In this document: in pieces, positions 1-64,000 of the stretch
Layout of the letters: the number at the start of each line of letters is the position of its first letter
Numbering within the stretch: the first letter of the stretch is position 1
Source: Antedon bifida
Lineage: Eukaryota > Echinodermata > Crinoidea > Comatulida > Antedonidae
Direction: 5' to 3'
NCBI GenBank assembly: GCA_963402885.1
Contig: OY727095.1
Span: forward strand, 12,901,001-12,965,000
Length of the DNA stretch: 64,000 nt
Translations under genes and position numbers: made by a program
Notes under the pieces: model-generated
What the model saw: only the letters and a program-made list of their open reading frames with translations
Told to the model about the DNA's origin: nothing
Databases searched by the model: none

Positions 1-1165
1 ATAGTAACATCTGAAGACATTGAAAATTCAACGTTTTCGATTTAGTTCACCTTCTGTTTATTTAAAATGATTTAGTGGTTCCGGCGGAGGTATTATGAGT
101 GTGGTAATTGTTCCGATGGGGTAGTTTTTTAGAAAGCCTACATCCATTTTTAATAATAGGCCTACTATATACTATATCCCCAACAGCAAATTATGAGAAT
201 AATAACTGCTGTTTTGTGTAACAGTTGGATGCAGATTGAGATACAAAATAAACACCTACATCGATATACGTGTCATTAAAAATAGAGAAACGTGGAAGCT
301 ATAATACTGTTCATCTAATAGTTCTGCAAATCTATCGCGTCACGTCGTGATTGGTCAAATTACTTACTTACTGCACAACGTATAACACTTTACGTCGAAA
401 CATGTTACGGTAAAAAAAAAAAAAATTACCTCCGCCAAGTCGATTGCGCGCGCGTGTGTTTGTAGGCTTACTCAACAAGTTATTGCCAGATCTTTACCAA
501 AATATTGAAACCACAGATAGATATGGTCAAGTACCACTCCATTAAATTTTGGAGTCAATCCGGACCAGGATCCCAATTCCGGACCACTTTTTATTATTAT
601 TTTCAGACCTGCTAGTGTTAAAGATAGATTAGCCTAATTACACTTTACTTTTACAAGATATATACACTATAAGACACAAGAATTTTTAAAATGCCGGGGA
701 AATGATATGTAGGGGAATTATACTTTAGACGGGTGCCCCTAGCTTGTATTTTCCTTTCACAAGCCAACTTGTTCAATCAGTATATATTTGACTTGTTGAA
801 TAATTAATACTGTTTGCTTGGTTTCGTAGATAAACAAATAATGATGCATCATTTCACTTATGTTCAGAGCGATTATTGTATCGATTTAAATTGATATTTT
901 TTCAAAGCATACTATAATATTTAATTAGTCCTCTCGTTGTTGTTTGTGTACATACATTATGTATTCGGTATATTTTGTGTGTTAACAGCTATGATAATAA
1001 TATTATGACATGTTTATTTACCGTTTATGTTACCGTAATTTACCGTGTAGTTAATTTACTCGTATTCTTGGTATATATTCCAGGGGTACAGTAGACTCCA
1101 TTCTTTACGAGATATTGCCTGCTTTTGACGATCAGCTCCGAGATTGTTCATAAAGGGTCTTTCAC
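1..1165. other. AT-rich intergenic DNA, no gene seen
   Basis: No reading frame with coding character and no domain similarity is visible on either strand. A short alternating CG tract near 446-457 and scattered TACAGTA words are the only local features. Confidence 0.5.
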
Positions 1166-1170
1166 ACCTG

Positions 1171-1299
1171 TTCCGGCACGGAAAATCCAATCGAACGCCA
1201 ATTAAAGTTTCGTTTTCACGCGGCTACGCGCATATCGATTGGCGCATAGCCGCGGGGAGCGTCGTGAAAACGAAACATTAATGTTCGATTCGCCGGAAT
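1171..1299. repeat. short CpG-rich inverted repeat (MITE-like hairpin)
   Basis: The left end reads TTCCGGCACGG and the right end is its imperfect reverse complement (CGCCGGAA). AATCGAAC and CGTTTTCACG are repeated in inverted order inside, around a core with CGCGGCTACGCG and CGCATAGCCGCG. The whole can fold into a long hairpin. It is much richer in CpG than its surroundings, which suggests an inserted element. No target duplication could be settled. Confidence 0.6.
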
Positions 1300-1325
1300 A
1301 TGTACATATACAGTAATTAAAGTTT

Positions 1326-1634
1326 TGTTACCACTTGGACGCAACGAAGGACGAAAGCAATTTTGTTATATCACGACGCATGCGATGGATCATCCGAACG
1401 CTTGTGATTGGTCAACTCAATTTCGTTGCGCCAACGTCGTTTCGTTACGTCCAACAGGAACCAAGCTTTATGCTTGGATCCCACTAGAGACGCAACACAA
1501 CGACGTAACGCAACGTAAGGGATTTGACCAATCACAAGCGATGGATTATTCTAACTGTCGCTTGTCATTGGTCAACTCGCTTGCGTTGCGTCTACGTAAT
1601 TCTTACGTTGCGTCCAAGTGGGAACCAAGCTTTA
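1326..1634. mobile_element. TIR-bounded MITE-like element
   Basis: Terminal inverted repeats CCACTTGGACGCAACG (1331-1346) and CGTTGCGTCCAAGTGG (1606-1621) bound the element. Internal inverted copies of CTTGTGATTGGTCAA and TTGACCAATCACAAG, and a small AAGCTTTATGCTTGG hairpin near 1465, lie in between. The open frame running through it (1325-1675) is a by-product of the repeat and has no protein character. No transposase is present, so it would be non-autonomous. Confidence 0.65.
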
Positions 1635-1639
1635 GGGAA

Positions 1640-3350
1640 AATCTGATTCAACGCCGAATGCGTGTACAATATTGAATATAATAACAATATCTTCAATTTG
1701 CACATGGGGATTGTTTTTATACAGGGAAGTAATACACTCTTGCATTTATCGAGGACGTGGGTTCGAATGATAAAACTAGAATATACTTTTATTGTTCTAT
1801 CTATATACAGTACTGTATATAGAATGAAGAAATATATTTAAAAAAATACAAACATGAAGCCACTGGAGAATCAGTGTGTTGTATCAAAAGATTAAAAATG
1901 TATTATACAGTATCATCCAGGCATTTACATACAACAAACAAGCAATTTACCTATCAATTTGATAATGAAACACTTTCTTGTTTTCGAAACAAAACAAATT
2001 TAAACTACAACTAACAGCATAACTTCAACTTAGAACTCAACTTACTATAAAATAATATTTAGATTAACTTTTATGAGATTTTGAAGTAATTTAAGAATAC
2101 ATACTGAATAATTATACTCAACATGTGTCTATTTTTACAGTATTATCATTTCCCAATAAAAGTACAAACGCTTTCACACAGTTACCACAATGTAAAACAT
2201 TTCAATATTAAAATATATAAATAAAAAGTAGTATAAATCAATAGTATATCAATAAAAAACATTTCAATTTAAATATAAAAGTATAAAATAACTGACCAAT
2301 AAGAGCACAGTAGTAGTTGTTGTAGCAGAAATATCGTTCAAATTATACACTTTCAATTACAAAAATTAATGTTCTATTTTAACAAACGTTCGGACAGATG
2401 TACACAATGTGACTGTATTGCATATATGAATTAAAACTGTACATACATGTACAATGTGGTTGTAAAAAACAAGATAATGTGTTCAACATTGACAATATGC
2501 CTTGAAACTAATCATTAGTCTGTGTGAACACACCTTTAACAAGCTTATATTACTATATTTTACACTTGCACAGTATAGAATGCACTCAATATTCTGTGCA
2601 TCTCAATATACTGACTAGAGCTACGTTCTAGTACTTTCTATATTAAAACCTATTCTATATTATATAAAAAAATTATATATTGAACTATAATTATTATAAT
2701 AACATTCCTGACAAACAATATGCAACAGTATAGATTATGCACTCACTTTCTGTCTAAAAAATGTATACAAACTTTAATACGTGAACAAAAAGGAATTTGT
2801 TAATAATAATTTTTGGTCATATACACTACAAAATGGTCAAGGCAGAAACAGATAACATCACCAACATAGAGATTAGAAAAAAACAATTTTGGAAATATTT
2901 GGTGGGCCAACCCTAGTTGTGTATACTATATCAACAACTTCTTGCTATATCTATTTAAACTAAACAATTGTTTGAAAGATTTACATGGCGCAGGTCAGTA
3001 TGTGATTTAAAGTAGAACATGGACAGTATGGTTTCTAAAATAAAGACTTTTAAAATATTCGGTTTTATGAATCTAACGATATTACTCTTGGCTCTACATT
3101 ATCAAACTGAGAACTGTAAGTTGTTTTCTACTGATGTGTGTCCACAAGATAAAATGCTAATTTAAATAATAACTCTTTTACGTACATTTAATTGAGTACA
3201 GAAAGACATTTTAGGTATTTTCAAGTTCTTCCATTATGAAATCTATTAGTTTTCACAAGACGTATATATGATATTACTCACTTGCATGAAAACGTATTCC
3301 CTGGATACTGACATCTACAGTACCGTACTTCTTCTAAGTACAGTTCACCA
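1640..3350. other. AT-rich intergenic DNA, no gene seen
   Basis: No coding frame, splice-bounded exon or repeat family was recognised. The right part could be distal 3' flank of the minus-strand gene that ends at 3658, but I cannot place its polyadenylation site. Confidence 0.4.
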
Positions 3351-3354
3351 CAAA

Positions 3355-3640
3355 CTTCAACCTCAGTCATCAACTTTTAAAAAAAGTAGACTCAGGGAAG
3401 GCTGAGATTTAGCACTCTTCATCATTCCATGGTAGACCACACTCCCATGGTACAGTAGACCTCTCTCATCAACTTTTTTTCAAAGTAGACCTCTCTCATC
3501 AACTTTTTTTTTTTCAAAGTAGACCTCTCTCATCAACTTTTTGTCAAAGTAGACCTCTCTCATTACCCTTTTTTCAAAGTAGACCTCAGTCATCACTTCT
3601 TTTTCTAGTAGGCCTCAATCATCACATTTTTCACCTTGAA
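3355..3640. repeat. ~33-38 bp minisatellite (AGTAGACCTCTCTCATCAAC units)
   Basis: About six to seven imperfect copies of a unit starting AGTAGACCTCTCTCATCAAC, followed by a variable T tract and CAA. It lies just past the stop codon of the minus-strand SIMC1-like gene, so it is probably in its 3' UTR, where the transcript would read GA-rich with A tracts. Unit spacing varies mainly through T-tract length. Confidence 0.75.
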
Positions 3641-3657
3641 ATTGGCTACTTGCCTAA

Positions 3658-6600
3658 TCAAATATCCACCATATCTTGTAGAGATTCTATATAACTGAGG
3701 TAGGCAAGCGTCTTAGTGGTGAGTTCTCCATATGAACTGAGATGATTACGTAGCTTGGTCACGACATCTCCCATTGTTAGAAACAATGTCGATTCTTCTG
3801 TTGATAACTTTAAACCACAATAACAAGATGCATTGTCTGTTGCATTTGGATGGATTTTCTCTGTAATAAAGTCAACAAAGTATTATACATGTTGTTTCTA
3901 TAGAAAGATGTTATACCAACTGTGCAATACCAAACGAAAATTACAGTAATATTCTGTACCTAGCCTAAATACGGACTCTATGGGCAGGTGCCTATAACTT
4001 TTTTTTTGAATAAATAAAATGAACTTGGAAATATACATTTTGGATTATTGAAATCTTTATTTTTGAAATAATACACTACACATAATTTATATTAATGTTT
4101 TGATACAATTTTAAAAGTTTGATACAACTAACCTGCATTGTATGCAAGGTATGACTTGAGCAGCAAATACAGCATCATAGCCAACTCTTCACAGGCAACG
4201 CTAGCATCCTCAACAGTGGAAGAGGGCGTGCACCTGAAATGGCGATTCAGGATCTTATTGATGGATATTGGGTCACCAGATGTAGGTACACAGACATCTC
4301 TAACCACACAGCAGTTTTCTAGCCATAACTCTATTAGTTTTATTCTTAGAAGATTACTCTGCATTGTCTGAAAGGTATAAATAATTTGTTGTATAACTAA
4401 CAATAACAGAAAAAAATAATACATTACAGTTTCTATCTTGTGTAACATAGCGAGACCAATTCTTAACAGGTGATTCTCCCCAATGTCTACTTAACTACCT
4501 CTAGGAACATATTCCTTAGGTTGGTCTTCCATGAAAAGTCAACCAGGATGTGGTACAATACCATTTTAATTAGTTATCCTACCTGTCCCCTAACATCAGT
4601 AAGAATCAGAACATTTTACATTATTTTAATCATATTGCTTTTGGACTATAAATAAATATATTTTACATATTTTTTTGTTACAATATTTAAAAAAAAAGTT
4701 AATAAAAGCGTACCTCAAGTAGTTGACTCCTATGTTCCACTTTTGATAGATTACGAAATGGATAGAGCAAGTGTTCAGCTATTTTCATGGCACCCTCAGG
4801 ACGTGATTTGGAGACCTCTACACTAAGTGTTAGTATCTTCTGTAGCAACAACAAAGAACGTTGAATACCTTCTTCCAAAAACATATCTGAAGAATTATCA
4901 AACGTTCTTTGCAAAACACTGAGTAAACACAGACTGAAACTGGCTACATTTGCCATTTTATGGTCTGGGCTTAACATTTTACATAAAAACGATTGTGGCG
5001 TTGTATTCCTAAGTTTATGTTTGTTCAGATCTTCTTCTAGGACAGATGTTAATAAATCTAAGTAAAGAAGTCTGTTACTAAAGGATAAAATATCACATTC
5101 AGTTTCTAGTGGTTTTAAAATGTCCATTATTTGGTTCCAATCTTCTGAAAAGTCTTTTCTAGTTAGCTTATGGTGGTTCTGGATGTGTTTTAGAGTGTTG
5201 TAAGTCTGACAAGTAAGATTTCTATTACCATCTACCGCAACAAGGGTGTCTAATAAATATTTTAAACACTGTTTTTCAGGATAGATATCAGTTGTTGTAA
5301 AATCGTGAATATATGTGATTCCTTCAGAATGTACCTCTTCCTCTAGGTGAGCCTCAATTATATTGGTTTGAATGTTACTCATTTCTACAGTTTGGTTTTG
5401 AACATCATTCATTTGTGGTCGTTGGACATCTCGATAGAAATCGTTATTCAGATGAGTCGGCAAACCTGAAGACAATAGCTGGCTATGTTGATTATGACCC
5501 CGTCTTATTATCACATCATTTGAGATCTTTGACAATTGATCTTTTGTTTTTTTGCTTAAGTGATGCCAAACTTGTTTTATATTTAAGTTCCGAAACGGTT
5601 TAATGCACTTGATTGTCCTAGAGTTATTGTTTATTGAACCTTTTAATGTTTCTGATCTTTTTATAGGACTAAATTTATTGGTTGTTTTAAGGAAGTTTTG
5701 TGGCGACAGGGTGTGCCTTTCCATGAAGGGTGTGATAGGCGATGTTTCCATATTTTGAAGTTTTGTTTCATCATTTATATCATCAAATGTTATATCAAGT
5801 AGGTCATCAACAAACTGGTTTTCCTGCAATACAAGATAAAAAAAAAGCTTTTATACTGCAAATGAAATTATGATGAAAACAAAATTATACTGTAAGTAAA
5901 TCAAAACAAAAATTAAATACTGTATTTACTTTTTGATGAAACTGAATATTCAACTACAGGTAACCCAACAAATGACGGGCAGAAATGAACCTAAACACTG
6001 GAGTGGTGGAACACTAGTACAATAACCGCCTACTCTTTAACTGTGTTATTTAAAAGCACACCCCGGGGGTGGGGTCACTTGTAAACAAACCAAATGGGAA
6101 GGTGCAGCAGCAACTTCGAGACATGAGGCACTTGTGCTACCTGTTTTACTGAAAAATAATATGAACTACCAAGACGACAGGAAAAAGGCCACTGTTCGTG
6201 ACAGGGTTTGCGATAACATAGGCGGCTAGTATTCATTGATTCAAATGTAGGATCAATTTAGCGATGGGCTTAGCATCCAGTATAGTTAAAATCCCTGCTA
6301 AAATTGTGACATTTTGACAATGGACGGGTAAGAGAATTTCACCCCTTCATTTCCCATGCTTGTGCTACCAAACTCACGAAAATATACCACGTAAATGAGG
6401 CACCTCCTCATATTTTCCCACACTTGTGCTACCAGGCTCACGAAAATATACCACATAAATGCGGAACCTTCCCGTATGAAAATATTTGAGTGTTAAGAGT
6501 ATTAAATAATTAAGTCTAACTTGTTCTCTACCACCCTTAGTTTTTAGGAGTTCCTAAAATCTGTGCCAATATTGTGGCTGTGGTTCGCAGTGTCCCTTTC

Positions 6601-9600
6601 TTGACGAATTAAACCAAATTAAATACAGTATAAAACTAAAAATGAAATAATGAAGAAATAAAGATACTGTACCTAATAAATAGTATATTACAGTATAATG
6701 AATAGATTTAACATATTTTAAATTGCTTTCACTATTGTACGTGCCTTAGAAGAAAATCACACAAGATAGTAGCAAAAATACTTGGTTAATGATGCAAGAC
6801 AGGTTACTTTTACTGCTGTGGGTCACTACACCATAACAATTCTCTCAATTTTCTTTACAAAATATTATCAAAGGATGAAAAATGGTGTGTTATCAAATCG
6901 TAACGAAGCTTTATCATAGTAGGATAATAAAATTGGAATAATCGCTATTTATTTAAAATATTATCAAAGGATGAAATAAACCTAACGTTTTTGCTTAACT
7001 ATACCTGTCTACACTTTGTAGTCATGTCTCTGAAAAACGACGTTTTATCAAATCATATGTATGAAGCTTTCCAGACTATACCTCAAGAATACAGTACAGT
7101 ACTATTCCTCAACAGTACATAGAATGACTAATTTATCTACAATCCTTAAATATACACAGTTGAACTGATAATACCAAACCACCTACAGTACTGTACACTA
7201 TTCAACCCCACAATTGCATTCCATCTACTACCAGCATACCAGAGTAATAAGTAATGTTTTCTCCCAATGGACAGATTAGATGGCTTTTACACCTGAACAA
7301 CAGTGTGCTCAAGTGAATCGAATTGTTAAAATAAAAAGAGAATATTTTGATTTGTAAATAGTAGGTCAATGAACTAATTGTAAACCTGGACCACATCTAC
7401 AGTGTAAAGTAAAACTAAGAACCAAGCCTAAATTTAAATTTAGAACATGCACATTTTCCATATTCATAATCTCAAAACTATTAAAAATAATAATTATCAT
7501 CTATGCCTGCTGGTACCAAATATTCATGACGTTTTTAATTTTATTTATAATATAATTTATTATTAATAAATAGCTAATTGTTTGTACACGGTTAACTGTG
7601 TACACTTGAAAATAAATAACAATAACATGCCGAGAGAAAAAGAAGATATTGCCTTGTACAGTATGAGAGGTTTAATTTTAAAACAAAAAGAAAATTATTT
7701 TTATCACATTCAAGCTCCAGAAAAAAATATATAAGGAAATAAGGAATTAAATGCATAAACAAAGGCAATAAAAACAATACCACCTACGCTATTATTACAG
7801 TAGGTACTTATAAGGAAAAAAGGTTTGTTTTTTAGATTTACTCAAAAAAAATGTATATTTTAAGATATTTATTTGAGTTTGTTCTATAGGCTCCGGAAGA
7901 AGTAATAAAACATTCATAATATTACTTTAGCTTGGAAAGAAGTAATAAAACATTCATATTACATTAGCTTGAAAGCGTGTAGAATGCTGCTTTTTAAATC
8001 AAATTCGTAATTAAATATTAAATTCTGAAATTATACATGAACTAAAGAATAGACAAGGAAGTAAGATGGTAAAATTATAATAAAGATCAGAAGGTTTCAA
8101 TTTGAATAGAAACAGGAATGATATATTTGGACCATGGACCTAAATAGCTCTGTGTTTACACTATGTAGTATTTAAGTAGCAAATGCATTCATAAAAATTC
8201 AAGTTTATTTATAGTAATGTGAGAACAATTGCATCTGGTTTATAAATATGTAATTTTTTATGGAAGTACTCCTTGCTATATCTCTCTGTAGTAATTAAAG
8301 AATATCTACTAATTATATAGACAGATTCAATGAGATGAGGAGAGGTGAAGAAGCGCACACCACCCCTATCCCAGTTTTCTGTATTTTAATTTATTACAAA
8401 AATACATTTTTATACTGTTATATGTTGATGTCTCAAATATCCTAAATCATTTGATTACTGTGTATGATAAACAAACAAACTGGTGGTTTGGTATTATTCA
8501 ATAGGAGTATGAATGCTTATTAATAATAAGTCGATTTCAAATTTATTATTCTGCTGGTAGTAGAGAAATAAACAATTTTTTTCTATAGATTTAACTAGAA
8601 CAAGCTTAACAATACCACAACAACTAAGCAGTTTAAATGAACAAATGCCTAACTTACCACCAAGTACCTGGAATATTGACCAACTGAACAACACGCTTTG
8701 CCTTCTACCTGGTGACCATTTGAACAGGTAACAGACAACACAGAGTGATGCATGGGAAACAATCTATGGGAGTTATTACTGTTCTTTTAAAGCCACGTAA
8801 CCTTGTTGTATCGATCAATACAATCATTGGTGAATCTATTGTTACTCTCAACCAATGAGAACGTTTATAGGAAGGCTTTGGATGATTGCATCATGACAGT
8901 GCAAATAATAGGCGTTGTGAATTTCCAATGGACTTAAATAAGGCATTATTTGTTTATTTTAAGCTGGGAACTAGATAGTAATAGTAGTACAGTAGGTCAT
9001 GAGAATTATTTCTAAATGACTGCACAAGTGTGGCAGCAGAGTGATATTCAAATAATAAACATGTGCATTGTAATTTTGTACTGAGAGTGAATGCAGATTT
9101 TGTGTCGTACTGTCTGTAACTATTTTACCCATATCATATTTTAAACTATATGTTCATTCCCCGGTGGGGTCACTCTTAAATATTTCCATATGGGGAGGTG
9201 CCGCATTTACGGGTATATTTTCGAGGGCCTGGTAGCACAAGTGTGGGAAAATATTGAGAGTTGGTAGCACAAGTGTGGGAAATGACAGGGTGAAATTAGT
9301 AGTTTAAGTCCCTGGCCCGCCCACCCGTGTCAAAATGTCACGATTTATCACCAAATTTTGCAGGGATTTTAGAATACTGGATGCGGGGCCCATCGCTTAA
9401 TACCTTTGAATAGACTTTTCGCATCAGCAGAACACAAAACATAGCCGGCCTAGGACAAAATCATTCAACTGTGAGTGTGACCACTCTTGATCATTGTCAT
9501 GCACCGCAGACGCGCAATAAACTTGTCAAAACACGTTCGTAATTTTGCCATGAACGGTCTCTTTGGTAAATGGTAGTTCAAGTCCGTTGTATTTTTCAGT

Positions 9601-11324
9601 AAAACAGGTAGCGCAAGTGCCTCATGTCTTGAAGTGGCTGGTTTATATACAAGTGACCCCCCCCCCCCCTTTTTTTTGATTTTATTATTTTCTCTATAAT
9701 CCCTTACATTTTGGATTCTCCAGGGTTCATTCATTCATACAAATTTATTCAGTTATTTGACAATAACTGGGGTCTGCACTAGGAGCAATAGCTTGTCATA
9801 GGGCCCCTATGTTATACATATAAGTGACAAGAAAGACAATTTTCGAGCCAGAGTGCTTTAAATAAAATAATTGAATTGGTATTGGAGATTCCACCTGTCC
9901 CCAGCCAGGAATGAGAACACTTTGAGAATATGGACCTCTAGTCTCTGAAAATGTACCCTCATTCATTATCAGAAGGTTCAAACTACAGAGGTTCATACAG
10001 AAAATACATTCAAAGTGGGATGTGATCACACTGTGTGTACACACACTGTGTCTGAAAAGATTGTGTGAAGGGGAAAAGGGTGCTTTAATTCTCTAGAGTT
10101 GTAATAACAGATTTTAGTAAAGCTTTTGACTGCGTAGATCACAACATTGCAATCCCCATGCTGATAAATATAGGTGTGCTAGACCATCTATATTATCCCT
10201 TGGACATACACCAACAAAAAACTCAACCCTACAAAGAGATTTGGATTGCCTTGATGAATGGGTAAATAACAACAAAACGAAGCTAAATCCTGATAAATGC
10301 ATGTATGGACGTACAGTATCTTTAAGATTATGGAATAATCAGTTACACGCCACTAAATAATGAGGTGAATATTTTGGGCATAAAAATAACCAAGGATCTA
10401 AAGTGGTAATCCCAAATTGACCAAATAATTAAGCGAACCAGTGGTCGCCATATTATGCCAACTATTCTTTGCAGACGAATTTGTTCAGGAATCAGGAAAC
10501 GACATGGGAACAGTCGACGCAGCAGTGCTGCAAACATGGCTACAGGCAGTTTGATTTCACGCAACAACGCAAGAAAACATAGTTACATAGTATGCATGAA
10601 CCCGGTCAAAGTCTATGGCAACTAACGTTGTCAAGCAAACCTTTTGTTCAAGTGTAATAGATAGTGTTACCAATACAATAACATTGTCATATTTGTGCGT
10701 GCGTAAACTGATTTAAATGATCTAGATGTTACATTTTAAAGTTTTTACATCTGTAAAATTGTACTCATTTCAGCCTTTGTTGGCTGCCTGTATGATTTCT
10801 TTGATTCAATAATACCTTGTGGAATAATAACAATAATAAACTTCTGGATTGTCGATAGTGTCATCAATAAAAAATATAATTAAAATACAAAAATAAAATA
10901 GGCCTAGGCTAGTAGAGTTATAATTTACGCCTATCTATTCTAGGCCCCTATATTATTATTTAATATTAGCCTAGGCCTACTTGCTTACTTTTGTCGACTC
11001 CGAGTCTGAGGATACAACACACTCATCTCGAGTTGTCCGGTCACTATCGTCGTCGTCACTTATGACAATTATAGGTCCTGAGATATCTGTAGGCCTAGGC
11101 CTATTTTTAAACAACTTTGGACATAGCCTAGGCCTAGGCCCAGCCTTATGCCTGTCTGGTAATCCTAGGCTTATATCACAAGACTCCTTCCTGGCTTTGG
11201 TAGGCGATGTCCAGGAGTTAATGACCACCAAGTCCAGATCATCATCATCATCTTCAGAATCATCAGAATCTGAACTAATTAAAATGGGCCCGTTATTCAT
11301 CCTTCTTAAGGTATTGAGGATCAT
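3658..11324 (-). CDS. SIMC1-like SUMO-interacting-motif protein, four coding exons
   Basis: Coding exons on the minus strand: 11324-10989, 5823-4714, 4367-4133, 3860-3658, joined in phases 0, 0 and 1 with AG/GT at each junction; predicted 627 residues. Seen: exon 1 starts at a true ATG and carries hydrophobic-acidic SUMO-interacting motifs at residues 13-22 (PILISSDSDD), 30-37 (LDLVVINS preceded by an Asp run) and 84-94 (PIIVISDDDDS), with a weaker one at 101-110. Exon 2 (370 codons) is low-complexity at first, then a helical, leucine-rich region that continues into exons 3 and 4, as in an alpha-solenoid. Known: vertebrate SIMC1 pairs N-terminal SIMs with a C-terminal helical domain and acts with SLF2 in SUMO-dependent recruitment of SMC5/6. 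The assignment is an inference from architecture and is moderate. SLF2-like or an unrelated SIM protein are alternatives. An extra small exon inside the 5.2 kb first intron is not excluded. Confidence 0.6.
6061..6505. mobile_element. MITE family A, copy 1 (in SIMC1-like intron 1)
   Basis: Starts CCCCGGGGGTGGGGTCACTT and includes the phrases GCACTTGTGCTACC, CTAAAATCCCTGC and CCACACTTGTGCTACCAGG. The same blocks recur inverted at 9158-9670 and in the same orientation at 46715-47019. No coding capacity was seen. Confidence 0.65.
9158..9670. mobile_element. MITE family A, copy 2 (inverted relative to copy 1)
   Basis: Reverse-complement copy of the 6061 element. It starts CCCCGGTGGGGTCACTC, carries CTGGTAGCACAAGTGTGGG twice, and ends with ACAAGTGACCCC running into a C11/T9 homopolymer junction (about 9660-9678). 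It is in the same 5.2 kb intron as copy 1, so intronic RNA could pair across the two. Confidence 0.65.
10080..10580 (+). mobile_element. decayed LINE reverse-transcriptase fragments
   Basis: Translation near 10107 gives FSKAFDCVDHN, the classic finger/palm segment of non-LTR reverse transcriptases (CR1/L2/Jockey-like). Further on come LQRDLDCLDEW and NNNKTKLNPDKCM (about 10215-10305), then EVNILGIKITKDLKW (about 10362-10405) and QIIKRTSGR. These are in the order expected of an RT, but frames shift and the catalytic block is deleted, so it is dead. Seen directly; family placement is from memory of RT motifs. Confidence 0.8.
10989..11324 (-). CDS. exon 1 of SIMC1-like gene: acidic SIM cluster
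   Basis: 112 codons from ATG (11324) to a phase-0 donor GTAAGC after codon AAA. Three strong SIM cores, each next to Asp/Ser/Glu runs, fit SIMs whose SUMO affinity is raised by acidic or phosphoserine neighbours. The exon also contains the AGGCCTAGGCC word that is frequent in this genome, written here into coding sequence (about 11089-11145). The frame on the opposite strand (10981-11352) is a shadow. Confidence 0.7.
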
Positions 11325-11380
11325 AAATGATTGGCATTTGGTAAGAAATTAATTGGTGTTTTTAAGAACATTTTTTCCCT

Positions 11381-11462
11381 CGCCATCTTCTCACGACATC
11401 ATTGTTGTGGCCAACTCGTACCCAACTTGGCTAACCCGTACCCAACTGCGCGCATGCGCGCT
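11381..11462. promoter_or_regulatory. candidate promoter of the SIMC1-like gene (YY1-like and NRF1-like sites)
   Basis: On the minus strand AAGATGGCG (11381-11389) matches the YY1 core typical of the first bases downstream of a start site. TGCGCGCATGCGCGC (11447-11461) contains the NRF1 consensus GCGCATGCGC. CpGs are clustered here while flanks are AT-rich. The start codon is 57 bp downstream of the YY1-like site. CCGTACCCAACT/TCGTACCCAACT is repeated in between. Motif matches only. Confidence 0.5.
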
Positions 11463-11520
11463 AATGTATACAGTATCGATTCAAAAATTGTAAAATATTG
11501 ATTCATTTTCAATAAACAAT

Positions 11521-11642
11521 TTTAAAGATGTATTGTTCCCAAAAACTAAATTAATAAAAAGAGACTTTGAATTTTGTTCATAAATAATTTATTTTTTTCG
11601 ATCCAATTTTTGGTCAAAGTGATAACTTTTAATAATTCATTA
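11521..11642. mobile_element. MITE family B, left part, split by the palindromic element
   Basis: Begins TTTAAAGATGTATTGTTCCC and continues with the family-B blocks GACTTTGAAT, TTTTTTTCGATCCAATTTTT and GGTCAAAGTG. It stops at about 11642, where the palindromic element starts. The missing right end (GGACATACGTACATCTTTAA) appears on the far side at 15331-15354. The palindrome therefore appears to have landed inside this copy. Confidence 0.65.
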
Positions 11643-11799
11643 TAGTAGAGTAGAACTAATTAAAAAAAGGGGCCAACCTCAAAAAAATTGCAACAAAAGG
11701 TTTTTCAACGGATTTTGGTAGTATTGGGTGTACTAAATAACAGAAAAAAAGTCTCAAGAATTTCGACCACCGGAAAGTGTTTTTTTTTCAAGATGGCCG

Positions 11800-12360
11800 C
11801 CAAACTAGATAAAACGTTAAAATGTCCATACCTCCTAAACTACTTGGTCTATTGATATGATTTTGGTACCAAAATACACAGAACATACATATTTATATTT
11901 GCCCTAATAGAAAATTTTGGCCAAAAATGACCGGAAATGCTATTTCTTGCATGTTTGACCTTTGACCTTGATATGTTGTATCTTGGTAACAACTGACCGT
12001 AGGGAAACAAATTGTGGCTCAAATTGTTCAGAATGTACATATTTACATTTATTGTAATGAGACATTTTGTCAAAAAATGGTTGAAAGTAAAGGTTATTGA
12101 CCTTTAACCTTTATCTAGGTAGAATTTCCATATCTCGGCAACTATGTGTGGTAGAGATTTAAAATTGGGCTCTAAATACTGAGAATATACTTATTTATAT
12201 TTACTCTAATGAAACAGTTTGACAAAAAATTACCAGAAACGACATTTTTGACCATTGACCTTGATATGCTATATTTCGATAATGACTGACTGAGATACAC
12301 CATTTATGGCTCAATTTGTTCAGAATATAATTATGTTTATTTCGTATAATGGTCTAATCT
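11800..12360. repeat. ~170-bp periodic repeat in the left arm
   Basis: Three to four degenerate units. Each has TTGACCTTTGACCTTGATAT or a variant, then a TATCTCGGCAACTA-like block, then TCAAATTGTTCAGAATGTAC and ATATTTATATTTAC. Unit starts are near 11830, 11980, 12130 and 12260. The mirrored set lies at about 14630-15180. No coding frame is conserved between units. Confidence 0.65.
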
Positions 12361-12568
12361 ACCCATGGAATTAAGAGCTTTCCTGGGAATCAAGTAACTG
12401 TAATATTTATAAAGACTTTTAGAATATGAGTTCAAGTTCAAATTGTTCAGAACATACTGTATACATTCTTAATAATAATAGTGAATAAAAAACCGAAAAG
12501 TAAACAAAAACAAATATAATAATAACTTTTAAATTTCTAATTACGGTGTAGCAGCAATTGATTAGATA

Positions 12569-13862
12569 TTGTGCATGTATTTAGTACGGCATCCTAAACA
12601 ACTGTTCCAACTTCGTCTTAATCATCATCATCAATCTCTCTATCTACGTTGTCCCATTCTTCTAGTTGACACACTCCACAAACTGAAGTACATGCCAATC
12701 CATAGCGTCTACAACTGCAACATACATCCAGTAGTACAGTTACAATGGATGATTTTCAAAGTTCTTCTGGAGCAGCAGTTTCCATCGTCATTATTGGCAC
12801 AAATGTTTTATTACAAACTTTCCATTCCCACTTGGTAGCATCCATGGTATTATCTTTCTAGCTATCCATTGCATGATTTGACTGTGACATTTTGTAGCAG
12901 ATGAGGTTGGTGGTAGTTGTTGAGGCTAGGTTTGATAAATGATTTACCCTCAACAACTTTCTTATTAAACAGCTTGCATCTGTAGCTATTCAGGGAATCC
13001 AGTGACTTGGCTCCAAAAAGAATGGACATGGCCTTCAGTTCAAACTCCTCGATAGTTTAAAGTTTCTGATGCGGTTGAGTGAAAATATCGGCACACATGT
13101 CATATTCTGGGTTACTTTCAATCAATTTATTAAATGCCGCTTTCTTGCCGATTCCGAAAATCCTAGATGTCGAATCACAACCAGTGAATGCATGCACTAT
13201 GGGTAATGCATTTCACATTTTATATCCTAAAACAGATTTCAATCTGGTTACATTATTCACTCTAGTAGGCCCATCTTTTCTTTTGTCTGATCTGAAGTAC
13301 ACTTCTCGGTTTGTTGTATTTACATGATACAGTAAAAGTACCAGTAAGTCAGTGTCTTCTCCAATCAAAGTTACTGTATTATGTTCAGAGACTTCAACTG
13401 TTTTTTTTTTAAACCATATTTAATGAGGGTGATCCATCCAGCTATTGCTGATCATTAGGGACCCTCAGAGGTTCACAAGCCAAACATATACACAAGATGC
13501 TCTACATAAACAAAGTCTTATTACAAGTCTTTGGGAGTGTAGTAATTTGGTCCTGACATGTGACGGGACTTGAACTCGACAGGAACCTTGGAGTGGTAGC
13601 CAAGCATCATAACCACCAAGCCACAACTCCACTCGTTGGCTGCATGTCGTACAGGACATTTTTTATTCTGTAGCTCATATGAAAGCATGTTGATAAATTT
13701 GTGTTTGTTCTCATGCCTTGACAGGAACTCTTCTTTCTTTCCATCAAATTCAGTTAGGACAAATCTCTCTAGACGATGATAATGAAATATGAACTAAGTC
13801 CGTTTCCACCCTCACTCTTCGAAGCCAAAGACATCTTTAGGAAGGCAAATAAACCAATAAAT
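12569..13862 (-). pseudogene. left copy of transposon protein with GEDTD and HAFTGCDST motifs, broken
   Basis: On the minus strand the conserved order is FDGKKEEFLSRHENKHKFI (about 13752-13696), a SINE, then TLIGEDTDLLVLLLYHV (about 13378-13328), NREVYFRSDKRK, a stop in the YKM*NALPI stretch, VHAFTGCDSTSRIFGIGKK (about 13199-13143), LIESNPEYD, FGLKAMSILFGAKSLDSLN, ATKCHSLRVYYQIMQW, and a C-terminal segment that ends at about 12570. The GEDTD...HA(F/L)TGCDST pattern belongs to a protein family I know as abundant and unnamed in marine-invertebrate genomes. Function is unknown; a nuclease-like fold is only a guess. Stops, frameshifts and the SINE make it non-functional. Confidence 0.7.
13397..13652 (-). 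mobile_element. tRNA-derived SINE inserted in the transposon gene
   Basis: On the minus strand GTGGCTTGGTGGTTATGATG resembles an A box and GAGTTCAAGTCCCGTC a B box, about 40 bp apart as in a tRNA promoter. The 3' end is a T run on the plus strand (13401-13411), the expected oligo-A tail. The transposon reading frame is interrupted exactly here (ELQNKKC before, VEVSEHNTVT after). Target duplications are unclear. Confidence 0.7.
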
Positions 13863-14391
13863 TGATAGAAAGTAACCCAGAATATGACACTGCGTGTGCC
13901 GATATTTTTACTCAACCGCATCAGAAACTTCAAACTATCGAGGAGTTTGGATTAAAGGCCATGTCTATTCTTTTTGGAGCCAAGTCACTGGATTCCCTAA
14001 ATAGCTACAGATGCAAGCTGTTTAATAAACCTCAACAACTACTACCACCAACCTCATCTGCTACAAAATGTCACAGTCTTAGAGTATACTATCAAATCAT
14101 GCAATGGATAAAGAAAGATAATACCATGGATGCTACCAAGTGGGAATGAAAAGTTTGTAATAAAACATTTGTGCCAATAATGACGATTGAAACTGCTGCT
14201 TCAGAAGAACCTTTGAAAATCATTCATTGTAACTGTACTACTGGATGTAAAACTGTACGTTGCAGTTGTAGACTATGAATTGGCATGTACTTCAGTTTGT
14301 GGAGTGTGTCAACTAGAAGAATGGAACAACGTAGATAGAGAGATTGATGACGATGATGAAGACGAAGTTGAAACAGTTGTTTAGGATGCTG
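13862..14391 (+). pseudogene. right copy of the transposon protein C-terminus, broken
   Basis: Opens at LIESNPEYD, so it lacks the GEDTD and TGCDST part. It reads FGLKAMSILFGAKSLDSLN, ATKCHSLRVYYQIMQW, then a TGA where W-x-W is expected (about 14149). It continues VCNKTFVPIMTIETAA and a Cys-rich tail HCNCTTGCKTVRCSC (about 14221-14265), a frameshift at about 14275, then ACTSVCGVCQLEEWNN and an acidic end (DDDDEDEVE) to a TAG near 14384. The spacing CxC-x3-C-x4-CxC...C-x3-C-x2-C looks like a zinc-binding tail. Inactive by one stop and one frameshift. Confidence 0.7.
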
Positions 14392-15330
14392 TACTAAATA
14401 CATGCACAATATCCAATCAACTGCTGCTATACCGTAATTTTAAATTATTATTATATTTGTTTTTGTTTATTTTTCGGGTTTTTTATTCACTATTATTATG
14501 TATTAAGAATGTATACAGTATGTTCTGAACAATTTGAACCTGAACTCATATTCTAAAAGTCTTTATAAATATTACAGTTACTTGATTCCCAGGAAAGCTC
14601 TTAATTCCATGGGTAGATTAGACCATTATACGAAATAAAAATAATTATATTCTGAACAAATTGAGCCATAAATGGTGTATCTCAGTCAGTCATTATCGAA
14701 ATATAGCATATCAAGGTCAATGGTCAAAAATGTTGTTTCTGGTCATTTTTTTGTCAAACTGTTTCATTAGAGTAAATATAAATAAGTATATTCTCAGTAT
14801 TTAGAGCCCAATTTTAAATCTCTACCACACATAGTTGCCGAGATATGGAAATTCTACCTAGATAAAGGTTAAAGGTCAATAACCTTTACTTCCAACCATT
14901 TTTTGACAAAATGTCTCATTACAATAAATGTAAATATGTACATTCTGAACAATTTGAGCCACAATTTGTTTCCCTACGGTCAGTTGTTACCAATATACAA
15001 CATATCAAGGTCAAAGGTCAAACATGCAAGAAATAGCATTTCCGGTCATTTTTGGCTAAAATGTTCTATTAGGGCAAATATAAATATGTATGTTCTGAGT
15101 ATTTTGGTACCAAAATCATATCAATAGACCAAGTAGTTTAGGAGGTATGGACATTTTAACTTTTTATCTATTTTGGCGGCCATCTTGAAAAAAACCACTT
15201 TCCGGTGGTCGAAATTCTTGAGACTTTTTTTCTGTTATTTAGTACACCCAATACTACCAAAATCCGCTGAAAAACCTTTTGTTGCAATTTTTTTGAGGTG
15301 AAACCTTATTTCTACTCTACTATTAAAAAA

Positions 15331-15356
15331 GAGGACATACGTACATCTTTAATTCC
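15331..15356. mobile_element. MITE family B, right end of the copy split at 11642
   Basis: Reads GAGGACATACGTACATCTTTAA, matching the GGGGGACAATACATCTTTAA terminus of the intact copy at 58116-58135. Together with the left part it brackets the palindromic element. Confidence 0.6.
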
Positions 15357-16770
15357 GATCATCTAAATCAATCAATACAAAAAAACACTACATTTTTTTG
15401 TATATAGTATAGGCCTAGTATTCCACAAATCATAAATTAATTCAATGAAAGGTTTCTCGATAAAATCACCGTTTTTATTTAGTGAACATTTATGAATCAT
15501 GTGGATCCATCTAAAAGAGTTCTAAAAACATCACACCTCATAGAATAATGTACAGCAGCAATTAGTATGGGTTACGCCCCAATTCACTAGTGCTTATGGC
15601 CTCTTCAATGTATTATTATAAGATCACTTTACACCACATTGTTTGGTATGTGATATGCATTAAAAGAATAATTTATTGTATTAAGAATTAATGTGATGGA
15701 TGATGATCACGGTGTGAAAATATAATTGAATTAGCTTTGGATTCAATGAAGAAGAATTGATCACTTTGTGACGGGTGTCTAGAAAACTCAGATCTCAGAT
15801 ATATCTGAGTTTTCTAGATCTAGAAAACTCAGATAATCAATATCTGACTTTTCTAGTTATAGAATGGAACTAGAAAACTCAGATCATCAAATGGATCGTT
15901 CCATATTAATCAGAGGGTAGCTTGTTTGAAATACTACAGTATTTTGTGACACCGAAATAAGACAAAAACATCCATGACATTATAGGAAAGATCAAAGAAA
16001 TGAAATGAAGAAAAGATAGGCAGGACACATAAGAGAATAATGGATAGACCAAGAATGGCATAGGACAGAAGAAAACATAAAATGCTGGAGGAGGCCTTCA
16101 CCCAACAATGGATGAACATGCAGTGGTGGTAACATCTCATTTAATTCAGATTAAACGGATTATGTAATATTATGCAAACGTAAATATTTTATATGCTACA
16201 TTTAATGTTACACTGATAATACTTACTTATGTAATTACTACTCGTTGAGTCATGGTTGGATAACTTGGACTGAACACCACTATTATAGTTTAGTTTTCAT
16301 CCATTTTCCCCCAATAACATTAAATGTTTTGCTGGTAAAGTTTGTTTGCAGGTGATTCTAAAAAGGAAATATTTTTTCCTCTTTTTAGTAATTGATACTT
16401 CTTGAAACAATACTGTAGTAATTGTTTTGCCATCTTTCCAGGAAATTTAGTTATTTTTAAATGATGTGGCTAAAGTTCATGGAACAATCAACGCAAAACA
16501 AATTGTTGTTAAAATTAATTTATGTGAATAGCAGACAGTAAATAAGGAAGAATCAGAATTCATATTTATATAAATGTAACATTTATTCACCTCTTAATAG
16601 TTTATTAAATTTATAATCAAAACCAATTCAAATTCAATTTAAAATCAATAATATATACTATATATTCTTTTATAGTTTTAAGAAAAAATATGTAAAAAAA
16701 TTAAAAATGTGTAACATAAATAAATAACATTATAATAACAACAAATTTAATTTAAGCTTATAGATTTTGA
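15357..16770. other. intergenic, AT-rich, no gene seen
   Basis: Apart from the inverted-repeat cluster at 15779-15884 nothing was recognised with confidence. A segment near 16050-16125 (GGAGGAGGCCTTCACCCAAC) looks like the 3' end of a LINE but is too short and frame-broken to assign. Confidence 0.4.
15779..15884. repeat. cluster of inverted TCTAGAAAACTCAGAT repeats
   Basis: CTAGAAAACTCAGAT occurs three times directly (15779, 15820, 15870) and ATCTGAGTTTTCTAG/ATCTGACTTTTCTAG twice inverted (15803, 15842), within about 105 bp. The first pair forms a nearly perfect palindrome that includes CTAGAAAACTCAGATC and its complement, so cruciform extrusion is plausible. Confidence 0.75.
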
Positions 16771-16771
16771 A

Positions 16772-16899
16772 TAACTCTCCCAATGTTTGCGCAAAATGTC
16801 TCTTTTCTCAGAAAGTTTGATTTCAGAATTTGTAAAGGAGTTTTAAATAATTTTTAGAAAAGTTTCTTGTTTCTAAAGGCGTCTGGTATTGGGAGAGTT
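16772..16899. mobile_element. MITE family C, short copy
   Basis: Ends AACTCTCCCAAT (16772) and ATTGGGAGAGTT (16888-16899) are perfect inverted repeats, with GGTATTGGGAGAGTTGA shared exactly with the copy at 51037-51434. It lies in the 3' flank or 3' UTR of the giant gene. Confidence 0.6.
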
Positions 16900-17356
16900 G
16901 ATTCCATACATTTCTCTATAAGAACAGCACAAATGCAGCTTAAAAAATATCACATACTGTATGCTTCAAAACTGATGTAGAAAATGGACGGTTCCTGGAC
17001 GGAATTATTAATAATTAAGTTGATAAATATAGTACATCCACATCCATACTACAGTATACATTATGGTAGACGGCTAGTGTAGCCTCCATCTTGATTGCTA
17101 CCTCCATGGCAACAATAACATTAATTAAATGCATGACAGCTTCTTATTAATAAAATATGAAATTTAAAAAATAAATTATGAAACCACTGTAAAGAAATGG
17201 TGTTGATTAAATTTAACACAATTAAGCCATAAAAAGGCTTATTTGAAAAAGACATACATGACTTTTATGATGTTGGTTGAGTTTTTTGATGAATTGCTTT
17301 CCAAGTAAAAGAAAAAACATTATTGCTAATTACGAGATTTCTAGAGATGGTCTTTG

Positions 17357-20300
17357 CTAGCGTTGCTTGTAACTTGATCTGTTATTATCCTGATATTTTT
17401 TTGGTTTAGAAACCGCAGCTTCTTTCTGATGAGGCACTGGAAGAGTTTTCCTGGAATGTCTAGAAGGACGCGTACGTTCACTGATTTTGTTTCGGCTACG
17501 TTTACTCTGTAAAAATAAATGAGTTGTATTAACAGAGGCTATTTATACAAAATATTAAAAAGCTTAACATTATAAAATCAAGACATGGAATATACTGAGA
17601 TTTAACGAAAATGACACTGCTGTGGGTATTACTGTAGTGGCTGGATCTCAACTCAATAGAAATATAATTAGCAAAGAGCTTAATCCAAGTTATGACATGA
17701 AACAGAAACTGGAGCAGATGTTTGCTTAACACTAATATAATAAGAAGTTATGAAAAATGTACAATATCAAATATACACACATACAGCTAAATGATGATGA
17801 TGAATACAAATATATGTGCAATAATGGTAATTACCTTTGAATGATGCTTTGTAGACATTGAAATCTCCTCAATAAAGTTTGACGGAACCAGACCACGTTT
17901 TCCTCTTACCTTAAAAAAAAAAACACCAAACAAGTTAGTAAAGAATTTCAATGAATTCATTTTGTTCGCTTTAAAAGAAAGAATATCAGTAAATTGGATG
18001 GATTTATTATTTATATTAACACAAAACATTTGTGTGATTTTTTGACTTGTAAAATTCTTGATATTACCTTTCCTTGAAAAAACCCATCTTGTCGCTTCTG
18101 GCCATATATGGTTAAAATATCGCCCTCTTCAAACGCTAACTCATAAGCAGGATAATCATTAGGAGAGTGTTTCTCAGGTATGTATTCATACACAGCAATA
18201 AACTGAAATAAATACAAATAGGAGTGAAAATCAAATAAAACATTAAATAGTTTACACATCTATAAAGTTGCAACACAACAGTTTATTTACTTTGTGGTAG
18301 ACAAAAGGTGTAACAGACATACAGGAAATTGTTGCTGTACTATTTAGCAGTTAAATGTTTCTTTGAATTTACAATCAATCGACTCAGATTACAAAGATTG
18401 TGATCTTTATATTTAATTGATATTGTGTTATTCGATTCCTGTTGTTCGTTTTTTTTCTTGGAAACTCACCAATCTCTGTTCCTGATCATCACTGAAGACA
18501 GAAGAATCAGTTGTGACGTCTTGAAACGATTCCGTCGCTGCCGATTGTGATTGGGGCGCTGTGTAGGGGACTGCCAAGATGTGGTTATATTTGGTGTGTA
18601 CGATTCTTGAGTGAAGACCGACCTCTGACATTGTCTGAATACCAAAGGTCACAGAAGCCGTGAGGTCAACACCATCAACCAGAGCCTAAGTAATTTAAAA
18701 CATATACATTAGCTTGGTAGATAAATAAACAATTTCGGAATGGAACTAAAACGCATATATTAATGTTCTATGCCTGTGATTTTATATATATATATAAATC
18801 CAAAGGCAAATTACTGAAAAAATGACAATGCTGTGGGTATCAGTGTCTGGATCTCAATGGAGATACAAAAAATATGCGAAAAGCTAAATCAAAACGATAA
18901 AGTAAAACAGCCAGAAAAGTTAGCAATATATATATATATATATAAATTTGAGGCAGGAACTAGCGAGTTACAATAATTAGAAATTACTGCAGTAGTCATA
19001 GTTACCAATCTATTCCTAATACAATTTAATATAGGAAACTGAAACACGCTGAAATATTTATCTGGAGAACATAAGTGCTGCAATCTATCTACCAATCCAT
19101 TCCTAACAAATGAATGTAAAATAAAGAACTTTAATAAGTTAATTTTAAATAAATATCTTACCTTCTTTAAAGTAGCATTAGCAACAAATTGACGCTGTTG
19201 CCCGTTAACAAACAACTTGTATCCATTCACTTGTGAACCATTACTGCAGTAATTACTATCCATTACTGGTGGCACCCATGTTAGAAGAACTCCATGTTTA
19301 CCAAGTTGCTTAGCAACAGTAAAGTGCGTAGGAGCATCAGGCGGTTCTATGAAATCATAACAATACAATAAAATAATATTAATAATAATAAATTATATTG
19401 ATAATAAATAAATAATAATAATACAAAATTAAACATTAATAGTGCTGCTTGTTGACTGCAGTCTCATTAATAAAGTGTCATCATATTTTTAATATCTATC
19501 ACAGAATACTATCTATCTACTTCTCGTACATCAAATAAACAAATAGTATTTACCTCCATGTTTTGTCTCAGGCCTAATATGTCCATTACTTGCTCTTTTG
19601 ATGCCAGGAAAGTCTGGCGCATCAACACCATTCACTGCAGGGGTTTTGGTAACATTTGTGTGGTTAAGTTGCAAGTGCCTTGGCTGAGTGTGGGGGAATG
19701 GTTTTATATGTGGTTCTGACAACACTCTTTGGGGTAAACCGTTTGACAGGTCACTCATGTTTAACTGACCAGTGCTTAGAAGTCCAACACTGTGTGGTGG
19801 TACGATACCATTGTGTGTTATAAGAGGTGTGCTGCTTTCACCTGGTAGTCTATGTAAATGAGACGGTGAATTATGATGAATGGATTGATATAACGTATTG
19901 TTCAGAGATGGCTCTACGATTAATAAACCATTACTATGCCCATTCATTTGTGTACTTGTTGTAGGTCTAGAGAGGTGGTTAGTACTAATTGCTGACATCA
20001 CTCCATTCTGTTGGAGCTTTCTGTGGTCAGGGATGTTAGTGGTCACACCAGATGGGAAGACTGGATCAATAGAGCTTTGATAAGGAACTTTATATTGATT
20101 CACATGAGCGTCTTGAAGTTCTTGATGCATCTGTACAATGCGTTCTGGACTGGAATCTAAGTAAACCGACGGCTGCAAAGGAAACAGAACAAATGTAGTT
20201 CCACATTCAATAAGCAAAAAAATAAGGTAAATTAGATACATTTACAAATAAAACACCTCTCACCTTGGATCGTCTATGCTTTGTTCTACTTAAAATATCA

Positions 20301-20890
20301 GCTCCCGAAGGTGATGACGGACTTAACCAATCAAGACTCCTTTCTAATGATGGCGCCCTTTTTGTATCTCGCGAATGACTATTAGATCTTCCCCGAATGT
20401 TTTCACTTAGTGTCTGCAGAGAGTCAAACAAGTCTTCCATGCTATCACTTCTTGCTGTAAACTTTGTTTGAGGTTTAGATGTTTTTTGCAGCAAATCTGC
20501 TACAGAGATTCCTTGAGTTATATCCAGTTCATCTAAACCATTATGCAAACTCTGTGATTGCAGACCACTAAGAACGGGTGATCTTGATCTCAGCACTTTG
20601 GATGTTTTATCAAGACCGTCTGATGAAAAGCTTCTCTGCGAAAGTGGGCTAAAAGTTGCAGCAGAGTTACCCTTGGGTAGATAGTCCTTTTTGGGAGATT
20701 TCTTCAATTGTGATGGTAGTGGTAATGGCTGGTTATATTCCTCTGATGGTATCAGAGTCTGTACTTCTGTGATCTCTGACAACAGCTTTCCACTTACATT
20801 GGAATCAACATGTGCCTGAAGAACTCTGCTCATTTTCTTAATCAACAAGTCTCTTTCTTTGCATTTTTCACGAAGATAGGACACCTTAGC
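17357..20890 (-). CDS. exons 29-35: disordered linker, FN3, SH3 and basic tail (RIM-BP-like)
   Basis: Residues 3095-3762. Exon 29 starts with coil (AKVSYLREKCKERD) and becomes Ser-rich with basic RRSK ends. Exon 30 is disordered. Exons 31-32 encode an FN3 repeat beginning EPPDAPTHFTVAKQ, with LLTWVPPV and VNGYKLFVNGQQ, the pattern of RIM-BP FN3-III (W-x-P-P, N-G-x-x-V-x-G-Y-x-V/L). Exons 33-34 encode an SH3: AVYEY (ALYDY motif), SPN insert, ELAFEEGDILTIYG, RGLVPSNFIEEI, closest to RIM-BP SH3-III. It ends in a Lys/Arg-rich tail, as RIM-BPs do. Missing relative to RIM-BP: SH3-I, FN3-I, FN3-II, SH3-II. RIM-BP SH3 domains bind RxPxxP motifs in RIM and Cav channels. Confidence 0.75.
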
Positions 20891-23800
20891 CTAAAAAATG
20901 TATAAAAATTCTATGAATTACAAGGAGGGATTAGAAAGATTACACTGCACAAAGATTTAAGATAACATAAAAATGTGTAATTACCGTAAAAATAATGAAA
21001 TAAAAATTAAATAAAGTGGACAAATATAACATCGAAGGGTAAATGACATACCTTAAGGGGAAAAATATAACAACAAAGGGTAAAATGACATACCTTACGG
21101 GGAAAAATATAACAACAAAGGGTAAATGACATAAATTAAAGGACAAATATAACAACAAAGAGTATATGATAAATATACTTTAAGGGGACAAATATACCAA
21201 CAAAGGGTAAATGACATACCTTAAGGGGACAAATATGACTACAAAGGGTAAATGACATACATTAAAGGGACAAATATGACTACAAAGGGTAAATGACATA
21301 CTATAAGGGGACAAATATAGCAACAAAGGGTAAATGACATACCTTTAAAGGGACAAATATGACTACAAAGGGTAAATGACATACTATAAGGGGACAAATA
21401 TAGCAACAAAGGGTAAATGACATATATTGAGGGGACAAATATAACAAAAAGGATAAATGACATACCTTAAAGGGACAAATATAACAACACAGGGTAAATG
21501 ACATACATTAAAGGGACAAATATAACAACAAAAGGTAAATGACATACCTTGAGGGGACAAATAGATAATTCAGCTTCATGTTTCTGTTCTTCCATTCTAT
21601 CAAACTATAACATTCAAAAACATTTAAAAACATTAAACTTGAAATACAATTCATATATAATAAACGTTACCAAATCTCAGTACAATCTATACAGTTAAAG
21701 GAGACAATAATGATTACAACACCATACATATTAAATTCACAAAATATATAAAAATATAGGATTTCTTACTGTATGACAGGTAGGGTTTATGCAACTTTGT
21801 ACATTTCAATGAACAGTGACATGTGCAATCTCATATAATATAAACATATATATAAATAATACAATAATGGTTTGTCTTGTTTCATTATTTAAGCAAAAAA
21901 AAAAACTTAAATATGTATTGTCCCCCCAAAAGATTAAAAATAAAATTTAATAAAATCAGACTTTGAATATATCATTTTGTAGTTTTAGTAAAGTTCACTT
22001 TACCGTAGAAAACGGAAAAAATAAATGGTTAAATTCAACCAAAAAACCATTGGCTGACTGCCAATTTTACTATCTTTTGCTTTAAATTACAGTTTCTTAG
22101 CTAAATACATTTATTTTTCTCGATCCAATTTTTGATAAAAGTGGATAACTAATAGGTGACATTAAAATAGCATATTCAACAAAAAATGTTTTAGGAATTA
22201 TTTTTCCAGAGGGACAATACATCTTTAAATGTAGTATTGAAATATGATAAGCCTAAAAAATGTAGGATGACGATTCTACAACAGATTATGTTTTCTACAT
22301 TTAACAACATAGCTAGTTGAAATACAAATGGGTATTTATTCATTCCTGCTACAATTACATGCCATAATATTAAAATCAATTTATGTTGATTTTGTATGTA
22401 TAAAAGCAAGCAAAACACTTAAATCAATAACATGTAGCCAATGTTGCTAGCGTTAAGTATCGTGCCTAAGGATCAAATGCGGTATTCATTTTATTTGATA
22501 TTTATCATTTGATTTTATTTGAACATTATAATGTTGTATTCAGTGTTACCTTGTCTTTGATATCCTGATAATGTTCTTCTATGTTGTCTTTATATTTACT
22601 AAGTTTTTCTAAGTGATTCACTTTCTCTTGTAGTGAAGCGTTCTCATCTTCTAAATACATCTTCTGACTTGTCTGAAAACATAAAATGTTTTTTTTTATC
22701 AAGGAAACCAGTACCATTTGATTAATAATTATAATTAAACAATATTAAGTAATCTTTTAGCACTCAGTATCATACAAATAATGAATGGGAAGAGAACATT
22801 CATTATCAACAATCAACACACCTTCTTTTATATTCAATTAATCAGCTGTTAAATTAAATGTTGAGTTTGTACATATGTCTCTCCACAAATGTACTTCCAT
22901 CGCGAAACCAGTCATAACATTCAATGTTCGCGGTGGAAGTACAAAATAGGTGGTGCTGTTGTATTTCAAAAGCAATAGTATAAAAAAATATTTTCCAAAC
23001 GCAAAAAGTTTTTTTTTTCGTACACGAAAAAAAGTACCATTGAACAACCATTTAATAGTTGTACTATTGCACCATGTGACCCACAATCGTCCAATCAAAT
23101 GACAGGAATTTATTTAGGGGTTATATAATTGTGTATATCACATGCTATGCATTATTTTCAATCAACCATTCAAATGGCAAGGATATCATACCTTATCTTT
23201 AAGCATGTTCTCAGCCAACTGTAGTTTTCTATCAACTGCATCTTTCTCTCTCAGTGCTAGATCCATGTTACGTTGCTCTTCTTTAAGTGCCTCAATAGTC
23301 TCCACCATTTCCGGTAATTTGGCAACTTCATTTTCCATTTGAATTTTCTGCAAACAAATTTAAGCACACATGTAAATTCTATATTTCTATTATACATGAA
23401 TTACAACAGCACCATCATACAGTATCTACCATTTTTATTACCCATCATTCTTTATCTTGTGTGTATCTTACCTCTCTTTGTAAATTATCAATCATTTGTT
23501 GGAAGTGTGTAGCATCATTGCCTCGTGTAGCACTCACTTCCTCCTCCAACCTGTCAAGTTTATCCTTCAAATTCTGCAATTCCTCTGTTTTCTTTTTCAG
23601 CTCTTCTTCCTAATAAATTAACAAATTATTAAATTAAATATACTATTTTGGGTTCATGTGAAGACAATAGCATCAACAATCCACTGGGTGGATCCACCGG
23701 TATCATGCCTTTTATATAGCAATTTGTTTCAAGTAGCTTTTTTATCTATTTTCTATTAATAGTGAAGTTGGTTTTAAAATATTCTTGGATAATTCTGCAT

Positions 23801-26800
23801 ATAACTACGGTAACAACAATATCATCTTGTTTACTTGTTTATATATTATTCATTACTATCATTACATGCTGTACATTATTTTATTAATATTAATGACAAC
23901 TACAGTAGCTGATTCAAAGAAATTTTAAAATACACTAAAAAGATATATATATCATCCTTCTCATTGCAGTTTATTTTCAGCATACCTGCTACTACTATTG
24001 ATTCATTTATTATTTTTAATTAATAATTGATATTAACAACATGTGCAGTTTGTAGATAATCTTCTTAGTAATAAAGCTTGTTAAATTATTGAATACAGTT
24101 AAATGGAATTAGCATGCGAGTTGTAATGCAGTTTTAATCAGTCAATTTATTATAGTACACTACACTAAGCAGGTATAACTAATTTATATGCACCGTTATT
24201 GGAACAATTATTATTTTGAGTAATTTTAAGAAAAAAGATTTATATCATATGGCCTAATGTATAATGTATACATTCAACTGGTATGGAGAATTAATCTCTA
24301 AACTGCTCTGTGATATATCTGGAAAATAATTTATTTTTTAAATGGTTAGGAGGAAATATGTGAGGTTGACTCAAAAAACCCACCCACCTAGATTAAAAAC
24401 ATAGAAAATGTTGATTTGATATTCTAAGGACGCTGTGGCTTCTACATAATATCAAGAGTCCTTTTTTACACACAACATTGAGAAATCTATCTTTAATCAG
24501 GTTTTATACCAAACAATTAGGTTATAGAAAGAAGATGCATTTCTCTATCACACTGTAATTTGGTCAATCATACCTTTTCTTTCATTTGTTTATTGGTCCT
24601 TTGTAAGTTGTCTTTGAAATTGCTGTCATCGAATTCAAAATTCTGAAGTTGATTTTCTTTTACCCGAAGATGATTCTTTGTTAGATCCAACTAAACATAA
24701 CAAAATTAATATTAATTTTGCGAGTTGCTTCATCGTGTTTCATGCTACTAATTAATGAATCACAGCACAGTTACTGTATGTTAGTAGTAATTCAATATTT
24801 AATAATAACAGATATTTATTATACCTCATCACGCAACTTCTTCAGTATTCCGTCCTCATTACTGTAATTACCATTTAAACGTTTAAGTTCCTCAATCTGA
24901 AATATTAAAGTAAACAAAACGATTAAAATTCAAAAAAAAATTTGAAAAATACAATGTTCGCCTTACCAGTGGTTGGCTGAACAGTTTTTCTAATTTTCTC
25001 CACCATTACTAGTAAAATGTCTATTATGCATTATCTATTTTAAAGTTACTCACTTTTGACTGTAGCGTTGCAATTTCTCTCTCTTTTTGCCAATTTTCTG
25101 ACTTCAATCTCGCAATTTCAAAGTTTTTATCTTCTAGCTCCAATTCTTTAGCTTGAATCTATTAAAATATTTAAAGATTATTTCAACGCAAAATGTTAAC
25201 TTAAAAAAATTCAAGCATTAACTACTAGTATATATAACACATTTTTTATAGATTCTGTATTATACCTTTTGTCGACTAATGCTAATATGTTCCATATCTC
25301 GCAATTTTCTTTTTAGTTCTTCCTCTCTCTTGCGTATTTCTTGAATCAAGTTGTCCTTTTCCTGCAGATAATTAGAAAATTATTTAATCTCATTTCAATT
25401 GATTTTCCCCTTTTATAATCAAAATTTGGATACAATCTGGCACTACTAGGTACTCAATTTAGAGCTTTTATAATTTTACTTCTATTGTACTTGGATTTTT
25501 AAGATGTGGTAACTCTTTTGAATAGTAACATTTTCCTTTGTGAAATTACATTAAGTTAACAAGAGGCAATATCTTACATCAATCTTTGATTGCAGAATAG
25601 TGTTTTGGGTCTTCATTCTCTGCGCTTCATTAATATCCTTCTCCTTCTCTTGACTCTGCCATTCCATCATCTTCTTCAACCAAAGAGGAGTTGGTGGCTT
25701 TGGTGCTAGCTCTGGTGTCTCTCGTTTACCTCTTGGCAAACCTTGAGGCAGTGAAAAAGCTCTGCCAACTGGATTATGATCACTGTCCTGTTCAACAGTT
25801 GTAGTGGAGAGGGTTTCCGTCCCACTGTCAAAAGACAATGGTCGCATGAACAATGATCTTGGTCTTTGAATGCCGTCACTTTCATCACGTCCATTTGTTG
25901 GTCTGGTAGACCCATTTGATGGTGGCGCTTCATTTCCAATTAACAGATTCCTACTAAGTGGCGGAGGTGACTGGGGAAGAGGAGGTGGGTTATCTGAGAA
26001 TTCAGAACTTGTGGAATTAACTCGTTTATGACTCGGCGGAGCGCTGCCAGGTAGTGGTGGAGGTTCTGAAGGCATTGGTGGCGCTTCCAGTTTGTCATCA
26101 ATTCTAATCTCACTTATCGGATCTTCCATTATCATTGACCCACCATCGACACTTTGTTCATTAATGGATTCTTCCACTGTAATCAAAGGAAGCGCATTCA
26201 CAAGATCTTCTATGAGTTTCCGTCGGGTATTTGGACTAGCTTGTTGTAACGGAGTGTTCTCTTCAAATGAAGAATATGAATCCTGATTTACTATCTCGCG
26301 TTGAATCATATTCGTAGGATGCGTTTCTCTGGCAACTGTTGCTAACCACTGTTCTGCGGCTCGTTTCTTTTGCTCCATTTTCTTGCGTGCACACAAAGCA
26401 CAGTGGATTTCCACTGGCTGGTCATTTTCATCAAAGATGATGTGTGAGTGTCCAGGTGTGTTATGCAATCTGGTAGCATTCAACGGTTCTTCCATATCAT
26501 CAAACATGTCTTCCAATGCTTGTAGTCGATATAAAACATAAAAATGTCCTATTGAGGCATCGTTAAGTTGAATTGGATAATTATCTTGGGAAACAGACTC
26601 CAGTGCATCCTTTAGTGACTTGTGACCTAAAACAATATTTTAAACAATGTAAACAAATCGTTTTTTCACAATTAATGATTTGATGACCATTACTACAGTA
26701 CAGTACTAATCACTACTATATTCATTACAATTACTTGTTGGATGATGGTCTTTAGAATGTTTTATTTAGAATGTGACCTGTTTTGATTGATATGAATGTA

Positions 26801-29800
26801 AATTGGTAAAAACTATTTAAATGATCTTTGGTCTTTACCAAAATGTTGGGTGGTATTAAGAGGGCTTGCAATTACTGTACCTGTAGTTGGTGTGTTCTGA
26901 AGAACAAAGTCATTGATGAACTTGCATGAATAACGATGTGATAACTGGTGAAGTAGATCTGGTAATTTTTTAACACTCTGCAAGAATATAAATTAAAAAC
27001 TCTCTGAAAACAAAACACTCTTGGAATGGTTTTATGAAAATCCTGTTATCAGATTCAAATTATTGTCTTCCAAAATACGGTCATACAAACTAATATTGAT
27101 TTCATATAGGAAATATTAACAGAGAGTGAAATATACATAATACACACAGTCTATTCCGATTCTTACATATTTTCATTATTCAATAAGTATTCCTCTATTG
27201 ATTATTATTGATTTACCACACGTCTTTCTGTAGTAAAGTATATGACAAGCCTTGACATTTATATTGAATACAAAAACAAGGACAATAATATCATTGTAAT
27301 ATGCAAGAAGATGTATAATATGAAAAGAATAAATCAATCAAATTACTTTTATAAAGAATTTTTCAAGAAGCGTGTTATTAATTTTTATAGAAATAAAAAA
27401 TAATTTCATATTAAATTTATTACCAAGAAATTAATAGATATAGTATGTACAATAATAGGACTTTCTATAGAATACCTATCATGTATATTGTTGTCTTGGT
27501 AACACCAGCTTTAACAAAACAATGATTTGATAAAGAAAACAAATTACCTGTTACAATTAATCACCCTATAATCACAATGGATGATTCCAACAGATTTCTG
27601 TGGTCTTATATTCCTAATCAACAAGTCACAATTGCTTCTTATCAATACTCACATATATAATTCCATATTTCTAACATATTTTCCCATAGAATCAAATCCA
27701 TTAACTCATAAAAATGTTATTCCTGGCTGGAAATTCCTTGTCGGATATTGGAATGAGCTTTCTTTTCATATAGTGTGGAACATGTGTCATAAAGTGATCA
27801 ATATTTAGTAATAAAATGTATTTGCATGACAATAGATGATAGCTAACAGATGGATATTAGTAATTGAGAATCTACCATTGTATGAAGAGGTGGATTCCAT
27901 AAATAGTGTGTCATTAAACAGTCATTGTAGGAGGACAATACCTGAACTGCCTTGTATATACAATAGTTGTACAAATTAGCATAATGTAGTATTAATAAAG
28001 ATAAAGACATTGGTGAGGTCTAAACTAACAAGATAAACTAGAAATAAAATTTATATTACATATTCATAGTAAAGCAAGTATTACTGTAGAATAATGACAA
28101 TATTGTCGATGCTGGAATTGTCATAGTCCAGTTCTGAATTGACTTTTTCCTTTAATAATACAGTACTAGATTTGATGTATATATATATATAACTGAGTAT
28201 AGTCACAGGGGGTGGGATTATACAGTACTATTATGGAAATAGTCATGATGAAATTGGTGGTGTCCTGTTCTTTAATATACCTTATTAGTTATCCGCTTGG
28301 TATACCAAGCGGATAACTCCTTGTAATTGTATGAGATCAATATTTTTTGGTTATCCGCAACTTAGAAGTTGCGGATAACCCTTGTGATTGTAAAAATCAT
28401 TTTCATCTTTATTCTTCTTTCTTTCCCGGATTTTTGTGAGCAGCATATCCCCTATTTCTTGTAAATATATCTTTTGTATAACTTTGTCATTATATGGACA
28501 TTTACCTGAAGTTGTGCACCTCCATATTTTGAATGACGTCAGAGTTGCGTAACGTGACTTACGCGCGATTTTATGAATTTTAATGATTGATCATAGGATA
28601 AAAAATAAAAGTCATTTTGTATTGACACTTGGTGAAAATTTAAGTCATATCAAGCGCAAACTTTCTATGGATTAAAAATTACGTGTTTTACAAGAAATTA
28701 CGCGCGCACGCGCATTTAAAGTTTCAAAATGCGCAAAATTAATTTCTAATCAACTTTCTGCGCTGATCATGACATTTTGAGCATGTCAAAAATTCCCGCG
28801 CGTGCGAAAAATTGTACGCGTAAGGTGCGCACGGAGCATGAAAAACATGTTTTTTTCTCTTGAATTGTGATTTTCCAGCCTTTCCTAGTCATTTAAAAAG
28901 AGATTGACATCATTTCAAATTAAAATGACGTCATACGAACACGTTGATTTATAACATTTGCGCGCGTTTTAGTTGAAAAAGTTACAAAATATTGTCAAAT
29001 ATATGCCTATTTTAAATCTATTATAGCTCTTCAGGATCGAAGGTGACCCCCAATTTTTTTAACTTATTATGCAAGAAGATAAATTGTAGATATGAATTCA
29101 TGCAGAATTTTTACCTCTCGGATGTTATGACGTCATCGTATGGCCACACGAATGTAAAATATAGGATTTTTTACTGTTTCGTTATTGCTCATCACATTAA
29201 ATAGAGCGCATCTCGCTTATACGTATTCCATTTCACCCGATATTTTAATACTGTCTAGGTCAATTAACTATCTTTCGCATGAGTTAAAAATATTTTAATT
29301 TTTATGACGTCATCATGTCTAAAAATGTAAATAACGTGGGTCACCTATTTTCATCTTTACAGTAAATTTCAATCTGTTATAGCTCGTCAGAATAAAAAGT
29401 GATAATCATAATTAAAAGGTTTTCTGGAAGCTATTGGATTGTAGATACGAATTCATGTGAACATTTTTCAAATCAGATGTTGTGACGTCATCATATAGCC
29501 AGTTGAATAAAAAAAGTTGTATTTTCATCTCTTCCGTAAAAGTTCATTGCGTTTAAACGAGAGCGCATCTCACTTTCACGTGCCCAAAATTCTTCAAATT
29601 TGTATTAATGTAATTATTTAGATAATTATCTTCTAAAATAGTTATCTTTATAAGTCAATTTGATGACGTCATCGTGTTAATAATTGGCTTTAAAAGATGG
29701 GTCTCGTAATTTCGTCTATGCTACCACTGTATATAACATATACAGTGTATTCTGTAAATACTGTAATATGCTGTATGCTACAAAATAGGTACAATTCAGC

Positions 29801-32800
29801 ACTGTAAACATATTTAATTCATGTCATAGGATGGCATAATAATTTTCGGCGTTCATATATTTTAAACGTATGTGCATGTTGCGTTTGCGCGGATAACCCG
29901 AACTCGTCAAAGTGACGAGTTCAAATCTAGTTTTCTGTATTATTCTTCTTTCCTTCCTTCCTTTTTGTGATTCGTGTTCCTCTAAAATGTGTAAACATAA
30001 CATTTCATAACTTTGACAACATATGGGCATTTACGTGAAGTTGTGCACCTCCTATTTTTGAATGACGTCATAGTTGCGCAACGTGACTTATGCGCAATTT
30101 TATGAATTTCAATGATTGATCATAGATTAAAAACCAAAAGTCATTTAGTATTGACACTTTGACAAAATTTAAGTCATATCAGGGGCAAACTTTCTACGGA
30201 TTAAAAATGGCATGTTTGACAAGAAGTTACGCGCGCACGCGCATTTAAAATTTCAAAATGCGCAAAATTAATTTCTAATCAACTTTTTACGCGTTTCTTG
30301 TCATTTTGAGCATGTCAAAAATTCCCACGGGCGCGCAATTTTTTATGCGCGCGGTGCGCACATAGCGTTAAAAACATATTTTTTTCTCTTGAATTATATT
30401 TTTCAAGCCTTTCCCAGTGATTTTGAAAACAATTTAGACCTTTTCCAGTTTAAATAACGCCATACGAACACGTTGAATTAGACAATTCGTGCGCGTTTTT
30501 TATGAAAAAGCTTAAAAAATCGTCAAAATTATGTCTTTTTTAAAACAGTCATAGTTTCTAAAGTAAACCGTTAACCGTTTATTTTTATTACAAAATCTAG
30601 AAGTTGATGAGTTGTAGATATCGGATCATGCATCAATAAGGCTAAAAAAACATTGTGACGTCATCGTATGGCCACACGAATGTAAAATATAGGATTTTTG
30701 TCTCTTTCGTTATTGCTCATCACATTCAATGGAGCGCATCGCGCTTATCTGTATTCCTTTTTCTCCTACATTTATATATTGTGTAGGTCAATCAACTTTC
30801 TTTAGCATGAGATAAAAATATTTTAATTTTTATGACGTCATCATGCCTGAAAATTTTAATTACGTGGGTCATTAATTTCATCTTTACAGTAAATTTTAAT
30901 CTGTAATAGCTCGTAAGAATAAAATGTGATAATCACGATTAAAACGTTTTCTGGAAGCTATTGGATTGTAGATACGAATTCATGTAAACATTTTGCCAAT
31001 CGGATGTTGTGACGTCATCATATGGCCAGTTGAATAAAAAAAGTCGTATTTTCATATTTTGCGTAATAGTTCATCACATTTAAAAGGGTGCGCATCTATA
31101 TTTTACGTATTCAAATTTCTTCTACACGTTAATATGTTGTTCCTGAGATAATTTCCTTCTGAAATTGCTATCTAAGTGTTTCATTTTGATACCGTCGCCA
31201 TGTTAAAAATTGGAATAAATGGCGGGTCCCGTAATTTCACCTATTCTACACTGTATGTAATATGTATACAGCTTATACTGTTTGCATGTATATACTATAT
31301 GACACAAAATTCAGCACTAACAGCATGTCATATTCTTCAGTTCTTGTCATAATGCCATAATCTTTATCTGTGTGCAATATTCCAACGTATAACGTGCACG
31401 TGGCATTTGTCGTGGTGCGGATAACTAACTCGTCAAAGTGACGAGTTTCATGTCTAGTTTTAAATAGATTTTATTGATTTTTTAAAATGGAATTTAGGGA
31501 TGGGGTTGTAGGGAGAGGGGATTCTCGGATCCGTCTATGATATTGGAACAGAAAATGAAAATAATTAATTGGAAAATAGACAATTACCTGTGGCTTTTCT
31601 TGGTCATCAAATGATAGTAACATCACTTGTGCTTTCAATTGTTGATATTCATTCTCTGGTATGCTTACCTAGTGAAATCAACAGAAATGTCATAACTTTT
31701 ATATTACAATTAGTACCCTTTTGTTTTCACACTGTAAATTGTCATAAAAGAAAAAAATATAAAACAAAAACATTTAATAAACAGATTATCATAATTAAAT
31801 TATGCAATTTAACTCAAAATCAACTATTGAGGGCAGCAAACAAACTTTAAGGCATGTGTTTTTTGAAACGTAGTTAATTTTATACTGTATAAACAAAGTC
31901 ACTTACAGTGTTTCCAGTTTCCAAGCTGTTGTGCAATGTGTTGTATTTTCCTTGGATTTCATCTTTTGATGTTTGAAGATCATCTTGTTTCTTGTTGACC
32001 TCTTGTAGTTCATTCTGTAAATGAAGTAACTCTTGCTCCAACTCAATAGCTTGATTACTCTGTCAAATAAATATGTATTTAATTATTACAGGAGATAGAA
32101 AACAACCTACTTTTCATATACAGTACCAGGACCTACATTTCATATACACTACAGTACCATAGTTGGCAGAAAAGCAATAAAAAGTGCATTACTACAATAT
32201 TAGCAGAGACATAATTCTTTTTTTTTTCAATGCTTTTTTACAACTTGAGCATCACCTAGACAGTGCTAGTGTTTTTATTTTGCAAAACATACCTTTCTTT
32301 CCATTGATGAGTTCTTTTCCTCCAATTCTTGAATCCTGTCCTTGTGTTTTGCTTCCCCTCTTTCTAATTTCCAAACTTGAGTTCTCAACTGGGACTCCAC
32401 ACTCTCTACTTCACTTAGTCTTTCTCTTAAATTCTTCTCTGCCTTCTTTGCAGCAATCATTTGTTCGCTGAGAAGGTCATTTTCATGTTTCATCTGATTG
32501 AAATCAATCCTCATAAGTTTTTCTGCCTCTTCTGATGACAATGCTTTGGAATTCAATTTCTCGTTTGAGTTCTCTAATTGCTCAATCTGTTGCACAGCAT
32601 TTACCGTCACAAGCTCTAGCTTTAATACTTTTTTCTTCAGATCCTCTTCGGAATCTGCCATCACAGTAACATGATTATGTAATTCTTTATCCAGGTCCTC
32701 TTTTTCACGCATTTGTTTCTTCAATAGTTCTTCCGATTCTTTTAATGATATTTCACTCCTCTTTAAACGTTCTTCAGCAGATATTAATTCCTTTTTTAAG

Positions 32801-35800
32801 ATATTTTCTGATTCATTTTTCTCATTTAACTTCTCTGTTAAAAATAAATCTGTTGCTTCAAGATCACTTATTTTTTCTTCAAGCTCAGTGTAATTTAATT
32901 TAAGCGTATCACCTGATTTCTCCTTTTCATTAAGCAAGTCTTTCAATTTCTTTTCAGAATCTTCTAAATCTTTTAAATGCGAACTATAGTTATCAATATC
33001 TTCTTGCAGTTGTGAATTGGATTTTTTAAGTTCTTTTATTTGATTTTCTTTACCTTTTAAGTCTTCTCTGAGTTTCTCAACTGTTTCTTCCAAATCTTGT
33101 AATTGCAAGATTACACTTTCAAGTTCTTCTTGCAACTTTTCAATGTCATGACTGGAAGTTTCAACAGGTGGGTTATAACGCGCATTATTTTCTGAAAGAC
33201 TTTCTAGATCATCCACTGCTGTCTTGAGAACTGCAACTTCATCTAAAAGTTCTTCATTTGCTTCCGTTAATGCTTGCTGTGTAGTTTTAGCTTGTTCTAA
33301 ATCTTCCAAAAGGTTAATCTCAATTCCTTCCAGTTCTGAAATTCTGTCATCTTGCAATTTTATTGTTTCATCGTTTTTATAATTATTCATGTTTGAGGTG
33401 CCTTGATCCATATTCTTTAGTTCTAATTTCAGTTGTAATTCAGTTTCTTCAAGTTCTACAATCCTTTGTTGAAGATGTCGGATTTCTTCATCTTTGCTAA
33501 GTTCTTTAGTTTCTTCAAGTACCTCCCTATCATCTAAAGCATCATGCCAATCATCACTTGCTCTATCTTCTGAGTTAGTACGTGCTACTTCCAAACGTTC
33601 TTTCAAATCACTTTGAGATGTTTCAAGTTCATTTATATGTTCACGTAGACTAGATTCACGTTCATTCATTATAGCATCTGCTTGTGATAGTGTTTCTTTG
33701 AAGGCATTTTCTTTTTCTTCATGTTCAAATAATCTTTGCTGCATTTCTTGCTTCTCTTCTTCAAGCTCTCTAATTTTTTCCTCAAGGGAAGAAACCATAT
33801 TCTTATGTTCTTCTGGAGGTTCGCTTGCAGTTTCTTGATATGTTGCTTGTAGAACGATTTCTTCTTCTATTTCCGCATTCTCAGAAACTAAATCGGTCTT
33901 TACCTCTTTTAAAAGTTCTTTAATCTGAGCTTTTAAATTATTACATTCTGACAGAAGTGCTTCATTCTTTTCCATAAATTCATTCTCATGTTTTTCATGC
34001 TCGGCCACACGGTTCTCCAGTTGTTGACAGTAGTTCTCACTATCTTTAATTTGGTCTTGTGATTTTGACATTTCTTCTTGAATTTCATGCAACTTCTTGG
34101 TTAGTATCTGAATATTGTCTTGGTCATTTTTCGTTTCGAGCTGCACACTTTCTAGGGTTTGTATCTTTTTTAATAGTTCAAATTCTTTATTTTTAAGCTC
34201 CTTAATTTTATTGACTAATATTTCTCTTTCTTCTGTTGTTTCCTTTTCTAAAATTTGCAACTTGTGTTTACATTCCTCATACATTTTAGTGGTCTCTTCC
34301 AATTCTTGTATTTGTGATGAATGGGTCGTAGTTAAATCTCTCAAGTGTTGTTTTAACTCTTTAATTTCATTGGTCAATGTATCTACCAGTTTAGAATTAG
34401 TTTCAGCTTCCTTTATTTTTTCATTTAATTGCTCTTCCATCTTTTTCATGTCTGCAACACGCTGAAACACAGTAGCGTTTTCCTCTTCTAAATTTGTCAA
34501 TGCAATTTTTAAGTCTTTTTCTACAGATTCTAAAGAGGTAACTTTATCTTTGAACAAGACATTTTGATCTCGTAAGTCACTGGATTGGTTTTCTAATTCT
34601 TTAATCCTTGACATTAACACTTCTTCATTTTCTTCCATTTCTATTATGCTAAGTTTAAAATCTTCTAATTCAAGGTTTGATTTTTGTAATTCCGCTTCAA
34701 GATCTCGATTTTGAATATCACTCACACTACATCTTCTTCCAGATTGTGCAACTGCTTTTTCCAGATCTTCAATATCATTAGTTTTCTCTAATAGCATTTC
34801 TTCAGTCTCTGCTAATTTCTCTTCTCTCATCTGTAAATCAGTCTGAAACTTTTTTATTTCAACTTCCTGGTTTGCTATTTTTTCCAGCAAATCTTTGCAT
34901 TCTTCTTCTTTCAATTTTAATTTGTCTCCAACTGCATGAATTTGATTTGCACTGTTGGTAAAATAAATACTTTGATTGCCAGGAAATTCCACTTTTTCAA
35001 GTTCTTGCCAAATAACAGCTTCTTCCTTTGATGCTTGAAGCAAAGTTTGAGAAGCTGGAAAGACTGGTGTAGCTGAGGTTGGAAGTGGTGGTGGTGTTTT
35101 TGGTAAAGGGGGAGGAGGTGGAGTGCTGAAGTCAATTAAAGATTCTTCACCTATTACTTCTTCTTTAACAATCATCTTATTTGTTAATTCGTGTTGAAGC
35201 CTCTCATTTTCCTCCTTTAACTCATTCATTTGTAGCTCCAGTTCTTCAATTATATCATTTTTAGTACCATCATCAAAACTACGACATAGGTCACCTTGTA
35301 AAGATTTGGAGGTACCCTCAAGATTGTCATTGCAAACAGACATAGAGGTCATTTTCAATTCTTCAATTTGCTCTTCAGATTCCTGTAACTTCTCTTTTAG
35401 ATTTCCTCTGATTTCCTCTAAACTTGCAATCTGCTCTCGTAATTCATCTAACTCATCTGTCAATCTGTTATTATTTTCATTTTCATTTGATATTTTTTCA
35501 AGTAAAGATTGCTCTGATTCATGTAATTCATCAAGTTTTAAACGCAATGTATTTTCATTTTCTTTTAAATCTTTGACTTCTGTCTGTAACATGTTGTGTT
35601 GTTCTTGTAATTCCTGTAACTTATCGCTTAATATTTTATTGGAATTTTCCAACTCTTCTGTGTTTGCAATTCCTGCATCTCTGACAAGCGTTTCAAAATC
35701 CTGTAATTTCCCTTCAAGTTCATCTTTATCTTCTTCTAAAAGTTTTACTTTACTTTCTAATTGTAATTTAATATCTTCTAATACTTGAATATCTTTCAAC

Positions 35801-38800
35801 ATAATTTCATTTTCATCAATATGATTGTTTACAGATTTGTTAGACTCTCGTAATTCCATAACTGTCGTTTGTAAACCTGAAATCTCGTCATGTAGACGAC
35901 TTTCAACAGAAAGAAATTCTTTCAACTGTCTGCTCATATCTGACCTTTCAGAGCTAAGCTTATCATTTTTCTGCATAAGGTCATTAACTTGTTCTTTCAA
36001 CATACAGTCAGACGCTTTCATGTCAGTAAGTTCTTTTATCAATGTATCTTTGGCAACATCAATATTTGAACTATCGACTGCGCTATCTTGATTATTTATT
36101 AGCTTTCCATTTTCTGTCATTTGATCTTTTATAACCTTCTTTAACATTACCTCCTCTTCTTTTAACTCCTCTACTTCACTTCGGGCTTGACTTTTCTCAT
36201 GCTGAAGAATGGAATTTTCAGATATCAATTGAGACAGGGTCATCTTCAATGTTTCATCAGAGGATTTTAATTTTTTAATCTCATTCTTTAATTCCCTTTC
36301 AGATGTTTCAAATTCGTCCAACTTTTCTTTGAGTTCTTTTTCTGATTTTTCGTTATCTCCTTTTTCATGGTTAAGATGACTGTTATCAATTGGTAGCGAC
36401 AGACTGCACGACGTATCCTCATCTGTCGATTCCACTTCCTTGTTTTCTAACTGGTTTAATTTTTCCTCAAGTTTTTTCATTTGTAATTGTTGATCCGTTT
36501 CATTATTTCTTAACCTCTCAACTTCCTCCAGCAACTTATTATATTTATCAACAGTGATGTCATTATCTTCAAAGTACTTAGTTTTACAGACTAAGTCCTT
36601 GTTTTCTTCAACAAGCTTCTTGATCGTTTCTTCCATGTTGGAAATTTTGGATTGCAGTTCATCAAATCTCCTCAAATTTTCTTGTTTATCAACAATAATC
36701 GTTGCTTCAAGAGAGTTTTTTTCAACTTTCAATTTTTCAAGTTGTTCTTGAAGTTTTGAGTTTTCTGTGATGCTTTGTGCTGTTTTCTGAAAGAAGCAAC
36801 CAATTTTACATTCAGTATTTTCTAAATTTTAATTTAAAGTATGAGAAAGAATGCAGCCAAATATAATAAAAAAATGTATTTAAATTTAATATTAATTCGA
36901 AAGTATACTACCCAACTGAAAAAAATTACTAAATTTCATAATGCTTGACCTAAAAGTACATAGTGTATAGAGGGTACACAAAAAAAACAGAATATCCACT
37001 GAATAATTTCATATAAAGCAAAACAAAGTTAACTCAAAATATTATACTGGCTGTGGTTTAAACAAATCAGATACATTACAGTATTTCCATGCAAGATCGA
37101 TTAAACATTTTTTACAGCAAGGTCATCCTATCCCAATCCTAAAAATAACATCCAAAGTATTCTGATCCAAACTAAAGTTAAGTACAGGTACTGTACACGT
37201 AGTAAAGCATTACTACTACTGTACACAATATAAAAACCGTTAAACTCCTCGGGGAGGTTCTATATTGTTGCTTTACATTCTTTGAGTTGAATAACAAATC
37301 AATAGACGTTCCTATTCAATGCCATTAGCATCACAATTGGTGGTATTTACTCCCCCTTTCTTAACCCTCTGTGTGAAGGTTAAAGTCCATGCTACTGTAA
37401 GTGTTTACTTTAAAGACGGTTAGTACTTCAAAATGTTGTAAGTTCGTCAATTCAAAATCAATTAATCCTGATTATGACCTCAAGTCAACACAGCTTGTCA
37501 ATATAGGTTATCAGAATAACAGGTGATTTTTAGATAATGAAATTTCAATACAAAATTTAATGACAAAAAGAAAGATCAATGTTTCAGAACAATCATAACC
37601 ATTTTATTAAGCAAATCAAAAATAATACATGCACTCTAGTCATGGAGAACATTTAATTTAGAGGAAATGTATTATTAATTGAATTGTTTACACTATTTTT
37701 AAGAACCAGCTAATGAACATACTTCTATGAATATGAGAGCCTAATGATGCAATAAAGGAGGGGAATCACCTATGACTCATAGTTAATTAGACCAGAGAAC
37801 AAAGTACAAACATTGGTATGTTGTAACACAAAATCTAAAGAACATAGCTAATGACATGGTAGTATGTGAATGAAATAAAAACTAAAAAACAAACCCTTCT
37901 ATTAACTTTTATTTCCTTGTGTACAATCACAGTTTAAAGCTCGCTCACACAGCTTGAATCATCCTAGAATAGCCAAACAGGCCAATTATCATGAGTATTA
38001 TCACCATGGAGATCAATAAATATATTCAACAAAATCAGTGAAGCGTAAAGACAACTTTCCTACTAACAATGCTGTCACAGCGAATGGAAACAAAACCTAG
38101 GTGAGGAAATCCTATCACCTATTCATTAACAGTCATACTAGTGCAGGTATTTTATGGCATATGGGAATATATCCGACAGCTAGTTCCCTTTGTTTAATAT
38201 GTATTTATTGATTTGTTTTTGTGATTAGTTGAGTAATATAATTGGCTACAGATCAAATTTGAATAATAAAAGCAATGATTTGCAGGACATTATTCTGTAG
38301 TGTAATTAATTTAAAAAGAATTAAAATTTAATTAAAAATGAATTAAAATCTAATTAAGAAAAGTGTTATATATTCAATCAAATGCAATTATTCTGGCCTT
38401 CAAAAAACATATATTGACAAGAAAACCATAAAGCAAACATACCATTTTAAGATGCGATATTTCTTGTACTAATTCCTTGTTTTCGTCTTCCAGTAAAGTT
38501 TTCTCTTCTTGAATCTCAGCACTTTTTGTTTCATGTTCCATTAGAAAGTCCTGTAGGTTTTTTATAGTCTGCAGTATAAAAAAGACACAAAGAAAATAAT
38601 ATAGACTAAACTGATACAAGATGATACAAAATTATATCAATCACATGATAACTAACTGCGAACAAAATGGCATTGCATCTGAGTTAAATGGTCAGGTGTT
38701 TTGCACTGCTTTGACATATAATAATAATTATAAACAGTACAACTATTTAAATTACAGGTAGCACATTCACTACAATAATATGATTACAAGATTTTCACCT

Positions 38801-41800
38801 TCTTATGTTGTGTTGTTTCCTTTTCCATAGTAATTAATCGTTGACGTTCTGTTTTATTTAAATGCCGTTCTCTAACCGCTAGTTCTCGTTCTAACTCTGT
38901 CACTCTCTAAAAATTTCAAGTATATTTTCATTAATAAAAGTAGTAAATCTATGTACAGATAACAATACACCTCATAAGGGTGAATTTTCTATTTGTTGAT
39001 CCAATCAATCAAAAAGTACTACAACATTTCGTAAACGTTCCATTTGCTTTTTCAAATTATTGGATCACCAAAAAAAATTCACTCTTTTATCCAAAATAAA
39101 AATAATTTAAAGATACATTATACTATTCAATAGGAACCCAAAACAATCATTATTTTGTAAGTAAAGCATTTATTAATTGGGAAATGTTACTTTATTCAGA
39201 CACATGCAACTAGTAATTAAAATATGTATATAAATTGTTTTTATCAAAAATCATACTGCAAAAACATGCTGTTAAAATGAGTAGGTTAAATAATAATTGG
39301 TTTCAATCAATTCATCAATCCAACAGGAACACAATTTAATCAAAATATCTATAAAACATGATAAAAATAAGTGATGAAAAAATTTGAAAAACAACTGACA
39401 TTTTTTAAATGTTGTACAATAATTTGTTTGTATCCACTGTCGATTACATGAAGCAGCATTAAACTATGAAGCTATTAAGTATATCAAACATTTGATGCAT
39501 CTCTAAGTTTTTGAGCGTGTACAGAATGTCTCTTAGACTCAATAGCCATATAGTTTAGTGCTAGGTTGAATTTAATTTAAATTGGAAAGTCAGTAATAAG
39601 TAATAAAACAAAAAGTTAAGTAAAGAAAAAGCATGCACCAATGGATGTATTAGGAATATGTTACTTGGATGGGAAAAGAAAAATAGGTCTTTAAAAGTGT
39701 TTTAAAATGAAATTTCACCTGTTTCAATAGGCACCTTGAAGAATGAGGGGTTCTCTTCAATAGAAGAAAAATTAAGTACACTAATGTAAAATACTGTACT
39801 AGTAAAAATAATTGAATATTATTTAAGCTTCTTCATGTGTTTATATAATAAATAAATACTACATTTATTAAAGATGTAATTGTCCCCCTGAAAAATAATG
39901 TTTACAATTTGGTTTGTTGAATATGCATTTTAATGTCACATAATAGTTATCTACTGCTGCCAGCCAATTGATTTTAGGTTGAATTTAACCATTTATTATT
40001 ATTATTATTTTATAAGGAAAAACTTTATTTTTGTTGGTTTTTTTTTCTACGGAAGTGAGTAACTTTAACTACAAAATAACCTAATCAAAGTCTGATTTAA
40101 TTAATCTTCATTTTTCATGTTACATCTTTAAACAGTATTGATCTTTAATAATGAAATATCTATTCATTCACTAGCAAAAAATACTTACATTAGCCAATTG
40201 TGTATTTTCATTCACTTTCTGTTGCAACATTTCATTTTCACTGAACCTTCCTTCATTGGCATCACTCAACTGCTTTTTCAATTTCTTATTTTCTTTTTCT
40301 AAGCGCTCTTCCGTTCGCTTGAAAGCGCCCTCAACCAACTCTATCTTTGTCTCGCTGTTTTTAAATTGTTCCAATGCTTGTTCTAACTCAGTAACTTTCT
40401 GTAAATTGATGTAAATATAATTTTTACAGAAATTTAGTTTCTTCAATTGTGCATGTAATATACTGTAGCTTCTTGGTTAAAAAGCATATAGTCTATAGTC
40501 ATACTCAAATATACACAAAAATCAATTGCAATTTTAAATGTAAAGCTGTTAAAAGGTCATTAGATGCCAAAGGACTGCGACTAATCATTACATATCAGTC
40601 AATCTCTTTAAATGCTGAAACATAAAGTGTAGTCTTAGATAAAGCCTTAAGTTTACTCTGTATTGTCAGTGTTACTGAATTATCCTATTATTAACAAGTC
40701 AACTAACTAAACTGAAATGATTGTATTTATTAATAAACTTGCATAAAACAGGTGCACATCAAATTTGCCTACAGGCACTTTTACACCTGTATTGAGCAGA
40801 TAAATGCCAAGTTGGTTCTGTATAGATTTCTGCCAGGAGAATTTGAAATGATGATGTAAATGTTGCACATTTTAATCAAATGGCCAACAAAAGCAATGTG
40901 GGAATCTAGATTTTGACAGCTCACCTCTTGTGTATTTTGACCTTCTAGCGTTTGATTGACAAGCTCTTTGGACATGTTCATATTATCCGTTGCCAGGTTA
41001 TTTCTCTCATTTTCTAACTCTGTAATATTATTTCTTAACGATGCCATTTCTTCTTCCATTGATATCAGACGCTGCAAAATGAACATGAAAACAGTTAAAC
41101 CAGTAAGTCCTATAAAACTTGGCCTTTGAAAAACAATGTTTTGAAGTAAGGAAATATTAATGATTATAAAAATACCAACATCAATTGTTGTATTCTACAA
41201 TTTAAACTGTACCGTATCAGCGATATCCAACATCTTGAGTGTTTGATTAAGTAATTCTGAATCTGCCTTGGATACTACAAAATCCTAAAACAAGAAAACA
41301 GAATTAAGAACACATTCTTATAATCGTACTAGAATATAGGCTACAATTATTGCCAAGTTGGGAAAAACTGCAAAGTGCACTCAATCAAGGAGTATACAAG
41401 TGAATGCATAGAAAGATTTAAATACATTTGTTTATCTTTGTTTCTTGGAATATATCCAAAGAGATGGTCACATTCAGTTTATTTGATAAATAAAACACAA
41501 CATACCTTGTTTGAGTTTAATGCCTGCAAGCGCTGCCTTAATTCACTGTACATAATTACCTGGATACAAAGATATATAATTTAAAACATGGTATAGTAAA
41601 TCAGCACCCTATACAAACAATAATATACTGTATAGCAATATTAATGCAACTACTGTACTTGTTTAAAAGGACAAACAAGAATACATACATTAAATTGATC
41701 AAGTGTACAAGCATAATGAAGTCCAGCTTCTTCTGTTCTTGGGTGCTGCGTAATCTAAAAAAAAAAAAAATACATTTAATTTATTTATTCAACAACAAGC

Positions 41801-44800
41801 AGTCCACGGGTTGCATCATAACACATTATAGTGGTTGCAATCCTGTACCATTCAACCTTTAATAGTTAGCACACAACAGTGTACATTTATTTATTTATTC
41901 CTTTCAGTGATATATAAAAAAGGGAGCAATGGGGAGAGAAAAGGAGCTGCCAAAGACAACTACTGTATCGTCAATGAGCGATAGTTGTCCAACTAGATTA
42001 ATAATAATTCATTAAAAATGTTTATGACGGCATGTAAAAATTTAGATTACTTCTTTCCTTATTCTCTCATTATCTCCTCTCCTTCACTCCTTCTCTCATT
42101 ATCTCCTCTACTTTATTACTTCTTTTCTTTTCTAATTAACCTCATTTCTACTTACCAAAATTCTTGGTGTACTTGCTCTTGGCGAGTCTGTTGAACATAT
42201 TGAACAATCTTGCTCTGAAGTCTCCAGTAATTGGAATTCTAAAAGTTCCTTTTCATCTTTCACTTCTTTTAAGGAATACTCAAGCTCATTAAGCTGTAGA
42301 AAACAATTAGGAAAATGTATTCATTTATTTATGTATATATAAACAATAATTGTTTGTTTGTAAATACAAACTTTATAACTTGTCTTGAGCAATTTATTGT
42401 TAGTAGTTGTAGTGCAATGAAATGATTTATGTATTGTTTATGTATTTATTTGTATAGACAAACATATCAATCAATACCCTAGCAATGTAATGCTTCTTAA
42501 TTAGGAAGCTTTAAATTTGCACCGACTTGGAAAAATGAGATATCGGGAGGTTTTATGACACTATAGAGGGCACTATAATAATACATCAAACCACAGTGGG
42601 TGCTATAAAAACTCTAAAGATATTGGCATCTATAATTGTAAACATGGGTATGTCAGGTATACCAACTAATTATTTCAAAATGCATGAATTGATTATAAAC
42701 ATCTAACGGACCGATATTGCATTTTTATCGGGAGATACTGTGTCATTGGGTGTCTCCTGGACCTAGAATCCGCCAAAACTGTGTCTAGGAATCAAGTGAG
42801 GATGTACATCCCAATGTCCCAGCATGCATACAATGAATTAACATGACATGTTAGTTCTTATGTCATTGCTCGTTGTCTGGACCTAGAATCTGCCAAAACT
42901 GTGTCAAGGAATCAAGTGAGGGTCTACGTACCAATGTCCCAGCATGCATACAATGAATTAACATGACATAATTAGTAGTTCCCATGTCTTTGGTTGTCGC
43001 AAATTGAATGCTCCGTATCAGCATTAGTAACAGTATATGAATACTTTATATATTATTTATCATTTTTGACAAATTTATAATGGGAGTTGGGATACAGTAT
43101 GTCAACAGCTAATGCAATGATTGATATTCTGAATATTGCTACATGAAACACCTGCTTAACAATAAAATGCATTGTTTATACAGTATCTAATCTGTATACC
43201 ACCTATCTAAACTGCAAATAAAAAAGTATATAATATAAACAAAAAGGGAATATAAACTTTACATTAACTATTAACATTCATACATAACAACATTAATGAG
43301 CATTATTAGACATGAAATTAAATTTGAAATGGAGTTTAAAAAATAAATTTGCAAAAACTACCCAAGTACATAATCAAAAAAGGAATGTTTTTCACTATGC
43401 AGTATGTTAATGGTAAACAGATGGAAGAGGGTGGGGTGGGAGAATGGGAGAGGGTGGGGTGGGGGAATTAAAGAGGGTGGAGAGGGGGATGCAAGAGGGC
43501 GGGGTATGATTGACTGCTCAACTAAAAAGGATGTTTCAGTAAAAATTAAGAACAACATACCTTTGGCTATAAATAAATGGCAGAAATAAATATAATATTT
43601 ATTAAAAGAAATGTTAACTACTTTACTATTGCTTACGAAATGACAATGATTGATGATTTTAAATACATGATACATGCAAATGTTTAGTTACAATTTCTTT
43701 TCTACAAGATTTGGTAAATTAAGACCGATTTTCGTGTACAGGCTTTTAGAAAAACTAAAAATTCCATGCTAAACATGCTCGTCGAAGATTTTATTAAAAA
43801 AAGAATGTTTATTCTTCAAAATGCTGCATTTGTATCGACAATAAAAGTATGTATTTGCAGTTTTTTGTGTTTACTGGATGAACATGCCTTTTACCTATTG
43901 AAAGATGTACGGAAGGCATCTAGTGCGGCAGACTGTATATAAATAAATCTACAACATTAATAACATACAAAATACAAAGGTTTACATACGATACATGAAT
44001 AATGTCAATGCATACTTGATTCACCTGATACCAAGTCAGTATTCACTATCAAACCAATCTCTGCTGTCTAAATGATCCTTAGTGGATAATTTAGAGGAAG
44101 TCATGCTTTCCAGTAAAATTCAGGTGAGGTTGGGCAGAATTTACAGATCTATTTGTACAACTTCTAACAATAGACCACCAACGAATATAAACTCACTTTT
44201 TCATTTGATTTTGTAATCTGTTTCTGCATCTTTTGTTTTTCTTTCAGCCAATCCACACTCTTTCCACTATCTATTAGGAGTTTCTGTAAGCTTTCTATTG
44301 TAGCCTGGCTCTCAATGAGATCAGATTCCAGTTCTCTTCTCATCTTCAAGAACATAAGAGAAGGAGCAAAATGTTTATAGACATTTAGATATAAATTTAT
44401 CATTCAAAGCAGTGATTATAAGAACCAGTGGTTGTCTTCAACAATCACAGGCTAAGGAAAACATCTTTAAAGTTCACAAATTCTATGGGCAGCATCATAC
44501 AGCCAATAAACAGTGGCTAACGGCTATGAGCGCTCACTGGCTAAACCCAGGGGCCTTGGAGCTTATGGGGGCCCCTGAGCAGTGCCCACAAGAAAAAACA
44601 GGCATTAAAATATGTCGAAAAAGGCTAAACGCCTGAGGCCTCCAGTATTGGGCCACTGCCAATAAACTGTCAGTTAACTGAGACAGTAGCTTGCTTGACT
44701 ATAGGGTGACTGAGAGGAACTGTCACTTACCTTAGCCTCCCTTTGTGTGTCCAGTGTGCCACCTACAACAGTCTGTAACTGGGTGTACGCTTTCTGTAGT

Positions 44801-47800
44801 TGTAGGTATTCTTTACTAAGTTGTTGGTAATTTGCTTCTAATTCTGCTTTATCAAACTAAATAGAAAGATGGCACATACTAATTATAATAATACTATTAA
44901 TTATAGAAAGATATCAATCTAATCCACTGGACTTACTGTAAGTAACTGTAGTACTGTAGTAAAATTAATACTACCTGGATGAATGAGAATATTCATATCC
45001 GTATTAATATTATTAATTTATATATTATCCCTTCAGGCAATGAAGATGATCAATGGGAGTTGTTTTGTTTTTCATGAGAAAAAATTTGAAAAGATTTAAA
45101 CCCATGACCCTGGACTCGGTGGGCATTTTACCTCATTCCAATCATCCTCATCAATTGTACCAGAATCAGACACTAAACTAACTTCATCACTAATTGACTT
45201 AACAGCTTTTCTTTCAATACTCAATAAATCCGTATTGTTCTGAAAAAAAAAAAATATTGAAATATTTTAATTTCACAGTCTAAAAAATACTAAGATTTAA
45301 ATTCTGAATGACTACAATGTTACTAATAACTCACGTTATTCTTCAATCTGTCAATAACTCGTGCTTGCTGTTCTAGCTTTGCTCTCAACAGTTCTACTTC
45401 ACTCACTTCTTCCTTCATACTGGCATGTTCTTCATTCAGAGCCTTCTTTAAATTTTTGTTTTCACGCTCCAACCTACTACGCATTTGGTCCTTTAGTGTA
45501 CGCTGTATAGAAATATATTTATAATCATTAATACAATTAACAACAAAAATGATTTCCTCAAATAAATAAATCTATATTTGATTAAATCTTTACCAATCGT
45601 TTATTTTCCATTTCCAAAAGCCTGCTATTTTCCTCCAGTCTTTTATTAGATTGTTCCACATCTTTTAACCGTTTGCTTAACAGTTTATTCTTCTCTGGAT
45701 TTTGTTCAAGTTGGCTTTCCATACTCTTTCCCTCCATTAACTGTTTATTTCTATCTTCTAGCCTCCGTACTGTATTGTTTAACTCTGTGAGTCTCAGCTG
45801 CAAGCGTCTTTCTTTATCTGAGTCTTCATTAGTCTATGAAAATTAACACATATATGTGTACTTATATAAATTATATGTTATGTTTTCAGCAATTTAGGTG
45901 CAATGTGAATGCTCTAATAATGAGAAGTATCACATTCACATCATATTCTAGGCTGCAAATAGCAGGTGTAGATTTAAAGCTCAGGTATAGGCATGAATTT
46001 TAAATATAATATCTGGTTAATTGTACATAAATCAAATATTTGTAACAGAAATCTACACGAAAAACATGAATTTCCCCTAATATGGTCAAATACAAAATTT
46101 GGCAATATTCTGCCATAAAAACCAGGAAGACTTTTTTTCAGTAGTTAGGTAGTTAACTTAATGTAATAACATGTCTGGTGACTCCCTAGAAGGTGAAAAA
46201 AGACGGTGGATATACGGTGGATAATTTTTGCTATAGCATGAAAATAAAAATCTGAAGTTGAATAAAAATACCAGAAATGTAAAATTCAAGTTATATTACC
46301 TATATTTAGTCATCTGATAACATTTTTTACCACACCGTTTATTTTTCATAGCTTTTTTACAAAATTTGTGTACAAAAGAATAGAGATTTTACTTTGAATT
46401 TGAAATATCCCCCCACTGATAAGAAAGTGCTTATTTTCAACAAGCTCGTGTAACACAAATAAAATCCCAAAAATTATGAAACATAGGGGAAACTATAGAT
46501 CTATAATTATTGGAATGTATGATCAATAGAAATTTTTTGCCTGCACCTGGCCTTTAAGAATAATACAAAGGATACAACTATAGACTGGGAATTCAGAACA
46601 AAAAGTTATAGAATTCACAAAAAAATAAATGGGGTTATAAATTTGTAGCTACCTATGATAGACTGTTAATTTGAATACTGTATACAAACTCATACAGCAA
46701 TGCTGTGACTATAACCCCGGGGGGATCACTTGTATACAAACCTAAATTTGTACTGGTTCCCGGCAAAAGTGGAACCGTTCATGACAGGTTTTGGGATAAC
46801 ATAGGTGGCTAGTTTTCATTGATTAGGATCCCTTTAGCGATGGCTTAGCATCCAGTATAGCTAAAATCCCTGCTAAAATTGTGCGATAAATTGTGCCAAT
46901 TTGACGGACTACTAAATTTCACCCCGTCATTTCCCACGCTTGTGCTACCAAATCCTCGGAAATATACCCCGTAAATGCCGCACCTCCCTGTATCGAAATA
47001 CTTAAGACTAGAGTGATACATTCCTATTTAATTCTATAGAGTAGGTATCCTTGCCAAGTTACAGAGTTACAGTAGAATTCCAATGGCATTACAAAACAAT
47101 ATTAGGCCTGCAGGGCAAACATCGAGTTTTAAATAAATATCTGTAAGTAAACAATTACATTCTTTTCCAGATAATCAATCTACAAATTGTGTAAAGGGCA
47201 TTTCTAATGATATTGACACTGTTATAGCTTTGTGGTTAACAATTTCAATGGTCCGAGAAATGATATCCTCTTCGTAAAACCAAGGATTTGTCATACCTCA
47301 TTGGCATATTCTTGTACAAGTATTGCTAAACATTTGCTTAATTAAGCTTAACCTTAATTTGCCTAATTTCTATTTAAAGTAAAATATTTGAATTTCAGTT
47401 AGCCTTCTTTGTGCAGAGATTCAAGCCTTGTGATTGGTGATATTATTCTCCTTAGTTAATATAAATAATAATAATCTTTGATTAATTAAAAGTTTTAACT
47501 TACTAGATTATCTAGATCAAGACTACGGCTTTTCTTCATTGATGCTCTGGGTGACCGCTTTTCCCACGATTCTGCCATCTTTGTTAGATTGAGCAAGCTT
47601 CCGAGAGAATCCTTTTCTAGTTGGAGTCGTTGGGAATAACTGGATTGATAGCCTAATTCTTTCTCCAAGTCACCGATCACTCGATCTTTGGATTTTAACT
47701 CATCGATCTGAAAAAATAAGTGAGTGAAATAAACAAGACATATACTCAGTGTATCAGGTCACGAAAATAAATCAAATGCTAGTGAATCTTGAAACCGATG

Positions 47801-50800
47801 ATATGGTACAAACTGTAGAGTAATTTCTACCACTGCTAGTGGTAAAGTTACAACACAGAATAAATTTTTCATTAAAATTGCAACTTAAAACCAACTTTAA
47901 TTAAACATCCCTTATAGTATTGTAATTATTTGTAACTACTGTGGAGTAGCTTTGCATCAGTGTGTTGAGTAATTGGTCAGATGTTTTGCCCTACTCTGTT
48001 GTAATTTGTACTTTATACTAAGTACATTGAGAATACTTGCGGAAAAAAAAAAAAATATGCAAGTAATTCTTGTGTGGGCTTGAACCCACGACCTCCAGAT
48101 CACTATTCTGGTGTTCATACCTCCAGACCACCGAGCTTGCGCTGATGGCTAGGGGTTAGATTCGAGCCCAAGTAAGCAGCGGGTACTGCACCAACAGGAT
48201 TGTAATTGTTTATAGTGCCGTTCTAGATGGTGTAATGAAAAAATTGGACTAGCATGTAATAGGCATGGGTTCGAGCCTATCCTGTACAATACTAACTGTA
48301 TCCTTAGGAAAGATGGTTTACTCTCATTGCGTCGTCCTTCGGATGGGACGTAAAGCCATTGGTCTTGTGTACATAGTGCAAGTTAAAGAACTTGGTACAC
48401 TATTTGCAATTAACAGGTAGGGGATCATCTCCTGGTATGCTGATCTTGTAGGCACTGCATTGCTGGCTGCTGTGGGTCTGTGGAGGGCCTAATCCGAATT
48501 CCCTCAGTTTACCATAAATACTATTTTTACCCTTTACCTGTAGGATTTAGAATTTTGTACCCATTTACTGTAGGCCTACATACCTAATATACAGTATTAG
48601 TCATTGAGCAAGATGCATTTATAGATACCGATATGTAAAGGTATTATAGTGAACTTTACAGTCATTCAGGTCAGGTGTCCTCACTGTAGCTTTGAGTGTT
48701 TGTGTAAATAAATTAAAATGATAACAAAAGGTTTATGCTAATATGCCGCTATCATGGCGAGAAAGACACTTGATAAACTGGTCACTACATGATAAATTTT
48801 TATGAATAATTGATTAAATTTACTGCAATATTACTATCATCGCCTATAGTCACATGCTATAGTACGTCCGGACAGAAAACAAATTTCACTGCAACACAAT
48901 TGAACTAATTGTACATGTCAATTCTAAGAAATCAGCCTATGATAGATGTACAAGTACAGTACCACAAACCAAAAACAGTAACAAACATCACAACTGTAAA
49001 ATTGATCATTTTATTCTACATAATATTCTAGATCTACATTATCCTTCATAACTACACAATTTTACAATTAACAAACGTTGTTACATTCCAACGCCTTTGT
49101 GACAGGTTTTCCTGTTGCAGATGGCCAACGTAGTGATCGAGAAAATAATATGTTGCTGAGCAAAAAATCCTCACATAATTAAAATTATCTAGCATGGTAT
49201 AAAAAACCCAATAAAAGAAATTACCGTACGCAAGTCATCAATTTCCAGCAGAATAGATTAAGTTCTCTGCATGTTTCTTGAAAGAATGCGAGTATTATTT
49301 ACAGTATAGCCACCCTAAATTATCTCCTACTGTACATCTTGCTTAAGTCACTTCTAAGTAGACATTGATAGGTATGAGTAGTAAGAATGAACTGAGACCT
49401 ATTGTATGCTACTTATGCAAGTGTGTTATCCAATGAACTTGCTCTGTGTGCAGTGAAGATAGGGTCAACACTACAGTACTAAAACCCAGGTTAATCCCTC
49501 TTGTCAATCCTTTGCCTGGAAACAATGCAAAATCAATACAACAACTTTTCTCGTTTTTAAAGGCGAATAAATTGAACAGATGCATTGTTGAGGGAGGCTT
49601 ATTGTTTAATCATAATAAGGTGTCATTTTAACTAATTGGTTTAAAAATGTTAAGCTATTGTTTTACTTCTTACTAATTGATGGCATTAAATTACCCTAAC
49701 CATTAATCAGTATTGGATATAATTAGGTCTAGCTAAAGTGAATAATTTATTAATATTTGTGTACTTTAATTCGCAAATAAAAATTAAAAATATTGATGTT
49801 GACCATATCACAATTGTTCAGTAATAAGCTATCACATAGTTTTACTTTGACATGCCTGAGTGAGCTGCTAAGTTAATCCTTTTAGCAGAAAAGGTGGGTA
49901 GTTCTTAAACTGTTTACGCATTGCTATGACAACCATAAACTAAGATTCCAATGGGAGGCCACTTGTATACTGAGGAAGGTAAAACTGAAATGTAAACACA
50001 TAAAATGTTGGCCATAAGGTCAAAGGGTTAACTGGCATTTGCAACAAAAAATGATTTATGACTTTGGTAATTGTACAGCAGGATTCTAGTGTAATGAAAT
50101 TGTTAAAAACAAGATGATGTGGTCTAAAAAATATATATGTTATTCTCTTTTGAATATGAACTGAGTTTATACTATTATTATATTAAACTTTAGTGGAACC
50201 TTTGATGAACAAATCAAGTATTAAAATGTTCATCTAACTGCAAGTCAGTGACAGGTCCTGTTTCTGTGCTGCAAAAAAATAACTGGTTAATAATAACCGT
50301 GTGAATAAATTAACCCCAATTTCTTGGGAGCAGAAACAGGACACATTTTCAATAACCGGTTAAATGGCAGCCTGAAAATAACTGTTGAAAACACGCAATC
50401 GATTCGGTGTTTGAACGCCATTTTACCAGTTATTGCTGTGCAACTTTTAGCTACAATGCAAAATAACGGTTATTTGATTGACAGCCAGTGCCCATTGCAT
50501 TTTGAGTACTGCTAACAAATTCCATCGACGACACCAACTAATTTATGAGCAAAAATTTAGCGGAAATGCAGTCAATATAATAATTGTATTTTAAATCTAT
50601 TTTGAAATAAATGGTTTATTCGGCTCTATATGCAGCAGAAACAGACCCTTAATTCCCACATAGAGCGCTGGACTTGATTATTGGAATTTCTTTGCAACTG
50701 GTTGAATTGGAAATCATTTCAACCCATAATGCTTAGAACTTAATACGGCATTAGATCAATACATGATCAATTGTTATGAATTAAAAATCAATGTTCACAA

Positions 50801-52124
50801 TGATTTCAATCCACTCTGGTGATTTTCATACCATAAAATCAATACATTCTGAATACCTACCTCCAAAAAGCAAAGCTTTGATGACAGTGATTTCAAACAC
50901 ATGTTATGTGAATTTTAAATGATTCTTTTTGAACAGCAATGTTATGTTAAAAGCTACGTTTTTATGAAACATACCATATTTTTTAGCCTTTAGACAAAAA
51001 CTAAAACTTAATGGTGGGCATACAAAATGATACCATACTCTCCCAATGGTTAATTATTTTTATGCTTTTAAAAAAGAGGACTTGGGCAAGCAACCTATAT
51101 TTTAAGTTGTTATATTTGTTTTTAAGAGGGTCTTTATAGCCTCTACTCTAGAATTTGTAAGTAAATCTAGAATTTTTAAAAGGCTCTAAATGTACTATCA
51201 AAAAGACTTTTCTCAAGGTTCAAATTGTCCCAAATTCATTTTTGAATTTTTTTTTCTGGTGGAACTAGCCTTAAAGCCCTGGGCTTAAGTTTCTCCAGCA
51301 TAAGTGCATTCTATTTTTAAAAAAAAACTCTCATATGTTATTACATAATGATGTATCTTATGTTTACCATTAAAAACACATTTCGAATACCAGACTTTGT
51401 TGGTCAGCCCAAAAGTTTCTGGTATTGGGAGAGTTGACTATATTGTTAATTTTTAGGAAAATCAAACTAAATGATAACAAGATGATGTACATACCAATCT
51501 TCTAATGTCTGTCTTGGCTTCTTTTCTGATCTGATCAAGTTCTCGCAAATGTTCTTCATAAGAGCGTCTAATATCTGTTGCTTTCTGTCTGTCTGAAATT
51601 ACCAACAGATTCAACTCTTCATCCAAATGCTTTTTACTTTTCTTCAGATCATCAATCTCTTGAAGCAGCTTTGCTTTCTCAGCTTCAAATGATCTTGTTA
51701 TATTCAACTTGAAGTCTGCTAAAAATTCATGTTTCTTCCTAGAAAACTCCTCCTCTTTGTCCTTTTGGGCTTTTAATTGATATTTTTTTAATGCTTCATT
51801 GTTTACGCGAGACATCCGATTAATTTCCGTGTTGTGCTGCCTGTTTAACTGTTCCCTTTGGTTTGCTAACTCTTTCTCCTTGTCATTGAGCAGTTTGGCT
51901 TTTAAATCATTAATAGTTACTTTGTATGCTTGTTCCTCATGTTCTTTTACTTGTTTAATTTCTAAAGCCTTTTCTCGTCGTAACTGCTTAACTGCATTCT
52001 GTTCATGTTCAAGCTGTTGATTTAGTTGTCCAATATGAGTTCGCATTTCTTCTAAATTTCTTTTTAATGATGAATTTTGGGCCTCAATCGAAGACACCTT
52101 TTCATTTATTTTCCCAGCCATCAT
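17357..52124 (-). CDS. giant JAKMIP-like / RIM-BP-like coiled-coil, FN3 and SH3 protein, 35 coding exons
   Basis: Exons 1-35 on the minus strand (high-low): 52128-51495, 47707-47504, 45833-45594, 45502-45335, 45239-45132, 44856-44731, 44343-44197, 42293-42156, 41754-41689, 41559-41506, 41284-41213, 41071-40925, 40398-40189, 38906-38799, 38568-38443, 36786-32293, 32059-31907, 31668-31588, 26977-26881, 26626-25578, 25361-25266, 25158-25054, 24896-24825, 24690-24574, 23609-23472, 23347-23192, 22672-22550, 21604-21548, 20890-20264, 20172-19554, 19346-19162, 18685-18470, 18202-18068, 17909-17835, 17506-17357. All junctions are AG/GT and in frame, giving about 3,762 residues. The start is ATGATG at 52124, 4 bp inside an acceptor with a strong pyrimidine tract, so a 5' UTR exon lies upstream. 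Head: JAKMIP homology (residues 1-587). Middle: coiled coil. Tail: one FN3 (about 3510-3600) and one SH3 (3644-3713). A split into two genes is possible because nearly all introns are phase 0, but no internal start region or stop was seen. Confidence 0.7.
18928..18944. repeat. TA microsatellite
   Basis: Uninterrupted alternating TA in the intron between exons 31 and 32. A second TA run lies near 18783-18796. Confidence 0.8.
21014..21562. repeat. ~42-bp minisatellite derived from an exon 28 / intron junction
   Basis: Thirteen copies including the functional one. On the minus strand each unit reads ATTTGTCCCCTTAAG then GTATGTCATTTACC then CTTTGTTGTTAT, with variants. The first copy (21542-21562) is the real 3' end of exon 28 plus its donor. 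The array fills most of the 657-bp intron (21547-20891). At least five further units keep a perfect AAG|GTATG donor (near 21460, 21338, 21215, 21089 and 21048). Units are mostly 42-43 bp. Confidence 0.9.
21548..25361 (-). CDS. exons 21-28: second coiled-coil block
   Basis: Residues 2807-3094, eight phase-0 exons of 32, 35, 24, 39, 46, 52, 41 and 19 codons. Heptad-rich with few breaks (exon 25 EEELKKKTEELQNLKDKLD; exon 26 EVAKLPEMVETIEALKEEQ). RIM-binding proteins also carry coiled coil before their FN3/SH3 part, so this block may be the ancestral RIM-BP-type coil, which is inference. Exon 28 ends at the donor from which the 21.0-21.56 kb minisatellite derives. Confidence 0.65.
21907..22228. 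mobile_element. MITE family B copy (intron 27)
   Basis: Ends TTAAATATGTATTGTCCCCC and GGGACAATACATCTTTAA are inverted repeats. Internal blocks (CAGACTTTGAAT, GGTTAAATTCAACCAAAAA, CTCGATCCAATTTTTG) match the copies at 57799-58135 and 61469-61739. Confidence 0.75.
25578..32059 (-). CDS. exons 17-20: unassigned globular segment, CxxC and proline-rich region
   Basis: Residues 2347-2806. Exons 17-18 are short coil. Exon 19 and the start of exon 20 (about 2425-2500) read like a small helical domain (LPDLLHQLSHRYSCKFIND, then IQLNDASIGHFYVLYRLQ). At 2532-2535 is a single CALC pair within EIHCALCARKKMEQKKRA; one pair alone does not make a zinc finger. About 2638-2690 are proline-rich (PMPSEPPPLPGSAPPSHKR; PPPLPQSPPPLSR), a second candidate SH3 ligand in the same chain. 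I do not recognise this region in JAKMIP or RIM-BP. The intron between exons 18 and 19 carries the Helitron-like pair. Confidence 0.6.
28288..28380. repeat. two hairpins with GTTATCCGC...GCGGATAAC arms
   Basis: 28288-28317 is a perfect 30-bp palindrome (GTTATCCGCTTGGTA and complement). 28349-28380 is a near-perfect 32-bp palindrome (GGTTATCCGCAACTT, loop, complement). Each is followed by CTTGTRATTGTA. The same GCGGATAAC word precedes both Helitron-like 3' hairpins downstream (29888 and 31418), so the pair may mark 5' ends of the same element type. Confidence 0.7.
28406..29930 (+). mobile_element. Helitron-like element, copy 1
   Basis: Starts TCTTTATTCTTCTTTC after an A and ends with a stem-loop AACTCGTCA-AAG-TGACGAGTT (29901-29921) followed, after five bases, by CTAG and a T. 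A 3' stem-loop a few bases before CTRR is the Helitron signature. GCGGATAAC just before it and GTTATCCGC hairpins upstream resemble the subterminal repeats of Helentron-type elements. No Rep/helicase frame, so non-autonomous. Roughly 1,525 bp. Confidence 0.65.
29934..31457 (+). mobile_element. Helitron-like element, copy 2, directly behind copy 1
   Basis: Homologous to copy 1 along its whole length, beginning TCTGTATTATTCTTCTTTCC about 4 bp after the CTAG of copy 1 and ending with the same stem-loop (about 31428-31447) and CTAG (31454-31457) before T. Roughly 1,524 bp; many substitutions and small indels separate the copies, so the array is not recent. It lies in the 4.6-kb intron between exons 18 and 19 of the giant gene, antisense to it. 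Confidence 0.65.
32293..36786 (-). CDS. exon 16: single 1,498-codon coiled-coil exon
   Basis: Residues 849-2346 without a stop or intron, between a TTTCAG acceptor and a GTATGT donor. Composition is dominated by Glu, Lys, Leu, Ser and Asn with continuous heptads. A short phrase of the type E-x-E-x-x-L-(K/R)-x-(K/L)-(I/L) recurs every few heptads (LHESEQSLLEKI, LEDSEKKLKDLL, VESVESQLRTQV). It is broken once by a proline-rich island at about residues 1400-1420 (PPPPPLPKTPPPLP), a class of sequence bound by SH3 domains. Length is 214 heptads exactly. Function is probably as a long rod or tether; no motor or enzyme signature was seen. Opposite-strand frames here are shadows. Confidence 0.8.
36787..38442. 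other. intron 15, no feature recognised
   Basis: AT-rich intronic sequence between exons 15 and 16. No repeat family or extra exon was identified. Confidence 0.5.
38443..41754 (-). CDS. exons 9-15: short coiled-coil linker exons
   Basis: Residues 588-848, in seven exons of 22, 18, 24, 49, 70, 36 and 42 codons, all phase 0. Exon 9 (TEEAGLHYACTLDQFN) is not coiled coil and is the first sequence with no JAKMIP counterpart. The rest is heptad-rich (for example exon 12 MEEEMASLRNNITELENE, exon 13 KKLKKQLSDANEG). Donors and acceptors are good throughout. Confidence 0.65.
39868..40131. mobile_element. MITE family B copy, inverted (intron 13)
   Basis: Ends TTAAAGATGTAATTGTCCCCC and GTTACATCTTTAA are inverted repeats. 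Inner blocks (GCCAGCCAATTGA, GGTTGAATTTAACCA, CAAAGTCTGATTTAATTAA) are in reverse order relative to the 57799 copy. Confidence 0.75.
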
Positions 52125-52128
52125 TAAA
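42156..52128 (-). CDS. exons 1-8: JAKMIP (Marlin)-like head
   Basis: Residues 1-587. Blocks line up in order with what I recall of vertebrate JAKMIP1-3. Exon 1 has SYEEHLRELDQIRKEA before DIRRL; exon 2 KSKDRVIGDLEKELG; exon 3 LTELNNTVRRLEDRNKQL; exon 6 QLQTVVGGTLDTQREAK; exon 7 ESLQKLLIDSGKSVDWLKEK; exon 8 EVKDEKELLEFQLLE followed by DCSIC, where JAKMIPs have a D-S-I-C-C block near their C-terminus. JAKMIPs bind microtubules through the N-terminal coil and, in mammals, GABA-B receptors or JAK kinases. Here there is no stop after the D-C-S-I-C block, and exon 8 runs on through an R-A-S-T-P-R linker. In vertebrate JAKMIPs the protein ends about there. Confidence 0.75.
42741..43000. repeat. 120-bp direct tandem duplication
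   Basis: TGTCATTGGGTGTCTCCTGG at 42741 and TGTCATTGCTCGTTGTCTGG at 42861 begin two copies that share GGACCTAGAATC, GCCAAAACTGTGTC and CCAATGTCCCAGCATGCATA at a constant 120-bp offset. A third start (ATGTCTTTGGTTGTCGC, about 42984) is truncated. Intronic (between exons 7 and 8). Confidence 0.8.
43421..43504 (+). repeat. G-rich minisatellite with quadruplex potential
   Basis: AGAGGGTGGGGTGGG and AGAGGGTGGGGTGGGGG are repeated with degenerate copies (AGAGGGTGGAGAGGGGG, AGAGGGCGGGG). There are many runs of at least three G separated by short loops on the plus strand, which is the template strand of the giant gene. Confidence 0.75.
46715..47019. mobile_element. MITE family A, copy 3
   Basis: Begins CCCCGGGGGGATCACTTGTA and shares GCTTAGCATCCAGTATAG, CTAAAATCCCTGC, CGCTTGTGCTACC and CCCGTAAATGCCGCACCTCC with copies at 6061 and 9158. 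Intron between exons 2 and 3. Confidence 0.65.
48055..48540. mobile_element. tRNA-derived SINE(s), two tRNA-like heads in opposite directions
   Basis: 48066-48140 on the minus strand has an A-box-like GCTCGGTGGTCTGGAGG and a B-box-like GTGGGTTCAAGCC. On the plus strand GCATGGGTTCGAGCCTATCC (about 48264) is a second B box. It is followed by a body with GTCCTTCGGATGGGACGTAA and GTTAAAGAACTTGGTACAC, phrases that I associate with a widespread SINE core in marine invertebrates. No intact tRNA gene. Intron between exons 1 and 2. Confidence 0.65.
50252..50652. mobile_element. TIR-bounded MITE (intron 1 of giant gene)
   Basis: CCTGTTTCTGTGCTGCA near the left end and TGCAGCAGAAACAG (50630-50645) at the right end are inverted repeats, with several AACCGGTTA/TAACCGTG-like inverted words inside. 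The open frame at 50324-50515 has no protein character. Confidence 0.55.
51037..51434. mobile_element. MITE family C, long copy (intron 1 of giant gene)
   Basis: Ends ACTCTCCCAAT and ATTGGGAGAGT are perfect inverted repeats. The right part (TCAGCCCAAAAG, CTGGTATTGGGAGAGTTGA) is shared with copies at 16772 and 58958. It ends 60 bp before the exon 1 donor. Confidence 0.65.
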
Positions 52129-52354
52129 CTGAAAAAAAAAAAGTTTATTCTGAATACACAGAAAGGGTCATATGATGTTATGACGTATGTTTTACTGGCT
52201 AGCCAAATACTTTATCTAAATTTCTAGTATCATCATAGGCAAATTTCATGGTACAGCATATTATGTGTTTCCCATGTGACACCTGCATGATGTATCATAC
52301 ATAGACCTTAACCTAACCTTTCATGATACAGACAACACATGTGATACAATAAGA

Positions 52355-53237
52355 CATGGAGGTATAAAATAGAAGGAGAGAGCTCGAATGTATTGTAGCG
52401 CGTTAACAGGATGTCGCCATGGTATTTTCAAAGCCAAAGCCTTGTGCATACAGCGCGCTGCGCGGACTTTGTTACCAACGTCAGCCGCCGCGTCTAGTCA
52501 GCCCTCTATCGTAGAGGAGGGGAGACCCTCAAATATACACAAACAAACATATATACTTTTGGCATGCGCAGTGCTATTGTTTGTGTTATAATTGTTGCGC
52601 AATCAAATGTTTGCTTCCCGTCTCTATCTCTAAATATTGATACCAAACACGTTTACATATGACATTTTAAGCGAATTTTATCAGGCTCCCATTATAGTTG
52701 TTATTGTAATTTACTTGCTGTTTATGCAATTATATGTATTTCGATAAAATATTAATAAACGTCGTCATACAGCTGTAGTTTTGTGTGAAGAACACATGGT
52801 TATTACTTTGCATTCTTACGTTAGTCGTTGGGCTGCCGATGATTGCCGGCCAAAGATATTGACGAAATACATTAGGCATATTTCACAGGTTTGTTGACAA
52901 TGGATGGGGGAGGTATTCGATTACGAAACCGTGACTAGGTCTATAGTTTTAGGCTAGGGCCGGAGTAGTCCTTGCACAATTATTATAATCTAGGCTAAAA
53001 AATAATCATTTTTTTTTTATTTATCTCCTCTGCATGCAGAGTAAACAAGCATGTGACATCACATCGCCGATATCATATACTCGGAATGCGACTAGGAAGC
53101 GACCACGCGGATGCACACTGCGCGTAAGTCGCGGTTAACATTTGTGTAACATGCTGCGCTATATGGGGAGGCGGCGGACTACGTAATTACAAAGGCTTGT
53201 CTTCCGAGCTCTCTCCTTCTATTTTTATACCTCCATG
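52355..53237. mobile_element. TIR transposon with perfect 8-bp target duplication
   Basis: CAATAAGA occurs immediately before (52347-52354) and after (53238-53245). Terminal inverted repeats of about 32 bp begin CATGGAGGTATAAAATAGAA and end ATTTTTATACCTCCATG. The 883-bp interior is CpG-rich (CAGCGCGCTGCGCGGAC near 52450) and lacks a transposase. An 8-bp duplication fits hAT or P superfamilies. The CATG start and ~31-bp TIR length lean to P-like, which is inference. It lies just upstream of the first coding exon of the giant gene. Confidence 0.85.
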
Positions 53238-54234
53238 CAATAAGATGCCGTATTACAGAATTTGCCTATGATACAGGATAAATATTCATATGGATATACA
53301 GCACTGAGAATCGGGTGCAATTTAGTTAACTGTGTACGTTCTCATATCCCTCAACAGCAGACACATTACACATCGGTCGTTCTAATTATGTAAACTTCAA
53401 TTTTCTAAAGTAATGCTACTAAAATATTATGTATACATAATAAAAAAACTAATACATCACAATCTGTTGTCATTGATTAGGTCCACTGACTAACCTCACA
53501 AACGAACACAGGACTTGTTTCAGATTCTCAGCACACCAATCAGCAATGAAAACAAACATGTAGTAGGCCTAATGGCATCTGGACTAAAGCCTATCACACT
53601 TAAAAAAAACAATTTTACAATAGAGGGCAGAATAACAAAAAGTGTTTAGGTTAAGTAGTCGCTTGCTACCCAAACCCGATGCATGCACAATCAGAACATT
53701 AGTTAATGCTTGTTTTTAGAATAAACTTTTACTTTTACTACCATAGCCAATAGATAGATACTCTCGCAGTAGTTTGTTGTCATTTGCCTTATCAAATAAG
53801 AATAATCACAACCAATAAACTCTGACTCATATAGATCCTGAAGTGGTTGATACAAACATTTTCATCCATGTAACATATTACCCTTCCGATTGCAATCAGC
53901 ACCGAAAAAAATCAAAATCAGTTTTATTTCTGTAAGAAAAGAAGAATAAAATTTAGTTTACAATTAAGCTGATGTTGAAAAGGTAACAGGTTTCAAATAG
54001 CGTTAGAAAATAAATATGAAAAAAAAACCCCATTTTCACCTTTTAGATTTACCAGCATATGTATATTCTATATCTATATTCTTTCAATCATTATCCATGT
54101 ACCAAAGAATACTGAATTTAAGGTCCATGACTCCAAAACAACACTGAACCAAAAGAAAAAAGAATTGATTATTATTTGAATAAAGTATAATATAAAATAA
54201 TGGTCAGATGTTACAAACAAATATGTATGGGTAT

Positions 54235-54617
54235 AACCTTTGACTTGCAGCCTACTGGGCTGAATTGCACACAGGTGTGGATGACATACCACAACTTTCT
54301 ACTCCCCTAAGGGTCAATTTGTGTCGAGTGCTGGCACCAAACGGCGCCTGTTTGTCTGTCCACAATGACAGGGGCTGAATGGACCAGTACACCGGGGTTA
54401 CATGCCCCTACTCTTCCGAAAGATGTACAGGGTTCTTTAAAGTGCACATGAGCCAGATTTGTACATTGGACCTCTAGTAACTCCTTATCCGAAGGCTTTT
54501 TCTACCACCAGAACAATGGTCGAGGAGTGACATGAACCTGTCAGTGTAGATTGTATAAGCTACGGTTTGCGGCGCATTCCCTGCCATAACCGCTCGGCCA
54601 CTTGACTCAACTGTCGA
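54235..54617 (-). mobile_element. SINE family S, copy 1
   Basis: Shares GTACACCGGGGTTACATGCC, AAAGATGTACAGGGTTCTTT, GTGCACATGAGCCAGAT and CATAACCGCTCGGCCACTTG with the copies at 60464 and 62318. The tRNA-like head is at the 54570-54615 end, so it reads on the minus strand. It lies between the giant gene and CCDC125. Confidence 0.7.
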
Positions 54618-54889
54618 GTTTGCTATATATAGCAAATAAAGACTCACCAACTTTGGACTCATTGTCATTCACTTTCAGTTAGTAGACAGATCCATGGTAA
54701 CCTCCATCTCCGAAACAACTTTGAACAAAAAAAGAAAAAAAAAGTAAAGTAAGTTATTAATTTATTGAATAAAGCATTGGTCAGTCATGTTACAAACAAA
54801 TATATACTGTATATCGAAAATAAAAACTCACCAACTTTGTCATTCTTTGTTGGGGGGACGAAAGCGAAGATGGTAGAAGTATCTATCTA

Positions 54890-55345
54890 TTTTCTGTTTT
54901 ATTATTTATTTATTTATTCTTTATTGACAACTGGGGATAACTGTGTCCAATATGGCACACAAGTAGGCAATACAAGCATGAAAATAGCAATAACAAACTT
55001 AGATAATATTTTCACTAACTTCGAAAACAAATTTTGACAGTCAAAAAGGTCAATAGAAAATAAAAACACAATGTATATTTTAAGTTTGGCGTATGTGTGC
55101 AGTAAATGGGCATTCACATAGTGCATGAAGCTCGGTCTGCACTTCGCCGCATTTACAAAGATGTTCAGCGGGTGGCGTGCGAGACCACCACCCATTTTCT
55201 ATTCTAAGGTTATGCGATATAAGTCGTAAACGTGAGAAGGCTAACCTTTCATGCTCAGGTACATTAAGATCAAAATACAGATTAGTAAGCGAAGCAAACA
55301 ATGTTATCACTACTGAAGTTTACAGCGGGGGACGACTACGGACAA
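54890..55345 (-). mobile_element. 3' fragment of a LINE (RT C-terminal Cys motif)
   Basis: The minus-strand translation contains LRLISHNLRIENGWWSRTPP and HLCKCGEVQTELHALCECPF (about 55240-55105). This is the R-L-x-S-H-x-L-x-I-E-x-G-x-W-x-R-x-P ... L-C-x-C-G-x-V-Q-x-E-x-H-x-L-x-x-C-P motif found at the C-terminus of several animal LINE reverse transcriptases. The catalytic RT and endonuclease parts are absent, so this is a 5'-truncated insertion. Confidence 0.75.
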
Positions 55346-55916
55346 CACAGGTAAAGACTGTACTGTAACACCACGTCAAGTCTACCTTATAATATTCACA
55401 TGCTTAAAAGCCTAGGCCTGGCCTAGTAGTAGTACCGGTACAAAAGTATATTTCATAACATCTTACCATTACCAAGGTAATATTGTGCCTCATACGCATA
55501 AAAATCTTCCTTATTTCACTACTCAGCATAGCCTAAACACACAAAAAAAGGCCAACACTGTTAGCACACCTGGCTGAACATATGCAAATGAACCCAATAA
55601 ATTAAAAAGTATAACAATTGGTGGCAGCAGACTAATTAATTACAATAACACCACCTACGAGTAGACAAAACATGATCGACAAAAAATGACAAAAATCGAT
55701 ACATAGGCTAGGTAGGCCAACTTCAAAACAGCGTAGGCTAAGCCTAGAGTGTCTCATACCACCACTCATTATTTCGTAGTAAGTATGTAGGCCTACAGCC
55801 TTTTCTATTTACGCATAGCTAAGCCTAATTACACTAGGCCTACTACTAGCCTACTAGGTTAGGCCCGCTCCCCTACTAGCCTAGGCCCTAGACTCTCTGT
55901 GGGACGGCTGCTAGTC

Positions 55917-56243
55917 AAGTCGCACCATCGCAAAGTCGACCCTTCACCAAGTCGCCCCTTCACCAAGTCGCCCCATCGCAAAGTCAAGTGTTATGCGTAT
56001 GCGGGATTTAATTACTTAATTACTCCGTTGTCGCAACATGGGGCAACATTGCGATTGGTCAACTGTTCCGGCGTGACTTTGTTTGTATGGGGAGACTTTG
56101 TTGTATGACTCTGAGACGACATTGAATGGGGCGACATTGTATGGGGCAACTTTACAATGGAGAAACTATTCCGGGACGACTTTGCGATGAGGAGACTTTG
56201 TAAAGAGCAACTTTGTATGGGCGACTTTGCGATGAGGCGACTT
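55917..56243. mobile_element. foldback element with tandem AAGTCGCCCC terminal repeats
   Basis: The left end has AAGTCGCACCATCGCAAAG, then several copies of CACCAAGTCGCCCCTT. The right end has TGCGATGAGGCGACTT and more copies of GGGGCGACTTTG-like words inverted. Arms of repeated short units around a unique middle are typical of foldback elements. The 9-mer CTGTGGGAC lies on both sides (55897-55905, 56254-56262), but 11 to 12 bp away from the arms. Confidence 0.65.
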
Positions 56244-56512
56244 AACTGGATCCCTGTGGGACATCCCCCTAGACTAACCTAACTTGGGCAGCCTACTCGG
56301 CCTATAGGAGGTTAGGCGAGGGATGGATGAAAATCAATATGGCTTGGCTAGTTTTAAAGACACCTTCCCTACGTTTTTTAGATCTAATTTAAGATCACAA
56401 ACTATATTTAATGTAAAAATAATACTATATTGGTCCTATTGCGATAACTTTTTTCGTCTTTAAATGGTTAAAAATGTGAAAAATAAGTCGATTCTAATAA
56501 TTATAGCGGCCC

Positions 56513-56537
56513 ACTATAAATCCCAAAATGCATTGCG
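56513..56537. promoter_or_regulatory. ZNF143-like promoter motif
   Basis: ACTATAAATCCCAAAATGCA followed by TTGCG closely resembles the long ZNF143/THAP11 consensus (ACTACAATTCCCAG-ATGC-TTGCG) found at CpG promoters. It lies about 0.7 kb before the CCDC125 start codon in a small CpG patch (GCGCGCGG). It may serve CCDC125, the divergent giant gene, or both. Motif match only. Confidence 0.5.
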
Positions 56538-57217
56538 CGCGGATTGATATTTCTGTTATTCTTCTGTAAATTCACCCACTTTTCGATAAATCGTGAGGCC
56601 AAAACAAATGGAAGACTCCTAACTTTTCAGCGAAAATACCGGGTTTTCCCCAATTTGTATCAACGAAGTGGCAAAAATAGAAAGACAATTAATGCAGCAA
56701 CTATACAATGTCAGGCTAAGTATATAGCTAGCGTACGAATGTTCGTACGTTACCGATGTTTACCAGCTAGGCCTACAAAACTAAGCCTAGCTAGGCTCAG
56801 AGCCATATATATAAAGAGTTATGACTTTGAATGGATTAGAAGCCATGTTTGTGTCCAACTATGCCTATGTAGAGTATGGAGTCGAGTCCTTTGCTTTTAA
56901 AATGTATAACTTTCATAAGGTTTTAAATATCGAATTTAATATCAAACAATCAATTTGTTTAAAGGTTTTTTCGAACATGATTTTAAACAACAAAAATAGC
57001 TTTAATCCATTCAATTTCCGACTCTTTCCAATAAATGGCTCTGTGTGTGTGTCTTTAACTCTAGGAGTATTCGTTCATTTTACCATTTTCAAAAAAACTT
57101 TTAAGTTTTTATAAACAGGGTTTCAATTTAATATTAAAAATGTACAATTATCAAATAAGATTGTTTATTTTTTACAACTCAATAAACCAAATGCTATTTT
57201 TCAGCAGAAAATTTGAA

Positions 57218-60200
57218 ATGTCTTCGAAAAGCTGTGATGTATGTACCGGCATGACCACATCTTCTGACGATACTTACAATCTATCTCGAGGTGATCTAGG
57301 CTTAGGATATGGCTTAAAACCAGGTAGTTTGCTTTGCATCAACCACAACAGTTCATGTCATAAATGCTGTTCAGATCCAGGGCTCAAAGTTAATGTTTGC
57401 AACAATAAAAGAATTAATAATGTTTGGACAAAGTCTTTAAGTGAGGATCGGTCGTCAGAGGCATTTCCAACGATGGATGGCGTTCAGATTGGAACATCCA
57501 TTCGACAACAGAAACAACTTTACGAACATAATATGAGAGAAGTCAACTTTAAGAGAGAACAAGAGAAAATTTCTGAACAGAAACATGGAGGTAAAAAATA
57601 ATCACATAATGTTTTAAGTTCCATCCTCTATTGACGTTTTTTCCCCCAATAAGTTAGGTAGTATAACTGAATGAATATACAGAACCTCTATTAAGGGAAA
57701 ACCTTCGAGACTCAACAAAATGTCTCCTTAATATAGGTGCCCCCTGAATAGAGGTTGGCCACACGACTCTCATTTGTTTCATAGTGGTGTCCCCTGTCTT
57801 AAAGATGTATTGTCCCCCAAAAACAGGAAAAATAAAGACTTTGAATAGATTATTATGTAGATTTAATAAAGCTAATCACTTTGGTAGAAAAAAAAGGAAC
57901 AATTCAAGTTTTCACCTATAAAATGACAGAATAAATTGTTAAATTCAACCAAAAACTCATTTGCTGGCAGCCAATTTGACTATTTTTTAATTTAAATTAC
58001 AGGTTTTTAGGTAGATACATTTTTTTTTCGATCCCATTTTTGGTCAAAGTGGATAAATATTATGTGACATTAGAATGGCATATTAAAAAAAAATGTGTTA
58101 AGAATTATTTTTTCAGGGGGACAATACATCTTTAATATACTGTATAGACAAAGTGCATTATTAGAAATTATATATTACAAAGTAGCAAAATATATTCACA
58201 AATTTAGTAAGTTTTTTTCATTAGACAGTTAATTAAGACAAGTACATCATCCAATATTCTACTGTATATTATTTTAAATTAACTGGATGGATGTCTGTTA
58301 TTCTCAAGTATTGATTTTCTGATTGTCCTGTTTGGATTGCATCAACACGTCAGTACCAACTATTGTTACTCAACATCTGTGTTCATTGACGATACATGGC
58401 CACAGATAATGCTTCCCACAAAAATATTTTTTTTAATATTCATTTTACATTACATTTTTTCAACTTCAAATTAATAACTGTAATAACATTATTTGGGTTT
58501 AAAAATCGTCAATAATTTTCTTTAAAATATTAATTTTACATTACATGTTTTTCAACTTTAAAATTAATAACTATAATAATGATTTGGGTTTCAAAATTGT
58601 CAATATGCTCTGTATTTTAATTAAGTTAGAATAATATTTAAAATAAAATAAGTATATTGTTTCATTTAAAATACCTCTCGATTGTAATTATACAGTAACC
58701 TATCCAACGAGAGAGCCTGTATAAATCTACTACATTAATCTAATTGTGTAGTTGGATAGCTGCATCATGTAAACAACAATTTCTATTTTTCAGATACTGA
58801 AGCTACAGAAATGAGTCAGGAACTAACTCTTGCCAGTAAAAAGTTTATTCAACAAAAGTTGGCATTAGCTTCTCAGGTTGTTAACCATTTGTTTTCTTAC
58901 AATTTTATACTGGTGGTTTGGCTAGAATCAAAACAACGGCACAGTCGAGTCTCAATACCATACTCTCTGAAAACTGGAAACTCTCACAGAATTGATGTCT
59001 CAAATTCCTTTTTTATTAAAAGCCATTCAGAATACCAGAGCATGTTGTATGCCAGCCCATGGGTGTCTTGTATTGGGAGAGTTTTTTGTTGTACAGTCTG
59101 TCTTAGATAAAATGTTCCTTGTAAACATACTCTTTAACTTATAAGCATATTAAAAAGTTTCCAAAATAATAACAAATATATTTTGTATTTATTTCAGGAA
59201 GTTGAGGTGCTTCAAAATGAATTAGATGCTTGTAGAAGGCAACTTGACAGTAAATACAAAGCCATCATGATTCTACAGAGCCAGGTGAGTACCTAACTCA
59301 CTCATTATCGTCTCGTCTCACCGATTCACATGCACCACCCATGATAATATTTTCTCCATATTAAATTAATTATCTGAATTACGTAGATAATAACTTATAT
59401 CTTCCTTTAATAATAATATTATTTCATCTGATTGCATCTTTTCTTTCTTTTCAATATTCCTAGTATACTCATGTAAGTTGTTTTTTCTTTTATATTTCTT
59501 GTCATTTTATGTGTTAAAATTGATGTCATTGCAGTGGTACACAAATCATGTTCTGGTACACTGGTACCGTACTCAAATGTGGATGTAAGGTGTTGGGTCT
59601 TGTGTCATTTTTATCATTCACCCCACCACTATATTGCATTTTTATCCCTTTTTTACTTCTGTATTTAAAATGTTTAAATTGCTTGTAGTACTGTATCGTT
59701 ATTCTAAAAAACAGCAATATATTTAATGAACTTTACGATTTAAAAAAATGCAAAATTTGAAAATATGTGACAGAATATAAAAAGGTACCCTTAGGGTAGA
59801 TGAAAGTTTTTGTTCTGTATGTGTAATTAAATCTAGTCCACTGTGCTGTGAGTCTATTGTACAAATTGAAATATAAGTATGATAGAAAGTGCTTAGAAAC
59901 AAATGTATATAAAACAGTTTCAACAGTCTGTGTTAATAATTGTATAATGTATATTTTAAATTGTAATTGTATGTTGTATGTGATTAATTAATGGAGATGT
60001 TAATATTAATGTTACATTTTAATTATTATGTTTATCCAATTTTTGCTATTTTTATAAATTGTAACGATTGTTCCAGGTTTGAATCTTGATTGAGCTGGCT
60101 TGTTTTCATTCTCAGAGATTTCCTCATCTATATTGATGCAAATTAATTGATACATTTTCATATATCACTGGGCAGTGTAGAATTTATTCTGTGCCTGTTA

Positions 60201-63200
60201 ATCTATATATGTTTTTTATATTTCAATATTAATTTTTGACATCCATATTGGTTTTTTTATTAAATGTACAGGCAATGTTAGCTTCAAGCCAACATAAGCG
60301 GTCAGCTGAATCTAGTTTTGATCAAAAGAAAGATTTAGTAAAGGTAGGAAAAAACACACAAATTAAAGATCAACCAAGATTTGATTGGCCCAAAAAAGAC
60401 TTGAGTGGCCCAAAAAAGACTTGATTGGCCCAACCAAGACATGATTGGGCCAACCAAGACATTGTTATCCATTGGCGAGCGATTAAGACAGTGGGACGTA
60501 GCCATAACATCGGCAAGGGTTCAAGGCTCACTCGCTCCTGGTGGTAGAACAAGACCTCTTGGATAAGGACTATAAACCGTCCATCTAGCTCATGTGCACT
60601 TTAAAGAACCTAGTACATCTTTTGAGACAAGTAGGAGATTACCCTGGTGTACTAGTATGCACACAGCCACTGATCATAACTGGGCCCTCTGGGAGACCAG
60701 TCTTTGATTTCGCCCAGTATAAATCAAATATTTCAATTCAATTATGATTTTTACCTTTATGCTTGACTCAAACTTTGTAGGAAGTAAATGCACTTCAATT
60801 TGAACTGGACATCAAAGCAGATGCTCAGCTCAAAAGTGAACACACCTGGGCAGAGAGGTTTGACAGGTAAATTTGAGTGAGTCTATACAGCATTTAAAAG
60901 AATCCTAGGGCCTGTGTAGACCTATGGAATTATGCTTTCCTATCATAAGCGGAGAAAAACTCCATAGGTCTGAACCAGGAAAAGATTAGTGGAAGCCACC
61001 TCTTATGACACTGATCTTAGTTCATTCTCAATCTCAAGGTGCAAGATTAGTGAACGACGCTTATGATACGAAAGTCATGCATCAATGATTTTGCCTCTAA
61101 CCAATAAAACTTACTCTTGCATACCCAAATCGGTGACACTTCAGTTTTAAAAAAAAGCATTAGTTAAGAAAATCCCTTTGCTGTTACGACGTTAATTATA
61201 ATATGACATTGCTTGCGATACGAAAGGATACCTCTCATTCACATGGATCTCTTCATTGGCCTATTATCCTGTTCATCAATGACTCTAGAGAATTATATGT
61301 ACAATGTATTGTATAATAACAATATGCTGTTTATAACTAAAAGACTCTAGAGAATGATAATGTATTGTACAAATAACAATATATGCTGCTTATAATTTAA
61401 AGACTCTAGAGAATGATAATGTATTGTATGATAACAATATGCTTGCATATTAAGGATGCTTCCATCAAATGCTTGTATTGTCCCCTAAAAACATGAAAAA
61501 TGAAGATTAATTAAATCAGACTTTGGATAGGTTATCACTTTCGTAGAAAAAACTATTTTTTCACTTGACAAAATAAATGGTTAAATTCAACCACTGGCTG
61601 GCAGCTAATTTGACTATTTTTTTGCTTTAAATTTCTTCAGATAAATACATTTTGTTTCTATCCTATTATGTGACATTAAAATGGCATATTCAAAACAATT
61701 ATTTGAAGAATTATTTTCAGGGGGATAATACATCTTTAATTATTATTCATTATTAGAATATTAACTGTTGGTTTAATTAGTAAATTTTTTCTTTTAATGT
61801 ATTTAACTACATTGTTTTACTTTTTTTTGACAATTATCTAATATAGAATGTGTCTTGAAAATGCGGCACTGATGGCAACACTAGAAGCAAGGTCAGATGA
61901 GCTGAGACGAATACAAGCAGAAAATATAGGTACTAAGCTTATACAGTCAGCTCTACCAAAACCGGACTCTCTTAAAACAAGGGACATTCCCAAAACCAGA
62001 CTGTTCTTCAGTTTAAAGGGTCCAAAATTTTTTGTTTACAATTAAAATACATTTAGAATACTGGAATATTTGGAAAACTAGGCATTTTAGTCCAGCCCAT
62101 TGACTGTACTCTGTTGACACTGGTAGCAAAAAATTTCGAGATTTTTTACACTAGATCATAACAAGACAAAAAAATTCTGCGCTGTAGTGAAGAATGGCAT
62201 AAAAATGTTGCTAAATGCAATATGTGTGAAAGGGAAATTTATGCAGAAAGAGATTGAATATTAACATTAAACCTTAGTTTGAAAATGTTTCATCTTTTTG
62301 AATTTAAATATTTTATTTATACTGGGCAACCTCTTCAGTCAAAGAGGGCCAAGCTATGATCAGTGGCTGTGATGTACTATTACACCGGGGTAACCCCCTA
62401 CTCGTCTCGAAAGATGTACTAGGTTCTTTAAAATGCACATGAGCTAGATGTGTACACCGGACCTACGGTTTATAGTTCTTATCCAAGAAGACTCGTTCTA
62501 CCATTAAAACCATGGGGCTCGAACCCTTGCCTATGTTATGGGTACGTAATTATGATTCCACTGCCTTAACCACTCGGCCACTCACTCATTAACTATTTTT
62601 AATGTATTTATTTCTTGAAGTTCTATGTAGGCAGAAAGAAGAAATGTTAGCACTGATGGATGTGAAAGATAAATTAGTGTATGATAAGCACAAGGCTATG
62701 GATGATTCTGCAATGAAAGGCTTTTCCTTATCACTAACTGATGTAAGTTTGATTTCAGTTTTTATGTAGAATATCAGTGCTGCTGTTGTGGCTTGTATTA
62801 TGTATATTAAGGCTAAACATTAGTGTCACTTCGTGGAAACGCAAAATATCTTTGCGTCATTAGCCACATTAGTGTACTTTGTGGCATCGCCGACGCTGTG
62901 TAATTCTGGACTGTACTCAAAACAAGTATAATACTGCACAGTATAGAAAGATGATGATAAAGTTGCTGTTGTAATCTTTTTAAATTTGTATGTGTTCTTT
63001 ATGAGCTATTATTTACACTTCTTTACTGTCTTTACATAAGCTTTTTATTGGTTGAAAATTACTGATTACACTTATTTCTTTTTATTTTCATTATTGTTGT
63101 CATTATTAATTTAATTATTTGTATTCATATTGTTTTTCCAATTAGCAACTTGCTGTTTTAGGTGCTTGCAAGTGTCAGTCAACTGCTCCTGACCCCTGCA

Positions 63201-63590
63201 AATGTGCAAAAATGGCTGCTCACTTCAAGAAAGAAATTTCGTTTTTGAAGGAACAGGTAAAAATTTGTAAAAATCTCATGACTTTTACTTTTATTCTACT
63301 TTCATTTAATTTGGAAACGTACTGGATTTCATTCTTAGCAGATATCCATTCTAACTATGAAAAACTTTATAAACATAAATATTTAATTGTTTATTTTTAG
63401 AATGAAGTTTTAAAAGTAAACTGTTCAGAAGCCTATTCAGTAACTGATGCATATCGTATAGCATTTGAAGAACAGTTAAACAGAAATACAGTGCTGAGTC
63501 AAGAAGTAGCCAATCAACATAAAGACAAGGATAACACTGACGAAAGCAGATTAAGAAAACTATGGAAGAGTAGGCATCCACAAATGAACG
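57218..63590 (+). CDS. CCDC125: CCDC125 (coiled-coil domain-containing protein 125), nine coding exons, 3' end outside window
   Basis: Exons 57218-57590, 58794-58876, 59198-59284, 60272-60343, 60781-60866, 61847-61929, 62621-62742, 63146-63256, 63401-63590, all frame-consistent, 402 codons so far. The start ATG (57218) is 13 bp inside a TTTTCAG acceptor, so a 5' UTR exon precedes it. Matches to vertebrate CCDC125 in order: GDLGLGYGLKPG (residues 25-36), EVEVLQNELDACRRQLDSKY (exon 3), a coiled coil through exon 7, LAVLGACKCQ and PDPCKCAKMAA (exon 8, about 304-325), DAYRIAFEEQL (exon 9). The human protein is about 510 residues, so roughly 100 remain beyond the edge. In mammals it is reported to affect cell motility; its mechanism is unclear. 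An N-terminal CDVC pair is not in the human protein as I recall it. The exon 2 donor (CAG|GTTGTT) is weak. Confidence 0.9.
57799..58135. mobile_element. MITE family B, best-preserved copy (CCDC125 intron 1)
   Basis: TTAAAGATGTATTGTCCCCC and GGGGGACAATACATCTTTAA are perfect 20-bp inverted repeats. The flanks CTTAAAG and TTTAATA suggest a TTAA or TA target. Interior as in the other four copies of this window. Confidence 0.85.
58958..59083. mobile_element. MITE family C, partial copy (CCDC125 intron 2)
   Basis: Contains ATACCATACTCTC at the left, and GAATACCAGAGC, CCAGCCCATG and TTGTATTGGGAGAGTT at the right, all shared with the 51037-51434 copy. Confidence 0.55.
60373..60463. repeat. ~20-bp minisatellite (GACTTGATTGGCCCAA units)
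   Basis: Five imperfect units of AAGACTTGATTGGCCCAAAA, the last with CAACCAAGACATGATTGGGC. It directly abuts the tRNA-like head of the SINE at 60464, 30 bp after the exon 4 donor of CCDC125. Confidence 0.8.
60464..60745 (+). mobile_element. SINE family S, copy 2
   Basis: tRNA-like head with GGCGAGCGATTAAGACAGTG (A-box region) and CAAGGGTTCAAGGCTCAC (B box), then a body with GCTCATGTGCACTTTAAAGA, ACCCTGGTGTACTAGTAT and CAGTCTTTGATTTCGCCCAG, and an AT-rich end with CAATTCAATTA. Sense orientation in intron 4 of CCDC125. Confidence 0.75.
61281..61443. repeat. ~60-bp tandem repeat (GACTCTAGAGAAT units)
   Basis: Three copies of GACTCTAGAGAATGATAATG, then TATTGTA, ATAACAATATGCTG and TTATAA (61281, 61342, 61402). 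In CCDC125 intron 5. Confidence 0.8.
61469..61739. mobile_element. MITE family B copy (CCDC125 intron 5)
   Basis: Left end degenerate (ATGCTTGTATTGTCCCC), right end GGGGGATAATACATCTTTAA. Shares GGTTAAATTCAACCA, GGCAGCTAATTTGAC and TATTATGTGACATTAAAATG with the 57799 copy. Confidence 0.7.
62318..62592 (-). mobile_element. SINE family S, copy 3 (inverted relative to copy 2)
   Basis: Reverse-complement of the 60464 copy: GGGCAACCTCTTCAG, GCCAAGCTATGATCAGTGGC, TACTAGGTTCTTTAAAATGC, CACTGCCTTAACCACTCGGC. With copy 2 it forms an inverted SINE pair 1.6 kb apart within the CCDC125 transcript, flanking exons 5 and 6. Confidence 0.75.
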
Positions 63591-63679
63591 GTATGTATTT
63601 TGAGATCCAAATTGAATTACTAATAAATGTTTGTAATCAAACTATTTTGCCAAAAAAATAGTGTGGTGTGCCCAATGGT

Positions 63680-63925
63680 AGTGATACAGTATGATGTCAT
63701 CATTATCACATTTTTTTTGTCACATAAAGTTTGATAGTGTAGACAGAGCTTTAGAAATTGAAACATTGGTGGGGCAGTAGAAAGGTTTCAGGTAAGTGAT
63801 ATAGTATGACATCATCATATCCATAAATGGGCATGTCACATATTTTTGTCACATAAAGTTTGATAGTGTAGACATAGCTTTAGAAATTGAAACCTTGGTG
63901 GGACAGTAGAAAGGCTTCAGGTAAG
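63680..63925. repeat. ~120-bp tandem duplication (CCDC125 intron 9)
   Basis: AGTGATACAGTATGATGTCATCA (shown here only by its ends) at 63680 and AGTGATATAGTATGACATCA at 63796 begin two copies. Both contain GTCACATAAAGTTTGATAGT, GCTTTAGAAATTGAAAC and GGCAGTAGAAAGG or ACAGTAGAAAGG. The sequence after it to the window end shows nothing further. Confidence 0.8.
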
Positions 63926-64000
63926 ATGTGTAAATGGAATGGAAATTGTTTTACATACTGTAACAAATGGCAGGTAATTGTGGCACACCAAAGATCGCCT

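Follow-up and report, generated by a model that had tools for sequence, protein, structure and literature searches.

The described proteins that come closest to the gene analysed here are the JAKMIPs (JAKMIP1/2/3), the RIM-binding proteins (RIM-BPs: RIMBP2, TSPOAP1 and Drosophila RBP) and the DUF4527 proteins. DUF4527 is presumably a domain of human C4orf50, a gene that would lie at 4p16.1 behind JAKMIP1 and share its strand; the word DUF4527 was not found in the literature searched for this identity. The printed positions of the two human genes probably come, on our assumption, from different genome builds, and for this reason they prove closeness only. A C4orf50 methylation site is given at chr4 5,972,071 (PMC11245434) and JAKMIP1 is placed at chr4 6,106,385-6,253,183 (PMC3352055), and in those parts of the literature that our searches covered, the two genes occurred together in a differential expression context. 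The N-terminal coiled-coil region of JAKMIP1 is reported to bind microtubules and kinesin I (PMC12732012), and RIM, bassoon and calcium channels have been described as partners of RIM-BP2 (PMC8445062). A design that joins a JAKMIP to a RIM-BP-type SH3 did not turn up in literature searches (JAKMIP with RIM-BP, invertebrate coiled-coil, SH3/fibronectin); at least three papers contain both JAKMIP and RIM-BP terms, among them PMC3765260, in which RIM-binding stands within a reference title. The JAKMIP3 gene of abalone is reported to extend over 110 kb (PMC11758661).

A 35-exon coding chain

The window, that is, the whole 64-kb stretch of DNA analysed, corresponds to C8:12901001-12965000 and contains no N bases; it belongs to an Antedon bifida genome that was searched as 315.6 Mb in 27 contigs. 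On its minus strand, 35 exons can be joined without a break in frame, giving 3,762 codons followed by a single terminal stop (Table 1), with GT..AG borders at all 34 introns and no internal stops. Nearly every intron lies in phase 0 (32/34), the two exceptions, between exons 19/20 and 30/31, being in phase 1. The initial annotation had proposed 35 frame-consistent exons, and the same anatomy was recovered here.

The chain was rebuilt using a dynamic program that scores splice sites together with codon composition. It was trained on seven open exons of the giant gene itself and was supplied with the start, while the stop was left free; it ended at 17357. Of the 35 exons, the program recovered 27 exactly and two with shifted edges (exons 20 and 32), missed six (9, 10, 11, 19, 31 and 33) and added a spurious exon of 6 bp, the missed and shifted exons being placed by hand from motif and frame. 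Since the start was fixed, though the stop was free, this agreement is only partly independent: it supports the chain and is not proof of a single transcript.

Two repeats lie inside the gene. A 41-bp minisatellite of 13.3 copies (window 21014-21563) runs over the end of exon 28, taking in its final 16 bases, and contains repeated copies of the donor of this exon, 21000-21620 holding GTATGT ten times and AAGGTATGT six times with the true donor counted, and it may be a source of decoy splice donors. Intron 18 (28344-31266) contains dispersed repeat copies with up to 93% identity to C10 near 30.03 Mb.

Table 1. Features of the 35-exon chain, in positions of the window
Feature	Position	Strand	Basis
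Entire coding span, 35 exons, 3,762 residues	17357..52124	-	Coding/splice-site dynamic program, motif and frame
Exons 1-8, residues 1-587, JAKMIP head	42156..52124	-	Colinear with a provisional JAKMIP1 reference, 4e-73
JAKMIP_CC3 profile match, residues 400-569, exons 4-8	42210..45379	-	80.6 bits, 1.7e-22
Exons 9-12, residues 588-700, probable further JAKMIP similarity after DCSIC	40925..41754	-	Window comparisons, mixed
Exon 16 (4,494 bp), residues 849-2346, coiled coil in a single exon	32293..36786	-	Model, heptad test
Proline-rich coil break with KTPPPLP (residues 1411-1417)	35011..35190	-	Motif scan
Exons 19-20, residues 2425-2806, block outside the coil, with CxxC and a proline-rich stretch after it	25578..26977	-	Model, Pfam scan
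DUF4527 profile match, residues 3056-3135, exons 27-29	20768..22609	-	41.2 bits, 1.7e-10
Exon 31, first FN3 part, preceded by phase-1 intron	19162..19346	-	Homology and frame
Exon 32, second FN3 part and linker	18470..18685	-	Model, Ig_RIMBP2
Exon 33, first SH3 part	18068..18202	-	Homology and frame
Exon 34, second SH3 part with VPSNF	17835..17909	-	Dynamic program, solved-structure matches
Exon 35, basic tail and stop	17357..17506	-	Dynamic program

JAKMIP head, coiled coil and DUF4527 segment

Pfam scans that jointly covered the giant protein from end to end returned five models above their cut-offs: JAKMIP_CC3, DUF4527, Ig_RIMBP2, SH3_2 and SH3_9. The first of these (cut-off 30.2 bits) bears out the JAKMIP homology that had been assigned to exons 1-8. 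The whole head is colinear with JAKMIP1, model residues 2-575 aligning to a provisional reference sequence with 205 of 626 columns identical and 69 gaps. JAKMIP homology had been thought to finish with the DCSIC block, in exon 8; instead, the similarity appears to go further, and it likely extends into exons 9-12, though not firmly. Compared with two provisional C-terminal blocks of the longer JAKMIPs, residues 576-665 score 49 and 46 and rank above all 230 other 90-residue windows, the best of which reach 45 and 41. Residues 588-700 score 74 and 66, against 54 and 57 for the best of 200 of their own shuffles, but are exceeded by the best of 40 coil windows from the same protein (78 and 71).

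The giant differs from JAKMIP1/2/3 in the roughly 3,100 residues that it adds, with DUF4527, FN3 and SH3 at the end, and in having no convincing hydrophobic C-terminal end in a pattern scan. This short end is known only from long JAKMIP isoforms and is hence not defining; a crude pattern for it, run over 30000-52200, gave one unconvincing intronic match with no coil before it.

About 2,650 residues of the protein, including most of exon 16, pass a crude heptad test and would form coiled coil. Proline-rich breaks interrupt the coil at about residues 1381-1440 and 2621-2700, the former holding the only [RK]xxPxxP match of the entire protein. The block encoded by exons 19-20 gave no match above cut-off in the Pfam scan.

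Near the end of the coil lies a DUF4527 segment that the initial annotation did not have. Three overlapping pieces score 33.1, 35.7 and 41.2 bits against a cut-off of 29, while none of six heptad-preserving shuffles of the segment matches the profile; about 77 of its 277 positions are matched and the remainder of the profile has no match in the giant. The coil end of the animal's own RIM-BP (see below) does not match DUF4527. A search of the genome's contigs with this profile returned nothing and is uninformative, because the giant gene itself was missed. If DUF4527 stands for C4orf50, the segment suggests that C4orf50 is what corresponds in vertebrates to the giant's back half.

The RIM-BP-like end and the rest of the genome

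The last five exons encode one FN3 and one SH3. Ig_RIMBP2 scores 57.1 bits on residues 3511-3595 (1.9e-15; cut-off 27) and SH3_2 40.9 bits on residues 3646-3704 (1.7e-10; cut-off 21.8). Solved sequences matching the tail within 0.01 number 84, and among the best 60 of these the first five places are taken by RIM-BP SH3 domains (2csi of RIMBP2, the best at 2.9e-16, then 4z88, 4z8a, 2csq and 1wie), with Grb2 in sixth place; the FN3 part is matched by the RIM-BP FN3 structures 2csp (1.9e-4) and 6q9m (4.6e-4). The earlier description of this end as a RIM-BP-like FN3 and SH3 thus holds under profile search, and the SPN insert, the VPSNF motif and the basic tail that it named are all present in the rebuilt tail, the SH3 carrying a DGF as well. 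On the other hand, a RIM-BP is an array of three SH3 and several FN3 domains, and since the giant has only one of each we do not class it as a RIM-BP; it differs further in its JAKMIP head and in its location, apart from the RIM-BP of the same genome.

The latter gene was found on C7. Ig_RIMBP2 gave nine matches at E <=10 over the contigs, two of them above cut-off, in the giant gene and in C7 (79.4 bits at C7:31561210, against 47.4 bits for the first FN3 exon of the giant). In the C7 gene three SH3s are also matched, in order and by half-exons (E 3.9e-5 to 0.13; several individually weak, yet clear once translated), and the gene carries the RIM-BP coil start. With this FN3, the three ordered SH3s and the coil start, it is a RIM-BP proper. 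One of its exons provides the nearest non-self match in the genome to the SH3 of the giant (3.9e-5), a C12 SH3 coming next (1.4e-4). Among the C7 SH3s, the third is the nearest (31/60 identical, against 30/63 for the first and 29/61 for the second). For the FN3, pairwise scores do not separate the candidates (73 with FN3-1, 75 with FN3-3 of C7), and we favour the last FN3 of RIM-BP as the closest on the profile and an SNG insert.

Intron positions give mild support to capture of a RIM-BP 3' end. A phase-1 intron enters the FN3 in both genes, and two of the three gap settings used place it at one and the same codon of the alignment; judged by eye, the internal FN3 introns lie 2-3 codons apart and differ in phase, and the SH3 introns lie 2 codons apart in equal phase. 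The similarity between the coil ends is weak (26.6 bits with a provisional RIMBP2 reference; 25.0 bits with C7, composition correction off).

In a search that takes each exon separately and scores the best candidates alone, and that may therefore miss short or diverged exons elsewhere, the genome holds one recognisable JAKMIP, namely the giant gene; apart from it, the head recovered a single decayed fragment, on C10. JAKMIP_CC3 gave three matches over the contigs, of which one, in the giant gene, is above cut-off (32 bits); the second also lies in the giant gene and the third on C15 (E 0.5). The C10 fragment (C10:30026888-30027133, within L038) is a duplicate of exon 1 with four stops and 68% identity, and the DNA next to it is similar to parts of window 53537-54833, which marks it as a small decayed duplication of the 5' end of the gene. 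A decayed copy of the whole gene, which would combine this fragment with an SH3-like stretch at C10:30050199, 23 kb away on one strand, was considered and rejected: tblastn of the full model on 60 kb there gave only these two (E <=0.01), and the SH3 is of another type. No relative turned up in viral and prokaryote collections, as expected for an animal gene, one of the queries being flawed.

Rival readings, proposed history and putative function

We consider it probable that the locus is a single giant JAKMIP gene that carries a C4orf50-like segment and a RIM-BP-like tail, encodes a long coiled-coil dimer and has the history proposed below; the 35-exon chain would then be a single transcript. 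The main rival, which we regard as unlikely although it deserves serious weight, postulates two tandem genes on the same strand: exons 1-15 would make up a JAKMIP of some 850 residues, and exons 16-35 a separate giant gene for coiled coil, DUF4527, FN3 and SH3. Human JAKMIP1 and C4orf50 are indeed separate neighbours, as far as their printed positions and a presumed strand tell, and in-frame joining comes cheap here, because with nearly every intron in phase 0 two adjacent genes would likewise join in frame. However, the acceptor of exon 16 is a good one, and upstream of this exon the frame stays open for just 14 codons and lacks an ATG; nor did the scan for a JAKMIP-like hydrophobic end described above provide the first gene with a convincing terminus.

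Considerably less probable is a separate downstream gene for the FN3-SH3 end, misjoined to the coil at exon 30/31. The gene finder did miss exons 31 and 33 and shift exon 32, so that these rest on homology and frame, but it returned exons 34 and 35 in frame with exons 29-30, and the donor of exon 30 and the acceptor of exon 31, 207 bp apart, are both in phase 1. Finally, that the giant is the animal's RIM-BP with its front half replaced is scarcely credible, since the RIM-BP on C7, with its better Ig_RIMBP2 score, refutes it for this genome even though the FN3 and SH3 of the giant match RIM-BP best.

If the single giant gene is accepted, its history would be as follows. The JAKMIP1 and C4orf50 of vertebrates, now neighbours, may be the split halves of such a gene, and the giant may show the state of the human JAKMIP1 gene before it broke in two. 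With a RIM-BP present on C7 in the same genome, the tail of the giant appears to have been copied from the 3' end of a RIM-BP, from which the FN3-SH3 end would be derived. The earlier interpretation survives in its JAKMIP head, RIM-BP-like tail and continuity of frame. Its further idea, an ancestral form from which both JAKMIP and RIM-BP split, finds no support: RIM-BP sits separately on C7, and with the sole JAKMIP_CC3 match above cut-off lying in the giant gene, RIM-BP was not split off this locus. More tentatively, with odds somewhat short of even, the JAKMIP of the ancestral deuterostome, or of an older ancestor, would itself have been a giant with the C4orf50 segment and the RIM-BP-derived FN3-SH3; vertebrates would have split it, and JAKMIPs would descend from a microtubule-to-active-zone tether.

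Conserved linkage with the CRMP1/DPYSL family is not supported, the ten dihydropyrimidinase-type matches in the genome, none above the family cut-off, lying all on C12 and C15 and not on C8. A search for synteny with human 4p16, using an assumed gene order, gave just one weak, sub-cut-off EVC2_like match (C8 33.45 Mb, E 0.047).

Were the proposed split correct, C4orf50 would be the lost back half of JAKMIP1, which offers a testable origin for this little-studied human gene. It predicts that JAKMIP1 and C4orf50 share one pathway, may still interact physically and may yield read-through transcripts.

By analogy with JAKMIP1, a member of a family characterised by microtubule and Janus kinase binding, the head would bind microtubules and kinesin, and the protein would form a dimeric rod which, given an unbroken coil, could reach about 0.3-0.4 micrometre at most. 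At its far end the SH3 would hold proline-motif partners, as in RIM-BP. With the head on microtubules and the SH3 on such partners, the protein would tether vesicles, channels or the cortex to microtubules. If it is indeed one protein, a microtubule and kinesin binder is joined to a RIM-BP-type SH3 over a rod of hundreds of nanometres.

Three other features of the window lie outside the gene. A large inverted repeat spans 11661-15314. Its arms (11661-13096 and 13894-15314) pair in seven blocks, of which six show 93-98% complementarity and one shows 70%, and the innermost arms are separated by 797 bases. On the minus strand, 4699-5850 holds an open frame of 383 residues whose composition is protein-like and for which Pfam gave no match at 0.01. 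On the plus strand, 57065-57601 holds a cysteine- and serine-rich open frame of 178 residues, possibly an exon of a neighbouring gene.
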